A stretch of DNA of 64,000 nt from Chryseobacterium daecheongense (GTDB lineage: Bacteria > Bacteroidota > Bacteroidia > Flavobacteriales > Weeksellaceae). This document shows positions 1-64,000 of the stretch, piece by piece. Numbering within the stretch: the first letter of the stretch is position 1; each line of letters begins with the position of its first letter. The DNA lies in assembly GCA_027920525.1 (NCBI GenBank), contig CP115858.1, positions 1,550,001 to 1,614,000 of the forward strand, given 5' to 3'. The notes below the pieces were generated by a model, which saw only the letters and a list, made by a program, of their open reading frames with translations, made no database searches and was not told where the DNA came from. Both the position numbers and the translations under genes were made by a program.

Positions 1-2
1 TG

Positions 3-161
3 GGCCAGACTACCGGATTTGTAGTTTCAACCTTTCAGGGAGAAATGGATTTTTGCTTTATCGGTAGTGAAGGATATCTACCTTACTCAGATGCACAGGC
101 CATTCGTAAGGACATCCTTGATACTATAAAATTAAAACTTGAATATTCAGCAGTATCATGA
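3..161 (+). CDS. C-terminal end of a condensation-domain-like protein (cut by window)
   Basis: An open frame enters from the left edge and ends at a TGA. The 52 visible residues (G-Q-T-T-G-F-V-V-S-T-F-Q-G-E-M-D-F-C-F...) resemble the last residues of the next protein, which has T-L-V-T-T-T-Y-K-Q-E-M-D-F-T at the matching place. The two genes therefore look like tandem paralogues of the condensation/acyltransferase fold. The stop codon overlaps the next start (ATGA), which implies one transcript with coupled translation. The active site is outside the window, so activity cannot be judged. Confidence 0.7.
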   Translation, partial: GQTTGFVVSTFQGEMDFCFIGSEGYLPYSDAQAIRKDILDTIKLKLEYSAVS

Positions 162-1417
162 TCAAGAGAAAACTAATGATGGTGGAGAGAATCATGTATG
201 TTGATTCCGGAACACCCCTCAATTGCGTATTTACAGCAAAGATCAAAGGAACACTTCATGAAGCAGATTTTAAAACAGCTTTAGAAAAAATCCAGAAAAA
301 ACATTCTTTGCTCAGATCCAGGATCGATACCGATACTGAACAATATCCCTTTTTTATAGAAGAAAGAGAGATGGAAGCCATTCCCCTTCGGATCATAGAC
401 CGGGAATCCGATGAAGATTGGTTGCGTGAGTCTGAAAAAGAATGGTTCCGCATGTTTGAAGATCATCGGAAACCTTTGGCTCAACTGGTATGGATTAAAG
501 GAAATGAGGTTTCCGAAATTCTCTGGGTACTTCCCCACTGCATTTGTGATGGAACTTCCCAGGTGACTCTGATGCGGGAGCTTCTCTGCCTGCTGGATGA
601 TCCAACTGTGGAACTGGATACATACCAGGCATTCAGCTCAGTTGATGACTTCCTGCCATCTGGTTTTAATACCAAAAAGAAAGTACGCAAAGCAAGGTTA
701 TACCTGCTTATGGCCAGGCTCTTCTTTCTGATGCAAAAGAAAAGTAAAAAAAGAAATCTTGGAAAAAACTATGTGATCCATTGGAAACTGAACCCGGAAA
801 TAACGAATCAGATCACCAGTAAGTGTAAAGCGCATGGTGTTTCTGTACACTCGCTGTTGTGTGCTTCATTCATGCAGGCGTTTCAGGAAATCCGGGGAGC
901 TGAGGCTAAAAGAAAAGTGATCAGCCCCGTGGACGTGCGCCATTTTATTCCGGAAATAAAGCAGGATCATGTATTTGCTTTTGCTCCTACCATAGAACTT
1001 TCTTTGAAAAAAGGAAATTATGGGATATTTGACCAGGCAGGACACATCAAAAAAGACCTTGTTGAGAAATTAGAAAAAATAGAAGCACGGGAACTTCTTT
1101 GGATGGGTGAACAGATGCACCCGCTTGTAGAACGCATGATCAGCATGCTTAAATCAACCCACGGCGGACATGATATTACCCTATCCAACATGGGAAAAAT
1201 TAATATTCCGGATCAATATCAGCGTTTTGAGCTCGAAACGATTATGAGTCCCACCGTCGCTTTTCCTTGGCTCAATTCGAACACCCTGGTTACCACTACC
1301 TACAAGCAGGAAATGGATTTTACGCTTATGTCGAATGAAGATTTCCTGTCTAGACAGAAAGCCACAGAAATTAAAGATAAAGCCCTTGAACTACTTACTG
1401 TATCTTTACAGAACTAA
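158..1417 (+). CDS. Stand-alone condensation-domain-like acyltransferase
   Basis: This 419-aa protein has the layout of the CoA-dependent acyltransferase/condensation-domain superfamily (NRPS C domains, PapA, alcohol acetyltransferases). The motif P-H-C-I-C-D-G-T-S near residues 125-133 matches H-H-x-x-x-D-G with the first His replaced by Pro; the second, catalytic His and the D-G are kept. An N-terminal segment like that of C domains (E-R-I-M-Y-V-D-S-G-T-P-L-N) and a late D-I-T-L-S-N-M-G-K segment fit too. There is no signal peptide and no carrier or adenylation domain, so it is not a full NRPS module. The start is the ATG overlapping the previous stop; the next gene begins 2 bases after its stop. 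A role in acylating a lipid or small metabolite is an inference; the substrate is unknown. Confidence 0.7.
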   Translation: MIKRKLMMVERIMYVDSGTPLNCVFTAKIKGTLHEADFKTALEKIQKKHSLLRSRIDTDTEQYPFFIEEREMEAIPLRIIDRESDEDWLRESEKEWFRMFEDHRKPLAQLVWIKGNEVSEILWVLPHCICDGTSQVTLMRELLCLLDDPTVELDTYQAFSSVDDFLPSGFNTKKKVRKARLYLLMARLFFLMQKKSKKRNLGKNYVIHWKLNPEITNQITSKCKAHGVSVHSLLCASFMQAFQEIRGAEAKRKVISPVDVRHFIPEIKQDHVFAFAPTIELSLKKGNYGIFDQAGHIKKDLVEKLEKIEARELLWMGEQMHPLVERMISMLKSTHGGHDITLSNMGKINIPDQYQRFELETIMSPTVAFPWLNSNTLVTTTYKQEMDFTLMSNEDFLSRQKATEIKDKALELLTVSLQN

Positions 1418-1419
1418 AC

Positions 1420-1953
1420 ATGAAAACGGATAAATCCCCTACTATAAAAAAGAAAACCACTCTCAAACGCTTTTTATTAACGCGGACGATCTACTATGTT
1501 CTTCCGAATGCATTTCTTAATTTTATTATTGCCTATGCAAGCTTTCACGAGCTGGGTTATACTCATTTCTTCTCAGGTACCCAGAATCTGGCCCGGCTAA
1601 CCTTGCCAATGGCCATTTTCCTGCCGGTTATCCTCACGATCGATATCACCAAAAGAGTGACTGCCGCTGCAGAAGAGGGGACAATAGAATTCATGGTAGA
1701 TAACAAGCTGAATACAAAAAAGTTCATGACGAAATTCAGTATATTACATGGTGTTGTCAGTGGGCTTCTTGTACTTTCTCTTCTGGTATTTGCTCAGTAC
1801 AAATTTTCAACAAACTACAAGCTCGATGCTATGGCAATGGCCATACTCGTAGGAGCACTTGCAGGAATACTGTCTGTACTTTCCGTCTATTTACCCGTTA
1901 ATAAACTAAGGAAATACCTGTATAAACCTGTTCCAGCAAACACTTCAGAATAA
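1420..1953 (+). CDS. Small integral membrane protein, unknown function
   Basis: This 177-aa protein begins with a basic, Lys-rich stretch and then has about four hydrophobic segments (around residues 25-45, 58-75, 108-128 and 137-158) with short loops, so it should lie in the inner membrane with a basic N-terminus. I recognise no family motif. It follows the condensation-domain-like gene after 2 bases and is probably in the same operon. It may supply or move the substrate or product of the two acyltransferase-like proteins, but this rests only on position. Confidence 0.6.
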   Translation: MKTDKSPTIKKKTTLKRFLLTRTIYYVLPNAFLNFIIAYASFHELGYTHFFSGTQNLARLTLPMAIFLPVILTIDITKRVTAAAEEGTIEFMVDNKLNTKKFMTKFSILHGVVSGLLVLSLLVFAQYKFSTNYKLDAMAMAILVGALAGILSVLSVYLPVNKLRKYLYKPVPANTSE

Positions 1954-2079
1954 TTGAATAGTAAATTCCGGGCTTATCAGACTCATCTATTCAAAACATA
2001 AAGACCTGCCATTGTAGGGTCACTGTTCAAAAATTTTCCAAACTTTTGGGATAAATTGAATTAATTAAATTTAATATCA

Positions 2080-2087
2080 TAGATTTG
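2080..2087 (+). promoter_or_regulatory. Bacteroidota-type promoter, -7 element
   Basis: TAGATTTG fits TAnnTTTG. A TTG lies 21 bases upstream (2056-2058), a plausible -33 element. It would drive only the micro-ORF at 2111 or a long leader of the gene at 2412. Confidence 0.4.
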
Positions 2088-2323
2088 TCTTAGTAACACA
2101 ATTAAAACACATGAAAAATTTATTTTACCCATTTCTTACCGGATATCTATTCCGGGTGATCTGTTCCCCGCAACTTTCTGTTATCCAAAATCATATTACT
2201 CTTTTACATTTTCGTGAACAGCCGGGTAATTCAGCGTGATTCGGAATAAACTCTTTTGCGTTAGAGTTAGATGTTGTACATAACATAGCGCATATTTCAA
2301 AAATAAATATCAAAAAAAAATGT

Positions 2324-2331
2324 TACTTTTG
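2324..2331 (+). promoter_or_regulatory. Bacteroidota-type promoter, -7 element
   Basis: TACTTTTG fits TAnnTTTG and lies about 80 bases before the chosen start at 2412. No clear -33 TTG is present at the usual distance. Confidence 0.45.
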
Positions 2332-2411
2332 CTTTAGGGACGAAGTTTTTAATGCTATCTAATCCCGGAATTGCAAGGACGCCATATTATAAAATGTTAA
2401 AAATCAATCCA

Positions 2412-2966
2412 ATGAGGAAAATAATTTTACTATTTACTTGTCTGTTCGGTATTTCAATTTTTGCACAAATTAAAGTGTTAAAAAATGAGACTCTAGTGGA
2501 AATTGGTAAAGATAACTCTGTTGGCTTATATAAAAAGGAGGATAAATTCACTATCAATTACCAGGATCTTAATACCAGCAACCTCAATACTTTCAGATCT
2601 TTTTCTTTTCAAAACCTGAACGGAGATGTCTCTGATCTATATAAACTGATTACGGACGGGTTTATTTCCCTTCCTGAAGGAAACATCGCTTTGGAGCTTC
2701 CAAACGATATCATTGAGCTCCATTATGAGAAAAACTATGGCCAGCCAACCGTTCAGTTTATCCAGTTCATTAATAAAAACCGAAAATATGTTGGAAAATC
2801 TCAATTCTTAAATAAGAAGCAGGTCGATAAAATCTTCGGAAAAACAAATGGGAAATCATCTCTGTATGAGAGGACTGCCATGATGAACAATGTTCATTCC
2901 AATAAGCCGGACACTTCAGCATCATCTTATAATTCCGGCAATAAAAATAAGAAAACGAAAAAATAA
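2412..2966 (+). CDS. Secreted protein of unknown function
   Basis: The protein is 184 aa from the ATG at 2412. I prefer this start to upstream ATGs in the same frame because it begins directly with a Sec signal peptide (M-R-K-I-I-L-L-F-T-C-L-F-G-I-S-I-F-A-Q). The mature part is mixed alpha/beta and ends in a hydrophilic Lys/Asn/Ser tail. I see no enzyme motif and no T9SS C-terminal domain. A promoter-like element precedes it and a strong terminator follows, so it is probably transcribed alone. The product is likely periplasmic. Confidence 0.65.
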   Translation: MRKIILLFTCLFGISIFAQIKVLKNETLVEIGKDNSVGLYKKEDKFTINYQDLNTSNLNTFRSFSFQNLNGDVSDLYKLITDGFISLPEGNIALELPNDIIELHYEKNYGQPTVQFIQFINKNRKYVGKSQFLNKKQVDKIFGKTNGKSSLYERTAMMNNVHSNKPDTSASSYNSGNKNKKTKK

Positions 2967-2991
2967 TAATTATTTTTACAATATAGCAGAG

Positions 2992-3016
2992 CTCATTCCT
3001 AAGAATGAGTTTTTTT
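2992..3016 (+). terminator. Rho-independent terminator
   Basis: CTCATTC and GAATGAG pair around a CTAA loop, followed by a run of seven T. It ends the secreted-protein gene; a new promoter follows at once. Confidence 0.85.
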
Positions 3017-3020
3017 ATTT

Positions 3021-3028
3021 TATTTTTG
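3021..3028 (+). promoter_or_regulatory. Bacteroidota-type promoter, -7 element
   Basis: TATTTTTG fits TAnnTTTG and lies 20 bases before the ATG of the ABC ATPase gene, directly after the preceding terminator. Confidence 0.5.
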
Positions 3029-3048
3029 CAAAAAGATCATTACACCCT

Positions 3049-3744
3049 ATGTCGCTTCAAATAATCAATTTAACCAAAAAATTTGGTGACCAAACCGCCC
3101 TTAACCAGATTAACATCTCCATTGATAAAAATGAAATCATTGGTCTTCTGGGACCTAACGGCGCAGGAAAATCTACTTTAATGAAATCCATTGTCGGAGC
3201 TTTAAAAATAGATGAAGGGCAAATCATCTTTAATGATAAAGATATTTCGGAATATGAGATAGAAGCTAAGAAGAATATTGGGTTTCTTCCCGAAAATAAT
3301 CCTCTGTATCTGGAAATGTATGTTAAAGAATATTTGCAATTTGTGGCTAATATTCATAAAATCCCTGAAACACGGGTTAATGAAGTGATAGAGCTTGTAG
3401 GGATCACTCCTGAAAAATCGAAAAAAATCAGCCAGCTTTCCAAGGGATATAAGCAGAGGGTTGGTTTGGCACAGGCTATTCTACATCAGCCTGATCTTCT
3501 CATTCTTGACGAACCTACCAACGGTCTGGATCCTAATCAGATTATTGAAATAAGAAATGTGGTAAAAGAGATCGGTAAAGAAAAAACCGTCCTGCTGTCA
3601 ACCCATATTATGCAGGAGGTTGAAGCATTATGCTCACGGGTAATTCTTATCCATAAAGGAAATATCCTTCAGGATTGTCCGATTGAAGAATTCAAAGGAA
3701 AATTCGGCAGCCTGGAAGAAGCTTTTGCAAGCCATACCAGCTAA
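3049..3744 (+). CDS. gldA: GldA-like ABC transporter ATP-binding protein
   Basis: A 231-aa ABC ATPase. The start is the ATG before S-L-Q-I-I-N-L-T-K-K-F-G-D; longer frames reach into the previous gene and terminator. Visible motifs are Walker A G-P-N-G-A-G-K-S-T (35-43), signature L-S-K-G-Y-K-Q-R, Walker B L-L-I-L-D-E-P with N-G-L-D-P, and the H-loop S-T-H-I-M. Segments such as F-L-P-E-N-N-P-L-Y-L-E-M-Y-V-K-E-Y-L and V-L-L-S-T-H-I-M-Q-E-V-E-A-L closely match GldA, the ATPase of the GldAFG complex of gliding bacteria. GldA is usually near 300 aa, so this one lacks the C-terminal extension. No permease gene is adjacent, so the partner must be elsewhere; another ABC exporter subunit is possible. 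Confidence 0.75.
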   Translation: MSLQIINLTKKFGDQTALNQINISIDKNEIIGLLGPNGAGKSTLMKSIVGALKIDEGQIIFNDKDISEYEIEAKKNIGFLPENNPLYLEMYVKEYLQFVANIHKIPETRVNEVIELVGITPEKSKKISQLSKGYKQRVGLAQAILHQPDLLILDEPTNGLDPNQIIEIRNVVKEIGKEKTVLLSTHIMQEVEALCSRVILIHKGNILQDCPIEEFKGKFGSLEEAFASHTS

Positions 3745-3775
3745 GATTTAAATTGTATTGATTTTTTAATGGCTT

Positions 3776-3783
3776 TATATTTG
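3776..3783 (+). promoter_or_regulatory. Bacteroidota-type promoter (-33/-7)
   Basis: TATATTTG (-7) with TTG at 3753-3755, spacing 20, in front of the gene at 3821. Both elements and the distance fit the Bacteroidota consensus. Confidence 0.6.
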
Positions 3784-3820
3784 ATTAGATTCAGGTAATC
3801 TAATTTTAAAACCTATTGCC

Positions 3821-4261
3821 ATGATCAGAACAATCTTAATGGGCACATTAATTATAGCATTAGCTTCTCCAGCTTATGCATACGCTGCTAATGAAAATCC
3901 GGTTATAAAAACTGAAAACAGTTCAGAATATATCCAGCAGGTTCCCAAAACCGTTATTATTAAAACAAAGAAATTTAAAATACGGATCGATCTTCAACCT
4001 AACGGAAAATACCTTTATCAGGCATGGGGAGCCAATTCAAAACTTACCTCGAAACCTAATATGATCATCAGTGACGGAGAGCTTGTTCCAGATGGTTCCG
4101 GAGGTAATTATTATTATGATTTCGTAAATAAAGGATTTCATTACCAGGTGTGGAGAAATTACCTCACCGATTCAGCAACGAAAGCACCCTATACGCTCGT
4201 TGTAAGTGATGAAAGTGGTAATACTGTGGTACAACAGGATGGAATCGTGGTAAAAAAGTAA
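3821..4261 (+). CDS. Small secreted protein, unknown function
   Basis: The 146-aa product starts with a signal peptide (M-I-R-T-I-L-M-G-T-L-I-I-A-L-A-S-P-A-Y-A). The mature protein is rich in beta-type segments, aromatic residues and Gly (Y-L-Y-Q-A-W-G-A-N-S-K, G-G-N-Y-Y-Y-D-F-V-N-K-G-F-H-Y-Q-V-W). A periplasmic or surface beta-sandwich is a reasonable guess. I recognise no family. It has its own promoter and terminator. Confidence 0.65.
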   Translation: MIRTILMGTLIIALASPAYAYAANENPVIKTENSSEYIQQVPKTVIIKTKKFKIRIDLQPNGKYLYQAWGANSKLTSKPNMIISDGELVPDGSGGNYYYDFVNKGFHYQVWRNYLTDSATKAPYTLVVSDESGNTVVQQDGIVVKK

Positions 4262-4300
4262 AATAAAAACTCCCGCATTGGATGCGGGAGTTTTTATTTT
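4262..4300. terminator. Bidirectional terminator
   Basis: AACTCCCGCAT and ATGCGGGAGTT pair around TGG, with a T-rich run on the right and an A-rich run on the left. It serves the plus gene ending at 4261 and the convergent patatin gene. Confidence 0.85.
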
Positions 4301-5099
4301 ATGTACCTAATTGTTTTATCTGGGTATAAAAATTACTCTCTGCAAAACTTTCTTTTGCCGAATTATAGCCTATATTGAAAATCTCTTCAAGACGATCCTT
4401 TTTCCTTTCAAAAGTTCCGTAATTGGAAAGATCCTGTGAGGTAATGAACCAATCACAATAATCGAACTTTCCTTTCTCTATTCTGTACGAAAGAAGGTCA
4501 TAAGAGCGTGAAACAATAGCTTTAATGGATTTTAAATCTTTAATATCGATTTCATGAGGCGGAGATACAAAAACCCCGATCAGCTTATCACATTCCTCCC
4601 TGATGATATCTGCAGGAAAGTTATTTAATACTCCTCCATCACAATACATCTCTTCGCCGATGATATAAGGCGTTGTAATCCCGGGAATAGAACATGAGGC
4701 AATAATTGCATCTGTAACTTTAAAATTTTCATCAAAAATTTTCTGCGTCCCGGACACCAGTTCCGTAGCTACGATCTTAACCTCTTTATCCAGATCTTTC
4801 AGTTTCATATCCTGAAAGATGGGTCTTAAATAGTTGGTGAAAATAATGGAGGATACCAGCCCGGGTTGGTTGAATGTAAAATGCTTCCAGTTAAAAAAAT
4901 AAACCGAATTGAAGAATTCCAGAATTTCTTCAGGTGTTTTACCGACTGCGTACAGACATCCTACGATAGAACCTGCACTGCAACAAGACAATACATCAAT
5001 ATCAATATTCTTCTCAATCAGGAATTTTAAAACTCCGGCATGTGCAATACCCTTGGTACCGCCACCTGATAAAACAAGCCCTACTTTCTCAAGATTCAT
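4299..5099 (-). CDS. Patatin-like phospholipase
   Basis: This 266-aa protein has the patatin fold signatures in order: the Gly-rich oxyanion loop S-G-G-G-T-K-G (11-17), a nucleophile elbow around Ser41 (S-C-C-S-A-G-S), and the D-G-G of the catalytic dyad in Y-C-D-G-G-V-L-N-N-F-P-A-D near residue 150. The family are Ser/Asp acyl hydrolases acting on membrane lipids. There is no signal peptide, so it is probably cytoplasmic or at the inner face of the membrane. The elbow has Cys where G-x-S-x-G has its first Gly, a mild departure. It is transcribed alone and ends in the shared terminator. Confidence 0.85.
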   Translation of the reverse strand: MNLEKVGLVLSGGGTKGIAHAGVLKFLIEKNIDIDVLSCCSAGSIVGCLYAVGKTPEEILEFFNSVYFFNWKHFTFNQPGLVSSIIFTNYLRPIFQDMKLKDLDKEVKIVATELVSGTQKIFDENFKVTDAIIASCSIPGITTPYIIGEEMYCDGGVLNNFPADIIREECDKLIGVFVSPPHEIDIKDLKSIKAIVSRSYDLLSYRIEKGKFDYCDWFITSQDLSNYGTFERKKDRLEEIFNIGYNSAKESFAESNFYTQIKQLGT

Positions 5100-5200
5100 A
5101 GAATAAAATTAAGAAAACAGGTCGAGAAAATCTGATTATTTTTTTGAAATATTCTAATTTTAAAATTATTTTAATAAATATTCCTGCATAAACTATATTG

Positions 5201-5227
5201 AAAAAGCCCAGAATAATCTGGGCTTTT
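5201..5227 (-). terminator. Rho-independent terminator of lpdA
   Basis: AAAAGCCCAGA and TCTGGGCTTTT pair around ATAA just after the stop of the dehydrogenase gene on the minus strand. The arms are T/A-ended on both sides, so it may work in both directions. Confidence 0.85.
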
Positions 5228-5247
5228 AAATATTTCTGTATTATAGA

Positions 5248-6636
5248 TTAAATGTGGATCACTTCTCCATAAGCTGCCGCAGCTGCTTCCATGATTGCTT
5301 CAGAAACAGTTGGGTGCGGGTGGATAGATTTAATGATCTCGTGCCCTGTTGTCTCTAATTTTCTTGCAACAACAGCTTCGGCAACCATATCAGTTACTCC
5401 GTCACCGATCATATGACATCCTAACCACTCTCCATATTTAGCATCGAAAATAACTTTGATGAAACCATCTGTATTTCCGTTTGCAGTTGCTTTACCACTT
5501 GCAGAAAGAGGGAATTTACCTACTTTGATTTCATATCCTTTTTCCTTAGCCTGCTTTTCTGTAAGACCTACAGAAGCAACTTCAGGGTGACAGTAAGTAC
5601 ATCCAGGAATATTGCCATAATCAATTTTCTCTACGTGCAATCCTTTGATCTTTTCAACACATGTAATTCCTTCTGCAGAAGCTACGTGTGCTAATGCCTG
5701 AGTCGGGATAAGGTCACCGATAGCATAGTATCCGGGAACTGAAGTTTCGTACCACTCATTAACCAAAACTCTTCCTTTATCTGTCTGGATTCCTACTTCT
5801 TCCAATCCTATATTTTCGATATTGGCAGCAATACCAACCGCTGAAAGTAAAATATCAGCTTCCAGGGTAATGTTTCCATTAGCAGTTTTTACATTTGCTT
5901 TTACACCTTCTCCGCTGGTATCCACGCTTTCTACAGAAGCATTGGTCATAATCTCGATTCCTGATTTTTTCAAAGATTTCTCAAGATGTTTAGAGATCTC
6001 TTCATCTTCTACAGGAACAATGTTCGGCATAAACTCAACAATAGTCACTTTTGTTCCCATCGTGTTATAGAAATCGGCAAACTCTACTCCGATTGCACCT
6101 GAACCTACAACGATCATAGATTTTGGCTGCTCAGGAAGAGATAATGCCTGTCTGTATCCGATTACTTTTTTACCATCCTGTGGTAAATTTGGTAATTCTC
6201 TTGAACGTGCACCTGTTGCAATGATAATATGACTTCCTGCATATTCAGTCACTTTACCGTCTTTATCTGTAACAGATACTTTTTTATCTTTTAAAACTTT
6301 AGCCGTACCAAGGATAACATCGATCTTATTTTTTTTCATTAAGAACTCGATTCCTTTGCTCATTTTGTTGGCAACACCACGGCTTCTTTGAATTACGTTT
6401 GGAAATTCAAAACTTGGCTCTACTTTATTTAAACCATAATCTTCAGCATGATTAATATAATGAAAAACCTGAGCAGATTTCAATAAAGCTTTAGTTGGTA
6501 TACATCCCCAGTTAAGGCAAATTCCACCTAAATTCTCTTTTTCGATAATTGCAGTTTTGAAACCCAACTGTGCCGCTCTAATCGCTGTAACATATCCACC
6601 AGGACCACTTCCGATGACAATAATATCGTAATTCAT
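5248..6636 (-). CDS. lpdA: Dihydrolipoyl dehydrogenase (E3)
   Basis: This 462-aa flavoprotein reoxidises dihydrolipoamide of 2-oxoacid dehydrogenase and glycine cleavage complexes, using FAD and NAD. Visible features: FAD-binding G-S-G-P-G-G-Y near residue 10, redox disulfide in G-G-I-C-L-N-W-G-C-I-P-T-K near 40, A-T-G-A-R, NAD-binding V-G-S-G-A-I-G-V-E-F, and the C-terminal H-P-H-P-T-V-S-E with the active-site His/Glu. I chose the ATG at 6636 because the protein then begins M-N-Y-D-I-I-V-I-G-S-G as in the family; a longer frame adds 27 residues without support. The E1 enzyme at 17542-19974 is a likely partner. Confidence 0.95.
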   Translation of the reverse strand: MNYDIIVIGSGPGGYVTAIRAAQLGFKTAIIEKENLGGICLNWGCIPTKALLKSAQVFHYINHAEDYGLNKVEPSFEFPNVIQRSRGVANKMSKGIEFLMKKNKIDVILGTAKVLKDKKVSVTDKDGKVTEYAGSHIIIATGARSRELPNLPQDGKKVIGYRQALSLPEQPKSMIVVGSGAIGVEFADFYNTMGTKVTIVEFMPNIVPVEDEEISKHLEKSLKKSGIEIMTNASVESVDTSGEGVKANVKTANGNITLEADILLSAVGIAANIENIGLEEVGIQTDKGRVLVNEWYETSVPGYYAIGDLIPTQALAHVASAEGITCVEKIKGLHVEKIDYGNIPGCTYCHPEVASVGLTEKQAKEKGYEIKVGKFPLSASGKATANGNTDGFIKVIFDAKYGEWLGCHMIGDGVTDMVAEAVVARKLETTGHEIIKSIHPHPTVSEAIMEAAAAAYGEVIHI

Positions 6637-6999
6637 TAGCTTAAAATTTTTATGCGAATTTAAGGAAAAAATATGGGATGATTCACGTTTATGCAAATTC
6701 ATCCAATAATGAATCATATAGAAAATTTCATTTAATTATAATTAATTAAAAACATAACACAACAAAATATTCATAACAAATATTATATTATACCAAAAAT
6801 TTCACAATACAAAATCTTCTCCCGAAACAATTTCAATTTTAATAATCCTAAAAAATCCCTGTTATTTCAGCTTTTAAATAATCACCGGTACTTTCATAGT
6901 CTTAGCTAATTCGTGATTAGCTGGTTTATAGGAAATAGGCAATAAAAATGCGTGCACTATATGCGATCTTTTGGTAACTTTATGTAATAATATACTTTT
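6637..6999. other. AT-rich intergenic region between divergent genes
   Basis: About 360 bases separate lpdA (minus) from the plus gene at 7000. The sequence is strongly AT-rich and must hold both promoters, but I find no clear TAnnTTTG element, no riboswitch-like structure and no ORF worth reporting. Confidence 0.5.
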
Positions 7000-7371
7000 A
7001 TGAAAAAAAGCTTAAGCCGAGACAATATCTGGATCAAAGAACCGGAAGAACATGATTTCCCGGCAGCCCAGGACTATCTGGAACTTCTTTTCGAACCGGA
7101 GCTCGCTAAAAAAACAGTAGATAAACTTAAAAAAGTACCTACCATCACTAAAAAATCCAAAGATATTCTAAGAGCAAGTAAACTTCCTCTTCTTCCTGAA
7201 AGCAACATCCATGTCAAAGAGAATCTGAAAAAAGTGCAAAAGAATAAGAAACTCTCGCCAATTTTACTTGTCAGAGGCCAAAATGAACTGATCATCGCAG
7301 ATGGTTATCACCGCCTTTGCTGCAGTTACTATCTTACGGAAGATTTGGAAGTTCCGTGCCGATTGGTTTAA
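7000..7371 (+). CDS. ParB/sulfiredoxin-fold-like small protein
   Basis: The 123-aa protein has a Lys-rich helical N-terminal half and a C-terminal segment P-I-L-L-V-R-G-Q-N-E-L-I-I-A-D-G-Y-H-R-L-C-C-S. This resembles the ParB/sulfiredoxin nuclease fold, where a D-G-x-H-R motif forms the nucleotide-binding or catalytic loop. No helix-turn-helix of chromosome-partition ParB is present, so it is not a partition protein. It stands alone and shares a bidirectional terminator with the next minus-strand gene. The function is unknown. Confidence 0.6.
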   Translation: MKKSLSRDNIWIKEPEEHDFPAAQDYLELLFEPELAKKTVDKLKKVPTITKKSKDILRASKLPLLPESNIHVKENLKKVQKNKKLSPILLVRGQNELIIADGYHRLCCSYYLTEDLEVPCRLV

Positions 7372-7414
7372 TTAATAACGATCCGATATACTGAGTTTTA
7401 AAATAACATAATAA

Positions 7415-7441
7415 AAAAGAGCAGGTATTTCCTGCTCTTTT
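7415..7441. terminator. Bidirectional terminator
   Basis: AAAAGAGCAGG and CCTGCTCTTTT pair around TATTT between the convergent genes ending at 7371 and 7466. Confidence 0.85.
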
Positions 7442-7465
7442 GAGTCGTATATAAATTCCGGAGTA

Positions 7466-7726
7466 CTATAGTTTTTTCAGTAATTTTTTTTCAATCCTGT
7501 ATTTTTCATCCAAAGCCTTTAACTGGTCTCTTTTCATCTTTTTGGTAGCCAGCGGATGGTTCAAAATAAGTTTCCTTTCCCGATTGTATTTTCTTTCCAG
7601 CTCTTGCGATTTCTTTTCTATCAATTCGGTTCTCGAAGGATGTGGCGGAGGTGCCGGGCGCCTCTGAGCCTGGACATTCATCGATAAACCTATTAATACT
7701 ACTGTTGTTATAAAAAACTTGTTCAT
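7466..7726 (-). CDS. Small secreted, highly charged helical protein
   Basis: The protein is 86 aa from the ATG at 7726, chosen because it starts a clear signal peptide (M-N-K-F-F-I-T-T-V-V-L-I-G-L-S-M-N-V-Q-A-Q). After cleavage comes a Pro-rich stretch (R-R-P-A-P-P-P-H-P) and then a long, very basic helix full of Lys, Arg and Glu. The pattern recalls small periplasmic helical proteins of the Spy/CpxP type, but the defining L-T-x-x-Q motif is missing, so I leave it unnamed. Confidence 0.6.
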   Translation of the reverse strand: MNKFFITTVVLIGLSMNVQAQRRPAPPPHPSRTELIEKKSQELERKYNRERKLILNHPLATKKMKRDQLKALDEKYRIEKKLLKKL

Positions 7727-7826
7727 GACCTTTACTTTTGTGAATGATTTTAATAAAAAAATATGATTCAATTAAATTCATTCAGGTTCGGAGTAAATAT
7801 TACATATATCATACCACAATCTTAAA

Positions 7827-10487
7827 TTACTGAACTTCAACATCCTGCTTTAAAGTCAGATTTTTGGAAGAGTTCCCAATCATAATACGGTAAGTCCCCT
7901 TTTCTACGGTCCAGTTCATTTTCTCATCCAAAAACTTCAGATCTTTTACTGGAACTTCTATATATACCTTCTTTAATTCTCCCGGTTTCAGATATACTTT
8001 CTGAAATCCTTTTAATTCAAGAACAGGTCTGGAAACTGAAGCCAATTTATCTCTTACATAGAGTTGGACAACTTCGCTTCCACTCACCTTTCCGGTATTT
8101 TTAATAGTAACCTTTGCAATAATGGTATCGTTTGTGTGATATTGGGTCTTGTTCAATTGTAAATCCGAAATCTCAAAAGTCGTATAGCTCAATCCATATC
8201 CAAAGGGATACAATGGCTCGCCACTCAGGTCATAATAATCATTTCCCCTGCCGGTAGGATGATGGTTATACGTTAACGGAAGCTGCCCTTCTTCCTGTGG
8301 AAACGTAACCGGCAGTTTTCCGGATGGGTTTTCGTCCCCAAAAAGAACTTTTGCGATTGCATTTCCCCCTTGCTCTCCAGCATACCATACATCTAAAATA
8401 GCTCCGACCTCATCTTTCCACTTTGTTGTTTTTATTGCTGAACCTCCGACTAAGACCACGGTAGTCGGTTTACTTAACTTCGACACCTGATGAATAAAGT
8501 CTTCCTGATTTCCGGGAAGGGCTAAAGATGAGCGATCCTGAAACTCACCTTCATGAATTCCTGCGGCGACAATAATATGATCTGCCGTTTTTGCCAGTTC
8601 TAAGGCTTCATTAAAATTCTTTTTCTGATCTTCTACACCATAATTCCATATCAGTTCTATATGAGCTTCGCCCCTGTTTTCTTTAAATTCGATCTGAAGA
8701 TCATAACTTTTATTTTTAACAAAATCTATTTCTGTGGTTTGAGTGGAATAGCTTAGCTTTTCCCACTGATCTACAACCAGTTTACCGTCCAGATATAACC
8801 TGAAACCATCATTTCCACGAAGCCCCAACCGATATTTGCCTGAATCCGGAGCTTTTAATTGCCCGGTCCAACGCACACTGTAATTATCCGGCTGAAGCTT
8901 TTCCACATCAGGAGAATACAAAGTCCATTTAAAATTAATCTGTTCATCTTGTCTTTCAAATGCAGGATTTCCTTTGAATTCACTATTTGAAAAATAAAAT
9001 CCTTTCAAGCCCTTTCGGTTTCCAAAAGATAAAAATTCAGCGGAAACAGTCAGTACATCTTTCACATTGCGCTCAAGTCCTTTAGCATATACTACCTCAA
9101 TCCCTTTCTTTGAGCAAAAGTTCTTAATGCCTTCCAATATACTCACCTTATGATTTCCCGGTCCTGAATACCCGCCTAATCTAGCTTCCGTCGCATCAGC
9201 CCCTACTAAAAGGATTCTTTTTGCATTTCCGGAAACAGGGAGTGTGTTGTTTTTGTTCTGAAGCAAAACAAAAGACTCTATTGCAGCTTTTTCTGCAAGA
9301 CTTGCATAATTAAGCTTTTTTAAGCCCTCAATATCTTTATCGGATATGTATGGATCGTCAAATAACCCGAGTTCGAATTTAGCCCTCAGTACCCGCGAAA
9401 CAGCATCATCTATTCTCTCCTGAGATATTCTTCCGTCCAGGAATGGTGGAATAAATAATCGGTAATGCTTGTAATCAGTCTGAAAAATTACGTCCAGACC
9501 TGCATTAATTGCCTGAGCTGAGGCATCCTCATAATCTTTTGCCGTAAAATGCAATACATTAGCACCACCAACTGCACTTGCATCACTGATTACAAATCCT
9601 TTAAAATTCCATTCTTTTTTCAATTTTTCTGATAACAACCAGTGGTTTGCTGTGGCAGGTCTTCCATCCAGCAAATTATAAGAAGTCATTACAGATCTGC
9701 TTTTTCCCTCTGTAAATGCTTTAAAAAACGGAATAAGGTGGGTTTCTTCCAGATATCTTTTGCTCCAGTGGATAGGATAAGAATCTCTTCCTCCCTCCCC
9801 CACGTTCGCAAGAAAATGTTTCGGCGTCGTAATGATTCCTGTATTTTCAAATGAGCTCACAAAACCGGTTCCCATCACGGAGGTCAAAAACGGGTCCTCT
9901 CCATATGTTTCCTCTGTTCTGCCCCATCTCACATCACTAGCCAAATTAACTACAGGAGTTAAGATCTGACGGATTCCCCTCAGTTTCGATTCTTTTGCAA
10001 TCGCCATGGAGACTTCCTTCATCAGCCCTGGATTAAAAGAAGAAGATAAAGCAATGGCTTGAGGAAAGGCCGTAGCGCCTTCTCTCATTAAACCGTGTAA
10101 AGCTTCATCAAATGGAATAATCGGAATTCCCAATCTTGATTCTTCAATAAAATATTTCTGAATACTATTGATTTTTCTCGCCAGTCTCTCTGCATCCTCA
10201 TCTGCATTATATTTTAGCATTTGTCCTGCTGCACCATCTCCTTGATTGGTGGCACTCACCTGTAATCCAAAAATCCCATGCCGGTACTGATCTTTGGAAA
10301 CATGATCCAGGTCTCCGGGAATCATAAAACACTGCCAGAACTTTTCTTCAGGCGTCATTCTTTTGAGCAGATCCTGAACCCTTAGCTCAACAGGTTGTTT
10401 TGAATCTTTATACAGTGGTTTTTGAGCGGAAACAAAGCTTAGACTTAATAGCAAAGCGATTCCTGGAAATCGAAAACGGAACTTCAT
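7827..10487 (-). CDS. bglX: GH3 beta-glucosidase with PA14 domain (BglX-like)
   Basis: This 886-aa secreted glycoside hydrolase has a signal peptide ending S-F-V-S-A-Q, a GH3 TIM-barrel (about 35-370), a GH3 C-terminal domain interrupted by a PA14 insert (about 485-630; G-F-Y-F..., G-L-R-G-N-D-G-F-R-L-Y-L-D-G), and a C-terminal fibronectin-III-like domain (V-S-G-S-E-V-V-Q-L-Y-V-R-D). The nucleophile Asp lies in G-F-V-I-S-D-A-S-A-V near residue 300. PA14 inserts in GH3 enzymes help shape the substrate pocket. It should remove terminal beta-linked glucose or related sugars in the periplasm. The GH29 gene stop overlaps its ATG by one base (TAATG), so the two are co-translated. Confidence 0.9.
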   Translation of the reverse strand: MKFRFRFPGIALLLSLSFVSAQKPLYKDSKQPVELRVQDLLKRMTPEEKFWQCFMIPGDLDHVSKDQYRHGIFGLQVSATNQGDGAAGQMLKYNADEDAERLARKINSIQKYFIEESRLGIPIIPFDEALHGLMREGATAFPQAIALSSSFNPGLMKEVSMAIAKESKLRGIRQILTPVVNLASDVRWGRTEETYGEDPFLTSVMGTGFVSSFENTGIITTPKHFLANVGEGGRDSYPIHWSKRYLEETHLIPFFKAFTEGKSRSVMTSYNLLDGRPATANHWLLSEKLKKEWNFKGFVISDASAVGGANVLHFTAKDYEDASAQAINAGLDVIFQTDYKHYRLFIPPFLDGRISQERIDDAVSRVLRAKFELGLFDDPYISDKDIEGLKKLNYASLAEKAAIESFVLLQNKNNTLPVSGNAKRILLVGADATEARLGGYSGPGNHKVSILEGIKNFCSKKGIEVVYAKGLERNVKDVLTVSAEFLSFGNRKGLKGFYFSNSEFKGNPAFERQDEQINFKWTLYSPDVEKLQPDNYSVRWTGQLKAPDSGKYRLGLRGNDGFRLYLDGKLVVDQWEKLSYSTQTTEIDFVKNKSYDLQIEFKENRGEAHIELIWNYGVEDQKKNFNEALELAKTADHIIVAAGIHEGEFQDRSSLALPGNQEDFIHQVSKLSKPTTVVLVGGSAIKTTKWKDEVGAILDVWYAGEQGGNAIAKVLFGDENPSGKLPVTFPQEEGQLPLTYNHHPTGRGNDYYDLSGEPLYPFGYGLSYTTFEISDLQLNKTQYHTNDTIIAKVTIKNTGKVSGSEVVQLYVRDKLASVSRPVLELKGFQKVYLKPGELKKVYIEVPVKDLKFLDEKMNWTVEKGTYRIMIGNSSKNLTLKQDVEVQ

Positions 10488-11929
10488 TATTTCTGTAGTT
10501 GAATTACAGTTGAATACATAAGCTGTTTGTGTTCTGAAGGCAGGTGTACCTCAATCCTGTTTCCTTTCTGCTTCCACTGTATCTTCGAATCAATACCCAG
10601 AATTTTCAGGGATTTAGGGGTAAAGTTTTCAGGGACTGAAAAACTCAGGTCAGAAGGAGCTGCATAACTTGTTTTTTCATCGGTATGGAATACATTCACC
10701 GTTTTTCCATCTTTGCTCGTGGTGTAATAAAAGTCCCCTTCATGAAAAGGAGCCAAGGTTCTTGTTGCAAAAACAGCTGCCCCATTCTTATCCATCCATC
10801 CGGATATTTCTTTCAGCCTTTCATATACCACAGCATCATAATCCCCATTAGGACCGGGAGCAATATTCATCAGATAGTTTCCTCCTCTTGAAATGATTTT
10901 AATGAGGGTTTCAATGATCTTTTGGGAGGACTTATAATGATCATTAGGTACGTAAGAAAAAGAATCTCCCATGGTAATACAGCTTTCCCAGGGAATTGAA
11001 AGAGGCTGATCGGGCACTGCCTGTTCCGGAGTTACATAATTTTCCCATTTTCCGGGAACTGTACGGTCTACGATAATGATTCCCGGTTGGTTTTTCCGGG
11101 CCATATTACCAATCTTATCCATATCGATATCCTGTTCCACCTTAATGGTTCTTTGCCATTCTATAGCAGGATCAATTGTTTTAAAGGGACGCACCCATCC
11201 ACCATCCAGCCACAGTATATCTATTTTACCATAATTTGAAGTAATCTCATTGAGCTGATTCCAGGTAAACTTCTTAAAGCGTTCCCATCTTTCCGGATAT
11301 TTTTTAGGATCATAATTTACATTCCGGTCTTTTGGAGGAAAGTAAGGCCACCAATAATCATCGGAATGCCAGTCGGGTTTAGAAAAATAAGCTCCGATCT
11401 TAAATCCTTCTTTACGGAATGTGGTAAAAATTTCTTGTACAACATCTGCTTTGGGATTTTTAGAAAAAGGAGTTTTAGCAGACGTTATTTTGTAATCAGA
11501 TTCTTTCGTATCAAACATGGAAAATCCATCATGGTGCTTCGTTGTAAAAACTACATATTTCATTCCCGCTTTTTTAGCTGCATCAGCCCACTTCCGGGGA
11601 TTAAACTGAGTTGGATTGAATGTTGTCTGAAGATTTTCATAATTCTTCACATATTCATTATATGTTTCTCCGTGTTCAGGCTTACGCTGGGTCCACGATT
11701 CGTCTTCCGGGCATAGACTCCAGCTTTCTACAATTCCCCATTGGCTGTAGGTTCCCCAATGCATAAACAGTCCGAATTTAAGATCCTGCCATTCTTCCAG
11801 GTTTTTCACAACCAAAGGGTCCGTTGGCTTCTCATAGCCTTTTGAAACATTATGGGCCTGTGAAAGAAAGGTTGCCGATATGAAAAGTGATGAAAGAAAA
11901 AAGGTTTTAGTTTTTTGTGGAATCAGCAT
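10487..11929 (-). CDS. Alpha-L-fucosidase, GH29
   Basis: This 480-aa protein has a signal peptide (hydrophobic stretch to about residue 25) and the GH29 barrel: F-G-L-F-M-H-W-G-T-Y-S near 52, T-K-H-H-D-G-F near 130, and I-D-I-L-W-L-D-G-G-W near 240, whose Asp is the expected nucleophile. A C-terminal beta-sandwich follows (about 390-480). GH29 enzymes remove alpha-L-fucose from glycans by a retaining mechanism. It is the first gene of a two-gene unit with the GH3 enzyme, suggesting sequential trimming of a fucosylated glycan or plant polysaccharide. No SusC/SusD pair is nearby, so this is not a classical polysaccharide-utilisation locus. Confidence 0.9.
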   Translation of the reverse strand: MLIPQKTKTFFLSSLFISATFLSQAHNVSKGYEKPTDPLVVKNLEEWQDLKFGLFMHWGTYSQWGIVESWSLCPEDESWTQRKPEHGETYNEYVKNYENLQTTFNPTQFNPRKWADAAKKAGMKYVVFTTKHHDGFSMFDTKESDYKITSAKTPFSKNPKADVVQEIFTTFRKEGFKIGAYFSKPDWHSDDYWWPYFPPKDRNVNYDPKKYPERWERFKKFTWNQLNEITSNYGKIDILWLDGGWVRPFKTIDPAIEWQRTIKVEQDIDMDKIGNMARKNQPGIIIVDRTVPGKWENYVTPEQAVPDQPLSIPWESCITMGDSFSYVPNDHYKSSQKIIETLIKIISRGGNYLMNIAPGPNGDYDAVVYERLKEISGWMDKNGAAVFATRTLAPFHEGDFYYTTSKDGKTVNVFHTDEKTSYAAPSDLSFSVPENFTPKSLKILGIDSKIQWKQKGNRIEVHLPSEHKQLMYSTVIQLQK

Positions 11930-12112
11930 AAAAAATACTTTTTGCTAATGTAATCATCCTGCTGTAAACTCGCAAAAATTACTTCCCTGTATGAGTCCTG
12001 ATGAGTAACTTCAGAGCTTTTAAACATTCAGGGTTTTTAAAAATATTTTCTCCCCACGGATGAAATTTCTGTTTTTAGCTTATTAAAACTAATCCTTTAT
12101 GGATTTTCTAAC

Positions 12113-13006
12113 CTAGATAAGTTTCTGTAAGGCAGAATCAATATCAGGATAGAGGAATTGAAAGCCATTTTTCATAAGTATTTCTGGATATACATTTCTG
12201 CTTTTAAGTAATAATTCTGTTTCTGTATTGAGAAATACAGACGCCAGTTCCAGTTGCCACACAGGGGAATTAATTCCAAACGGAATTCGTAAACGTTTCC
12301 GTAGTTTTTTCATTAATTCTTCATTAGTTAAAGGCTGAGGAGCGGTCACATTAACACAACCTGAAATGTATTCATGATGTATGATCCATTCAATGGCACG
12401 ACAAAAATCATCAATATGAATCCAGCTAATATGCTGATTCCCTCTTCCCTGTCTTCCTCCTAACCCTAGTTTTGTAACCTGACAAAGTTTTGGGAAAGCT
12501 CCTCCGTTTTTCCCCATTACTATAGAAGTACGTAACGCCACTTTCCTTATCTCATCATGATGCACGGCAAAGAATTCCTTTTCCCAGCTTTTACAGATAT
12601 TCATCGAAAAATCATCTCCTATAACTCCGTTTTCTTCTGTATTCAGATTCTTTTCAGAGTGCACATAAATGGTTGCCGAACTTGCATTCAACCATATTTT
12701 CGGTTTGTCAGTGCATTGGTCTACCGCTTTTTGAAGAACTCTTGTACTTTCAATTCTTGAGGAATAAATTTCTTTTTTGTTTTTATCATTATACCTGCAG
12801 TCAACAGATTTCCCCGTAAGATTGATCAGGACATCACAGCTCTCAAGCTTATGTGACCACTCACCGATATGGGTTGCATCCCAATACATTTCGTGTTCAT
12901 GTTTAGGGTTTCTGGTTAAAATATAGACCTGATTTCCATTAGCACGGAAATACTCTTTCAGGTTTTCACCAAGAAATCCTGTACCGCCTGCAATAATGAT
13001 TTTCAT
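12113..13006 (-). CDS. TIGR01777-type NAD(P)-dependent epimerase (SDR39U1/YfcH-like)
   Basis: The 297-aa protein is an extended short-chain dehydrogenase: N-terminal nucleotide-binding G-G-T-G-F-L-G (7-13), V-L-I-N-L-T-G-K-S-V-D-C-R-Y near 83, then a C-terminal domain with F-G-I-N-S-P and a late helix. These fit the TIGR01777 family, whose chemistry is poorly known. It is the last gene of a four-gene operon downstream of the GbsR/MarR-like regulator, 40 bases after the DUF2071 gene. Confidence 0.85.
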   Translation of the reverse strand: MKIIIAGGTGFLGENLKEYFRANGNQVYILTRNPKHEHEMYWDATHIGEWSHKLESCDVLINLTGKSVDCRYNDKNKKEIYSSRIESTRVLQKAVDQCTDKPKIWLNASSATIYVHSEKNLNTEENGVIGDDFSMNICKSWEKEFFAVHHDEIRKVALRTSIVMGKNGGAFPKLCQVTKLGLGGRQGRGNQHISWIHIDDFCRAIEWIIHHEYISGCVNVTAPQPLTNEELMKKLRKRLRIPFGINSPVWQLELASVFLNTETELLLKSRNVYPEILMKNGFQFLYPDIDSALQKLI

Positions 13007-13046
13007 AAATTTAGGGTTTAGAGGGTTAATTATTCTGAACTCCGTT

Positions 13047-13751
13047 TCAGATAATATATTTTTTTATTTTTACTTTAATCTCGGAACCTTCTGCAAGCAT
13101 TACAGACAGAGGATCCTGAATGTTCAAAAATTTAAAATCTTTTCCGTAGATTCTTTCAAAATCTATCTTCAACTGATGATCTTTTACCAGATAATATTTC
13201 CATTGAGGGTGGCAAACTTCATACTCGGAAGTCTTGTTATCATTTTTTGTAAATCCGTAATAGTGTTCGGTAATGAACTCAAATTCAGAATCAGATTCCA
13301 TAGGAAGTGCCTGAAGATCTGCAGTAATTTCCATAGAATGCCATGTTTTATCTTTCCATGAATATGTAACCAACATTTCGTGTTCCTTTTTTGCTATTGC
13401 GTTTTTCATCGGCAGCGTTTTATAATTTTCATTATAGATAGCATTTGCAATAAAGCTTAAGGCCGGTTTCGGAACAATCTCTTTAATAAAGACCACTCCT
13501 CTTTTCCATGCATTATTTTCTCTTTTTTTCACATAAAACCTAAGGTTAACTTCCTCAAAGTTGCGGTGAAAAGGGATGCGTAAACCGAGTAATCTGGTAT
13601 TTAAAAACATAAATCCGACAAGACTTATATAGCATTTCCCTTTATAGAAATCAAGTTCCGTACCTTCAGGAAGGTATTTTATCAGTATTTCAGGATCTAT
13701 TTCATAATTGATGATCGCCAGTTTGCGCCATTCAGCTTTTAAAAAGTTCAT
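13047..13751 (-). CDS. DUF2071 (YqjF-like) family protein
   Basis: This 234-aa protein opens F-L-K-A-E-W-R-K-L-A-I-I-N-Y-E-I-D-P-E-I-L-I-K-Y-L-P-E-G, typical of DUF2071, which has an acetoacetate-decarboxylase-like fold. Later family segments are visible (Y-I-S-L-V-G-F-M-F, R-F-Y-V-K, G-V-V-F-I-K-E-I-V-P). Its biochemical role is not established. It overlaps the SRPBCC gene by four bases (ATGA) and belongs to the same operon. Confidence 0.85.
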   Translation of the reverse strand: MNFLKAEWRKLAIINYEIDPEILIKYLPEGTELDFYKGKCYISLVGFMFLNTRLLGLRIPFHRNFEEVNLRFYVKKRENNAWKRGVVFIKEIVPKPALSFIANAIYNENYKTLPMKNAIAKKEHEMLVTYSWKDKTWHSMEITADLQALPMESDSEFEFITEHYYGFTKNDNKTSEYEVCHPQWKYYLVKDHQLKIDFERIYGKDFKFLNIQDPLSVMLAEGSEIKVKIKKYII

Positions 13752-14197
13752 AATTCTGCATTTTTTTTGATGATTTCATTTCTTTTTACTAAAAAATCTT
13801 TGAGGTAATCTTTAAGAAAAAAATAATTGAACAGCATACCGATCATTCCCAAAGGAGATTCAAATTCGAAAATATCGGTCATGATCGTGTAATTTCCTTC
13901 CTGTTTGAAAAGGTGTTGATGCTTTAATGATTTAAAAGTTCCTTTCAGCATAACATCAGTAAACTCCAGAGGCTTTTCCATACTGATTATTTTTGAAGTG
14001 TGCGTGTGATATATTCCCAGATGCTTTGCACGCCATGTTACCGTTTCATTCAGTTCAATAAGTCCGTGCATACGTCCGGCAATAGCTTTCTCGTCTGTAC
14101 CGGATGTTGATTGCTGATGCAGATCAATATCCCTTGATAGATCAAAAACTTTACAGATGTCTGCCTTAATGATTGTTTTTAAATAAATTCTAGACAT
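13748..14197 (-). CDS. SRPBCC (START/polyketide-cyclase-like) protein
   Basis: At 149 aa the protein has the SRPBCC pattern: first strand followed by V-F-D-L-S-R-D-I-D-L-H, a middle sheet region (V-T-W-R-A-K-H-L-G-I-Y-H-T), a P-L-E-F-T-D-V-M turn and a long C-terminal helix. Such proteins bind hydrophobic ligands in a helix-grip cavity. It overlaps both neighbours (8 bases with the DCC gene, 4 with DUF2071), so all are made from one message. The ligand is unknown. Confidence 0.8.
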   Translation of the reverse strand: MSRIYLKTIIKADICKVFDLSRDIDLHQQSTSGTDEKAIAGRMHGLIELNETVTWRAKHLGIYHTHTSKIISMEKPLEFTDVMLKGTFKSLKHQHLFKQEGNYTIMTDIFEFESPLGMIGMLFNYFFLKDYLKDFLVKRNEIIKKNAEL

Positions 14198-15002
14198 AGT
14201 AATACAATAAAGTGATCAAGACAATAGTTCTGTAAATAATCCAACTTATGGACGGAATAAAATTCAATTCCAATATTTTGCAACGTCTTATGTGCTCTAG
14301 AAGCATCATGAAAACCACAATTCCAAAGTAAAAAATATAAAATAGAGAATTGAATTCTGTAAAGAGAACAGGCAATAAAAGCAGGGTCCCGATCAGGAAA
14401 ACAGCCATCATATTTCCGATATAATCCCATATTTTATCTTTCAGGTAGGCCTTTAAAAAAACAGTTTGCCAAGCGATCTGCCCTAAACAAATGGCCAATT
14501 CCCTTAAAAAATTCCGGCTAAAACCAAATCCCGTTTTTGTAACAAATACACTTAAAATACAGGAGGAAAAAATCACCACAAACAGGATGTATCCGATCCT
14601 GTACTTCATGTTAAAATCGGGAACACATGACTCTTCTGTATAAGGTTTAGATGATGGAATAATCTGCTTTCTGTTATATGACACAAAAGAATATAACTTT
14701 CTGAAAAACCAGTAAAAAGGTTGTATTCTCGCTATCTTCTCCAATACCGGAAATGAGTTTCCAATAATAGCAAGCAGGCTGTCCAGACCGTATATCACTT
14801 CATTTGTGCTATGATCAATCAACGCAATTTCATTTTTTGCCCGCTTATAATCAATAACCGATCTGCTCTTAACACTCAATTCACTAAAAGCCTCTCTCCC
14901 ATTTTCATCAAGCATTCCACATTGTATAAAACCTTTAGAGTAAATATTACACATAGGACATTCATTGTCGTAGATGAGGGTCTGGTTCTTTAGAGTTTTC
15001 AT
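14190..15002 (-). CDS. DCC-family (DUF393) thiol-disulfide oxidoreductase-like membrane protein
   Basis: The 270-aa protein starts with a thioredoxin-like DCC domain: L-I-Y-D-N-E-C-P-M-C has Asp12, Cys15 and Cys18 of the D-x-x-C-x-x-C motif. The C-terminal half carries about four hydrophobic segments (roughly 132-155, 165-185, 200-230 and 248-268), so it is a fusion of a redox-like domain with a membrane anchor. It heads the four-gene operon. An 18-bp palindrome identical to one in front of the regulator gene lies 85 bases upstream of its start, so the operon is probably under that regulator. Confidence 0.8.
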   Translation of the reverse strand: MKTLKNQTLIYDNECPMCNIYSKGFIQCGMLDENGREAFSELSVKSRSVIDYKRAKNEIALIDHSTNEVIYGLDSLLAIIGNSFPVLEKIARIQPFYWFFRKLYSFVSYNRKQIIPSSKPYTEESCVPDFNMKYRIGYILFVVIFSSCILSVFVTKTGFGFSRNFLRELAICLGQIAWQTVFLKAYLKDKIWDYIGNMMAVFLIGTLLLLPVLFTEFNSLFYIFYFGIVVFMMLLEHIRRCKILELNFIPSISWIIYRTIVLITLLYYYV

Positions 15003-15086
15003 ATCCTTAATTTTAAAATGATTTTCTTTTCGAGAAGTACAAAATCAAAAACAAATGAATGATTAAATTTTTCATAATTATTATAT

Positions 15087-15104
15087 TTTCAATAATTTTT
15101 GAAA
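15087..15104 (-). promoter_or_regulatory. Operator, copy 1 (upstream of the DCC operon)
   Basis: TTTCAATAATTTTTGAAA; the arms TTTCAA and TTGAAA are perfect inverted repeats around six bases. It is identical over 18 bases to the site at 15699-15716. Its place upstream of the operon makes it a likely binding site of the GbsR/MarR-like regulator. Confidence 0.65.
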
Positions 15105-15117
15105 GTTTATTTGAAAT

Positions 15118-15140
15118 AAAAAAGGAACACTGTCCTTTTT
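15118..15140 (-). terminator. Terminator of the regulator gene
   Basis: AAAAAGGA and TCCTTTTT pair around CAGTGT, giving a U-rich end on the minus strand. It separates the regulator transcript from the DCC operon. Confidence 0.65.
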
Positions 15141-15144
15141 AGCC

Positions 15145-15648
15145 TTATTTTAATAGATTCGTGATCTTTCCTACCAACCAATGATCATCACTTTTGATCG
15201 CGAGATCCATGATATTATTAATCTTTCCCGTAACCGAACTAAAATCTTCCATCAACTTAATAAACTCTTTGGCTTCATCAGAATCACGGTCTTCAATATT
15301 CTTTAATTCTTCTAAAAAAGAAATTACCGGTTCGATTTCCCTTTTTCTTCTTTCTTTTGTGATTTGCTTAAACAGAAACCACACATCTTTTTCAGCAATG
15401 AAATACTCTTTCCGGTCTCCTTTTACAAATTCCTTTTTTACAATTCCCCAGTCCATGAGAGCCCGTAAATTCATATTGGCATTTCCTCTTGAAATTTCAA
15501 GCTGCTCCATTACCTCATCTGTTGATAATGGCTTTCCACTTGCCAAAAGCAATGCATGAACCTGCGCCATTGTACGGTTAATCCCCCAATTGGTAGCAAA
15601 TGTTCCCCATGTCTGAATATATTTTTCCTTCGCCTCTGAAAGTTGCAT
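15145..15648 (-). CDS. GbsR/MarR-type transcriptional regulator
   Basis: The 167-aa protein has a winged helix-turn-helix of the GbsR/MarR type: M-A-Q-V-H-A-L-L-L-A-S-G-K-P-L-S-T-D-E-V-M-E (about 26-47), then recognition helix I-S-R-G-N-A-N-M-N-L-R-A-L, and a wing with V-K-G-D-R-K-E-Y-F. The C-terminal part is helical and should dimerise. GbsR relatives respond to small ligands such as choline, but the ligand here is unknown. The gene has its own terminator and a promoter whose -33 element is inside an 18-bp palindrome also found before the downstream operon, so autoregulation and control of the DCC-SRPBCC-DUF2071-epimerase operon are likely. Confidence 0.85.
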   Translation of the reverse strand: MQLSEAKEKYIQTWGTFATNWGINRTMAQVHALLLASGKPLSTDEVMEQLEISRGNANMNLRALMDWGIVKKEFVKGDRKEYFIAEKDVWFLFKQITKERRKREIEPVISFLEELKNIEDRDSDEAKEFIKLMEDFSSVTGKINNIMDLAIKSDDHWLVGKITNLLK

Positions 15649-15674
15649 ATTGATCTCTTTTTGAATTTCTATTA

Positions 15675-15682
15675 CAAATGTA
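15675..15682 (-). promoter_or_regulatory. Promoter of the GbsR/MarR-like gene, -7 element
   Basis: On the minus strand TACATTTG, with TTG at 15704-15702 at a spacing of 19 bases: an excellent Bacteroidota -33/-7 promoter. The -33 TTG lies inside the operator at 15699-15716. Confidence 0.7.
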
Positions 15683-15698
15683 ATAATAATTTTCGAAC

Positions 15699-15716
15699 TT
15701 TCAATAATTTTTGAAA
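15699..15716 (-). promoter_or_regulatory. Operator, copy 2 (upstream of the regulator gene)
   Basis: TTTCAATAATTTTTGAAA, identical to 15087-15104, 51 bases before the regulator start. It overlaps the -33 element, so a bound repressor would block polymerase. Confidence 0.7.
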
Positions 15717-15858
15717 ATTAAATTTAAAGTTTTTATCTTGATTATGGTAACATAGAATTCCTGCTTTTTCACCCAAATAACTCCAATTTAAAATTTAACC
15801 TTTTCCTTTGTAACAAATCTTGTATTACAACGACTATTCAATAATAATCTTTTTAGTA

Positions 15859-17061
15859 ATGAAATATAACAAAATTGCCTCATTACTTTTTGTTTTGTCT
15901 GCAGGAAGTATGATGTTCGCACAGGATGACTTGATCAACAAGTTGAAAAACAATCAATCCCAAAATGCTAACTTTAAATTTACGACTCTTAAAGATGTTG
16001 GTGCTACTTCAGTAAAAAACCAGGGATCTTCAGGAACGTGCTGGAGCTACTCGGGGAACTCTTTTCTTGAGTCTGAAATGCAGCGTATGGGTAAAAAACC
16101 TGTAGACCTGGCAGAAATCTTTACCGCAAGAAACTCTTACCATGACAAAGCAAAATTATATGTTTTAAATAACGGAGCTATCAGTTGGGGAGACGGAGGT
16201 GAATTGCACGATGTAATCAATATGTACAAAAAGTACGGTGCAGTTCCTCAGGAAGTGTATACAGGATTGAAAGCCGGACAAACCACCAACAACTTCAAGG
16301 AAATGCAGGGTAAATTAAAGACTGTATTAGATAGTTTGGTTCAGGCTTCATCTAAAGGAAAACTTTCCGACAACTGGATGTCTTCTGTTGATGTTATTCT
16401 GGATGAGTACCTTGGAAAAGTTCCGACTAACTTTACATATGAGGGGAAATCCTACACTCCGAAAACATTTGCTAAGGAGGTCGTAGGAATCAATCCTGAA
16501 GATTATGTAGAATTATCTTCTTACAAAGATTATCCTTATTTCCAGAAATTTGTAAACCCGATTCCTGATAACTGGAGCCATGATTCTGACTGGAATATTC
16601 CGATGACAGATATGACTGCAATTGTTGACAATGCAATTTCAAAAGGATATTCTGTAGGTTGGGCAACAGATGTATCTGAGCCTTATTTTTCATATAAAAA
16701 CGGAGTGGCTTATGTTCCGGATGTAGATCTTGACCAGATCACTCCTGAAGTAAAAAAAGAATTGTTTACAGAGCCTAAAAAAGACAAAGCGATCACAGAA
16801 GATATGCGTCAGAAAGCTCTTAACAACCTTTCAACCACGGATGACCATGGTATGCATATCGTAGGTTTAGCAAAAGATCAAAGCGGAAAAGAATATTATA
16901 TGGTAAAGAACTCATGGGGTGTTACCAATGATTTTGAAGGATATATCTATGTAACAAGACCATACGTTGAATATAAGTCGACTGCTATTCTTGTACATAA
17001 GAATGCCATTCCAAAAAATATTTTAAGACAATTAAAACCTACCAAAAATATCGGTTTATAA
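15859..17061 (+). CDS. Secreted C1B aminopeptidase (bleomycin-hydrolase/PepC-like)
   Basis: The protein is 400 aa from the ATG at 15859, chosen because it starts a signal peptide (M-K-Y-N-K-I-A-S-L-L-F-V-L-S-A-G-S-M-M-F-A-Q). The catalytic triad of papain family C1B is visible: Cys61 in Q-G-S-S-G-T-C-W-S-Y, His in D-D-H-G-M-H-I-V-G near residue 335, and Asn in V-K-N-S-W-G near 352. PepC and bleomycin hydrolase are normally cytoplasmic, so export to the periplasm is notable. It would trim peptides from the N-terminus. A terminator follows. Confidence 0.88.
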   Translation: MKYNKIASLLFVLSAGSMMFAQDDLINKLKNNQSQNANFKFTTLKDVGATSVKNQGSSGTCWSYSGNSFLESEMQRMGKKPVDLAEIFTARNSYHDKAKLYVLNNGAISWGDGGELHDVINMYKKYGAVPQEVYTGLKAGQTTNNFKEMQGKLKTVLDSLVQASSKGKLSDNWMSSVDVILDEYLGKVPTNFTYEGKSYTPKTFAKEVVGINPEDYVELSSYKDYPYFQKFVNPIPDNWSHDSDWNIPMTDMTAIVDNAISKGYSVGWATDVSEPYFSYKNGVAYVPDVDLDQITPEVKKELFTEPKKDKAITEDMRQKALNNLSTTDDHGMHIVGLAKDQSGKEYYMVKNSWGVTNDFEGYIYVTRPYVEYKSTAILVHKNAIPKNILRQLKPTKNIGL

Positions 17062-17114
17062 TTAACAAAATCACTTTGTCATTTGATGACAATTTTAAAT
17101 ATTTAATCGGTTAA

Positions 17115-17145
17115 AAAACAGCTTCTGTAAACCAGAAGCTGTTTT
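17115..17145 (+). terminator. Rho-independent terminator
   Basis: AAAACAGCTTCTG and CAGAAGCTGTTTT pair around TAAAC after the C1B peptidase gene. Confidence 0.85.
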
Positions 17146-17206
17146 ATAATATGTATAAGAACTATTTGATTAGTCATAAATCCAATAAGAGTGAAACCAA
17201 AACTGT

Positions 17207-17214
17207 TATATTTG
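17207..17214 (+). promoter_or_regulatory. Bacteroidota-type promoter, -7 element
   Basis: TATATTTG, 26 bases before the ATG of the small peptide gene at 17241. Confidence 0.55.
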
Positions 17215-17240
17215 TAATCTAATCAACAAATTAAAGCAAT

Positions 17241-17402
17241 ATGAAAAATTCAAAAAAATTATCCAAATCTGAATTAAAAAGAATTAGTGGTGGAAATCCA
17301 CCGGACTGCACAGAAGGAATAGCTTGTTATCATCGTCCCAAAAACGGATTTCCGGGTTACTGGACATGTAATGCAGGATCAAGCAGTTGTCCCGAAGATT
17401 AA
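17241..17402 (+). CDS. Bacteriocin-like peptide precursor with double-glycine leader
   Basis: This 53-aa precursor begins M-K-N-S-K-K-L-S-K-S-E-L-K-R-I-S-G-G, an 18-residue leader of the double-glycine type (conserved L-S, E-L, I and G-G). The 35-residue core is N-P-P-D-C-T-E-G-I-A-C-Y-H... with four cysteines and ends in E-D. Similar leaders are known in many small bacteriocin-like proteins of flavobacteria and would be cut by a C39-type peptidase/exporter. No such exporter or modifying enzyme is in the window. It has its own promoter and terminator, so it is a real, separately transcribed gene. Whether the product is antibacterial or a signal is unknown. Confidence 0.75.
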   Translation: MKNSKKLSKSELKRISGGNPPDCTEGIACYHRPKNGFPGYWTCNAGSSSCPED

Positions 17403-17416
17403 TTGATTCTACAGCT

Positions 17417-17445
17417 AAAATCCCCAAATTTTCCGGGGATTTTTT
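17417..17445 (+). terminator. Rho-independent terminator of the peptide gene
   Basis: AAAATCCCC and GGGGATTTTT pair around an AT-rich loop 15 bases after the stop. Confidence 0.85.
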
Positions 17446-17490
17446 GTATAATAAATTTCTGAATTAAAATTAAATGAAATCAATAATGCA

Positions 17491-17524
17491 AAAAAAAGCT
17501 TCCGGGTAACCCGGAAGCTTTTTT
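17491..17524 (-). terminator. Terminator of the E1 gene
   Basis: AGCTTCCGGGT and ACCCGGAAGCT form a long, nearly loopless stem flanked by A and T runs, just after the stop of the minus-strand E1 gene. It may be bidirectional. Confidence 0.85.
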
Positions 17525-17541
17525 GTATATTTTTTTTGTCC

Positions 17542-19974
17542 TTAGAATATCGCCGGATATTTTTGAGGATTGGTTTCATTAAACATCGCATAGATCTTTT
17601 CTACCATATCATCTGCAGAAGGTTTGCTAAAATAATCTCCATCACTTGCATAAGCAGGACGGTGGTCATTTGCGGCAATTGTTAAAGGATCAGAATCAAG
17701 ATATCTGAAAGCTTTTTGCTTCTCCAAAATCTGCTGTAGAATAAATGCTGAAGTTCCTCCTTCCACATCTTCATCGATCACCACCAATCTGTTGGTTTTC
17801 TTCACACTCTCAGCAATTTCGTTTGTTAAATCAAAAGGAATTAAAGACTGAACATCAATAACCTCTGAAGAAATTCCTAATTTCTCCAGCTCTTCTGCTG
17901 CCTCCATTACAATTCTCCATGTAGACCCATAGGTTACTAACGTTACATCCTTTCCTTCTTTCGTTACTTCAATCTTCCCGACAGGAACAGTAAACTCTCC
18001 CAGGTTATCAGGCTGCTTCTCTTTTAAACGGTAGCCATTCAGACACTCAACAATTACTGCCGGATCATCACTCTGAAGCATTGTATTATAGAATCCTGCA
18101 GCTTTTGTAAGGTTTCTTGGTACTAGTACCAGAATCCCTTTTGAAAGATTAAGAATTCCTGCCATCGGAGAACCTGAATGCCATACCCCTTCTAATCTGT
18201 GCCCTCTTGTTCTGATAATTACGGGTGCTTTCTGCCCTCCTTTTGTTCTGTACTGAACTGTTGCCAGATCATCACTCATTCCCTGCAGGCAGTATAGGAT
18301 ATAGTCTAAATACTGGATCTCGGCAATCGGTCTCAGACCTCTCATTGCCATACCGATTCCCTGGCCTAAAATAGTCGCTTCACGGATTCCCGTATCTGCA
18401 ACACGAACTTCACCATATTTCTCCTGCATTCCTTCAAGTCCCTGGTTTACATCACCGATGTTTCCGGCATCTTCTCCAAATACAAGGGTTTCAGGATATT
18501 TTTCAAAAATTTTATCAAAGTTGTTTCTTACCACTACTCTTCCATCCACATCTTCTGAGCTGTCTGAATATACAGGCTTGATCTCTTTAACGTTTTCGGC
18601 CTTCCACTGAGACTGAGAATACAGATGAGAAGAATAGTTGTCTTTTTCTACTTCCAGGATCTCATTGTACTTCTGTATTAACTGGTTTCTTTCAGGAGTA
18701 TTGGTTCCTCTTATTGCCAGTAAAGACATTCTTACCAAGTGGAAGATATCTTTTTTAGCTTTTGAGACTAATTTATTAAAATGAGTAATGTAATTTTCTA
18801 TTTCTGCATTTTGACCTTTAAGGTTTTCCACCAAAGGTAAAACTGCTTTTGACAGGTCTGAAATGGTTTTCTGATAGTTTTCCCAAGCCAGTTTCTGTCC
18901 GGCTTTTACTGTCTTTTTAGCTTCGTCATCGATGGCATCCAGCTCTTCTGCTGTTGCAATCACCTCTTCTTTACCTTCAATTTCAATGGAATAGTTGAGA
19001 ATCCACTCTCTGAACTTGACCAACCCGTCAAAATCTGCTTCCCATGAAAGACGTTCTTCATTCTTATATCTTTCGTGAGATCCTGAAGTAGAGTGCCCTT
19101 GTGGTTGCGTAACTTCAATGACGTGAACAACTACAGGAACACTTTCAGTTCTTGCAAAATGTTCAGCTCTTGCGTAGGCATCCAATAATGCAGGATAATC
19201 CCACGCTTTTACCTGAATGATCTCGCATCCCTGATTTTCTCCTTCTTTTCTTTGGAAACCACTTAGCATTTCAGAGATATCCGCCTTTGCTCTCTGGTTT
19301 TTAGTAGGAACAGAAATCCCGTACCCATCATCCCAGATCGAAACGATCATCGGTACCTGAAGCGCACAAGCCGCATTCAGAGTTTCCCAAAAATGGCCTT
19401 CTGCTGTGGAAGCATCGCCAATTGTTCCGAAAGCTATTTCATTTCCATTGTTTGAAAACTTTTCAGAACCTTCAAATTGTACTGATTTATATATTTTAGA
19501 AGCCTGAGCTAACCCTAATAATCTAGGCATTTGTCCTGCTGTAGGAGAAATATCAGAAGAAATATTCTTTTGAGCCATAAGGTTTTTCCAGCTCCCGTCC
19601 TCATGTAAGCTTCTCGTTGCGAAATGCCCGTTCATCTGTCTTCCTGCTGATGCCGGCTCTCTTTCTACGCTGGTATCTGCATATAGCTGTGCAAAAAAGC
19701 TTTCAACCGTTAACGCATTGACGGACAAAGCAAAGGTCTGATCCCTGTAATATCCTGAACGGAAGTCGCCATTTCTGAAAACTTTCGCCATTGCCAGCTG
19801 TGGTAATTCTTTACCGTCACCGAAGATCCCGAATTTAGCTTTTCCTGTAAGAACTTCTCTTCTCCCCAGGTAAGACATTTCACGAGAGATTCTCCCTAAT
19901 TTATAGTCTTCAAGTATTTGATTTTTAAAATCTTGAAAGGAAATCTTCTGTGTTTCAATATAGGTTGTTTGCAT
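17542..19974 (-). CDS. Fused E1 alpha/beta 2-oxoacid dehydrogenase
   Basis: The 810-aa protein joins the two E1 subunits of a thiamine-diphosphate 2-oxoacid dehydrogenase, probably the branched-chain type. The alpha half (about 1-370) has G-D-A-S-T-A-E-G-H-F-W-E-T-L-N-A-A and later W-D-D-G-Y-G-I-S, the cofactor region, and G-H-S-T-S-G-S-H-E-R-Y. A helical linker follows, then the beta half (about 470-810) with V-F-G-E-D-A-G, G-I-R-E-A-T-I-L-G-Q-G-I-G-M-A, G-H-R-L-E-G-V-W-H-S-G-S-P. I chose the ATG at 19974; a TTG two codons earlier is less likely. It would work with an E2 acyltransferase (not in view) and the E3 at 5248-6636. Confidence 0.9.
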   Translation of the reverse strand: MQTTYIETQKISFQDFKNQILEDYKLGRISREMSYLGRREVLTGKAKFGIFGDGKELPQLAMAKVFRNGDFRSGYYRDQTFALSVNALTVESFFAQLYADTSVEREPASAGRQMNGHFATRSLHEDGSWKNLMAQKNISSDISPTAGQMPRLLGLAQASKIYKSVQFEGSEKFSNNGNEIAFGTIGDASTAEGHFWETLNAACALQVPMIVSIWDDGYGISVPTKNQRAKADISEMLSGFQRKEGENQGCEIIQVKAWDYPALLDAYARAEHFARTESVPVVVHVIEVTQPQGHSTSGSHERYKNEERLSWEADFDGLVKFREWILNYSIEIEGKEEVIATAEELDAIDDEAKKTVKAGQKLAWENYQKTISDLSKAVLPLVENLKGQNAEIENYITHFNKLVSKAKKDIFHLVRMSLLAIRGTNTPERNQLIQKYNEILEVEKDNYSSHLYSQSQWKAENVKEIKPVYSDSSEDVDGRVVVRNNFDKIFEKYPETLVFGEDAGNIGDVNQGLEGMQEKYGEVRVADTGIREATILGQGIGMAMRGLRPIAEIQYLDYILYCLQGMSDDLATVQYRTKGGQKAPVIIRTRGHRLEGVWHSGSPMAGILNLSKGILVLVPRNLTKAAGFYNTMLQSDDPAVIVECLNGYRLKEKQPDNLGEFTVPVGKIEVTKEGKDVTLVTYGSTWRIVMEAAEELEKLGISSEVIDVQSLIPFDLTNEIAESVKKTNRLVVIDEDVEGGTSAFILQQILEKQKAFRYLDSDPLTIAANDHRPAYASDGDYFSKPSADDMVEKIYAMFNETNPQKYPAIF

Positions 19975-20098
19975 AGCCAAATATAAAAATTTTTAGTTCT
20001 AGAAGTATTTTGCTAATATACACTTTTTAAATTAATTTTAATTTTTAATAATCTTTTTTAAAAATTTGATAATAAGGCAAATTGTGTTTTATTTTAAA

Positions 20099-20106
20099 TA
20101 AATTTG
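20099..20106 (+). promoter_or_regulatory. Bacteroidota-type promoter, -7 element
   Basis: TAAATTTG ends only 5 bases before the ATG at 20112, so transcription would start at or just before the start codon. No good -33 element is seen. Confidence 0.4.
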
Positions 20107-20111
20107 TATAA

Positions 20112-20405
20112 ATGGAAAAAAAATCACCTCATATATTAAATGCATCCAGCAATCTTTTAGGATTTTCTCTGATTATAATCACTTCATTGAAAATCACTAA
20201 AATCAGTGGTAGTACGTATCTGGACGAATTTGCAGGGGTTGCTTGTATACTTTTTGCCTGCAGTTGTTTTTTTTCATTTCTGGCCATCAGAACGAAGAAT
20301 GAAAAAAGAGAAACCAAGTTTGAGAACATTGCGGATTATTTATTTTTAATTGCTTTATTCTGCATAGTCCTGGCAGTTATTATCGTAACCATAAGAATAA
20401 TGTAA
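20112..20405 (+). CDS. Small membrane protein with three or four helices
   Basis: This 97-aa protein has hydrophobic segments near residues 12-28, 37-57 and 76-96 separated by short polar or charged loops (R-T-K-N-E-K-R-E-T-K). It looks like a small inner-membrane protein with no recognised family. The -7 promoter element almost touches the ATG, which hints at a leaderless mRNA. Confidence 0.6.
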   Translation: MEKKSPHILNASSNLLGFSLIIITSLKITKISGSTYLDEFAGVACILFACSCFFSFLAIRTKNEKRETKFENIADYLFLIALFCIVLAVIIVTIRIM

Positions 20406-20617
20406 TCATTTATCCCGAATTGAAAGATAAACATTAAGTAGAGTTGAATATAAATGAATATTTAGGCCATATAATCAAATTCACTTTATTTTAAGATAAT
20501 CTGATTATAAAAGCATTTATAGAATTTCCCAACGGATGGCAATTACAGAGAACAATAACAGGAAAAAACCGCTTTAAGGATTAATTATTTACGGGAGATA
20601 AAAAAGTACCGACCCTT

Positions 20618-21595
20618 TTAGAATTTTCTTTCGATCACATAATCCAGCATGCTGTGGAGTGATCTTTTAGCATCTGAATCGGGGAATTCATTAAGCAGGT
20701 CTTTTGCTTTTTGCTGGAAATCTTTCATTACACTGATAGCATAATCCAGACCACCCGAGCTTTTAACAAAAGCGATAAGCTCTTTTACACGCTTCTGATC
20801 ATTATTATAGCGTTTGATCGTATTGAGATAGTATTTTCTGTCTTTTTCACTTGCTATTGTAAGGGTATGGATCAAAGGAAGTGTCATTTTCTGTTCCTTA
20901 ATATCAATCCCCACCGGTTTCCCGATAACATTTGAACTTAGATAATCGAACAGGTCATCTTTAATCTGAAAAGCCATTCCGGTATAAGTTCCAAAGTCCT
21001 GCATTCTTTTTGCGAGCTTTTCATCAGCGTTATTTGACAAAACACCTATTTCGCAACAGGCGGCAATCAGGGTTGCTGTTTTCTGACGGATAATTTCATA
21101 ATAAACATCTTCAGTAATATCAAGCTTTCTGGCTTTTTCCAATTGAAGAAGCTCTCCTTCAGACATTTCCCTTATGGTCCTTGAAATAACAGAAAGTAAA
21201 TCATAATCTTTATGGTCGGTAGACAACAGAACTGATTTCGATAAGAGATAATCCCCAACCAATACTGCAATTTTATTCTTCCATAAAGCATTAATAGAGA
21301 AAAAATTCCTTCTTTTAAAACTTTCATCCACTACATCATCATGGACCAACGTTGCGGTATGGATCAACTCTATCATCGAGGCTCCGCGATAGGTCTTTTC
21401 TGTAACTTCACCTACCAACTTTGCGCAAAGAAATACAAACATAGGACGCATCTGCTTCCCCTTGGTCGTAACAATGAAACGTGTCACTTTATCCAGTAAA
21501 GGAACTTTACTTTGCATAGATTCATAAAACTTTTGTTCAAAAAGTTTCATTTCTTCATTGATCGGTTGCTTGATTTCTTCTACGATGTTTGCCAC
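20618..21595 (-). CDS. Polyprenyl diphosphate synthase (octaprenyl-type)
   Basis: The 325-aa trans-prenyltransferase adds isopentenyl diphosphate units to make the long side chain of menaquinone. The first Asp-rich motif D-D-V-V-D is at 86-90 after T-A-T-L-V-H, and the second, D-D-L-F-D in F-Q-I-K-D-D-L-F-D-Y, lies near 210. G-K-Q-M-R-P near 46-51 is also typical. The start is a GTG giving M-A-N-I-V-E-E-I; a promoter lies 38 bases upstream and there is no better ATG. A long-chain product is inferred from family similarity. Confidence 0.9.
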   Translation of the reverse strand: MANIVEEIKQPINEEMKLFEQKFYESMQSKVPLLDKVTRFIVTTKGKQMRPMFVFLCAKLVGEVTEKTYRGASMIELIHTATLVHDDVVDESFKRRNFFSINALWKNKIAVLVGDYLLSKSVLLSTDHKDYDLLSVISRTIREMSEGELLQLEKARKLDITEDVYYEIIRQKTATLIAACCEIGVLSNNADEKLAKRMQDFGTYTGMAFQIKDDLFDYLSSNVIGKPVGIDIKEQKMTLPLIHTLTIASEKDRKYYLNTIKRYNNDQKRVKELIAFVKSSGGLDYAISVMKDFQQKAKDLLNEFPDSDAKRSLHSMLDYVIERKF

Positions 21596-21632
21596 AATCT
21601 GTGAGTGATGGGTAAATAATAATTAATATTCA

Positions 21633-21640
21633 CAAAGATA
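21633..21640 (-). promoter_or_regulatory. Promoter of the polyprenyl synthase gene, -7 element
   Basis: On the minus strand TATCTTTG, 37 bases before the GTG start. It supports this start over longer frames. Confidence 0.55.
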
Positions 21641-21669
21641 ATTTTTTTCAGGCAATTTTAGTAGAAAAT

Positions 21670-22548
21670 TCAATCTTTGAATTCTTCTTTTGGAATAAAA
21701 TACAGACTCTGCTTTACAGTTCCGAGTGGATAACGGAATTTCTCCCCGGAAATATAGACGCCTTTTTCATCTACGGCAATTCCTTCGATCTGCCCGATTG
21801 AGGTGGCACTTCCCAGATAATAGTGCTTTAATCTCTCTTTAAAAAAGATTCCCGGTTCAGTTTCATTAAAAATATCAAGGAAAACTTCTGTTTTTTTGGT
21901 GTATCCAACCAAATAGAGTTTATGATCAAAATAAGCAGCATCGCTTACTACAAAATCTGTTTTATAAGTTTCTATTTTTTCAGCTTTCTGCAATTCATCC
22001 GCCTCTGGATCGATGGTATAATGTGAGGTAGCTTTTGCGGACCATTCTTTGGTAAAAATATGCAGTTTACCATTCAAATAAATCATAGCTTCCGCATCGA
22101 AATCATTATTGGTGTTTTTGGGGACAAATTCTTTTTGTTCAGGATAATAAAAAGAAAGGGTTCTAATATAGTCGTTTTCCATTCTGCCATTAGAAAAAGG
22201 AACTTTATAAATTTCAAGGTCTTTTCTAGTTCCTGTATTATTTCCAAAATCTCCGATATAGAAATGAGAGTCATCATGAGTAAGCGCTTCCCAATCTTTA
22301 TTTTTAGCTTTAATTTTCAGGATATTCAACACCTTTCCTGAGCCCTTGTCTATTTCAAAAAGCTCCGGGCTATTACCACTATCATTAAAAGTATAAAGTT
22401 TACCATTAAAGAAATCCAATCCGGATGTTTCTTTAACCTCATCTTCTAAAAAGGCTTTTCTGTACCTTTTTATTTTAAGAAAATCTGTCTGTTGGGAAAA
22501 CGAAGTCTGAAAAAACAGAAATACAAAGATGAGGATAACCTTTTTCAT
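21670..22548 (-). CDS. Secreted beta-propeller-like protein, unknown function
   Basis: The 292-aa protein has a signal peptide (M-K-K-V-I-L-I-F-V-F-L-F-F-Q-T-S-F-S-Q). The mature part consists of repeated strand pairs with F-N-G-K-L-Y-T-F-N-D, D-S-H-F-Y-I-G-D-F-G-N-N, L-N-G-K-L-H-I-F-T-K and D-H-K-L-Y-L-V-G-Y, in the style of a six-bladed propeller. Proteins of this kind bind ligands or other proteins in the periplasm. I see no catalytic motif and no T9SS C-terminal domain. Confidence 0.65.
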   Translation of the reverse strand: MKKVILIFVFLFFQTSFSQQTDFLKIKRYRKAFLEDEVKETSGLDFFNGKLYTFNDSGNSPELFEIDKGSGKVLNILKIKAKNKDWEALTHDDSHFYIGDFGNNTGTRKDLEIYKVPFSNGRMENDYIRTLSFYYPEQKEFVPKNTNNDFDAEAMIYLNGKLHIFTKEWSAKATSHYTIDPEADELQKAEKIETYKTDFVVSDAAYFDHKLYLVGYTKKTEVFLDIFNETEPGIFFKERLKHYYLGSATSIGQIEGIAVDEKGVYISGEKFRYPLGTVKQSLYFIPKEEFKD

Positions 22549-22626
22549 TGAATAAAAATACTAATTTACCGGTTTAGCACAGCAAAATTGATGCTGTAAA
22601 CAATGCACTTATCATATTGCTAAAAT

Positions 22627-22650
22627 AAAACGGGCTTTTGGGCCCGTTTT
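22627..22650 (-). terminator. Terminator of the sterol-desaturase-like gene
   Basis: AAAACGGGC and GCCCGTTTT pair around TTTTGG downstream of the minus-strand gene ending at 22679. Confidence 0.85.
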
Positions 22651-22678
22651 ACTGATTAAAAAAGTTGTTTGAAAAAAT

Positions 22679-23605
22679 TTATGCTGACTTTTTATGTTGT
22701 TTGCGGATTTTCCTTGCAAAGTAATCTTTCTGATATTGCCTTACCGTCTTTCCTGTACCGTCATGTCTCCAGCCGGGAGAATTGAAAATATAATTGATCC
22801 GGTCTGAGAATTTCAATCCCGGTTGTTTGATATCTTTCCATATTTTTCGCCATTCATAGAACAGTACCGTATCAGGTCTGTCATCGGGCATTTTAGGGTA
22901 TATCCCGTATTTCACAGGAATATTAGGATCCTCTTTTTCAAAAGTCCCGAACATTTTATCCCAGATGATCAGGCACATTCCCATATTTCTATCGAGATAT
23001 TTGATGTTGCATGCATGATGTACACGGTGATGGGATGGAGTCACCAGAATATGTTCCAGGAAACCCATCTTTTTTACCGTTTGCGTATGAACCCATGTTC
23101 CATATACCTGTCCGATAGCGTACACTACCATAATATGCCATGGATTGAATCCTAAAAAGGCAAGCGGAGAAAAATAGAGGTACCGGTACAACGGTTGTAA
23201 AACAGGACTCCTGAATCCCGTTGTCAGGTTAAAGTATTCGGAATTGTGGTGGGTAATATGAACTGCCCAGAAAGCCCTGGAATGATGGTCTACATAATGA
23301 AGCACATAATATGCAAAATCCGTGATAACAAAGCAGATCAGCCAGTACCAGATGGTGAAATCCCAAGAGAAAAGACGGTGATTGTAAAAGAAAAACATCA
23401 CTCCCATTGCAAAAACCTTCATTACCAGATCCAAACCAAAATTCAGAAGAGCTAAAAAAACGCTTGTTGCTACATCTTTTTTATTATATAGTTTAGCCTC
23501 GGAAACGTGGCTATAAATCATTTCAGCTAAAATTACGGTGGCATGAAAGGGAATTGCCCAGGCATAGACATTTTCTAGTCCATCTTCGCCCAAAAAGTAA
23601 TTCAT
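22679..23605 (-). CDS. Sterol desaturase/fatty acid hydroxylase family protein
   Basis: This 308-aa membrane enzyme carries the His boxes of the di-iron hydroxylase superfamily: H-Y-V-D-H-H, H-I-T-H-H-N-S-E-Y-F-N and H-R-V-H-H, placed among several transmembrane segments. These bind two irons and use oxygen to hydroxylate or desaturate a lipid. Bacterial members act on fatty acids, carotenoids or other lipids, and the substrate here cannot be told. The C-terminus is basic. It has its own promoter and terminator. Confidence 0.88.
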   Translation of the reverse strand: MNYFLGEDGLENVYAWAIPFHATVILAEMIYSHVSEAKLYNKKDVATSVFLALLNFGLDLVMKVFAMGVMFFFYNHRLFSWDFTIWYWLICFVITDFAYYVLHYVDHHSRAFWAVHITHHNSEYFNLTTGFRSPVLQPLYRYLYFSPLAFLGFNPWHIMVVYAIGQVYGTWVHTQTVKKMGFLEHILVTPSHHRVHHACNIKYLDRNMGMCLIIWDKMFGTFEKEDPNIPVKYGIYPKMPDDRPDTVLFYEWRKIWKDIKQPGLKFSDRINYIFNSPGWRHDGTGKTVRQYQKDYFARKIRKQHKKSA

Positions 23606-23622
23606 CGTTACTAATTTTTGTA

Positions 23623-23630
23623 CAAAGGTA
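23623..23630 (-). promoter_or_regulatory. Promoter of the sterol-desaturase-like gene, -7 element
   Basis: On the minus strand TACCTTTG, 17 bases before the ATG at 23605. Confidence 0.55.
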
Positions 23631-23680
23631 GGACATTCTGAAAATCAGAGTCCCATTTTGGATAATTTTTTAAGGAAATT

Positions 23681-24715
23681 TTAATCGGTCGTCTTATTGG
23701 CCAATTGTCCGCATGCGGCATCAATATCTCCACCTCTGCTTTTTCTGATCATTACTGTGATACCTGCATTTTCAAGCTGACGAACATAATTTTCTTCTGC
23801 CTGTTTATTGCACTGGTCATATTTACCATCACCGATCGGATTGTACTGGATAAGATTAACTTTGGAAGGAACCTGCTTGCAATATTTGATCAGCGCTTTG
23901 ATATCTTCATCACCATCATTAATGCCTTTCCACACACAATATTCAAAAGTGATCACGTTGCCGGTCTTTTTGTACCAGTATTGAAGAGCCTCCATAATAT
24001 CAGTTAAAGGAAACTTATCTGAAAAAGGCATGATTTCGTTTCTCTTGGATTCTATTGCAGAGTGAAGCGATAATGCCAGTTTTACCCTAAGGTCATCATC
24101 GGCAAGCATCTTGATCATCTTTGGAATCCCGGAAGTAGAAACCGTAATTCTCCTTGGAGACATCCCCAGACCTTCAGGCTGGGTAATTTTCCGGATCGCT
24201 TCTACCACATTTTTGTAATTCATCATTGGCTCTCCCATTCCCATAAAAACGATATTGGTAAGAGGGCGGTCGAAATACATTTTGCTTTGACTGTCAATAA
24301 GTGCAACCTGATCCACGATCTCGGCGACTTCAAGATTTCGCATTCTTTTTAGTCTTGCAGTAGCACAGAATTCACAGTTTAACGAACATCCTACCTGTGA
24401 GGAAACACAAGCGGTAGTTCTTGTTTCAGTAGGAATCAGAACAGATTCTACCATAAGACCATCGTGAAGTTTCACCCCATTTTTAATGGTTCCATCCTTA
24501 CTTTTCTGAAGCAGGTCCACAGATACCGGATTGATGGTATATTCTGCTGAAATTCTGTCACGAAGCTGTTTTGAAAGATTGGTCATCTCATCAATAGAAT
24601 GGAGGTTTTTACTCCACAACCAGTCATAAACCTGTTTCGCGCGAAATGGTTTTTCTCCTAAAGTCAAAAAGTAGTCTTTAAGCTGGTCCAGTGATAAAGT
24701 TCGAATATCTTTCAA
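23681..24715 (-). CDS. rlmN: 23S rRNA/tRNA adenine C2-methyltransferase RlmN
   Basis: The 344-aa radical-SAM enzyme methylates A2503 of 23S rRNA and A37 of some tRNAs. The Fe-S cluster motif C-S-L-N-C-E-F-C is at Cys110, Cys114 and Cys117; G-M-G-E-P-M-M-N-Y and the second methyl-carrying Cys in D-A-A-C-G-Q-L near residue 336 are present. The start codon is TTG, giving M-K-D-I-R-T-L-S-L; no in-frame ATG or GTG lies upstream before a stop. A 19-bp perfect inverted repeat separates it from queA. Confidence 0.93.
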   Translation of the reverse strand: MKDIRTLSLDQLKDYFLTLGEKPFRAKQVYDWLWSKNLHSIDEMTNLSKQLRDRISAEYTINPVSVDLLQKSKDGTIKNGVKLHDGLMVESVLIPTETRTTACVSSQVGCSLNCEFCATARLKRMRNLEVAEIVDQVALIDSQSKMYFDRPLTNIVFMGMGEPMMNYKNVVEAIRKITQPEGLGMSPRRITVSTSGIPKMIKMLADDDLRVKLALSLHSAIESKRNEIMPFSDKFPLTDIMEALQYWYKKTGNVITFEYCVWKGINDGDEDIKALIKYCKQVPSKVNLIQYNPIGDGKYDQCNKQAEENYVRQLENAGITVMIRKSRGGDIDAACGQLANKTTD

Positions 24716-24738
24716 AATAGAGTTGAGTATAGATTTAA

Positions 24739-24798
24739 ATTATAAATTTTAGATTAAAATCCCCAAACGAAGTTAGGGCTTAATCTAAAATTTATAAT
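24739..24798. repeat. Long perfect inverted repeat between queA and rlmN
   Basis: The left arm (24739-24757) and right arm (24780-24798) are 19-bp perfect reverse complements around a 22-base spacer holding CCCC and GGG. The arms are almost pure A/T. It could be a terminator or processing site of the queA message, or a small mobile palindrome. Confidence 0.8.
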
Positions 24799-24814
24799 CT
24801 ATCATTTAAAATTA

Positions 24815-25864
24815 TTATAAAATAAGCATTGCGTCCCCGTAAGAATAGAACTTATACTTTTCTTTTACGGCTTCTTCATATGCATGCATTACAAAATCTC
24901 TTCCAGCAAATGCCGCAATCATCATAATTAATGTAGATTTTGGAGTGTGGAAGTTTGTAATCATTGAGTTGGCTACTCCGAATTCATGAGGCGGATAGAT
25001 GAATTTATTTGTCCACCCGTTGAACGCAGAGATTTTTTTGTTGGAAGAAACAGAAGTTTCCAATGCTCTCATTGTTGTAGTTCCTACAGCACATACTCTT
25101 CTGTGTCCTTCTACTGCCCTGTTGATGATTGCAGCATTTTTCTCATCAATGATGATTTCTTCAGATTCCATTTTGTGCTTGGAAAGATCTTCAACCTCGA
25201 TCGGGTTAAATGTTCCCAGACCTACGTGAAGAGTTACTTCTGCAAAATCGATTCCTTTGATCTCCAATCTCTTCATCAGATGTTTGGAGAAGTGTAATCC
25301 TGCAGTCGGTGCTGCTACTGCTCCTTCTACTTTTGCATAGATCGTCTGGTATCTTTCAGCATCTTCGGGCTCTACAGCTCTTTTGATATATTTTGGCAGC
25401 GGAGTTTCTCCTAATTCTTTTAATTTTGTTCTGAACTCTTCATAAGAACCATCGAATAAGAATCTTAAAGTTCTTCCTCTTGAAGTGGTATTATCGATAA
25501 CCTCAGCTACCAAAGATTCATCTTCTGTAAAGAACAATTTGTTTCCAATTCTGATTTTTCTTGCAGGATCTACCAATACGTCCCAAACACGTGTTTCTTT
25601 ATCAAGCTCTCTTAAAAGGAATACCTCAATCTTAGCACCTGTCTTTTCTTTATTTCCATAAAGACGCGCAGGGAAAACTTTAGTATTATTGAAAATAAAC
25701 AAGTCCTTCTCATCGAAATAATCCACTACATCTTTAAACAACTTGTGTTCTATAGTTTCGGTTTTTCTGTTAAGAACCATAAGTCTGGCATCATCTCTAT
25801 GCTCGGACGGGTGTTCTGCCAATAGTTCATCAGGAAGGTCAAAATTAAAATCGGATGTTTTCAT
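24815..25864 (-). CDS. queA: tRNA preQ1(34) S-adenosylmethionine ribosyltransferase-isomerase
   Basis: The 349-aa enzyme moves the ribosyl part of SAM to preQ1 in tRNA, giving epoxyqueuosine. Family segments are clear: [12 protein letters not shown] near the start, [30 protein letters not shown] and the C-terminal N-F-H-T-P-K-S-T-L. Length is normal. A strong promoter lies upstream and rlmN follows, so two RNA-modification genes adjoin. Confidence 0.95.
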
Positions 25865-25919
25865 TTTTTTAAATTACGGTTTAAAAATTATTGAAATTAC
25901 TGGTGTAATTTTCGGTGTG

Positions 25920-25927
25920 CAAATATA
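25920..25927 (-). promoter_or_regulatory. Promoter of queA, -7 element
   Basis: On the minus strand TATATTTG, with TTGACA 21 bases upstream (TTG at 25951-25949). Confidence 0.55.
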
Positions 25928-26042
25928 CGACATTGAACACCCCTTTGTCAAGCTTTATTTGATAAAGCTGTCAAATGGTTAATAATTACTATGTATTTTG
26001 GTCTGAAAAAGATGTAATTTGGTCGCACAAAATTGATTAATT

Positions 26043-26735
26043 ATGAGCAAATATTCGTTAGAATCATTCATTAAAGAAACCAAAGAAAATCCTGAAGAGC
26101 GGGACTATTTTGAACTTGAAAAACCTCAGCTTTTAGAGATAAACCTTACCAATCAATCGGTTTGGACTAAAAGGGGAAGTATGGTGGGCTACATCGGAAA
26201 TATAAATTTTGAAAGGCAAGGTATGCTTGCAGGAGGTATCGGAAATCTTCTGAAAAAAGCAATCAGTGGTGAAGGTACGAGATTAATGAAGGCAGAAGGC
26301 ACAGGAAAACTGTATGTAGCTGATTCAGGAAAAAAAGTACGTATCCTTTACCTGAATAATGAAGCATTGTGTGTGAATGGCAACGATGTCCTGGCCCATG
26401 AACAAAGTATAAAAAGTGATATTACCATGCTTAAAAGTATTGCAGGAATGCTGTCGGGTGGATTATTTCAGGTAAAACTTTCCGGAACGGGACATGTGGC
26501 TATTACAACCCACGGAGAACCTTTAACGCTTATGGTAACTCCTGAAAACCCTGTTTTCACAGATCCTAATGCCACAGTTGCATGGTCCGGGAATTTAACT
26601 CCTGAACTTAAAACGAATGTTTCTTTTAAAAGCCTGATGGGTAGAGGAAGTGGTGAAGAATTTCAGATGAAGTTTTCAGGAAACGGATGGGTTCTTATCC
26701 AGCCCTATGAAGAAGTATATGCGATCGAAAAATAA
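26043..26735 (+). CDS. AIM24 family protein
   Basis: The 230-aa protein has the AIM24 (TIGR00266-like) beta-helical fold with repeated Gly-rich strands: S-M-V-G-Y-I-G-N-I-N-F, K-A-E-G-T-G-K-L-Y-V-A, L-S-G-T-G-H-V-A-I and F-S-G-N-G-W-V-L-I-Q-P. Members are named after a mitochondrial protein; their role in bacteria is unknown. No signal peptide is seen. It is transcribed alone, 68 bases before the M61 peptidase gene. Confidence 0.85.
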   Translation: MSKYSLESFIKETKENPEERDYFELEKPQLLEINLTNQSVWTKRGSMVGYIGNINFERQGMLAGGIGNLLKKAISGEGTRLMKAEGTGKLYVADSGKKVRILYLNNEALCVNGNDVLAHEQSIKSDITMLKSIAGMLSGGLFQVKLSGTGHVAITTHGEPLTLMVTPENPVFTDPNATVAWSGNLTPELKTNVSFKSLMGRGSGEEFQMKFSGNGWVLIQPYEEVYAIEK

Positions 26736-26803
26736 TAATGTCCACAATCGGCTATAAACAAAATTAACTTCATATTTTTATTAAGCTTTAACGCCGAAGT
26801 AAA

Positions 26804-28339
26804 ATGAAAAATCTTTTAAAAATATTTTTTGCACTGATTCTTCTTCCCAATTTGGCAACTGCCCAATCGTCAAAGAAAAACTATCAATACAATATCGATC
26901 TTATTCATACGGATAATGACCAGGTGACGGTTTCTTTTACTCCACCTAAAAATAAGCTGGAAAAAGGTAAGTTTATTATACCCAAACTCGTTCCCGGATT
27001 TTATCAGCCCCTGAATTTCGGGCAATATGTTTCCGATGTTACAGCAATCGATAAAAAAGGGAAAAAAGTGGTTACGGAACGCTTAGATACCAACAGCTGG
27101 TTAATCCACGATCTCAGGCATGTAAAAAAGATATCCTATCGTGTTGCTGATGGCTGGGATTCCCTAAAGGAGCATACAGAAGGAGCAAAGTCAGCAGGAA
27201 GTACTTTTAAAAAAGACAGTGTTTTTGTGATCAATTATAATTCATTGGTAGGTTACTTTGAGGAAATAAAGGATAAACCATATGAAATCAGCATTAAGAA
27301 AAATAAAGATTTTTATGCTTCTTCTGCATTGGATTACAAAAGAAAAAATGACAGTACGGACATCGTCCGGGCAAAAGATTACAGAAACCTGGTAGATTCT
27401 CCTGTACTATATTGCGTTCCTGATACGACCTGGTTAAAAATAGGTACCACTGAGGTGCTTGTATCATTTTACAATAAAAAGGAACGGCATTATTCCAAAA
27501 AAATAGCAGATCATATAAAGACGATTTTAGAAAATCAACAGGCCTACCTGGGTGGAAAATTGCCTGTCGAAAAGTATGCTTTTCTGATTTATTACGAATC
27601 TTCAGATAAAAAAGGGTTTATGGGAGATGGCCTCGAACACTCCAGGTCGACCGTATGTCTTTATCTTTCCGGGAATATAGGCTATCTGCCGGACGCATTG
27701 GACAGGGTTGCCTCCCATGAGTTTTTCCACATTATCACTCCGCTTCATATTCATTCAGGGGAAATCCAGCATTATGATTTCTTAAATCCTTCGATGTCGA
27801 AACATCTCTGGCTGTATGAAGGTATGACGGAATACGCAACGATACACATGCCCATAAAGCAAAAGATGATCGGTATTCCTGAATTCGAAAAAAAGCTGGA
27901 AGAAAAGATAGCCGGTATGAAGGAGTTTGATCCTCATTTATCCTTCACCGATCTGAGTAAAAACGCTATGGAAAAACAGGACCAGTACATGAACGTTTAT
28001 CAGAAAGGCCCATTAATCGGGTTATGCCTGGACATCAAATTGCGTGAGCTTTCGGGCGGAAAAACGGGAACCCAGGATTTGATGCAACGCCTTATGCAAA
28101 AATATGGAGAGGATCGCTATTTCAATGACAATGATTTATTTGATGAAATTACAAAAATGACTTTTCCGGAAATCCGGGATTTTTTCAGGGATTGTGTAGA
28201 AGGAACAAAACCACTTCCCTTAAAAGAATACCTTGCCAAAGCCGGTTTTGCCTATGATGACACTACGGGAAAGGTTACCGCCTTAGCTCATCCTGATCCG
28301 AAGCAAATCGCATTGAGAAAAGCCTGGATCGGCCAATAA
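26804..28339 (+). CDS. Secreted M61 family metallopeptidase
   Basis: At 511 aa the protein has a signal peptide (M-K-N-L-L-K-I-F-F-A-L-I-L-L-P-N-L-A-T-A-Q), an N-terminal beta domain with P-G-F-Y-Q-P-L-N-F-G, and a zinc peptidase domain with A-S-H-E-F-F-H-I-I-T-P-L-H near residue 303 and W-L-Y-E-G-M-T-E-Y-A-T, which carries the third zinc ligand Glu. This fits glycyl aminopeptidases of family M61. Many members are near 600 aa and end in a PDZ domain; I see no PDZ here, so the C-terminus is shortened. It probably acts in the periplasm on peptides. Confidence 0.88.
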   Translation: MKNLLKIFFALILLPNLATAQSSKKNYQYNIDLIHTDNDQVTVSFTPPKNKLEKGKFIIPKLVPGFYQPLNFGQYVSDVTAIDKKGKKVVTERLDTNSWLIHDLRHVKKISYRVADGWDSLKEHTEGAKSAGSTFKKDSVFVINYNSLVGYFEEIKDKPYEISIKKNKDFYASSALDYKRKNDSTDIVRAKDYRNLVDSPVLYCVPDTTWLKIGTTEVLVSFYNKKERHYSKKIADHIKTILENQQAYLGGKLPVEKYAFLIYYESSDKKGFMGDGLEHSRSTVCLYLSGNIGYLPDALDRVASHEFFHIITPLHIHSGEIQHYDFLNPSMSKHLWLYEGMTEYATIHMPIKQKMIGIPEFEKKLEEKIAGMKEFDPHLSFTDLSKNAMEKQDQYMNVYQKGPLIGLCLDIKLRELSGGKTGTQDLMQRLMQKYGEDRYFNDNDLFDEITKMTFPEIRDFFRDCVEGTKPLPLKEYLAKAGFAYDDTTGKVTALAHPDPKQIALRKAWIGQ

Positions 28340-28430
28340 ACTGTATATAGGTAAACTCACCGAAAATACTTTTCCTCATGGATTAAAAATATTGAGTTTC
28401 AAAAATTGTTCTTTATTAAAACTGTTTACT

Positions 28431-29504
28431 ATGAAAAAAACCTTTACCACATTTCTTTTATTAGCAATAAATGTGGCCTATTCTCAAATTTCAAATGTGG
28501 AAAAAGTAATTGATTCCAGTGTGAAGAATGATAATTTCAACGGAGCAGTTCTGATTGCCCAAAATGGCAGGACCGAATTACTTTCGTATAAAGGATTATC
28601 CAACAGACATTATAACATCAGCTTTTCGGACGAAACCAGATTTCATATATTTTCTCTCACCAAGTCATTTACTGCCGTCCTGATCATGCAGCTATATGAA
28701 AGAGGTAAAATCAACCTGGACGCTCCCATTGCAACTTATCTTCCGGATTACAAAGGGGAAGCCGCAAAAAAAGCAAGCGTAAGAAACCTTCTAACTTATA
28801 GCAGTGGTAGATTTAATAAGGACATCAGTTCCCCGGAACTCATTCACGAGGCATATGACAATACAATTTGGAACCTGGATGATTTTATCAAAACCTTTCT
28901 CTCTGAAAAACTGATCGATAAACCCGGAACAAAATTCAGCTATAACAATGGTGATTATATCCTGCTTGGAAAAATTATTGAAAATATATATGGTAAATCT
29001 TTTGAAGAAGTTCTGAAAGAGCAGATCCTGGTTCCTCTTAAAATGAATAATACAGGTCTTTTGCACCACAATGATATTATCCAGAATATAGATGACGGAT
29101 ATTCGGAAACAGATTCGAACCCGTTTGCTCTTCATACCCCAACCAACACCTATATCGACAATTTTTATACGGCCGGGGGCATGTACTCCACTCCCAAAGA
29201 TCTTTTAACCTTTGACCAGGCCGTTTTCAATCATGTTTTATTAAAAAAATCAACTGTAGACACCATGCTTACTCCTTATAAGGAGCTTGGGGATACTGCT
29301 TTTAGCTTTTGGGTTTATCCTAAAAAATTCGGAAATATGACTACCCTATTTGTAGAACGTCAGGGTGAAGGTTACGGACATAGTGCGAACTGGGTACATT
29401 TACCTGAAAAAAACCTGACGGTAATTATTCTGTCCAATACCAAAAACATCAACTACCTCAACAAAATGAGAGAGAGGCTAATAAGTGCATATTACGGACA
29501 ATAA
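28431..29504 (+). CDS. Secreted serine hydrolase (beta-lactamase class C-like)
   Basis: The protein is 357 aa from the ATG at 28431, chosen because it starts the signal peptide M-K-K-T-F-T-T-F-L-L-L-A-I-N-V-A-Y-S-Q; an upstream TTG adds 13 residues without support. The S-x-x-K motif is S-L-T-K near residue 74, the Y-x-N motif is Y-N-N near 169, and G-Y-G-H-S-A-N-W near the end takes the place of the K-T-G box. This family includes D-amino-acid peptidases, esterases and lactamases, so resistance should not be assumed. It is probably periplasmic. Confidence 0.85.
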   Translation: MKKTFTTFLLLAINVAYSQISNVEKVIDSSVKNDNFNGAVLIAQNGRTELLSYKGLSNRHYNISFSDETRFHIFSLTKSFTAVLIMQLYERGKINLDAPIATYLPDYKGEAAKKASVRNLLTYSSGRFNKDISSPELIHEAYDNTIWNLDDFIKTFLSEKLIDKPGTKFSYNNGDYILLGKIIENIYGKSFEEVLKEQILVPLKMNNTGLLHHNDIIQNIDDGYSETDSNPFALHTPTNTYIDNFYTAGGMYSTPKDLLTFDQAVFNHVLLKKSTVDTMLTPYKELGDTAFSFWVYPKKFGNMTTLFVERQGEGYGHSANWVHLPEKNLTVIILSNTKNINYLNKMRERLISAYYGQ

Positions 29505-29588
29505 ATAAAAATAAAATCAATTTTAAGAGTAAAATGATTCACTGGTTATTGATATTTTAATATCTTTAAATTTAAATAACATATTTAA

Positions 29589-31886
<2,298 letters not shown>

Positions 31887-31896
<10 letters not shown>

Positions 31897-32921
31897 AGAA
31901 TATTATCTCAAAATTTATAGGCACTGACAACTGTACAGTTACTCAGATCAATAACGGTTTGATCAATACTACCTATTGTGTAGAAAATAATCAAAACCGG
32001 GAAAAGTATATTTTACAGAAGATTAATACACAAGTCTTTAAAAGGCCGGAGCAGGTTATCAACAATCATTTGAAAATAAATAAGATTCTTAAAGAGGGTC
32101 AATATCATTTCAAAATGACACAACCGATTGCTTCGTCTTCAGAGGAGTTTTTAATCAGGGATGGAAATGGAGATTCATGGCGAATGACCAGCTTCATTGA
32201 TAACAGCATTACCTTTCTTACTGTTCCTTCAGCAGAAACAGCTTCCAAGGCAGCAAGAGCTGTGGGTTATTTTCTTAGCATCATTAATACGCAAAGTCTT
32301 CCCATCATTGAAGATCCATTACCCGATTTTCTCAATTTTGAAAAGAGACTTACCGACTATAAAATTTCATTAGAAAGCGGATCATCTTCTTTAAAAGAAA
32401 ATGCAAAAGCTGAAATAGAAATGATGAACCAATTGTTGTGGTTACCTGATCAATGGATCAAAATGCAAAATAATGGCCAACTCCCCAAAAGAATTGTTCA
32501 TGCAGATGCGAAAATCAGTAATATTCTTTTTGATCAGAACCATGACCCGATGGCTATAATTGACCTGGACACAATCATGACTTCCACTATTCTCTATGAT
32601 TTTGGAACCATGATCCAATCATACACCAATACCACTAATGAAGATGATGGAACAGCTCAAAATAATTTCAATTCAGAAATTTTCGAATCGGTAAAAGAGG
32701 GCTTTCTATTTCATCTTAAGGATCTATTGACTCCTGACGAGTTTGAAAATCTTGATTATTCCGCACAGGTGGCTATCTACATTCAGGGGCTTCGTTTTCT
32801 TACAGATTATTTGAATGGAAGCACTTATTATTCTACAACCTATCCGGAGCATAATCTCGACCGTACGAAGAACCAGCTGGAGCTTCTCAGGGGTTTACGC
32901 AGTTATTTAAAAGTAGATTAA
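31887..32921 (+). CDS. nahK: NahK-like N-acetylhexosamine 1-kinase
   Basis: The 344-aa protein is in the aminoglycoside-phosphotransferase superfamily. It resembles bifidobacterial N-acetylhexosamine 1-kinase: G-L-I-N-T-T-Y near residue 24, Y-I-L-Q-K-I-N-T, a catalytic loop I-V-H-A-D-A-K-I-S-N-I-L-F-D near 208, A-I-I-D-L-D-T-I-M-T with the metal Asp, and R-F-L-T-D-Y-L-N-G-S-T-Y-Y with Y-P-E-H-N-L-D-R-T near the end. NahK phosphorylates the anomeric OH of GalNAc and GlcNAc. The overlap with the nucleotidyltransferase gene and the GH109 gene upstream make a salvage route convincing. Confidence 0.82.
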
Positions 32922-32974
32922 AGTGCACATCTTATGATGATGTTGCTGGAGCATAAAGGAAATAAGGAAGGAGG

Positions 32975-33466
32975 TTATTTTAGAAATCCCATGATCTTTG
33001 ACCATCCTTCTAATTTCTTTTCCAACGAAATGGTATGCAGCGGGCTTGTCGAAGGCAGCAGAATCACAGGAAGCCGATAATTTTTTCCTAAAACTTTCTG
33101 TAGATTTTTATAAGATTTTCCTCCATTACAAAATATGGCAGTGATATTCGGATATTGTTCTAAAAGCTCTTCAATCTGATTGGCTTCTTCATTTCTGATC
33201 TCCGAATCAAGACTTCCTTTTCGCTCACAGGAATCAATCACATCCCAAAGTGCGATGTGATGTTTCTTCAATGTTTCAATCCTTACTGCATAATCTTCCG
33301 TAAATTTTTCATGAAGCAGTTCAAAAATAATCTTCCAGAATTTATTTTGCGGATGTGCATAATATTGTTGTTTTTCCAATGATTTGACCCCGGGAATGGA
33401 ACCTAAAATTAAAATTCTGGAATGGACATCAATAATAGGAGGAAATGAAGAAATACGGTTTTGCAT
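32975..33466 (-). CDS. Hypoxanthine/uracil-DNA glycosylase (family 6 UDG-like)
   Basis: The 163-aa protein begins R-I-S-S-F-P-P-I-I-D and has L-I-L-G-S-I-P-G-V-K-S-L-E, then Q-Y-Y-A-H-P-Q-N-K-F-W-K-I, which matches the DNA-deoxyinosine glycosylase group of the uracil-DNA glycosylase superfamily. Late segments F-C-N-G-G-K-S-Y and L-L-P-S-T-S-P-L-H complete the fold. It would remove deaminated bases from DNA. It sits upstream of nothing obvious and downstream of the S9 peptidase terminator. Confidence 0.88.
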   Translation of the reverse strand: MQNRISSFPPIIDVHSRILILGSIPGVKSLEKQQYYAHPQNKFWKIIFELLHEKFTEDYAVRIETLKKHHIALWDVIDSCERKGSLDSEIRNEEANQIEELLEQYPNITAIFCNGGKSYKNLQKVLGKNYRLPVILLPSTSPLHTISLEKKLEGWSKIMGFLK

Positions 33467-33481
33467 AATTCAAATATAAAA

Positions 33482-33504
33482 AAAACGGGCCAAAAGCCCG
33501 TTTT
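33482..33504 (-). terminator. Terminator of the S9 peptidase gene
   Basis: AAAACGGGC and GCCCGTTTT pair around CAAAA after the minus-strand stop at 33520. The stem is the same as that at 22627-22650. Confidence 0.85.
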
Positions 33505-33519
33505 CGTTTCTATTGTTTG

Positions 33520-35514
33520 TTATAAAGTTTCTTTTAACCAGTCAAAGAATTCTCTTTGCCATACCAAACCATTTTGCGGGTGAAGCACCCAGTGGTTTTC
33601 GTTCGGGAAATACACTAATTTTGTTTTAAGGCCTCTTAATTTTGCTGCCTGGAAAGCTTCCTGTCCCTGCTCATAAGGCACACGGTAATCTATTCCTCCC
33701 TGGAAAATCATGATCGGCTTATTCCATTTTTCAACAAAATTGCTAGGATTAAATTCTGTATAAGCTTTAGGAAGCGGCTTCTCCCATGGAGACCCTAAGT
33801 CCCAGTTGGCAAACCAAAGCTCTTCAGTGGTCAGATACCATGATTTCATATCAAATAGCCCGTCGTGAGCAATAAAGGTCTTGAATCTGTTATCGTGAAT
33901 CCCCGCAAGCATAAATACACTGTATCCTCCATAACTTGCTCCTACTGCAGCTACTCTTTGTCCGTCCACATAAGGTAATGTCTTAGCATAATCTGTAGCG
34001 GCAAGATAATCCCTCATAGGTTGTCCACCCCAGTCTTTAGAGATTTCTTCATTCCACTTTGTTCCCCAGCCCGGCATTCCTCTACGGTTCGGCGCAACTA
34101 CAATGTATCCGTTAGCCGTCATAAGAGCAAAATTCCATCGTACACTGAAAAACTGAGTCAATGCAGATTGAGGTCCACCCTGGCAATATACCAAAGTAGG
34201 ATATTTTTTATTCGGATCAAAATTCGGCGGATAATGGAACCATACTCCCATTTCTTTTCCATCCGATGTTTTCACCATTTTTAGTTCAGATTTCCCTTGA
34301 GCCAGTTTGGAATAAGTATCTTTATTGGCTTCCGTAACCTGTTTCATTTCACCGTTTTTAATGTTTACAGAAAATAAATCTGTAGCATGGTTGACATCGG
34401 TTCTGCCTACCAATAAGGTGTTTTTATTATCAGCAAAGATTTCATTAACATCAAAATCTCCTTTTGTGATCTGTTGAACCTTTGCATTTTTAGGATCTAA
34501 GGAAAACAATTGTTTTGTTCCCCTGAATGCTGCCGTAAAATAGATGGTTTTGGAATCACCACTCCAGAAAACGTCACCGGAAACACTTTCGTCCCAGCCT
34601 TTTGTTAGGTTCTCTGTTTTTCCGGACTTCCAGTCCATGATTTTCACATCATTTTTATCCGCTTCATAGCCATCTCTTTCCATGCTCTGCCATACCAGTG
34701 ATTTTCCATCCGGACTGAATTTTGGATTGACATCGTAGCCTTTATTTGATTCTGTAAGGTTTTTTGTAGCCCCGGAAGCCAGATCATAAGCGAAAATATC
34801 AGTATTTGTACTTGTAGCATACTCTTTCCCGCTTTTAGGCTTGGTAACATACAAAAGCTGAGAAGAATCAGGACTCCAGATGAAATCCTCAGCTCCACCG
34901 AACGGCCTCTGCGGAGAATCCCATGTCTTTCCTTCCAGTAAGTCTTTTGATGATTCCACTTTATCTGAAGTATTTACTACAAAAACATGATTGTATTTTC
35001 CTTCATTGAAATAATCCCAGTGTCTGTGGTTCAAGTCAGTATACACCTGTGCTGTTGTTTTAGGAGTATCGCTGTATTTATCTTTCCCCATTACCTTCTC
35101 CACTAAAACCTGCTTGCTGAAAGCGATTTTCTTTCCATCAGGGGAAATTACAATATTATCAACCTCACCGATGGTATAAAACTCGGTCCAGGTTTTCCCG
35201 TTATCTTTAGAAAGGAATATCTTATCTCCTTCCTGTGCGTAAATTCCATTCTTATCCCACTGAATAAGAGCTTTTTTACCCAAGTCTAATTTTGAAGACT
35301 GATTATTGATAACATTAAGGAAATAGTTTTCGTTTTTCGTTTTCTCTGTTTTCAGATCTACTTGTCCTACTTTATAAATAAGTGAAGACTGATCAGGTGA
35401 AACTGCCTGTACTCCCACTTTTTTCAAAGTCCAAAGAATTTCAGGCGTCATTAACTGTTGTGCATTCATTAAAAGTGGGGCTGCTAAAGCCAGCAGGCTG
35501 TACTTAAGTTTCAT
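33520..35514 (-). CDS. Secreted S9 family prolyl-oligopeptidase-type peptidase
   Basis: The 664-aa protein has a short signal peptide (to about A-Q near residue 19), a beta-propeller domain made of WD/TolB-like repeats such as I-S-P-D-G-K-K-I-A-F-S and F-S-P-D-G-K-S-L-V-W (about 30-400), and a C-terminal alpha/beta hydrolase. The catalytic Ser lies in V-G-A-S-Y-G-G-Y near 526, Asp in G-G-I-D-Y-R-V-P near 610 and His in N-E-N-H-W-V near 640. The layout fits acylaminoacyl or dipeptidyl peptidases. It should act on peptides in the periplasm. It has its own promoter and terminator. Confidence 0.9.
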   Translation of the reverse strand: MKLKYSLLALAAPLLMNAQQLMTPEILWTLKKVGVQAVSPDQSSLIYKVGQVDLKTEKTKNENYFLNVINNQSSKLDLGKKALIQWDKNGIYAQEGDKIFLSKDNGKTWTEFYTIGEVDNIVISPDGKKIAFSKQVLVEKVMGKDKYSDTPKTTAQVYTDLNHRHWDYFNEGKYNHVFVVNTSDKVESSKDLLEGKTWDSPQRPFGGAEDFIWSPDSSQLLYVTKPKSGKEYATSTNTDIFAYDLASGATKNLTESNKGYDVNPKFSPDGKSLVWQSMERDGYEADKNDVKIMDWKSGKTENLTKGWDESVSGDVFWSGDSKTIYFTAAFRGTKQLFSLDPKNAKVQQITKGDFDVNEIFADNKNTLLVGRTDVNHATDLFSVNIKNGEMKQVTEANKDTYSKLAQGKSELKMVKTSDGKEMGVWFHYPPNFDPNKKYPTLVYCQGGPQSALTQFFSVRWNFALMTANGYIVVAPNRRGMPGWGTKWNEEISKDWGGQPMRDYLAATDYAKTLPYVDGQRVAAVGASYGGYSVFMLAGIHDNRFKTFIAHDGLFDMKSWYLTTEELWFANWDLGSPWEKPLPKAYTEFNPSNFVEKWNKPIMIFQGGIDYRVPYEQGQEAFQAAKLRGLKTKLVYFPNENHWVLHPQNGLVWQREFFDWLKETL

Positions 35515-35540
35515 AAATTGCTTTTTAATTCAAAGATTGC

Positions 35541-35548
35541 CAAATTTA
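35541..35548 (-). promoter_or_regulatory. Promoter of the S9 peptidase gene, -7 element
   Basis: On the minus strand TAAATTTG, 26 bases before the ATG. Confidence 0.55.
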
Positions 35549-35698
35549 GTATTTAAAATAAAAATATGCGAAGGAATTAACAATTATCTTGTTTTTTGTT
35601 AAAGTGATGAATTGATTTACCTGTGATACATTTGATGATAAGACGCTTGTACAGTTGCTATTTATGTTATTTATATCCTTTTTGATGGACCCAATAAA

Positions 35699-35725
35699 AA
35701 ATCCGCCAGCTCAACTGACGGATTT
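35699..35725 (-). terminator. Terminator of the holin-like gene
   Basis: AAATCCGCCAG and CTGACGGATTT pair with one mismatch around a 5-base loop, after the minus-strand stop at 35753. Confidence 0.75.
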
Positions 35726-35752
35726 ATATTGTTATGCTATACTTCTGTGAGC

Positions 35753-36097
35753 TTAGTCCCCATCTGAGAACATAGAGTTGACCAATGAAGTGATTAATGA
35801 TAAGGCGATACTGAAAATGAATGCCCACCAGAATCCATCTACAACCATACTGTCTATGAAATAATCTGCCAAAAGGATGATCAATGCATTAATGACTAAG
35901 GCAAATAATCCTAGGGTGATGATCGTTAAAGGAAGTCCCAAAAGACTTAAAACAGGTTTTACAATTAAATTTAAAAGTCCCAAAACAATCGCGAAAATAA
36001 TCGCAGATGAAAAGCCTTCAAAATGTACTCCCGGTAAAATTTTCGTTAAAAGAAACGCAACAAGCGCAGTAATCAGTAAACGGATAATTAAGTTCAT
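35753..36097 (-). CDS. Phage holin family IV-like (four-TM) membrane protein
   Basis: This 114-aa protein has four hydrophobic segments (about 3-20, 28-50, 56-80 and 88-110). The pattern L-I-R-L-L-I-T-A-L-V-A-F-L-L, L-G-L-L-N-L-I-V-K-P-V-L, L-P-L-T-I-I-T-L-G-L-F is that of the widespread four-TM family labelled phage holin family IV. In chromosomes these are usually unrelated to phage lysis, and no phage gene is next to it. Function unknown. Confidence 0.8.
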   Translation of the reverse strand: MNLIIRLLITALVAFLLTKILPGVHFEGFSSAIIFAIVLGLLNLIVKPVLSLLGLPLTIITLGLFALVINALIILLADYFIDSMVVDGFWWAFIFSIALSLITSLVNSMFSDGD

Positions 36098-36315
36098 ATG
36101 TTAATATTTTTAATAGTTTGTATACAAGTATCAAAACTCATTCCATCGGATCTCGGTTTGAATGATTAATAAAAGTCTTTATCCATCATGAATTGCTAAA
36201 GTTTATATTTTCAATACAATAAGGGAAAACACTGATTTTTCAAAAATGGGTATTTTCCCTTTGCGTTATGATCTTTTTATTCCTGAATTTTAAGTCTGCA
36301 AACCCCTTAAAAATT

Positions 36316-36573
36316 ATGATCATGGACGCAACACACACAACCAATCTCACCAGAGTTGATGCAGGAAAAGATTCATCCTGGCACATTCACAAGGATCACC
36401 TGAAGTATTCCAATATTCAAAAAACAAGAGTGGACTTTAATGGACGGAGCCTTGAAAAAATTATGCAAAAAATTGCAGACAACGCATTTATTAATGCACC
36501 TTATCTACAATCTGATGAGCAAAACCGCTATTACCAGGAATGCCTTAGATGGATTGAAGAGAATTATGATTAA
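36316..36573 (+). CDS. Small soluble protein, unknown function
   Basis: The protein is 85 aa from the ATG at 36316 (M-I-M-D-A-T-H-T), or 83 aa from the second ATG; the longer frame upstream adds an unlikely hydrophobic start. The product is hydrophilic, with S-W-H-I-H-K-D-H-L-K-Y and a mainly helical C-terminus rich in Tyr, Gln and Glu. I recognise no family. A strong terminator follows. Confidence 0.55.
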   Translation: MIMDATHTTNLTRVDAGKDSSWHIHKDHLKYSNIQKTRVDFNGRSLEKIMQKIADNAFINAPYLQSDEQNRYYQECLRWIEENYD

Positions 36574-36596
36574 TCAATTTTTTTAAATGGACAAAT

Positions 36597-36627
36597 TGCC
36601 TAAGGTATCCTTAGGCATTTGTTTTTT
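36597..36627 (+). terminator. Rho-independent terminator
   Basis: GCCTAAGG and CCTTAGGC pair around TAT, followed by ATTTG and a run of seven T. Confidence 0.85.
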
Positions 36628-36697
36628 TGGCAAGTAAGACGGCTGAAGTAAAAGTTACGTGTCTTTTTTTTAATTTTATAACAGCTAATAATTTTAT

Positions 36698-36856
36698 ATG
36701 AAAAAAGAATACACCCATTATTTCAGATATATTATGCTTGCTTCTATCCTACTATTAATCATATCAATGATAGTGCAGGTTAATCTGTTGGTCATTAGTG
36801 CTCTTTCCGTGGTTTTTATTTTATCTCTTATTCTTGTGCTTGACCAAAGCGAGTAG
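36698..36856 (+). CDS. Very small two-helix membrane protein (possible)
   Basis: A 52-codon frame: M-K-K-E-Y-T-H-Y-F-R-Y followed by two hydrophobic helices (about 12-27 and 30-46) and a D-Q-S-E end. The positive N-terminus, two clean helices and length are typical of real small membrane proteins. It ends 2 bases before the stop of the convergent LacI gene. No promoter element or homologue is seen, so it stays tentative. Confidence 0.45.
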   Translation: MKKEYTHYFRYIMLASILLLIISMIVQVNLLVISALSVVFILSLILVLDQSE

Positions 36857-36858
36857 AT

Positions 36859-37869
36859 TTAAATAACGGTGGATGCCCTGTAAATCAATTCGGTTTCCAT
36901 AATAACCGTCTGATCAGGTGATGAGGCATTTTGTATTTTTTCCAGCACGAGACGGGCAGCGGTTTCTCCCATTTTTTCTAATGGCTGCTGTACAGTTGTC
37001 AGCTGCGGATGCACAATAGTTGCGAGTTCTGTTCCTGAAAAACTTGCAATCGCTATTTCTTCAGGAATTTTTATATTCTGCTCATGAAGATAATTCATTG
37101 CTCCAATAGCTAATGTATCGGAAAAGGCAAAAATACTGTCGAAATTGATGTTTCTGTTTAATAGTTCCTGTACTGCCTTTCTGCCGTCTTCAAAAGTCAT
37201 TCCCTCTGTAGAAACAATCAGATCAGGATCAGTAAGACTATATTTCTCCATAATACGTTTGTATCCGTTCACTCTTTCAGTTACGTTCCTTATCGTTAAA
37301 GGCCCCATAATGTGTGCGATCCTTTTTCGTCCCGTATTAATCAGATGCTCCACTACTAATGATGCTTTGATCTGATCATCTACGATCACCCGCGAAGCCT
37401 GTATTGATTTCCCGGGTATCCTGTCAAAAAATACCATAGGAATATCATTATTGATCAGCTTTTTGTAAACTTCTTCATTAAGACTTTCATGACAAAGATT
37501 AATAATGATCCCGTCCACATTGAATTCTTCTAAAAGCTTAAGATTCTCTCTTTCTATCAATGGATTTTCATCCGATTGTGTTATGATAACACGATACCCT
37601 AACGGATCCAAAATATTCTGAATCCCCTTCAGAACTTTTGAAGAAAACGGTGTGATCATTTCCGGTACCACCAATCCAATATTTTTGGATTTTCCATACT
37701 TTAAATTCAAAGCTGTTGCATTGGGTTTATAGCCCAATTTCGTTGCTGCTTCCAATACCCTCTTCTGAGTTTCCGGATTGATATTTTTATCATTAAGCAG
37801 TGCTCTTGAGATGGTAGAGGTAGACAATGACAAAAATTTCGACAAATCTTTAATGGTTACACGCTTCAT
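36859..37869 (-). CDS. LacI family transcriptional repressor
   Basis: The 336-aa protein starts at the ATG before K-R-V-T-I-K-D-L-S-K-F-L-S-L-S-T-S-T-I-S-R-A-L, the LacI helix-turn-helix, followed by the hinge N-P-E-T-Q-K-R-V-L-E-A-A-T-K-L-G-Y-K-P-N and a periplasmic-binding-protein-like domain (F-D-R-I-P, A-F-S-D-T-L-A-I-G-A-M). A longer frame begins inside the operator and is rejected. It is divergent from a mannitol-dehydrogenase operon with two perfect palindromic operators in between, so it should repress that operon and itself until a polyol or derivative binds. Confidence 0.92.
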   Translation of the reverse strand: MKRVTIKDLSKFLSLSTSTISRALLNDKNINPETQKRVLEAATKLGYKPNATALNLKYGKSKNIGLVVPEMITPFSSKVLKGIQNILDPLGYRVIITQSDENPLIERENLKLLEEFNVDGIIINLCHESLNEEVYKKLINNDIPMVFFDRIPGKSIQASRVIVDDQIKASLVVEHLINTGRKRIAHIMGPLTIRNVTERVNGYKRIMEKYSLTDPDLIVSTEGMTFEDGRKAVQELLNRNINFDSIFAFSDTLAIGAMNYLHEQNIKIPEEIAIASFSGTELATIVHPQLTTVQQPLEKMGETAARLVLEKIQNASSPDQTVIMETELIYRASTVI

Positions 37870-37911
37870 CAGGGACTCTTTTTTATCAAAAATAACAAAA
37901 AAATAAGCAAA

Positions 37912-37925
37912 TGGGAACGTTCCCA
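37912..37925. promoter_or_regulatory. LacI-type operator, copy 1
   Basis: TGGGAACGTTCCCA, a perfect 14-bp palindrome with the central CG typical of LacI-family sites, 43 bases upstream of the repressor start. Confidence 0.85.
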
Positions 37926-37930
37926 AATTC

Positions 37931-37944
37931 TGGGAACGTTCCCA
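37931..37944. promoter_or_regulatory. LacI-type operator, copy 2
   Basis: A second identical TGGGAACGTTCCCA, 19 bases centre to centre from the first, 90 bases before the dehydrogenase start. Confidence 0.85.
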
Positions 37945-38033
37945 TTATCAATTTCATAACAAAAAATACCGGGCAATAGATTTATTAATATAAGTTTAGC
38001 AAACGATTAACATTCAATTAAAAACTATAATAT

Positions 38034-39470
38034 ATGACTCCCAATTCTTATCCCTATCACCGTGAAAATATTAAAACCGGCATTGTACATATTGGTGTTG
38101 GAAATTTCCACAGGGCTCATCAGCAGTATTACACCCACCTTCTGCTGGGAGACAAAAATCAACAGCAATGGGGAATCTGCGGAATTGCCTTACTTCCTTC
38201 TGATGAAAAAATAGTACGTGATTTAAGATCCCAAAATCTGGACTATACCCTTACGGTTTGTGGAAGGGATGGAAAAGATGAAATCTACACCATAGGTTCA
38301 CTCACAGAGTTGATATGGGGAGTAGAAGATCCCCAGGCAGTAATTGCTAAAATCGCTGATCCGGCGATAAAGATCATCAGTCTTACCATTACGGAAGGAG
38401 GATATAATCTCAATAAAGAAACGAATGAGTTTAATCTGAATGACAGCCATATACAAAACGATTTACTGAATCCGGGTACTCCTGAAACGGTTTTTGGATT
38501 TATAGCAGAAGGTCTGCGATTGCGTAAAAAAAATGGAGCCGGAAGTATCACAATCCTTTCTTGTGATAATCTTCAGCATAATGGCAATACCGCAAAAAGG
38601 GCATTCACCAGTTTTATAGAAGCTCAGGATAAAGATCTTGGAAACTGGATCAAATCCCACGTTACATTTCCGAACAGTATGGTGGACAGAATTACACCTG
38701 CTACCACAGCCAAAGATATTGAAAGGCTTAATGAAAAAAGCGGCTGGAATGATAAAGCCCCCGTTTATTGTGAAGATTTCATCCAATGGGTGATAGAAGA
38801 TCAATTTATAGCAGGAAGACCCGAATGGGAAAAAGCCGGCGTAGAATTCACGAATGACGTCACTGCTTTTGAAAACATGAAACTCAGTCTCCTGAATGCT
38901 TCGCACACCCTATTATCCTACCCTTCTTTCTTAAAAGGCTACCGCAAGGTAGATGAGGCCATGCAGGATCAAAGTATTGTAAAGCTAATCAGGGATTTTA
39001 TGAATATAGATATTACACCATATGTTCCGGCACCTGCCGATACTGATTTAGATCTTTACAAACGTACACTGATAGAAAGGTTTTCCAATCATAGCGTAAG
39101 TGACCAGGTGAGCAGATTATGCTTTGACGGTGTTTCTAAATTTCCGGTATATATTATGCCCAATCTCGCAAAAATAATCAGTGATGGAAAAGATCTTATG
39201 CGTCCGGCATTTCTTATAGCTTCTTACAGGCATTATTTGAAATACAAAACAGACAATAAAGGTTTTACATATGAAATTGGCGAGCCATGGCTGACTTCGG
39301 AAGATGAAATTTTAATCCAAAGTGATAACCCCATTGATTTTTTAAATCTTTCTGCCTTTAAAAGCATCGATTTGAGAGAGGTAAATGCATTTACCGGTCT
39401 GTACTTACAGTTTGTTGATGATATTAAAAATCAGGGGATCGCACCTGTTTTAGAAACTATTATAAAATAA
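38034..39470 (+). CDS. Mannitol dehydrogenase family polyol dehydrogenase
   Basis: The 478-aa protein is a long-chain polyol dehydrogenase. The Rossmann start I-V-H-I-G-V-G-N-F-H-R-A-H-Q-Q-Y-Y is typical of mannitol 2-dehydrogenase, and the catalytic motif K-x4-N-x2-H is visible as K-L-S-L-L-N-A-S-H near residue 282. It oxidises mannitol to fructose or a related polyol or uronate, with NAD. It heads an operon with an MFS transporter (6 bases later) and an outer-membrane protein, under a LacI repressor. The exact substrate (mannitol, arabitol, sorbitol) is not fixed by sequence. Confidence 0.9.
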   Translation: MTPNSYPYHRENIKTGIVHIGVGNFHRAHQQYYTHLLLGDKNQQQWGICGIALLPSDEKIVRDLRSQNLDYTLTVCGRDGKDEIYTIGSLTELIWGVEDPQAVIAKIADPAIKIISLTITEGGYNLNKETNEFNLNDSHIQNDLLNPGTPETVFGFIAEGLRLRKKNGAGSITILSCDNLQHNGNTAKRAFTSFIEAQDKDLGNWIKSHVTFPNSMVDRITPATTAKDIERLNEKSGWNDKAPVYCEDFIQWVIEDQFIAGRPEWEKAGVEFTNDVTAFENMKLSLLNASHTLLSYPSFLKGYRKVDEAMQDQSIVKLIRDFMNIDITPYVPAPADTDLDLYKRTLIERFSNHSVSDQVSRLCFDGVSKFPVYIMPNLAKIISDGKDLMRPAFLIASYRHYLKYKTDNKGFTYEIGEPWLTSEDEILIQSDNPIDFLNLSAFKSIDLREVNAFTGLYLQFVDDIKNQGIAPVLETIIK

Positions 39471-39476
39471 AGTATT

Positions 39477-40823
39477 ATGCAAACAAATTCCGAAATAAAA
39501 GCTTTGAAAATAAAGTCTGACAGCAGTATCCTTCCATTTGCTATTATTACTTTCATTTATTTTATTGTTGGTTTTCTGACAACTGTTAATGAACAGTTGC
39601 AGGCTCCTTTAAAATTTACTTTTCTGGCTCATGCGGGAGGTCTGAAAAACACCTTCACCACGCTCATCTCTTTCTTTTTCTTTTTAGGATATTTGTTAAA
39701 CGGCACTTTAGGAAGCAAATGGGTCAATGCTTTTGGATATAAAAATACGATCCTAAGAGGTTTGTTTTTTATGATCTCCGGATTGATGATGTATTTATGT
39801 TCTTCGTGGGTGGGTTATCAGTTTCCTTCGGTGGATTTCAGCATCGGTGATGCCGTTATTCCCTTTGGGTTTATCATTTTTGTAGCCGGATCTTATTTAA
39901 TGGGAACTTCTGCAGCAATTATTCAGGTGGTGGTAAATCCTTATGCTGCCTCTTATCCTTTAAAGGGGACACAGCCCGTACAACGACTGAATATTTTAAC
40001 AGCCATCAATTCCATTGGTACAACCTCAGCACCTTTCTTTGTGACCATCGTGATGTTCAGTGGTATCTCCATTGAAAATATTGAAATAAAACAGCTGCTA
40101 CTACCTCTTTCTGTACTGATCATCTGTATTATTACGGTGATGGCTATCACCAAGAGACTGCATCTTCCTGATATTGAAAATACGAGAGCCGTTGCAGGAG
40201 AAAAACTGGAAAGAAGCATCTGGTCATTCCGCCATTTTGCTTTGGGTGTGGTTGCCATTTTTTTTTATGTAGGAACCGAAGTTGCCATCGGAGCCAATAT
40301 CAACCTGAATGCTTTTGAGCTTATGGAATTGGGAAAGCCGATTACTTTCTTCGGAAAAACGGATATTATTATCGGCGGAATGGACCTTGGAATTCATGCC
40401 TTATTATCTACTTTATATTGGGGAGGCTTCCTTGTTGGAAGATCTATTTCCAGTTTTTTCAGTAAGATCTCAGCGAGAACACAGCTTGCAACGACAACAG
40501 TTCTTGCTACCATCCTGGCGATTACTTCAATGATCACCCAGAACCTTTGGTTCCTTGTTGCCATCGGGCTTTTACATTCTTCTATGTGGAGCTGTATTTA
40601 TACACTTTCTATAAAGGGTCTGAATAAATATACCTCAAAAGCATCCGGTGTATTCATTTCTGCTGTATTTGGCGGTGCGGTATTTACTTTACTTCAAGGA
40701 GGACTGGCTGATCTTTTCGGCTCATGGAGATGGACCTGGATATTAACGGTCATCTGTGAATTGCTTATGCTTTCTTATGCACTCTTCGGATCTAAGATCC
40801 GGGAGAAAGATATTATTAACTAA
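39477..40823 (+). CDS. Sugar MFS transporter (FucP/GluP-like)
   Basis: This 448-aa protein has about twelve transmembrane segments and features of the FucP/GluP branch of the major facilitator superfamily: F-L-T-T-V-N-E-Q-L-Q-A-P-L-K early, V-V-V-N-P-Y-A-A near the middle, F-F-Y-V-G-T-E-V-A-I-G-A. These transporters bring in hexoses with protons. It follows the dehydrogenase by 6 bases and should import the polyol or the derived sugar. Confidence 0.9.
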   Translation: MQTNSEIKALKIKSDSSILPFAIITFIYFIVGFLTTVNEQLQAPLKFTFLAHAGGLKNTFTTLISFFFFLGYLLNGTLGSKWVNAFGYKNTILRGLFFMISGLMMYLCSSWVGYQFPSVDFSIGDAVIPFGFIIFVAGSYLMGTSAAIIQVVVNPYAASYPLKGTQPVQRLNILTAINSIGTTSAPFFVTIVMFSGISIENIEIKQLLLPLSVLIICIITVMAITKRLHLPDIENTRAVAGEKLERSIWSFRHFALGVVAIFFYVGTEVAIGANINLNAFELMELGKPITFFGKTDIIIGGMDLGIHALLSTLYWGGFLVGRSISSFFSKISARTQLATTTVLATILAITSMITQNLWFLVAIGLLHSSMWSCIYTLSIKGLNKYTSKASGVFISAVFGGAVFTLLQGGLADLFGSWRWTWILTVICELLMLSYALFGSKIREKDIIN

Positions 40824-40840
40824 CCATTCATTTCTTTTAT

Positions 40841-40881
40841 ACATTCCTTTTTTCCGGTATTCATTTACCGGACAGGAATGT
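40841..40881 (+). other. Nested hairpin between transporter and outer-membrane protein genes
   Basis: Outer arms ACATTCC and GGAATGT enclose inner arms CCGGTA and TACCGG. A T-rich internal loop is on the left only. It could be an mRNA processing or attenuation element within the polyol operon. Confidence 0.5.
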
Positions 40882-40906
40882 TGTAATCAAAAAGACACTC
40901 AGCATT

Positions 40907-41641
40907 ATGATTAAAATTAAAAAGTTGATGATTACTTCCATCATCATTGGAAATTCATGGGTTTATGGCCAGAAACTGCATTCTGCATTGCAGCTCAGAA
41001 ACAGTCATTTGTGGCGAGGTCAGGAAGTTTCCTCAGGTTTCATCTATACCGGTGATGTTCATTTAGATGGTAAGAATTTTTACGGAGGATTCTGGGCCGG
41101 AGGAAATGCAGATGGGTCCTATAAAGAGTTTGACAATTATATTGGATACAAAAATAAGCACCTTATGGTGGAACTCTGGGATATTTATAATTTTTCACCT
41201 GGTGCCACTTATAACAACAAAGAATTTTTTAATTACAATGCAAGTGAAACAGGGCGCTTCTGGGATTTCAGGTCATATTATACAATAAGTGAGAAACTTC
41301 CCTTAGTCTTAAGCTGGAATACTGTAGTCTTTGGCCGGGACCGGGATAGGGACAATACACACAATAAATATTCTTCTTTTGTTTCAACAGAATATCCTTT
41401 CTATACAAAAGAAAACCTCTCGGTACGAGGGAGGATCGGATATGCATTTGCCTTACATAATCCCACAGGTGAAAAAGGAAACTTTTTTGCTAAAGAAGCA
41501 GGTTTTAATGAGATAAGTCTGATCATTACCAAAACATTTTCCATTGCGGGTTATCAGCTTCCGGTTGGAATCTGGGGAATGTTTAACCCTGTAGGAAATA
41601 ATGCTTACCTGCAGTTTTCTGTTCAGGCTTATTCTTTTTAA
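40907..41641 (+). CDS. Secreted beta-barrel outer-membrane protein (probable)
   Basis: The 244-aa protein has a signal peptide (ending G-N-S-W-V-Y-G-Q) and then alternating strands rich in Tyr, Trp and Phe: L-Q-L-R-N-S-H-L-W-R-G-Q-E-V-S-S-G, F-Y-G-G-F-W-A-G-G-N-A-D-G-S-Y, L-M-V-E-L-W-D-I-Y-N-F-S. The end Q-F-S-V-Q-A-Y-S-F is a typical terminal strand with final Phe. Likely a small outer-membrane barrel, perhaps for polyol entry, as it follows the transporter by 83 bases. Confidence 0.65.
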   Translation: MIKIKKLMITSIIIGNSWVYGQKLHSALQLRNSHLWRGQEVSSGFIYTGDVHLDGKNFYGGFWAGGNADGSYKEFDNYIGYKNKHLMVELWDIYNFSPGATYNNKEFFNYNASETGRFWDFRSYYTISEKLPLVLSWNTVVFGRDRDRDNTHNKYSSFVSTEYPFYTKENLSVRGRIGYAFALHNPTGEKGNFFAKEAGFNEISLIITKTFSIAGYQLPVGIWGMFNPVGNNAYLQFSVQAYSF

Positions 41642-41644
41642 ATC

Positions 41645-42067
41645 TTATTTAAGTCTCATCATCGTCACCAGTGATGTAGCAACATGGGTTTCGGATGATC
41701 CGTTTTCGTCCACTGTATAAATTTCAGTTCTGATCACGCTGATCTTCCCACCTCCTTTTACTACGTATGATTTTGAAATCAAAGCATCTCCCATTGCAGG
41801 CCTTAAATAATTAACCTTAAGTTCTATGGTTACTACGTAACAATCATCTTTATAATTGCTGACCGCAGCATATCCCGAAGAAACATCAACCAAAGAAGCG
41901 ATCATTGCCCCGTTAAACATTCCTGCCTTACGGGTCATCATTTCCATCTTTGGGATTTTAATGGATATGAAATCGGTTTCTACTTCAAGAAGCTCTGCTT
42001 TGTAGAATTTTAAGGTTTCGGAGCGGTTGAAACTGTCTATGATCAGTTGTTTTTTCTCAGGTGTCAT
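41645..42067 (-). CDS. PaaI-like hotdog thioesterase
   Basis: The 140-aa protein has the hotdog fold of acyl-CoA thioesterases of the PaaI type: a central helix M-F-N-G-A-M-I-A-S-L-V-D-V-S-S-G-Y-A-A-V, and strands V-V-T-I-E-L-K-V-N-Y-L-R-P-A. The G-A and D positions of the active site are kept. It should hydrolyse acyl- or aryl-CoA; the substrate is unknown. It converges with the outer-membrane protein gene, leaving 3 bases between stops. Confidence 0.82.
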   Translation of the reverse strand: MTPEKKQLIIDSFNRSETLKFYKAELLEVETDFISIKIPKMEMMTRKAGMFNGAMIASLVDVSSGYAAVSNYKDDCYVVTIELKVNYLRPAMGDALISKSYVVKGGGKISVIRTEIYTVDENGSSETHVATSLVTMMRLK

Positions 42068-42087
42068 GGATTGAAATATGATTCTTA

Positions 42088-42095
42088 CAAATGTA
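42088..42095 (-). promoter_or_regulatory. Promoter of the thioesterase gene, -7 element
   Basis: On the minus strand TACATTTG, 20 bases before the ATG at 42067. Confidence 0.55.
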
Positions 42096-42201
42096 ATAAA
42101 AGGATTGAAAATCCCAGCAGCACTTTTTAAGGTAAACGCATATAAAATATCAAATCACAAAAATCAAAGATCAGAAAGATCTTGTCCTCTTGTGATTAAT
42201 C

Positions 42202-42234
42202 AAAAAAACTTCAGTTCACAATGATAATGTGAGT
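42202..42234 (-). terminator. Weak terminator of topB
   Basis: A short CTCACA/TGTGAA stem followed on the minus strand by CTGAAG and seven T. The stem is only five or six pairs long. Confidence 0.35.
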
Positions 42235-44354
42235 TAACCTAGTTGCACCGTAAAATCATCAGATAATGACAGGACACCTTCCGTAAGGGCATCCGGATGC
42301 GTACTGAAACCTTTTAATTTAGATGTTTTTGCTTTAAGAATAAGATCCAGAAGTTGTTTTTCTGATAACTTTTTTCCAAAGAGCTCAAACGGTATTTTAA
42401 AACCACAATTTTTAAAATCTGAACATCCAACTGCGGTTTTCCCCTTAATCAGATTGTGTTCTTTGCATTTCGGACATTTTGTTTCCTCAAAAGACTGAAG
42501 TTCCTTTTTAGGAGCAGGTTCGCGTTTTTTCTTTTCAACCACTTTCTCTTCTTCCTGTAAAGTGATCACTTTTCCTTTTCCGTCCACTACTTTTCTTGTA
42601 AGTTCAGAGACCATCTGGATCAGTTCTTCTTTAAACTGATTGGCTTCATATTCACCACTTTCTATTTTCCTAAGCTTTAACTCCCACTCTCCCGTAAGTT
42701 CAGGGCTTTTCAGCAATTCATCTTCAATAGTATCGATCAGTTGAATTCCGGTGTGCGTCGCAATAAGATTTTTTCTTTTCTTCTCAATATATTTTCGTTT
42801 GAAAAGAGTTTCTATGATATTGGCCCGGGTAGAAGGTCTTCCGATCCCGTTGTTTTTCAGCATTTCACGCAGCTCTTCATCATCAACCTGCTTTCCGGCA
42901 GTTTCCATTGCCCTTAACAACGTTGCTTCGGTATATGGTTTTGGAGGGGATGTCTTTCCCTGATGGATTATTGGATCATGCGGCCCCGTTTCTCCTACTG
43001 TAAATTCAGGAATGGTTTGCTCTTCTTCTTTTTCTTTATCCTTATCTGAAGACTCTTCTTTCGGTTCTTTGGCATATACAGCTCTCCATCCCGGCTCTAA
43101 AACCTGTCTTCCGCTTGTTTTAAAAGGAATAGTTCCCACTTTTCCTTCTACCAATGTATTGGAAATTTTACATTCGGGATAAAAAACAGAAATGAAACGC
43201 TTGGCGATCAGATCATAAATAAGCTTTTCCTCCCTGCTCAGGTTCTGGGATGGTGGAACTTCGGTGGGAATAATTGCATGGTGATCCGTTACCTTCGAAT
43301 CATCAAAAACAGCTTTGGATTTCGGTATAGGAGCTTCCAATAGTGGAGCAATTAAATCCTGATAAAAGTACATTTTCCGAAGGATTCCTTCTATTTTAGG
43401 ATATAAATTTTCAGATAGATACGTCGTATCCACACGCGGATAAGTCACGTGTTTTTTTTCATAAAGGCTTTGAATATAATTAAGCGTATTTTCGGCTGAA
43501 TATCCGTATTTTTTATTCGCTTCCACCTGAAGTCCCGTAAGGTCAAAAAGCCTCAGGTTCTTTTCTTTTCCTTCTTTGATCTCAAATGAAACGATTTCAA
43601 AGGGATTTACTTTAAGATATTCCAATCCTTTTTCAGCTCGGTCCAGTGTCTTTAAACGATCAATCGCAGCATTGAAAATAACATCGCGGTATTTCGTTTT
43701 AAGTTCCCAATACTCTTCTGTGGTAAAAGCGTCAATTTCTTTCTGACGCTGAACCAACATTGCAAGGGTTGGAGTTTGTACCCGGCCGATAGAAAGAACG
43801 GCTTTATTCCCTCCGAATTTTTTCGTAAATAAGCGTGTTGCATTAATACCAAGCAACCAGTCTCCGATAGCTCTGGCATTTCCAGCCAGGTACAGATTTT
43901 TGTAATCTTCCGCAGGTTTCAGGTTAGCAAATCCTTCTTTAATCGCATCTTCGGTTAGGGACGAAATCCATAATCGTTGAATCGGCTTATTGCACTTTGC
44001 CTTCTGCAATACCCAACGCTGGATCAATTCTCCTTCCTGTCCGGCATCCCCGCAGTTAATGACCTCATCACATTCTTCCACCAGTTTTTCAATTACTTTA
44101 AACTGATTTTCAACTCCTTTATTCGGAATCAGTTTTATTCCAAAGTTATTGGGAATGATCGGTAATAAAAACAGATTCCAGGATTTGTACTGCGGACCAT
44201 AATCATGCGGTTCTTTCAGCGTACATAAATGTCCGAATGTCCAGGTTACACAATAGCCGTTTCCTTCCATATAGCCCTGTTTAGGTGTAGTAGCACCTAA
44301 AACTTTGGCGATATCTCTGGCAACACTGGGTTTCTCGGCAATACAAAGTTTCAT
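42234..44354 (-). CDS. topB: DNA topoisomerase III
   Basis: The 706-aa type IA topoisomerase has an N-terminal Toprim domain (M-K-L-C-I-A-E-K-P-S-V-A-R-D-I-A; N-C-G-D-A-G-Q-E-G-E near 100), I-G-R-V-Q-T-P-T-L, and the active-site Tyr in Y-P-R-V-D-T-T-Y-L-S near residue 311. A charged Glu/Lys linker follows near 430, then G-I-G-R-P-S-T-R-A. One zinc ribbon (C-P-K-C...C-S-D-F-K-N-C) lies near 640. It relaxes and decatenates DNA by single-strand passage. Copies of this kind are found both in chromosomes and in conjugative elements; no mobile-element gene is next to it. Confidence 0.93.
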   Translation of the reverse strand: MKLCIAEKPSVARDIAKVLGATTPKQGYMEGNGYCVTWTFGHLCTLKEPHDYGPQYKSWNLFLLPIIPNNFGIKLIPNKGVENQFKVIEKLVEECDEVINCGDAGQEGELIQRWVLQKAKCNKPIQRLWISSLTEDAIKEGFANLKPAEDYKNLYLAGNARAIGDWLLGINATRLFTKKFGGNKAVLSIGRVQTPTLAMLVQRQKEIDAFTTEEYWELKTKYRDVIFNAAIDRLKTLDRAEKGLEYLKVNPFEIVSFEIKEGKEKNLRLFDLTGLQVEANKKYGYSAENTLNYIQSLYEKKHVTYPRVDTTYLSENLYPKIEGILRKMYFYQDLIAPLLEAPIPKSKAVFDDSKVTDHHAIIPTEVPPSQNLSREEKLIYDLIAKRFISVFYPECKISNTLVEGKVGTIPFKTSGRQVLEPGWRAVYAKEPKEESSDKDKEKEEEQTIPEFTVGETGPHDPIIHQGKTSPPKPYTEATLLRAMETAGKQVDDEELREMLKNNGIGRPSTRANIIETLFKRKYIEKKRKNLIATHTGIQLIDTIEDELLKSPELTGEWELKLRKIESGEYEANQFKEELIQMVSELTRKVVDGKGKVITLQEEEKVVEKKKREPAPKKELQSFEETKCPKCKEHNLIKGKTAVGCSDFKNCGFKIPFELFGKKLSEKQLLDLILKAKTSKLKGFSTHPDALTEGVLSLSDDFTVQLG

Positions 44355-44472
44355 GAATGTTCGGGATTATTGAAAGGGTTGCAAAAATCGGGATTTTTTT
44401 TGACTTTAAAAAACTTATAGCTAATCAATACCGGGAAAAGATTAAACATTGGTAACTGATCATTATAAAGTA

Positions 44473-44497
44473 CAAAAAAAGCTCCCACAGGAAGCTT
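44473..44497 (-). terminator. Terminator of the acetyltransferase gene
   Basis: On the minus strand AAGCTTCC pairs with GGGAGCTT (one mismatch) around TGT, followed by seven T. Confidence 0.65.
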
Positions 44498-44512
44498 AAT
44501 CAATTATTATAT

Positions 44513-44806
44513 TTATTCTTTCAACCAGACATCATTATATTCTTCCGGATGTCTTTTGAACTGCGCAAAAACATAAGGACATAGAGGAACTATTTTCAAA
44601 TTATTTTCCCTGGCATAAGAAACAAGTTTCTCCAATAGTATTTTAGCAAAACCTTTTCCTTCATGTTCAGGATCTACCTCTGTATGATAAACGGTTAATT
44701 TTTGTCCTATAACTGAGATATCCATTTTTCCTATCTTCTGATCATCAGAAAATAACTGAACTTCTCCCCTGTTGTGTGTATTAATAATTACTTCTGTTCT
44801 TTCCAT
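44513..44806 (-). CDS. Small GNAT-like N-acetyltransferase (NATD1/YidJ type)
   Basis: The 97-aa protein is a short GNAT domain: strands G-E-V-Q-L-F and I-G-K-M-D-I-S-V-I, then V-D-P-E-H-E-G-K-G-F-A-K-I-L-L-E-K-L, a version of the CoA-binding loop, and I-V-P-L-C-P-Y-V near the end. This minimal form is common; substrates are mostly unknown. It is transcribed alone and has a terminator. Confidence 0.85.
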   Translation of the reverse strand: MERTEVIINTHNRGEVQLFSDDQKIGKMDISVIGQKLTVYHTEVDPEHEGKGFAKILLEKLVSYARENNLKIVPLCPYVFAQFKRHPEEYNDVWLKE

Positions 44807-44931
44807 TTCTATATTTTTTATCTGTTTTACTATTTAATAAAGTAAAGATAGAATGATTGTTTGTACTACGTCATATCCTATGATAACTTCTCTGTATTTT
44901 ATATTTATTGTATTCCAAATGGGTTTACAAA

Positions 44932-44969
44932 ATCAAAAATCCCTTTTAAACCGAAGTTTAAAAGGGATT
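44932..44969 (-). terminator. Strong terminator of the giant-protein operon
   Basis: AATCCCTTTTAAAC and GTTTAAAAGGGATT form a perfect 14-bp stem around CGAA, followed on the minus strand by TTTTTGATTTTG. It closes the transcript that runs from beyond base 64000. Confidence 0.88.
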
Positions 44970-45002
44970 GGGTTTATCTTCTAATAGAATTTAGAATTAA
45001 GG

Positions 45003-45185
45003 TTATAGTTGTGGAGTATTTGTTACAATCAGTTCCAGATCTCCTTCCTTAATAAGAGTTCCGTTTCCTACACGCATTGAATCCACTTTAAAACTGGAGT
45101 AATACACGTTCGGTAACTTAAACCAAAGATAAATATGGGAATCCGCTCCTACATATTGCCCCGCAGTAATCGCGGTACTTGTATC
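45003..45185 (-). pseudogene. C-terminal remnant of a lost gene
   Basis: On the minus strand a frame without a start codon reads D-T-S-T-A-I-T-A-G-Q-Y-V-G-A-D-S-H-I-Y-L... and runs for about 60 residues to I-V-T-N-T-P-Q-L and a TAA. The composition (alternating strands, one W, many Val/Gly) is that of a real protein end. It begins just after the stop of the fibre gene at 45218, in another frame, and has no Met before residue 37. It looks like the tail of an older gene cut off by recombination, or of a frameshifted extension of the fibre. Confidence 0.5.
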
Positions 45186-45217
45186 AAGACATAGATAACA
45201 GTTTATAAGTTTCGAAA

Positions 45218-47062
45218 CTAAGCTTCTATAGCCTCTGAAAATCTTGTAATAGAATTAATGTTAACAGATAAGTTAGCGTCTGTACTACTTGCAACTACTT
45301 CTAGTATATATCCATTCGCTGAAGAGATTGAGGCTGCATCAGCAATAGTATCATAATATAAAGAAAACTCGCCTGAACTTTGTTGTGGAGCAACCGTAAT
45401 TACTCCCATTAGAGAAAATCCACTCACAGGATTTTTCAGTCTGATTCCAAGGGTTAATGTATCTGATAAAGCATTTGTTCTATCAGAAAAACTACCCATA
45501 ATTCTCCATCTATGATTCTGTCCGGGAATTGGATTTTCTATTAATCTACCGGAATAAGTTGTTGATCCTCCATTTCTTCCCGAATCAAAGATTCCTTTAT
45601 AATTATTTGGTGTACTATTGGGATATTTTGTGACGGGTGAAGATACAATTGTTGGAGTAGCAATATTAATATTAAGTTGCTTATATGTATTGGCTGTAAA
45701 ATTAGAAACAGACAATCCTGCATAACTTACTTTTATCTGCCCAGATTCATTTTTTCTGGCGAATGCAACATTCCAGTTGTTAATATTTTGCTGTGAAAAA
45801 TCATTTGAATCCCAGTCTTTTGTCCATGGTGACCATGTTCCATTATAATAATACCTTCTGTAGGAATCATTGTATATTGAATACGTGATATACTCCTGAA
45901 CGATATGAGTGCTTGTTGCAAATACTTTTAAAAGTCCAGCGAGCAATACGGGGTGATTATTTTCAGGAGTAGCATTAGCAGTACCTCCTTGTATCCGAAA
46001 TCCAGTTGTCGTAATAGTATTAAGGTCAACATTACCAACTAATCCTCTGTATATCAACCCCTGTGTGAAAGCATTGTTCCATTGAGAGGAATCTCCGTGA
46101 TTTAAGGTAGTAATAGTACCTGTATTATTAATCTTAACAACTTCTGTTAAAGACACCGAACTCCCGTTGGTTCCAGAGTTTGTTGCATAATTAAATGAAA
46201 AATTCTTATGATTGTTTACTGTAAATCCCCATGATGCTAAACTTCCTCTGGGCTGAATAAAGTTTGTTCCATTGAACTGCAAATTATGTCCCATCCATAA
46301 ACCATATCCTGGTGTTGCACTTGCTACATTAGTATGAAACAATGCAGATCCAGTAGTCGTCTGGGTACCAAAGTTTAGATTGTAAGCATCAACATATTGT
46401 GTGCCAGCTGAACTAAGAATAACCTGACCTGCACTGGTACTATCGCCCTGTGGTCTTAAATATATGTTTCCTGCGGCTGTCTCTCCAGAAAGAATCAAAC
46501 TATATGTATTGGTTCTCACTTTATTTGTACCTTGCCTTTGAAGAATTAATTCTCCGGTGGTGCTGTTTATGTTTCCACTTAAATCAACATTTCCTCTCGT
46601 ATATTGATTTCCTACAGTGTCTAGGGCATATCCCGTAGTTGGAACAACAGAAGAACTGGCTCCGACAACGACACGCTGGTCAGAGGTCCATCTGATTGCA
46701 TTTTTACTGTTATAGGCTGATCCTCCAATATATCCCCAACTCAAATTTACAGCTCCGCTACTTGTAACGGTTCCGTAGTATCCAAATGTATCTATATCTC
46801 CGTTAGAACCTATTAGCTTTGTAAAATATCTTGAAAAATTAGAGCTAGTTGTTACACCGGACATATCTCTGGATATTCCGTTTGTATTTGTTTGCCCAAG
46901 ATTTATGCCGCCCGTCATTGTTCCTCCTGAAAGAGGCAAATAAGGTGCATCATTTGAATCTAGGTGCACATAGCTATCTATAAGGTCTCCAAACTGACTT
47001 TCAGTTGGTCTTTTTCCTGACTTAAAATAATTTTTTAATTCTGTGATGGATTTCTTTGCCAT
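45218..47062 (-). CDS. Tail-fibre-like protein with pyocin-knob-like segment (fibre 1)
   Basis: The 614-aa protein begins M-A-K-K-S-I-T-E-L-K-N-Y-F-K-S-G-K-R-P-T, then E-S-Q-F-G-D-L-I-D-S-Y, an anchor shared with the next two proteins. P-L-S-G-G-T-M-T-G-G-I-N-L-G (about 42-55) is a common phage tail-fibre motif. A long Gly/Thr/Ser-rich beta region follows. Near 340-405 a segment with I-T-T-T-G-F-R-I-Q-G-G-T-A, G-L-L-K-V-F and Y-Y-N-G-T-W-S-P-W resembles pyocin-knob domains of fibre proteins. The end lacks the coiled coil of the other two fibres and is instead a beta domain. No signal peptide. Probably a receptor-binding or adhesive fibre. Confidence 0.72.
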   Translation of the reverse strand: MAKKSITELKNYFKSGKRPTESQFGDLIDSYVHLDSNDAPYLPLSGGTMTGGINLGQTNTNGISRDMSGVTTSSNFSRYFTKLIGSNGDIDTFGYYGTVTSSGAVNLSWGYIGGSAYNSKNAIRWTSDQRVVVGASSSVVPTTGYALDTVGNQYTRGNVDLSGNINSTTGELILQRQGTNKVRTNTYSLILSGETAAGNIYLRPQGDSTSAGQVILSSAGTQYVDAYNLNFGTQTTTGSALFHTNVASATPGYGLWMGHNLQFNGTNFIQPRGSLASWGFTVNNHKNFSFNYATNSGTNGSSVSLTEVVKINNTGTITTLNHGDSSQWNNAFTQGLIYRGLVGNVDLNTITTTGFRIQGGTANATPENNHPVLLAGLLKVFATSTHIVQEYITYSIYNDSYRRYYYNGTWSPWTKDWDSNDFSQQNINNWNVAFARKNESGQIKVSYAGLSVSNFTANTYKQLNINIATPTIVSSPVTKYPNSTPNNYKGIFDSGRNGGSTTYSGRLIENPIPGQNHRWRIMGSFSDRTNALSDTLTLGIRLKNPVSGFSLMGVITVAPQQSSGEFSLYYDTIADAASISSANGYILEVVASSTDANLSVNINSITRFSEAIEA

Positions 47063-47069
47063 GATTTAT

Positions 47070-48218
47070 TTAATTTATTAAATTTTTTAATCTCTCAATT
47101 TCTTCATTTTGAGAAATCATATAAAGAGTCAGTTCTTCAATTTTCTGAAGTAATTTCATCTGGAAATCTCCGACTTTAATTCCACCTTCTATAATATTAT
47201 CTCCAGATGGAATTTCCGGAAGGTGTTTATTTTTTTTTATGAATGATTTCAGCTCATTTAACGTAGGCATTTGATAATCCGGTCTGATGGAAGAAGTATT
47301 ATCAAAATACTTTTGAAATACATAGTCGGCAGGAACATTGGCATCTACAATTACATCTTCTGCATGTATTTTTCCTTTTACAGTTAGCTTTTGATCCGGA
47401 TTTTGGGTTCCAATTCCCACATTACCTGCATCTCTGTTTAACACTAAGGTATTTCCTAATGGATTAATATGTAGTGGAGATCCGGCATGACTCTGAATCC
47501 ATGTGTTCTGTGTATTATACCCCATTCTTAAATTAGGCAATGTGGTATCTCCGATGATAACTGCACCTGGATCTTGCGGTTCGCTAAATGAACCGATAAT
47601 CTGTAATTTGGATTGAGGATTCGATGTTCCTACTCCAAAATTATTGCTATAATAAGTATAGTGTTTGTTCTGACCTATAACGGGACTGGCATATATTCCT
47701 GAAACTTTTGCGTTATCTACAACTGCTGTTCCTTGGGACTGCTGTACGATCCGCATACTATAAGGGTTCCCTGTGGATCGGGTGTGATAGATACTTAATT
47801 TGTACTGATTTAAGGTATCATCCCAGATAATATCTCCCACGTAAATATTGTCAACTATGGGTCCTGAAGCTTCCATAACCCTGGAAGCAGATGGATACCA
47901 AATATTGTTATCAGGATTTCCCCCAAAAATAATCTGTTTTCGAATTATTCCAATCGTATTTTCATTACTGTACGAGCCTACAATCTGAACTTCAAATTCA
48001 CCATTGACATAACCATTTCCCAGTAAAACATCAACGGCAAGGTCATTTTGCTGATGAGGAAAAAAAATGAAGAAATCTTTGTATTTGTAGCTTTCAGAAG
48101 ATAATCTTGGGTCATCCAAATGTAAATAGCTATCAATGAAATCACTAAATTGGCTTTCAGTTGGCCTCTTGCCTGCTTTAAAATACTCCTTTAACTCTTG
48201 TATATCTCTTTTCGCCAT
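47070..48218 (-). CDS. Tail-fibre-like protein (fibre 2)
   Basis: This 382-aa protein has the shared anchor (M-A-K-R-D-I-Q-E-L-K-E-Y-F-K-A-G-K-R-P-T, then E-S-Q-F). A domain starting Y-K-Y-K-D-F-F-I-F-F-P-H-Q-Q (about 44-175) is shared with fibre 3. A short beta region with N-P-Q-S-K-L-Q-I and N-P-D-Q-K-L-T-V-K-G repeats follows, then a C-terminal stretch H-L-P-E-I-P-S with a terminal coiled coil (L-L-Q-K-I-E-E-L-T-L-Y-M-I). This end recalls the tail-fibre trimerisation ends of Bacteroidota. No signal peptide. It lies 7 bases from fibre 1. Confidence 0.72.
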   Translation of the reverse strand: MAKRDIQELKEYFKAGKRPTESQFSDFIDSYLHLDDPRLSSESYKYKDFFIFFPHQQNDLAVDVLLGNGYVNGEFEVQIVGSYSNENTIGIIRKQIIFGGNPDNNIWYPSASRVMEASGPIVDNIYVGDIIWDDTLNQYKLSIYHTRSTGNPYSMRIVQQSQGTAVVDNAKVSGIYASPVIGQNKHYTYYSNNFGVGTSNPQSKLQIIGSFSEPQDPGAVIIGDTTLPNLRMGYNTQNTWIQSHAGSPLHINPLGNTLVLNRDAGNVGIGTQNPDQKLTVKGKIHAEDVIVDANVPADYVFQKYFDNTSSIRPDYQMPTLNELKSFIKKNKHLPEIPSGDNIIEGGIKVGDFQMKLLQKIEELTLYMISQNEEIERLKNLIN

Positions 48219-48220
48219 GA

Positions 48221-49681
48221 TTAATTTGTTTTTAAAACATCGATCTCTTTTTTCATTGAGATCATGTATAATGTTAATTCTTCTATTTTCTGAAGTAATT
48301 TGATTTGGAAGTCCCCAACTGAAAGTCCATTATCCATCATTTCTTTTGCGGAAGGGATTTCCGGAAGATGGCTTTTTTCGGAGATGAATTTTTCAAGATC
48401 ACCGATATCTCTTAAATGGTAATCCGACGCAAAGACATGGTCCGCAGTGGGTGTCGCAGTAATTACCACATCCTTTGCTTCAATTTTACCATATAAGGCC
48501 ATATTACCCGCATCTGATAAGAACAACCTTGGTCCATAGGTTCCATCTGTAGAATAGCTCCAGAATTGTAATCCATTACCATAGCCTCCTGTCATATTGT
48601 AGATTGCCCATTGGTGGGCGGTACCAGATGCTGTTTTGGCTGGATTTTGTAAGAGAAGAGCACCTCCTTCATTACTACTAACTTGTGATACCATAATTCC
48701 GCGTACATCCAATTTTTGTTGTGGGTTATCTGTGCCAATTCCAACATTTCCATTCGGGATTATCCTCATAAGCTCTGACATCGTAACGGGAGAATCCTGG
48801 GCAGCTTGCACGTAGTTAGAAGATAAAAATTTAATTCCTTCACCACCAACCGTTACCGCTGTCTTATAACCAGCGTAAGATCCATTACCTGATAGCCAGC
48901 CATAAGCCGTCTGATTATCAGCTTTAACGCCATAACCCATGTAAGTTTCTGCGCCACTTCTTAATGATCCCCAATTGTTTACAGATCCATTTTCATAACG
49001 GATGGAAAATGCATTGATTCCTTCTGTAGCATCACTTCTACCAGCCTGAACATTACCCCATACATCCAGTTTAGATTTTGGGTTATCAGTTCCTATTCCA
49101 ATGTTTCCATTATAATATACTGAATGCTTTTTTTGCTCAACTAATGGTTTAACATATATATCAGAAAGCCTTGCCTGATCTACAAATGCCTTATCATAAG
49201 AAAACTGTTTGATTCTTACAGCATATGGGTTTTGATTGGGGCTTGTATGATAAATAGTGAATTTATATTCATTTCTTGCGGAGTCCCATACAATATCTCC
49301 AATGTAAATACTTTCCAAAATGGTTCCTGCTGCTTCTACAACTCTGGCCGTAGTAGGATACCAAACATTTCCATCAGGATTAAGCCCTACTTCAAATTGT
49401 TTTTTTATAATACCAACACTTGTCTGATGCGAAAATGTACCTGTAACTTCAACTTCAATACTTCCATTCAGATAATTATTTCCTAAAAGGACATCTACAG
49501 CCATATCACCTTGCTGATGAGGAAATTCAAAGTATAAATCTTTATATTTATAATTATCAGGGAAAATAGTTTTATCGTCTAAGTTGGAATAGCTATCCAA
49601 CAAATCCCCGAACTGGCTTTCTGTCGGCCGCTTTCCTGCTTTAAAATATTCTTTTAAAGCTGCTATTGTTTTTTTTGCCAT
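48221..49681 (-). CDS. Tail-fibre-like protein (fibre 3)
   Basis: The 486-aa protein is a paralogue of fibre 2: the same anchor, the same Y-K-Y-K-D-L-Y-F-E-F-P-H-Q-Q domain (about 44-190), repeats such as N-P-K-S-K-L-D-V-W-G and N-P-Q-Q-K-L-D-V-R-G, and the same end (H-L-P-E-I-P-S-A, then L-L-Q-K-I-E-E-L-T-L-Y-M-I). It has about 100 more residues in the variable middle (about 210-390). Constant ends around a variable middle suggest exchangeable receptor-binding parts. It is 2 bases from fibre 2; an 84-base gap with a hairpin separates it from the 1590-aa gene. Confidence 0.72.
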   Translation of the reverse strand: MAKKTIAALKEYFKAGKRPTESQFGDLLDSYSNLDDKTIFPDNYKYKDLYFEFPHQQGDMAVDVLLGNNYLNGSIEVEVTGTFSHQTSVGIIKKQFEVGLNPDGNVWYPTTARVVEAAGTILESIYIGDIVWDSARNEYKFTIYHTSPNQNPYAVRIKQFSYDKAFVDQARLSDIYVKPLVEQKKHSVYYNGNIGIGTDNPKSKLDVWGNVQAGRSDATEGINAFSIRYENGSVNNWGSLRSGAETYMGYGVKADNQTAYGWLSGNGSYAGYKTAVTVGGEGIKFLSSNYVQAAQDSPVTMSELMRIIPNGNVGIGTDNPQQKLDVRGIMVSQVSSNEGGALLLQNPAKTASGTAHQWAIYNMTGGYGNGLQFWSYSTDGTYGPRLFLSDAGNMALYGKIEAKDVVITATPTADHVFASDYHLRDIGDLEKFISEKSHLPEIPSAKEMMDNGLSVGDFQIKLLQKIEELTLYMISMKKEIDVLKTN

Positions 49682-49704
49682 AATTTTTGTTTTTTCATGA
49701 TCAG

Positions 49705-49735
49705 AGTTCCTCCTCCCATAAAGTTGGGAGGAACT
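49705..49735 (-). other. GC-rich hairpin between the 1590-aa gene and fibre 3
   Basis: AGTTCCTCC (49705-49713) and GGAGGAACT (49727-49735) form a 9-bp perfect stem, with CCCA/TGGG able to extend it. No U-run follows on the minus strand, so it is not a normal terminator. It may set the ratio of fibre to giant-protein mRNA. Confidence 0.55.
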
Positions 49736-49765
49736 GATTCATTTTTCATTAATTATAATTAAGGG

Positions 49766-52700
49766 TTAGTTAGGGCTAACGATAAATGTTTGCTCGATAA
49801 TCATTCCATCGGTCCCATCTGAAGAAATTCCACCGATTGTCGTCGAAGAGTCCGGGCTATACAGAGTAATAATCCTTTCATCTTTACTAAACATCCCTGA
49901 TGTGTTTTCTGTGGTAACCTTAAAATGATAATAAATAGGATTTCCATCTACATCCTTTACTGTAAGAGGGTCTAACCCTAATTTTTCTAATCGCAGGAAA
50001 ATTGTTTTATCACTAATGTCAAAGATTTCTTTAGGAATCCATGCCTCAGTGTTAGTCTGAGGATCATTTTCAAAAAGAAACAACTGTACCTTTGAAGTAT
50101 TATTTGAAAGGATATTCATTCTTGCTACTTCTTTCCAGTTTCCTTGATTAGTCATCTGATATAAATGATATTTACCTTTATAGCATTGTTCTTTCCAGCT
50201 CAGCAGACCTGAAGTCACAACATTTCCTATAATCGGATTGGATTCAAATTTCAGTTCCGGTGATTCCGGTAAGGCGTTTTCTGTAATGGTTGTAATCATC
50301 AATTTTGAAGCTTCAGAAGGTGCGTATTCTGTTACAACTACATCAGATTGATTGTTTCCACTATAATTTGCTTCTGTATATTCTACTTCAGCCTCTACCG
50401 TTACGCGATAATATAAAGGATCTCCGAACGGAACTTCAGATAAATCGGCAAAGTTATCTTCTAAAGTCCAGACTTCATTATCTAACAGCCCTGTAGCTTC
50501 AAGATTAAGATCTTTCACCAACTTCATTGTTCTTACTGAAACAGCATCTTCTATATTAAGAGAGCGGTATAATTTTGCTTTCTTAATATTGTAGATTTTA
50601 TTGTATGAATTGATGGTTACCTGCATTTTAGGTACAATATTCTCTTCTGTGTTTTCTAAGACAGGAATAACACTTTTAATTTCAGGCGTCCTTAATGGGA
50701 ACGAGTTGATCATTTTCACAGGACCTACTGCAGGGCTTAATTCCCCTTGAACTAACTGAGCATTCACTTCTTTTACTGAATAGAAATACACACTTGTTGA
50801 AGCTCCATCTAATGTAAAATCAACAAATAATGTTTTATTGTTTCCCACCGTTTTCATCATAGGAGCCATATCAAATTTAGGGTCGGCAGGGTTCAAATAA
50901 GCTCCATTTTCGCCCCTGATTACCTGAGCTTTTGGAATGGGTTGATAATCTCCTCCTTTTATATGCTGATAAAGAATCGGAATCTCCGTTAATGGAACAA
51001 ATGAATTCTGAATTGTTTGTTTTACGAAATCATAAAATGTCAGTCTTCCAAATTGCCCGTTTGGATCAGCAGGAATGATTTCATAAAGCATATCTGTAAT
51101 TTGATCATATGTTACAGGTGCTATATCATCGTAGTATTTATTATGTTCTAAAATAAATTCATTAATACTCTTGAGAAATGCTTTATTATTTGGCATTGGC
51201 AGGGCATAACCATTATATTCCCTAAACTTTTTCGTATTAGTATCAATAGTCGCATTCGCTAATTCCAATAATCTTGCATTAAAGTATTCATCATTATTCT
51301 TAAGACGGATATCTTCAACTGAATTAACTGCAGGGGTCGCATTATACCCTTCTGTATATTCATATAAAGAGCTCAGAAGAATATCATCATTACTACGAAG
51401 ATACATTACACTAAATGGCCTATGTGCAAAATTTGTAGTAAAAGCATATGATGAACGTCCAAAATAGTCTGGTCTTGTAGCATATTTGGCTCCTAATGGC
51501 TTATCTGGAGTTTCAGGAGCTTCGATTCTTCTTCCAAACATCATTGTAGGAATGGAAATTCTGGATTTGTAATCAGAATAAGTAAGATCGATGGTTCTGG
51601 TTCCGAAAATACTGTATTTTTCAAGGATATCAGGATCCTGAGGAATAACATAATCTTTCGTCAGGCGACATGGAGCATTATAATGAAGGTACACTCTATA
51701 TCCCGGATAGAAGTTAACTTCTTCTACTCTTGGTGGGGTGTCCGGCTGTAAAGGATCGGTTGCAAATAGCTCATCCAGAGCAAAAAGCCTTAGGTTGCCA
51801 GTTCCGATATTGTCTATACGGATTACTTTAAGAGTCCGTTTTTCTTTGCCTTGTTGACCGTCTATGGAAACCCTAACACTTCCTTTATACCATTGTACAC
51901 TGTCAGCTCCTGCGACAGTAGAATATTGAGGATGATTATTCAATACAAACGACTGAAAATTAAGCTCATACAACCCAGCAAACGGAGCACCCTGAGTATC
52001 GGCCCTTTTAATATTGGCTAGTTTTTTAATTCCTCTGAATTTTCTGAAGTACGTATTATAAGTTACATCAGGAGCTGCTCCGGACTCTACCGTAATTTCT
52101 TCAGTATAGACAGGCCAGTTATCCCCGATCTGAATTTTAAGCGGATGTGGATTTGCCGTTCCCCAGGTTGATGTATTCTGCATATTTTCGATCACCATAA
52201 ATGATTCATCTGCATTTGGTACTACAAAATTGGCAGGATCAAAAACAACAGGTACATTCTGACCAAAAGCATTCCCGACTTGCTTTTTGTAAATATAGAA
52301 GATTGGAAAATTCGGGTCTGCACCGGATACAATATTATCAATAATATAATCATCCGCTCCTACTTTAAAAATACCTCCTATGTAGTTCTGAAAAGAAGCC
52401 GCAGGAATTGAGGGCGTCATAGCCTGATTGGCTCCAGCGCTACTTAGTTGTAAAGCTTTGGTAGTAACCACAGACACTAAAGGATTTCCAGATAGATCTG
52501 ATATTGTATCAATCATTCCGAATACCTGATTTGGAATTTCAGGACGGAAAAACACCTCTATTTTATCAGCAAACAATTCTTCATTATCCGGAAGGGGATT
52601 AAAATCATTTAAATCTGTTCCATTAATAGCTTTGTGATAGGAAATCATATCTTGCGAAGCATCATATTCCATGGTTAATCTTATCAAGGTCTTATCATTG

Positions 52701-54538
52701 GCCGGATTTAGAGCATACATATCCTGCTCATTCTGTGAAGTAAGCAACAATGGTTGTTCTTGCTGAACTAAAAATGCACTCACACTGGATGGTGGTAACA
52801 AAGTGTTTGCAGGTCTTATTTTTGATTCTACCTCCCAGGTCGTCTCAGAGGACTGTGCTCTCGAAAACCAGTTGACACCATAAGAACCATATACATGTTT
52901 TCCTGATTTTGTCTCTTTGTGTACATAGGCAGGATTTCCAAAGTCTGGAAGTGCAATAGCGACTGTCTCGTTATGGGCTTCTGCGCCATTTGAAAATACA
53001 TTCTGGAAGTTAGGGTCATTGGGTAGTTCAGGAAGTCTCCATTCTAGTTCATCACTTGATCTGTATTCAATACCCACATGAACAGGATAAGTAAACTTAG
53101 ACATATCAAATTCATGATTGGTATAATAGAATGTACTATCAGCTGGCTCATCGGGCATAAGCTCTTCAATCATCAAACTTAAATACCTTCCCGTACCATC
53201 GTGGGTATATCCCTCTGCATCAGTAAGCCCACTCATCGTAGTTCCTGCTGTAGGATCCGCAGATACCATTCCCGGAACCGGTTCTTTTAAATTGATTGGT
53301 AGACATAACCTCTGATCATCAAGTGCAGTAGGTAAAGTAATGTAAATATGATTACGCTCGTTCTGACCTTGCCCGTTGCCTAAATCCGCCATTGTAACAT
53401 AGTAAGCCGCATACATATACTTCTCTCCGTTGTAAACTTCATCATGGATATCCAAGTGTCCCAATCCTAACATTCTGGAAACATGGTAGTCAAGTGCTGC
53501 CATTTGCAAATTGTTGAAATGAGAAAATTCAAGCGGATTAGGATCACTCTCATCATCATTAAGATAATAATGATCAATAGCTAAAGGATTTGCTGCATCG
53601 TTACTCAATTCTAAGTATCTCTTGACCGAATCCATAATAGTACTCTGAGGATCATCTAAGCCATTCCATCTTCTCTGATAATTTTTGATATTTACAAACT
53701 CTCCATCATTGTACCTTGCCCAGGAAGCATGTACGGGACGATTGCCTGGATCAGGATCAAGTCTTCGATGCAGCACTTCACTGTCATCAAGAGAAAGTCC
53801 AAATATTCCGATCTCCTCCCACTGACTTTTATAGGCAAAATCTTCATAAAATTCAAAATCAATTTTTGTAATAATGGTTCCCGAAGGTAAAAATCGAATG
53901 CTTCTGCCATTTTCAGCAAATATTTTTTCTGAAAAGTCTACAATATTTTTCCTGAAAGTCACATTTTTAGGCAGCCCCAAAAGATCTGTTTCTACTGACA
54001 AAACTTCCGTTTTTGAAGTACCCGGTGATTTTGGGGTAAGTTGCGTAGAGAAAAATAATTTTTCTCTACATTCAACTTCAATAACATTTTTCCCGTATTG
54101 TTCTAAAAATTCCTCTGGATTTGAAAACGGATCTACATGACCTCTTACTTCATTGTATTTATTAAGATTTCTGAAATACACATAAAACATACTTACTTCA
54201 CGGTTTCCATAAAGCCATAAACCTTCAGAATCAATAACGGTTCTTGGAGAATCCGTTAGATAAAGACTTCTTGCCTGAGGAAAGTACGGTGTTCTGAATA
54301 CTCTTACGAAATCGTCTTCCTTATTTAAACCTTTTGGTGGACCAGAATAATTATCCCCTTTAGGTAAATGTTGTTCAACAGGACCTTTCAGGGTCCATCT
54401 TAAATGAATTCCCGGAGTACTGTCATCTCCTTTGGATCCGGCAGCTTGCATATATAGGCAATTCGACTGTAAAAGGACATTATCCATAGGAAGTGATCCT
54501 GAAGCCATAGTTGTATTATTATTTATATTAGATGACAT
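49766..54538 (-). CDS. 1590-aa modular beta-rich protein, unknown function
   Basis: The protein begins M-S-S-N-I-N-N-N-T-T-M-A-S-G-S-L without a signal peptide. An N-terminal domain has T-P-G-I-H-L-R-W-T-L-K-G (about 42-53). The long middle is mixed beta with many Asp/Asn-Pro turns. The last 300 residues look like fibronectin-III-type modules (P-L-Y-Y-R-V-T-V-E-A-E; P-I-Y-Y-H-F-K-V-T-T-E-N). I see no catalytic motif and no T9SS sorting domain. It follows the 2196-aa gene after only 4 bases, so the two are made together and may form one complex. A structural or binding role is a guess. Confidence 0.7.
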   Translation of the reverse strand: MSSNINNNTTMASGSLPMDNVLLQSNCLYMQAAGSKGDDSTPGIHLRWTLKGPVEQHLPKGDNYSGPPKGLNKEDDFVRVFRTPYFPQARSLYLTDSPRTVIDSEGLWLYGNREVSMFYVYFRNLNKYNEVRGHVDPFSNPEEFLEQYGKNVIEVECREKLFFSTQLTPKSPGTSKTEVLSVETDLLGLPKNVTFRKNIVDFSEKIFAENGRSIRFLPSGTIITKIDFEFYEDFAYKSQWEEIGIFGLSLDDSEVLHRRLDPDPGNRPVHASWARYNDGEFVNIKNYQRRWNGLDDPQSTIMDSVKRYLELSNDAANPLAIDHYYLNDDESDPNPLEFSHFNNLQMAALDYHVSRMLGLGHLDIHDEVYNGEKYMYAAYYVTMADLGNGQGQNERNHIYITLPTALDDQRLCLPINLKEPVPGMVSADPTAGTTMSGLTDAEGYTHDGTGRYLSLMIEELMPDEPADSTFYYTNHEFDMSKFTYPVHVGIEYRSSDELEWRLPELPNDPNFQNVFSNGAEAHNETVAIALPDFGNPAYVHKETKSGKHVYGSYGVNWFSRAQSSETTWEVESKIRPANTLLPPSSVSAFLVQQEQPLLLTSQNEQDMYALNPANDKTLIRLTMEYDASQDMISYHKAINGTDLNDFNPLPDNEELFADKIEVFFRPEIPNQVFGMIDTISDLSGNPLVSVVTTKALQLSSAGANQAMTPSIPAASFQNYIGGIFKVGADDYIIDNIVSGADPNFPIFYIYKKQVGNAFGQNVPVVFDPANFVVPNADESFMVIENMQNTSTWGTANPHPLKIQIGDNWPVYTEEITVESGAAPDVTYNTYFRKFRGIKKLANIKRADTQGAPFAGLYELNFQSFVLNNHPQYSTVAGADSVQWYKGSVRVSIDGQQGKEKRTLKVIRIDNIGTGNLRLFALDELFATDPLQPDTPPRVEEVNFYPGYRVYLHYNAPCRLTKDYVIPQDPDILEKYSIFGTRTIDLTYSDYKSRISIPTMMFGRRIEAPETPDKPLGAKYATRPDYFGRSSYAFTTNFAHRPFSVMYLRSNDDILLSSLYEYTEGYNATPAVNSVEDIRLKNNDEYFNARLLELANATIDTNTKKFREYNGYALPMPNNKAFLKSINEFILEHNKYYDDIAPVTYDQITDMLYEIIPADPNGQFGRLTFYDFVKQTIQNSFVPLTEIPILYQHIKGGDYQPIPKAQVIRGENGAYLNPADPKFDMAPMMKTVGNNKTLFVDFTLDGASTSVYFYSVKEVNAQLVQGELSPAVGPVKMINSFPLRTPEIKSVIPVLENTEENIVPKMQVTINSYNKIYNIKKAKLYRSLNIEDAVSVRTMKLVKDLNLEATGLLDNEVWTLEDNFADLSEVPFGDPLYYRVTVEAEVEYTEANYSGNNQSDVVVTEYAPSEASKLMITTITENALPESPELKFESNPIIGNVVTSGLLSWKEQCYKGKYHLYQMTNQGNWKEVARMNILSNNTSKVQLFLFENDPQTNTEAWIPKEIFDISDKTIFLRLEKLGLDPLTVKDVDGNPIYYHFKVTTENTSGMFSKDERIITLYSPDSSTTIGGISSDGTDGMIIEQTFIVSPN

Positions 54539-54542
54539 TTTA

Positions 54543-57500
54543 TTAGTTTATTTTAATATTTTCAGCAACAATTTTTGTGGAAATTTCATATTCATTTCCT
54601 GTCCACGTTTTATAAATGAACTGGAAGTTCATTTCTTCTTCATTAATAGATTTTTCTGAATTCATGATAAGAACTTGAGCATAATCTTTTGAATAAATCG
54701 CTTCATAATTGGTATCAACAACCGGTTTTCCTGAACTATTCAGTTTCATAACTTCAACCATTCCATGATTATCAGGATTACTAAGGTCAACCCCGATTCC
54801 TTTTACTCTATTGATCCTTTCAATCGGAATTTTAGGATGATTAAATGGTTCCGGATTTCTTACAAGGATGGCCACCGTTTTTCCGGTTTGTGAATTAATA
54901 ATTCTATTAAATTCAGTAGTAGGAGCATCTTCCTGTGGTGGAATACCAAACAGTCCTTGTACAATTCTATCGAATGGGTGTTGGTATTGCATAGCAATAG
55001 CCTGGCTTAAAGCATTGTTACATACAGCTTTTGGATCTGTTTTAATAATATCCCATGCTGCATTTAACTTATCCGCCGTTAAATATTTTTCAATAGTATA
55101 AACGGCCTGCTTTTCTTTTTCAACTCCGTTTTCATCCTTAAATTTTATATTAAAGCTGTTTACCTGATCTTTAAAATCCTGATATCTGGAAGTCTGAAAT
55201 ACAAATTTGTGAACCTCTTTGGCATAGTTTATTTTAATATCTTCGGTTATTTGAGAAACATCAACAGTATTTTTTCCCCAGTAGAAATTAAGAACCTGCG
55301 CCGTATAAAGCTTTTGTGGTTTCAATTTCTTAGGTTTTATTGATCTGTAAATAGATTTAGGCTTAACCATTGTTATAATTCCTGTACAATTATCCCCACT
55401 GTTCAGTAAATTAAAATACTGATCCATTACAGGTGGAATAGCAGGATTTAGGTCTTCTGCCCATTCTTCAAAAGTCTGTGGAATATCTACCGGTGAAGTT
55501 TCAATAACTTCTTCAGGACCGTCCAGCATAGGAGGATTAATAATCGAAATTCCTTCCACAGGATCTTTAATAATGATCTTCATGGTACCACCAAGCTTTT
55601 TCATTCCTGCATAATCATCCCATCCGCTTAAGAGTTTAGATACATAACTTGAAGTAAAGTACATCGATATTTTTGTTGTTTTATCACCATAGAATAATGG
55701 TTTTGCACTTACAATATTTCCATCCGCATTTGGATAAGAACGCTCATAGTCAATATAAGCCCTTAATGAGGTATGAGGATATAAATCCGGATGTGGAGTA
55801 AGATTATCTCCATCAATAAGATTGCCGTTAGGTTCCCGGATCTTACCAATCGTATCTTCAATAACATTTAAAGAATCCTTGATAGGAATCTCACCATATG
55901 TTGCATCTTTATCCAGGTGGAAGAATCCTAAAGGACCAGCAGTACGGAAGGCATAAGCATAATCATAAGTTCCCTGGGCTATGCCGTTATCTACATTATC
56001 TTTCAGTTTAAATCTTACATAATAAGAAGTATCGGGTCTCCAAATCGGCTGAATAGATCTCGTCAATGCAGCTACTGCAGCTTGAGTATCCTCTGTAATA
56101 GCAGCTTGGGAAGGGATATTTACATTATAAGAATAATCATCTACTGATAACCATTGGATTTCATGGAAAAGGGTAAAGCACTTTTTCTGGCTGTCACAAT
56201 TACCTAATTCTTTCAGAATAGAGATAATTTCTTTACATGCATTCTCAAATTTATTTTTGTAGAAATGGTATGCATTCGGACCTTCCTTAATAATAATCTC
56301 GATCGTAGTAATCTGCCTTTGCAAAATTTCATGGAGATATTCATACCCGGAATGTTCTTTAATAAATTGATAATAAGCATCCAGAAATGGAGAAGAAACA
56401 GTTCCCGGTTGAACGTCAAGATCTGCAAATTCCTGGTAGGAAAGAAAATTACTGAAACTGCATAAAGTCTGATCTTCACATAAATTCATTCTCTGAAGCA
56501 AGCTGTTAATCTGCTTCAACTTGGTTCTCAATTTATAAAAACGATCCACAATTTCCGGGAAATTGTCTGGATTCATATTCAGATATCCACTTAAGTCTTG
56601 CAAATATTCGTAATATCTTTTCACGTTAATTTCCAAAATAGCAGATGGAATACCTGCTGATTCCAAAATGTGCAGAACTTCTTCAAAAATACCAGATTGT
56701 ATATTTTCTCTGATCAGCTGAACGTAGTTATATTGCTCAACTCCCGGTGACATTCCCTTGGTATTGAAAGGAAGGAAAAATCTATTATTATAATATCTTA
56801 CAAGTTCAGGGAATATTTTACAAACAATTTCATATTTCTCTTTTCTTAGACCTTCACATCCCCTAGACTGCAATTCGGATAATTTATATTCTAGCTCAGC
56901 ATATAAAGCAGGATCACTTGGCAATACCTGATTGATTACTCCTCCCTGTTCAAGGGCAATCTGATATCCCTGATCCATTAAATCTGCCATCTGCTGAAGG
57001 ATAATATCAATCTGAGCCTGATCCGTCACATCAGGAGTAATCACAATTTTCGTAATTCCACTATTTGGAATTTCCTGAGGAGAAACCGGATTCTGAAGCT
57101 CATCTTTTGAATAATATTCATACCTTACATCATATTGTACAAATGATTGTGTATTTGTAAGATCAATCAGTGGACTGTAATATGCCACCGTTACTCCAGT
57201 ACTATATGTACTTAGTTTTAATTTAATTTCTTTCGATGGATTGGGAAGCATGACCGTAAGCGAAGAATGGTTTTTAAAGAGCAGTGATTGCGTAAAACCA
57301 TGAATATTTATTTCATCAGAAACTTTGGCATGATCCCCTTGCATTACAGGATTTCCATTCGCGTCAACGGTATATTGTACGTCTCCTGAAATCTGATATG
57401 ATGCTCCTTCACTCTGGAAGAAATTAGAGGCTGAGGCGTAATAAAGTGTATTCAATGGTTTCTCTAAGAAATCAGAAACAGAATTCTCAATATGCTGTCC

Positions 57501-60500
57501 TTCACAGAATAATGTAGAAGCCATAATTCCATATTGTTCAGGAATAAACCATCCTGGATTTCCTTGTTCGGTATACGAGAATGGTGTCATTCCCAATAAT
57601 CTGATCGCGTTGTACTGATTATCTTTTTTCTGCCATTGTCCGGCTTTAAGATTATTCAACTGTGTATTTCCTGGCTCCATCGCTTTAAAAGGATCATAAG
57701 CAACCCACCCCGATGTTCCGTCATTAGCTAAAATTTCAATTTTCTCCAATGAATATTGATGTTTCACCTGTCTTAATTCAAGGCCTTTCATCACTTTATC
57801 TGGTGGTATAAGATCTACAGAATTGCCTGCAGGGTTAGTAAATCCGCCGATAATATTACTCGTTGCTGTACTAGGAAGTAAGCCTTTAGTCGTTTTGATA
57901 TCAATATAAGTGTCCAAAGGAACTACGTTTTTAATAGAATCAAAAACAGGTAAACTATTAGGACTTACTTTCGCCAGATCAAATGTTTCATTCGTCAACA
58001 TACTGATTCCTTTTACAAGACTCTCTGTTTGTGCCGGAATCTCAGTAAATGGATTTACCGGATCTCTCTCTACGGTCTTATTGAATTCCCATTTAAGCTC
58101 AACCTTTACACTAAAGCTAATCTTAAAGAATAAAATCTTTAATTTAAATGCGACACTAAATGCTCCATAAATCAGGAATGGCTTTGGAGATTCTACTGCA
58201 AGAAGGATAGTTACAGAAGCATAAATACGGATGATCTTCACATCGATATCAATGGCCAGCCCCGCTTCAAAATAAGCACCCATCTGAGGCTTTTGGAAGC
58301 TTATCTTACCTCCGAGTTCCAGGTATGCAAGCACAAAGATCTTAACCGGTCCGAATTTTCTGTCAAACCTGAATTCTCCTCTTGCACCAGCCTCGATCCC
58401 TTTTCCGGAAATCATTAAGAAGGCTTTCAGAGTAAATAAATCTTTCAGTAATTTGGCCTGAATTGGATTTTGTTTTGTCCCGAAATTAATATACCATGCT
58501 GATGGATTATTAAAGAAGAAACCGGCCTGGATTTCTGCGTACAACTTAATAATATCTCCTGAACTTTCAGGGAATTTATAATCTGCTCCGAATCCGAATT
58601 CCAATGAATTGTCACCGAAAATAAAGAAAGCAAAGAATGGTGGATCATCCTGATAAGTTACCCTACTCGAAAGGAGTTTCATTCTCGCATCCACCATAAC
58701 CATGGATGGAAGTGATAATAGTAACATCGCATTGGCTGAAATAATATTTCCATTAGCCATCGTATCTCCCAGTAGTGCGCCTACACCTAAAGAGAATGGG
58801 AAGCTATATTCTTCCGTCTGATCCGGACGACTGAACTTTTTCACTCCGACTCCCCTTTCTGGAGCTGTATAGTACTCATACCAGGTATTCTGGGATGTCA
58901 TTCCTATCGCTTTTTTCTCTGCTACATAACGATAACCAAGCAACCCACGGAATCCATAGATGGATACTGGTCCTAAAGCAATCGGGTTGGGAAGTTCAAT
59001 ATTCGCATCAATAAGGAATGCAGGATATTTTGGTGCTAAACGCATATCTACCCCACCTGTAATTCTTGGATTTTTCACTTTAAGGCTTACCCCACCCTGA
59101 TATTCCTGGAATTCTCCAGGCTCAGGAATAGATAGCCAACCTTTGATCGAAACTGTAGGATCACTTGAATTAGCTGGAATAACCATATCTACGTGAATAG
59201 TCTGAATATGAAGATATGAATCATGATCTTTTCCCGGACCATCATCAATTGTATAATAGTACTTAATTCCATCTCCACGGGCGTCGATCCCTGCAACTCC
59301 AATACTTACTCCACCATCAAAACCGAAGTAATTGTATTTACGAATATGATCTCCGAATTGTCTTTCATGAGAACCAAAGTGAATGGCTGTTACTGAAACA
59401 TCTACAGGCCCAATAGGAATTTTAATTGGCTTTGGAAGAACAAGATTACCTCCATTCACTCTAAAATCGATGCTACCATCACTGTAAATTCTTAGGGTAG
59501 AAATACTTAATGTCTGACCTTTAAGTATTGTTCCTAAATAGCCTAAGAATTCGACATCAGCCGAAGCACCAATAAAAAACTTACCATCCTCTTTTCCAAG
59601 TTCTACTGATTTCAAGTGAAGTTTGAAAACTTCCGGTAATGTAATAGTAGGATCGAATGGTGGTACAGCAGCTCCTGTTAAACGGAAGTCTCCATCAGCC
59701 TCCAAATGTCCCGTAACATCTATGGTAGCCTCTGCCCCATTTGAGCTTTTAAATTTTGGAATTACCATCCTTGCTTTAATGTTAGATGAAACGATATCAT
59801 TTTGTTTGAAAGCAATATCAAAAGAATTAAAACCTATTTTCCAAGACTGCGCACTATTTTTATCTAATTTCACCCATAAGAAATCTGCCTGTCCTGGAGC
59901 ATTTCCGGTATCAATAGCTTCGAGGGCGATTGTTCCTGAAACTCCTCCTGTTCCAATCAGAAGATGTTTTCCTGATATTTTGAGTGTTTGACTTACTGTT
60001 GCATCTTTAGAAAACCATTTCTTTGGGAGTATAATATCTGTTTGTTCTGTATAAACCCCCATAAACTCTGGTGGACGACCATCCTCATCTGCCTCAGGAA
60101 AATTCGTTTTAGTACTTAAATCTATTTTTAAATTGTGAATATTAACAATAAGGCCAGTATTTCCTATTTGTACGGGTGTTACTGTATTTATTACTAAATC
60201 CATATTATAGCCTAAACCTTGTGTAGTATCTGCAGAAAACACGGCTTCCGCGAAAGTAAAGATTGCTTTAGGTTTTTGTTCTTTTATAGGAACATTAGAG
60301 TTATTTGCAGGAATAACCTCGTAAGAAACATCCGTATTATTTATTATTGTTCCTTCAGGATAAACAGGAGTTAACATATTCCTTGGAAATTCAATTCCAG
60401 CTGAAAGTGCTAATGTTGCACGAGCTTTAGGCAATATAATATCTTTGATAAATCCTGCAATATCAGTTGGAGCAATTTCAGAAAAAATAGTTTTTAACTT

Positions 60501-61133
60501 ATTATTTAAGTCATCAAACGAACCATTAGTTAAGTATAAGTCTAATACAACTTCGTACACTGATATATTTGCCTGGGTATTAATCTCCTGAACAATAGTT
60601 CCAAGATCATTTTCGCCATTAGGCGGGACTACAATTGATGTACCATAATGTGTATTTATATCAGAAACCAATTGGTTAATCCTTAATAAAGATGAATTAG
60701 AATCTAAAAGGTTTTTTAAAATTAAACTTAAAATTTCCTCTTCTGTAATATCAAAAATTTCAAGTAATAAATTGAAATAGTCCTTTATAGAAAAGGAAAT
60801 ACTATTTAGATTGAATGAATTTCTATATGTTAATGCTTTCCATTCCCATGCTACTGTAAATGGAAAAGATGAAATATCATTATTTTGAAAATCAGGATTC
60901 AGAACAAAAAAAATGTTTGTTCCTGGAATTTCAATCTCTAGTTTTTGTAAACTAACAATATCTAAGCTGTAAAATGCAGCATCCCCTTTTATGCTTTTTG
61001 AAAATTGTAAATTTTTATAGTATGTTTTATCAAAAAGAAATACAATTCCATCACGTACAAAAGATAGTATTTCAGGAATGTCATTGATGGTAGCAATCTC
61101 AGATATAGCTGGGTAATATATTGGTTGAGACAT
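54543..61133 (-). CDS. 2196-aa giant beta-rich protein, unknown function
   Basis: Start M-S-Q-P-I-Y-Y-P-A-I-S-E without a signal peptide. About 1-300 is mixed alpha/beta. About 300-1050 is a long series of amphipathic beta strands with Gly turns (G-N-L-V-L-P-K-P-I-K-I-P-I-G-P, F-D-G-G-V-S-I-G-V-A-G, I-T-G-G-V-D-M-R-L-A-P) ending in the very hydrophobic F-K-L-K-I-L-F-F-K-I-S-F-S-V-K-V. About 1450-1700 is helical with C-x5-C pairs. The last part is beta-sandwich-like (Y-Y-V-R-F-K-L-K-D-N, Y-A-Y-A-F-R-T). The middle recalls large bacterial DUF6603-type proteins, but I cannot confirm this. It lies 17 bases after the 219-aa gene. Confidence 0.7.
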   Translation of the reverse strand: MSQPIYYPAISEIATINDIPEILSFVRDGIVFLFDKTYYKNLQFSKSIKGDAAFYSLDIVSLQKLEIEIPGTNIFFVLNPDFQNNDISSFPFTVAWEWKALTYRNSFNLNSISFSIKDYFNLLLEIFDITEEEILSLILKNLLDSNSSLLRINQLVSDINTHYGTSIVVPPNGENDLGTIVQEINTQANISVYEVVLDLYLTNGSFDDLNNKLKTIFSEIAPTDIAGFIKDIILPKARATLALSAGIEFPRNMLTPVYPEGTIINNTDVSYEVIPANNSNVPIKEQKPKAIFTFAEAVFSADTTQGLGYNMDLVINTVTPVQIGNTGLIVNIHNLKIDLSTKTNFPEADEDGRPPEFMGVYTEQTDIILPKKWFSKDATVSQTLKISGKHLLIGTGGVSGTIALEAIDTGNAPGQADFLWVKLDKNSAQSWKIGFNSFDIAFKQNDIVSSNIKARMVIPKFKSSNGAEATIDVTGHLEADGDFRLTGAAVPPFDPTITLPEVFKLHLKSVELGKEDGKFFIGASADVEFLGYLGTILKGQTLSISTLRIYSDGSIDFRVNGGNLVLPKPIKIPIGPVDVSVTAIHFGSHERQFGDHIRKYNYFGFDGGVSIGVAGIDARGDGIKYYYTIDDGPGKDHDSYLHIQTIHVDMVIPANSSDPTVSIKGWLSIPEPGEFQEYQGGVSLKVKNPRITGGVDMRLAPKYPAFLIDANIELPNPIALGPVSIYGFRGLLGYRYVAEKKAIGMTSQNTWYEYYTAPERGVGVKKFSRPDQTEEYSFPFSLGVGALLGDTMANGNIISANAMLLLSLPSMVMVDARMKLLSSRVTYQDDPPFFAFFIFGDNSLEFGFGADYKFPESSGDIIKLYAEIQAGFFFNNPSAWYINFGTKQNPIQAKLLKDLFTLKAFLMISGKGIEAGARGEFRFDRKFGPVKIFVLAYLELGGKISFQKPQMGAYFEAGLAIDIDVKIIRIYASVTILLAVESPKPFLIYGAFSVAFKLKILFFKISFSVKVELKWEFNKTVERDPVNPFTEIPAQTESLVKGISMLTNETFDLAKVSPNSLPVFDSIKNVVPLDTYIDIKTTKGLLPSTATSNIIGGFTNPAGNSVDLIPPDKVMKGLELRQVKHQYSLEKIEILANDGTSGWVAYDPFKAMEPGNTQLNNLKAGQWQKKDNQYNAIRLLGMTPFSYTEQGNPGWFIPEQYGIMASTLFCEGQHIENSVSDFLEKPLNTLYYASASNFFQSEGASYQISGDVQYTVDANGNPVMQGDHAKVSDEINIHGFTQSLLFKNHSSLTVMLPNPSKEIKLKLSTYSTGVTVAYYSPLIDLTNTQSFVQYDVRYEYYSKDELQNPVSPQEIPNSGITKIVITPDVTDQAQIDIILQQMADLMDQGYQIALEQGGVINQVLPSDPALYAELEYKLSELQSRGCEGLRKEKYEIVCKIFPELVRYYNNRFFLPFNTKGMSPGVEQYNYVQLIRENIQSGIFEEVLHILESAGIPSAILEINVKRYYEYLQDLSGYLNMNPDNFPEIVDRFYKLRTKLKQINSLLQRMNLCEDQTLCSFSNFLSYQEFADLDVQPGTVSSPFLDAYYQFIKEHSGYEYLHEILQRQITTIEIIIKEGPNAYHFYKNKFENACKEIISILKELGNCDSQKKCFTLFHEIQWLSVDDYSYNVNIPSQAAITEDTQAAVAALTRSIQPIWRPDTSYYVRFKLKDNVDNGIAQGTYDYAYAFRTAGPLGFFHLDKDATYGEIPIKDSLNVIEDTIGKIREPNGNLIDGDNLTPHPDLYPHTSLRAYIDYERSYPNADGNIVSAKPLFYGDKTTKISMYFTSSYVSKLLSGWDDYAGMKKLGGTMKIIIKDPVEGISIINPPMLDGPEEVIETSPVDIPQTFEEWAEDLNPAIPPVMDQYFNLLNSGDNCTGIITMVKPKSIYRSIKPKKLKPQKLYTAQVLNFYWGKNTVDVSQITEDIKINYAKEVHKFVFQTSRYQDFKDQVNSFNIKFKDENGVEKEKQAVYTIEKYLTADKLNAAWDIIKTDPKAVCNNALSQAIAMQYQHPFDRIVQGLFGIPPQEDAPTTEFNRIINSQTGKTVAILVRNPEPFNHPKIPIERINRVKGIGVDLSNPDNHGMVEVMKLNSSGKPVVDTNYEAIYSKDYAQVLIMNSEKSINEEEMNFQFIYKTWTGNEYEISTKIVAENIKIN

Positions 61134-61150
61134 ATTTTTGTTTTTTTTAT

Positions 61151-61810
61151 TTAAAGTTTACTGAAAATCGTTGGAGTTTGTTCTGCAATAAAATCTCCCG
61201 AAATACCATCATAAATCCGAAGAATAAATGTATTGGTAGTAGTTGACTCTCTAAAACCAATAATCCAATATGGCTTTTCCCTAAGAAAGTTTTCTAAGGT
61301 CAGTCCAAGGACAGGAATTGTTAAGAGGTCATCATCCAGATAAAGCCTGTAAACCGAAATATCTCTATAGCTATTTTTTTCAGCTGTGGTTATGATCTCC
61401 TGTAAGCTTATTTCAAAAAATGCATTATAATTTGTCCTTACTTCTGCCAAATTATTTGTATCAAATTTTTCTATTACCTCCACATAGCGGTCAACAAATA
61501 CTTCTCCAATTTTATTGTTCTGAATTGTAGTTGAATTTTGAGATTTCAAATACATTTGCAGTGTTCCATCCGGTAAATAGGTATAAAGTTCAGTAGTGTT
61601 GTCTTTTGAGTTTTTAATAGTTTTGGTTATTTCTATTATTTCAGAATCTTTTTTTGAAACAGAGGTTGTAATATCAGCATTTTCTGTTTTTTCATATACA
61701 TAAAAGCCTCCTTGCCTCGAAGCTTCAAAAGTTACATGTTGATCTTCTTTTGATGTAGACTTATACTGTTTAGATAAGTTTTCTAACTTTGTTATATCAA
61801 TCTTTTTCAT
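61151..61810 (-). CDS. 219-aa cytosolic protein, possible partner of the metalloprotease
   Basis: The start is the ATG at 61810 (M-K-K-I-D-I-T-K-L-E-N-L); a GTG farther up adds 13 residues without support. The protein is hydrophilic, mixed alpha/beta, with Y-L-P-D-G-T-L-Q-M-Y-L-K and a C-terminal part K-P-Y-W-I-I-G-F-R-E-S...F-I-L-R-I-Y-D-G. No signal peptide and no known family. It lies 67 bases after the protease-like gene, where immunity proteins often sit, and 17 bases before the giant gene. An immunity or chaperone role is only an inference. Confidence 0.6.
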   Translation of the reverse strand: MKKIDITKLENLSKQYKSTSKEDQHVTFEASRQGGFYVYEKTENADITTSVSKKDSEIIEITKTIKNSKDNTTELYTYLPDGTLQMYLKSQNSTTIQNNKIGEVFVDRYVEVIEKFDTNNLAEVRTNYNAFFEISLQEIITTAEKNSYRDISVYRLYLDDDLLTIPVLGLTLENFLREKPYWIIGFRESTTTNTFILRIYDGISGDFIAEQTPTIFSKL

Positions 61811-61877
61811 ATTATTTGGTATTATTTGGTAAATGTTGTAATGATGCACCTATTGAATAATTACGATTTACCATGTA

Positions 61878-64000
61878 TTATATTTCTCTGGTTACAATCG
61901 AATTCTTTTTCATAATGTTCCACTGATACTTACTGGTTGTCGTTCTATAACCGGTAGTGAGAGATGTCCCATTTTTATGATAATCCATAACATTGTCTGT
62001 TATATATTCTTTCATAACATATAAATTTAGGTTCACAAAACTATGGTGCAACCCAAGCCCGTGCATGGATTCGTGTCCTGAAGTATTAACATCATTTATA
62101 CTGGAAGGACTTGCTTGATATAATCCCGAACGATACAAGATAACTTCCGGAGTATTAATATCTTCTACTTCCCCATTAGTGATATTTAAGTTACCCCCGG
62201 TTAATGGATCAGCACAAAACTCATTGATACAGAATATTCTCATTTCACGCGTAGTCCGATCAGCTATAGGTATCCGGTTTCGAACATAAGAATGAGACAC
62301 ATGAGGATTCAAATATGTTGTTCCCATTGTGGCATAAGTGGTGTAAAAATTAGGAATTGTCGCTCTTGTTAAATCTAAAGTAATTGTCCTAAATGCCTTC
62401 ACATCAATTAAAGATTGGTTCAAGGTCCTATTGATTTCACTTAATATTTTGTTTCTAATAGGAAAAGGACTTGTTGTTTCAAAACCTGTTACTGTATTAC
62501 TAGTATCTAAATTAGTACTACAGTTTACCAATAAAATATTCGTTTCAAATCTATAATTTTTAGCGTTTGGGACTACTTTCAGCTCTCCCGCAAATTTCTC
62601 TACTCCACCTTCGGTGGACAAGCATTGAATAGTTTTTACACTTGAAAATTCATTTTTAGCTAAAATTTCAATTTCTAAAGATCCTGGAAAGACACCTGAG
62701 GAACTATTATTTATTTTTAAATTAGTAAAAACATTTCCGAGTTCGTCCGTTGTATCTGGTAAAATGGTTGTAGAAGATGCGTTGATTGATCTGATATCAA
62801 AATGCTTTTTTTCAAATTTTAATTTTAAAAGAGAAACAGAACCAGGAGAAGTTAGATTAAAAATTAAGTTTAATCTTACAGTTGTTAAACACTTTAAATT
62901 TCCTTCCTCATTTGTTTTAGGAAAAACAGTTGATACACCTGTTGCATCCTTTGATGGATATATCGACAACCAAGGTGAAAAATACATAGATTCAAGTCCT
63001 TTTTGTCTAGGATACGAGAAAAAATTTTGTGAAAATGAATGAAACTCTGTTTTTTCTGCTTTAAAAAAGACATCATTATCATCTTTCTGAGTGAATGTTC
63101 CATCCAGATAATAATGCCCTAAAGTTTCTAAATACTTTCGGTTACCTAAATCACCTGGAAGACCAGAATCTTGAATCCTTACCCAATCAAAACCATATTC
63201 TCCACCCCATGAATTTTTGGGTCTAAAGTGCACCTCATTCTCCGACACAACTAAAGAAAACTCCTGATAATCAGAATATTCTTTTGAAAAAAAGAATAAT
63301 CCATCTATACTATAAACTTCTACCAGGTTTGTACCAGTTGGATACCTTACTTCCAGACCCCCAGCAGTATTTTCAAATTTCAATCCTACATTATACTTTT
63401 TATAGCTTTCGGTATTTGTTGAAGCAACCTCATTTAATTGAATTGAAATATTACTAGCATCCTGGGGCAGATGTGGTGTTGAAGGAGTAGTCGCAGGAGG
63501 TGAAGGATTGTTATACAATAATTTATTGTATTCTTCTTCAGTAATTCCAAATAAGAAAAATTTTTCTTTTAAGCTATTATTTACTTTATGAACTAAGGAC
63601 AATGTGGAAATAGTATTTCCATTATCATTAATTTTACCTTTATATACCGCATATCCTTTGTCGTTAAATAAAAAAGATGCCAATTCTTCAGTATTTGTAA
63701 TTGCTTCACTTACTTTTGAAACATTAAATGCACTAGTGTTTAAGTAACTTTTTTTCTCACCTCCGTGTGTATCTGTAATACTAGTAATATAGAGTTTTCG
63801 TTTTTTGGAGGCGCCTGCCGCATTCTTTCCATAATCACTATAAACTTTTTGTTGAGTTACTGCATTATTGAATTTTAATAAACTCCACAAATTCACTAAA
63901 TTATAACGATTCAAAAAATGAATCTTATTGGTACCACTTGTACCTTCAAAAATATCTTTCGTATTAAATGTCCATAGATCATCAGTATAATTTTCTAATG
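61878..64000 (-). CDS. Metzincin-like zinc metalloprotease, N-terminus cut by window
   Basis: The frame is open to the right edge: before the first possible start (a TTG at 63914) it continues without a stop for 28 more codons, so the true start is beyond base 64000. The C-terminal part holds G-H-E-S-M-H-G-L-G-L-H-H-S-F, an H-E-x-x-H-x-x-G-x-x-H zinc motif, and D-N-V-M-D-Y, a Met-turn: both marks of metzincins. It ends S-K-Y-Q-W-N-I-M-K-K. The N-terminal part has a Pro/Thr linker and a beta domain with G-E-Y-G-F-D-W-V-R. No signal peptide can be judged. It may be a secreted effector or toxin. Confidence 0.75.
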   Translation of the reverse strand, partial: LENYTDDLWTFNTKDIFEGTSGTNKIHFLNRYNLVNLWSLLKFNNAVTQQKVYSDYGKNAAGASKKRKLYITSITDTHGGEKKSYLNTSAFNVSKVSEAITNTEELASFLFNDKGYAVYKGKINDNGNTISTLSLVHKVNNSLKEKFFLFGITEEEYNKLLYNNPSPPATTPSTPHLPQDASNISIQLNEVASTNTESYKKYNVGLKFENTAGGLEVRYPTGTNLVEVYSIDGLFFFSKEYSDYQEFSLVVSENEVHFRPKNSWGGEYGFDWVRIQDSGLPGDLGNRKYLETLGHYYLDGTFTQKDDNDVFFKAEKTEFHSFSQNFFSYPRQKGLESMYFSPWLSIYPSKDATGVSTVFPKTNEEGNLKCLTTVRLNLIFNLTSPGSVSLLKLKFEKKHFDIRSINASSTTILPDTTDELGNVFTNLKINNSSSGVFPGSLEIEILAKNEFSSVKTIQCLSTEGGVEKFAGELKVVPNAKNYRFETNILLVNCSTNLDTSNTVTGFETTSPFPIRNKILSEINRTLNQSLIDVKAFRTITLDLTRATIPNFYTTYATMGTTYLNPHVSHSYVRNRIPIADRTTREMRIFCINEFCADPLTGGNLNITNGEVEDINTPEVILYRSGLYQASPSSINDVNTSGHESMHGLGLHHSFVNLNLYVMKEYITDNVMDYHKNGTSLTTGYRTTTSKYQWNIMKKNSIVTREI

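Follow-up and report, generated by a model that had tools for sequence, protein, structure and literature searches.

A movable gene island of Chryseobacterium daecheongense probably encodes a polymorphic-toxin system with its own giant proteins

Introduction

The window analysed here is a stretch of 64,000 nucleotides (bases 1550001-1614000) of the closed 4.86-Mb chromosome of Chryseobacterium daecheongense. It ends in a row of genes for a protease, two giant proteins and three fibre-like proteins, whose products would be expected to act outside the cell. A simple hydropathy scan found no signal-peptide-like N-terminus among the seven proteins, D scoring highest with 1.78 for a threshold of 2.0. 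The original prediction had reported the same lack of signal peptides, which now extends to the complete P, and it was right that signal-less proteins expected to act outside call for an explanation. What do these genes produce, and how would the products leave the cell? We propose that the island is probably a polymorphic-toxin system with its own giant-protein apparatus, an undescribed class of polymorphic-toxin complex.

Results

Organization of the locus

The seven genes are separated by 7, 2, 84, 4, 17 and 67 bases (Table 1). Their description as same-strand genes with gaps of 2-84 bases, ending at a 14-pair terminator, is thus confirmed. The terminator scan listed 15 sites on both strands, versus 10.6 +/- 3.3 in shuffled sequences; the operon hairpin is listed on both strands, and otherwise two listed sites have a stem of more than 9 pairs. 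P is the first gene of the operon and starts beyond the window. Its full length is 1144 aa (L003:878-4312), of which the window covers the C-terminal 678-706 aa. Pfam gave no match for any of the seven window proteins, nor for full-length P.

Table 1. Features of the island and of its border inside the window
Feature	Positions in the window	Strand	Description
706-aa topoisomerase III-like host gene	42234-44354	minus	beside the island border; name from sequence
97-aa GNAT-like host gene	44513-44806	minus	one border of the island; name from sequence
Intrinsic-terminator-like hairpin	44938-44969	minus	closes the operon; 14 pairs, 4-base loop, T-rich tail
FIB614	45218-47062	minus	fibre-like; N-terminal adaptor LKxYFKxGKRPTExQFGDLIDS
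FIB382	47070-48218	minus	fibre-like; adaptor as in FIB614; weak PHROG tail-fibre match (1.5e-4)
FIB486	48221-49681	minus	fibre-like; adaptor as in FIB614; PHROG tail-fibre match (1e-10)
B1590 (B)	49766-54538	minus	giant conserved core protein, 1590 aa
D2196 (D)	54543-61133	minus	giant conserved core protein, 2196 aa; remotely related to DUF6603 (PF20248) via homologues
P219	61151-61810	minus	putative immunity protein for P, 219 aa; no signal peptide
P (P1144)	61878-64000, 5' end outside	minus	conserved carrier front and C-terminal metzincin domain, predicted effector

Upstream of P, beyond the window, lies LP244, which resembles a lipoprotein and is a paralogue of P219 with 57% identity. Past it, the translated ORFs are those of ordinary divergent genes, which we take from their sequences to be an EamA-like exporter followed by metN-, metI- and metQ-like genes. 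The sequence beyond base 64000 had been singled out as the place to look for particle genes; among its ORFs, read by eye over the next 37 kb, no sheath, tube, baseplate, spike or AAA+ ATPase gene was recognised. About 34 kb past the window end, the same genome carries an R-body gene, RebB (Killing trait, PF11747, 101.6 bits, L004:17103-17405), with further ORFs and two-component-like genes nearby.

Conservation and mobility of the gene set

B was present in 19 of 117 relatives. A phylum-wide draw of 395 genomes contained it in six, our genome included, and D occurred in exactly the same six. The scan of named genomes returned 97 B loci, and counts rest on the best 80 of these: D lies immediately upstream of B in 72 of the 74 judgeable ones, the exceptions being L104 and L106. 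All 30 B-bearing genomes searched for D have it, and reading upstream of D at 39 places in 38 genomes, our own included, revealed the P family every time, the P of a Bacteroidales locus (L203) being recognised by BLAST clustering only. The gene set was seen in Chryseobacterium, Flavobacterium, Mesonia, Kordia, Tenacibaculum, Dokdonia, Microscilla, Saprospiraceae and Bacteroidales, and one Ignavibacteria bin also carries it. The original prediction had named two observations that together would speak against it, ordinary genes upstream and absence of the set elsewhere. The upstream genes are indeed ordinary; the second proved false, as D, B, P and the fibres do recur together in other genomes.

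We read the corresponding chromosomal site in ten relatives. Five of them (L209, L212, L213, L214 and L218) have neither D nor B there, and their topoisomerase III-like gene lies at most two ORFs from the EamA-like gene or metN. The remaining five have additional genes in this interval, or too little flanking sequence was read. B occurs at another place in two of the ten, G006 and G010. The island is thus missing from this site in at least five relatives out of ten, and the comparison supports well the view that the gene set is a movable island. A tyrosine-recombinase-like gene, named by eye, lies beside the set in four loci and in one viral contig.

Could such an island be a decayed prophage or phage tail module? 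The PHROG tail-fibre matches, the recombinase-like genes beside a few copies, one IMG/VR contig that holds the set, and a lysis cassette accompanied by a gene that is presumably DUF3164-like in seven genomes are what one would expect of phage remains. These observations have to be set against the integrity of the genes, as the reading frames of D and B are uninterrupted in most copies from the various genera and split in few. The set on the IMG/VR contig is likewise complete (P, X, a small gene, D, B and a fibre); to judge from its name, the contig derives from an isolate genome. Scanning viral contigs with B returned none, and with D a single contig that also carries B; these scans are not proof of absence, since the B scan missed a contig carrying B that was later found through D. 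We consider a prophage origin of this kind very improbable. The filing of this whole set as viral (L303) is possibly a false call caused by the fibre and recombinase-like genes.

Carriers with a constant front and exchanged C-terminal ends

The survey of P gave 40 rows, two of which are halves of one broken gene. P is short (676-797 aa) in 22 cases, and in every one of these the next gene exceeds 700 aa and encodes the second carrier X. It is long (1020-1344 aa) in 16 cases, with an extra C-terminal part; nine of these 16 proteins have an HExxH motif. Six of the seven long P without this motif were scanned with Pfam, which placed Peptidase_C15 above its cut-off in one (39.1 bits) and below it in another, and found nothing in four. 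By eye, we noticed C15-like motifs in three further C-ends of P, one of which also has a sub-cut-off Pfam match, and LAS-type peptidase motifs in the P C-ends of Winogradskyella and Mesonia. The C-terminal domain of our own P has a metzincin fold, which bears out for this domain the earlier reading of a metzincin-like protease. A search of PDB sequences with P returned nothing useful and a viral structure library no meaningful match; its homologues are nearly all named hypothetical, and one is named zinc metalloprotease.

In X, the exchange of C-terminal ends can be followed between pairs of proteins. G086 and G393, G086 and phragmitis, and phragmitis and poyangense are about 40-85% identical along their first 700-800 residues or so, and their last 200 or so align no better than background. 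Since global alignments have an identity background of about 25%, only drops from well above it were counted as swaps. Two other pairs (G036/FH1 and G331/Sd200) show the opposite pattern, with alike C-ends behind unlike fronts, so exchange is not confined to the C-end. In Pfam scans of ten X C-ends, EndoU_bacteria passed the cut-off twice (50.8 and 35.6 bits) and fell short of it once (22.1 bits), and one C-end had a toxin-deaminase match below the cut-off (17.0 bits versus 29.6); the remaining six had no toxin-type match, even below the cut-off. A deaminase-like motif was seen by eye in two X C-ends, one of which is that with the 17.0-bit match. Among the 30 X homologues found, eight, one of them a query sequence, have a precomputed Pfam EndoU domain. 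Taken together, the sequences give good support to P and X being polymorphic carriers with swappable toxin-type C-terminal domains.

Genes following the carriers as putative immunity genes

For each carrier we judged the next gene, which is the one directly after a long P and the one after X where P is short; one short P had no judgeable gene. Under a single hydropathy rule, an export-signal-like start was found in 15 of 16 next genes after a long P versus 2 of 21 after X (Fisher p 2e-7). The two exceptions after X (polytrichastri and 19STA) both follow an X of a separate family, F22. The next gene of Tenacibaculum, which falls just under the rule and is a lipoprotein by eye, also follows an F22-family X. 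A peptidoglycan-binding domain is present in the F22 member of 19STA and in the corresponding gene of G003. The signal pattern suggests that the next-gene protein is exported where the effector is of envelope type and cytosolic where it is of nuclease type. Such compartment-matched next genes are the pattern expected of toxin-immunity pairs, an assignment that the sequences support well.

The sole exception after a long P is our own P219, which lacks an export signal; its paralogue LP244 has a lipoprotein-like start. By eye, the stretch upstream of P219 (window positions 61811-61880) looks like a degenerate remnant when compared with L003:5780-5910; LP244 retains a lipoprotein start that P219 seems to have lost. 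Tandem arrays of paralogues, e.g. five genes of about 367 aa in L196, would likewise fit immunity genes. Pfam assigned an immunity family to none of four next-gene proteins (P219, and those of 304 aa in L034, 656 aa in L186 and 368 aa in L196); the last of these matched RHS_repeat.

Toxin domains and immunity-like genes on one island could also belong to a defence system that acts inside the cell by abortive infection. Such a system would have little use for exported immunity-like proteins and phage-type fibres, which point to action outside the producer, and PADLOC gave no match for the four proteins searched. It is the explanation to which we give the least credence.

Giant core proteins and fibres

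Apart from the set itself, sequence relatives amount to a DUF for D and to none for B. B had no match in Pfam, NCBIfam or PADLOC, nor in PHROG at E 0.001, and its profile matched no PDB sequence up to E 1. Our own D has no Pfam or NCBIfam match and none in PHROG at E 0.001, and its profile returned four rows among PDB sequences (E 0.097-0.46), none of them a Tc subunit. Its homologues are called hypothetical wherever listings named them. DUF6603 scores 31.9 bits in the homologue P0108 (cut-off 27) and 25.8 in P0114, and has no match at E 0.01 in P0097; we found no open-access paper naming this domain.

A model of D (residues 1-1190) contains a long antiparallel beta meander at 236-1016, although it is weak (pTM 0.42, mean pLDDT 72.8). 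With whole models of P and D, Foldseek gave TM scores of about 0.1. Porins head the VIA list for residues 662-1003 or so of D, at an rmsd mostly of 10-13 A, and for this reason we do not claim a barrel. The strands of D are more amphipathic than within-strand shuffles (2.92 versus 1.44, sd 0.17), which lends weak support since ordinary beta strands of P score 2.59. D may be a membrane-inserting translocator or pore.

In 42 of the 75 judged loci, B is followed by a fibre gene whose product bears the N-terminal adaptor LKxYFxxGxxPTxxQFxDLIDS; 23 have the related start KFxNGDIPSxxDFVEIFDxFVH (by eye), and 10 have neither. Relatives of the adaptor abound in viral contigs, with 88 among the 109 stretches matched and 79 loci kept, so the fibres were probably borrowed from phage tails. 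Only FIB486 and FIB382 among the seven proteins have PHROG tail-fibre matches, and FIB614 has no PHROG match; these matches and the shared adaptor agree with the earlier description of the three as fibre-like, and make them phage-like. No docking partner for the adaptor was found.

Relation to contractile particles

Extracellular contractile injection systems carry toxin payloads, and they resemble the island in having fibres with a similar N-terminal adaptor. The original prediction was that the genes could form the distal part of a contractile or other particle. For a contractile one, they would supply fibres and effectors, and sheath, tube and baseplate would be encoded elsewhere. The profiles of sheath (PF04984) and tube (PF06841) have no match in our own closed genome. 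Across 31 genomes, our own and 30 bearing the island, sheath matches occur in 10 (6 over the cut-off) and tube matches in 12, which leaves 19 without a tube match. The window part of P, as D and B, matches no PHROG family at E 0.001. With ordinary genes upstream as well, the prediction of a contractile particle is not upheld, and we see only a small chance that such a particle explains the island.

The fibres do share the phage-fibre adaptor, and a contractile injection system lies directly beside the island, in divergent orientation, in Mesonia (L189:723-15158). It has sheath-, tube-, spike- and baseplate-like genes, a DUF4157-like toxin and a fibre with a similar adaptor start (labels by eye except for the tube). 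At the same place beside the island of Salegentibacter (L195) are tube genes and a matching gene row. Contractile systems adjoining the island in two genera raise the possibility of some link to them.

Lysis genes and release

The region just upstream of P in Flavobacterium genome G086 holds genes for a transmembrane protein of 95 aa, a CHAP endolysin of 150 aa and a lipoprotein of 166 aa that has a transmembrane stretch at its C-terminus. This is the order of a phage lysis cassette, and the topologies, read by eye, would suit holin and spanin roles. BLAST found the same three gene families in six further Flavobacterium genomes; the row stands directly before P in five of the seven, and two genes lie between in L177 and L180. 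In other lineages the fibres are followed by genes for Amidase_3 or Amidase_2 proteins that lack a signal-like start. In 17 of 30 genomes, versus 1.03 expected, D has a same-strand peptidoglycan hydrolase gene of one of three families no farther than 25 kb away; the Poisson p of 1.7e-15 overstates the significance, because the 25 kb limit was set after the neighbourhoods had been inspected and the genomes are related. The 17 were tallied by hand. G528, whose Amidase_2 gene lies within 11 kb and belongs to a long type shared with other Chryseobacterium, was left out, and including it would make the count 18. Only one of the six Chryseobacterium genomes among the 30 was counted as hydrolase-linked, and no peptidoglycan hydrolase or lysis gene was seen by eye in the ORFs flanking our own island. 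By analogy with Tc toxins and their type 10 secretion system, lysis may be the route of release. In Dokdonia, a second partial D-like frame adjoins an Amidase_2 gene away from the main island (G523:C23:389536-391331).

Giant beta-rich proteins and fibres, with no lysis genes in sight beside our own copy, might instead suggest a cluster of adhesins and proteases, displayed on the surface or secreted by an unknown export route, that has no toxin-immunity function. The proteins lack signal-peptide-like starts, and an adhesin cluster would not account for swapped effector C-ends with compartment-matched next genes; EndoU nuclease domains, too, make little sense on an adhesin. We regard this as unlikely.

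Comparison with known toxin systems

Polymorphic toxin systems are described as having a constant front, swapped C-terminal toxins and adjacent diverse immunity genes, sometimes in tandem, and EndoU and peptidase toxins are known among them (PMC3482391). The island resembles them in three respects. Its conserved carriers have recombining C-ends; these ends are of toxin type, with EndoU and Peptidase_C15 in relatives and a metzincin here; and adjacent, diverse, tandem genes are immunity-like by position, signal and paralogy. It departs from them in the obligatory giants D and B and in trafficking, since our own P, D and B and two X have no Pfam or NCBIfam trafficking domain and no signal peptide is present; one X carries a peptidoglycan-binding domain. 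On these sequence features, three of the five listed being shared and the known trafficking marker being absent, we would class the set with polymorphic toxin systems.

TANFOR proteins are polymorphic toxins of Bacteroidetes with large carriers, EndoU among the toxins and a toxin sometimes on the next gene; about 87% have a Sec signal, and they have been linked to T9SS substrates (PMC7073777). Phylum, large carriers, EndoU and a toxin at times borne by the next gene are shared with the island, which differs in its fibres and dedicated giants D and B. As a candidate class TANFOR was rejected, for none of seven proteins searched matches TIGR02542 and the hydropathy scan found no Sec-like signal.

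Tc toxins are giant multi-protein complexes without signal peptides, released through lysis by the type 10 secretion system; a lysis cassette lies within or near some Tc operons and may also lie elsewhere in the genome (PMC10847048). The likeness is one of outline, in signal-less giant proteins and a lysis cassette beside some copies, and membership is not supported. Pfam found no Rhs repeat in B, D or P, and the island has phage-type fibre genes and immunity-like genes. Tc structures are present in the PDB, and the profiles of D and B match no Tc subunit sequence there. We found no description of the gene set in the open-access literature.

A proposed mode of action

In the polymorphic-toxin explanation that we favour, P (P1144) and, in many relatives, X would combine a constant front with a swappable C-terminal effector, and the gene behind each carrier would encode the matching immunity protein. 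D and B would be the invariant giant core, and the fibres, with their phage-type adaptor, would give target specificity. We infer that P or X, D, B and the fibres assemble into one complex. Lacking signal peptides, the set would fold in the cytoplasm and would probably be released by cell lysis, as Tc toxins are, after which the fibres would bind other cells and the effector would be delivered. The effector of our own island, predicted to be a metzincin-type protease, would be expected to act in the envelope of the target or outside it. The original prediction had also offered an undescribed export system. This came near the mark but had the direction inverted, as effectors that can be swapped, immunity genes and, in many relatives, adjacent lysis-type genes suggest a delivered toxin complex rather than a secretion apparatus.

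A more specific version is tentative, and we hold it to be somewhat doubtful: P, D, B and the fibres may form a new non-contractile, lysis-released, fibre-targeted particle, in which the amphipathic meander of D, of about 35 strands, would insert in the outer membrane of the target and let the effector through; effectors for the periplasm would be fused to P, and those for the cytoplasm carried on X.

The known routes of antagonism in this phylum include the T6SS and contractile particles. The T9SS has been hypothesized to be another (PMC7073777). If the island does deliver toxins, it would add a class of weapon to the phylum and provide DUF6603-like giants with a function. As the effectors divide into those with exported and those with cytosolic immunity-like proteins, the compartment that each variant targets can be tested directly.

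Other genes beside the set

Two further gene families were noticed at the edges of the set. A gene of about 1000 aa (family F11), mostly preceded by one of about 400 aa, lies directly before the long P in L177, L180, L191 and L192. Downstream of the set, a patatin-like phospholipase of about 590 aa occurs in several genera (L089, L093, L105, L126 and L065, where it spans positions 15216-16985 and matches PF01734 with 48.3 bits).
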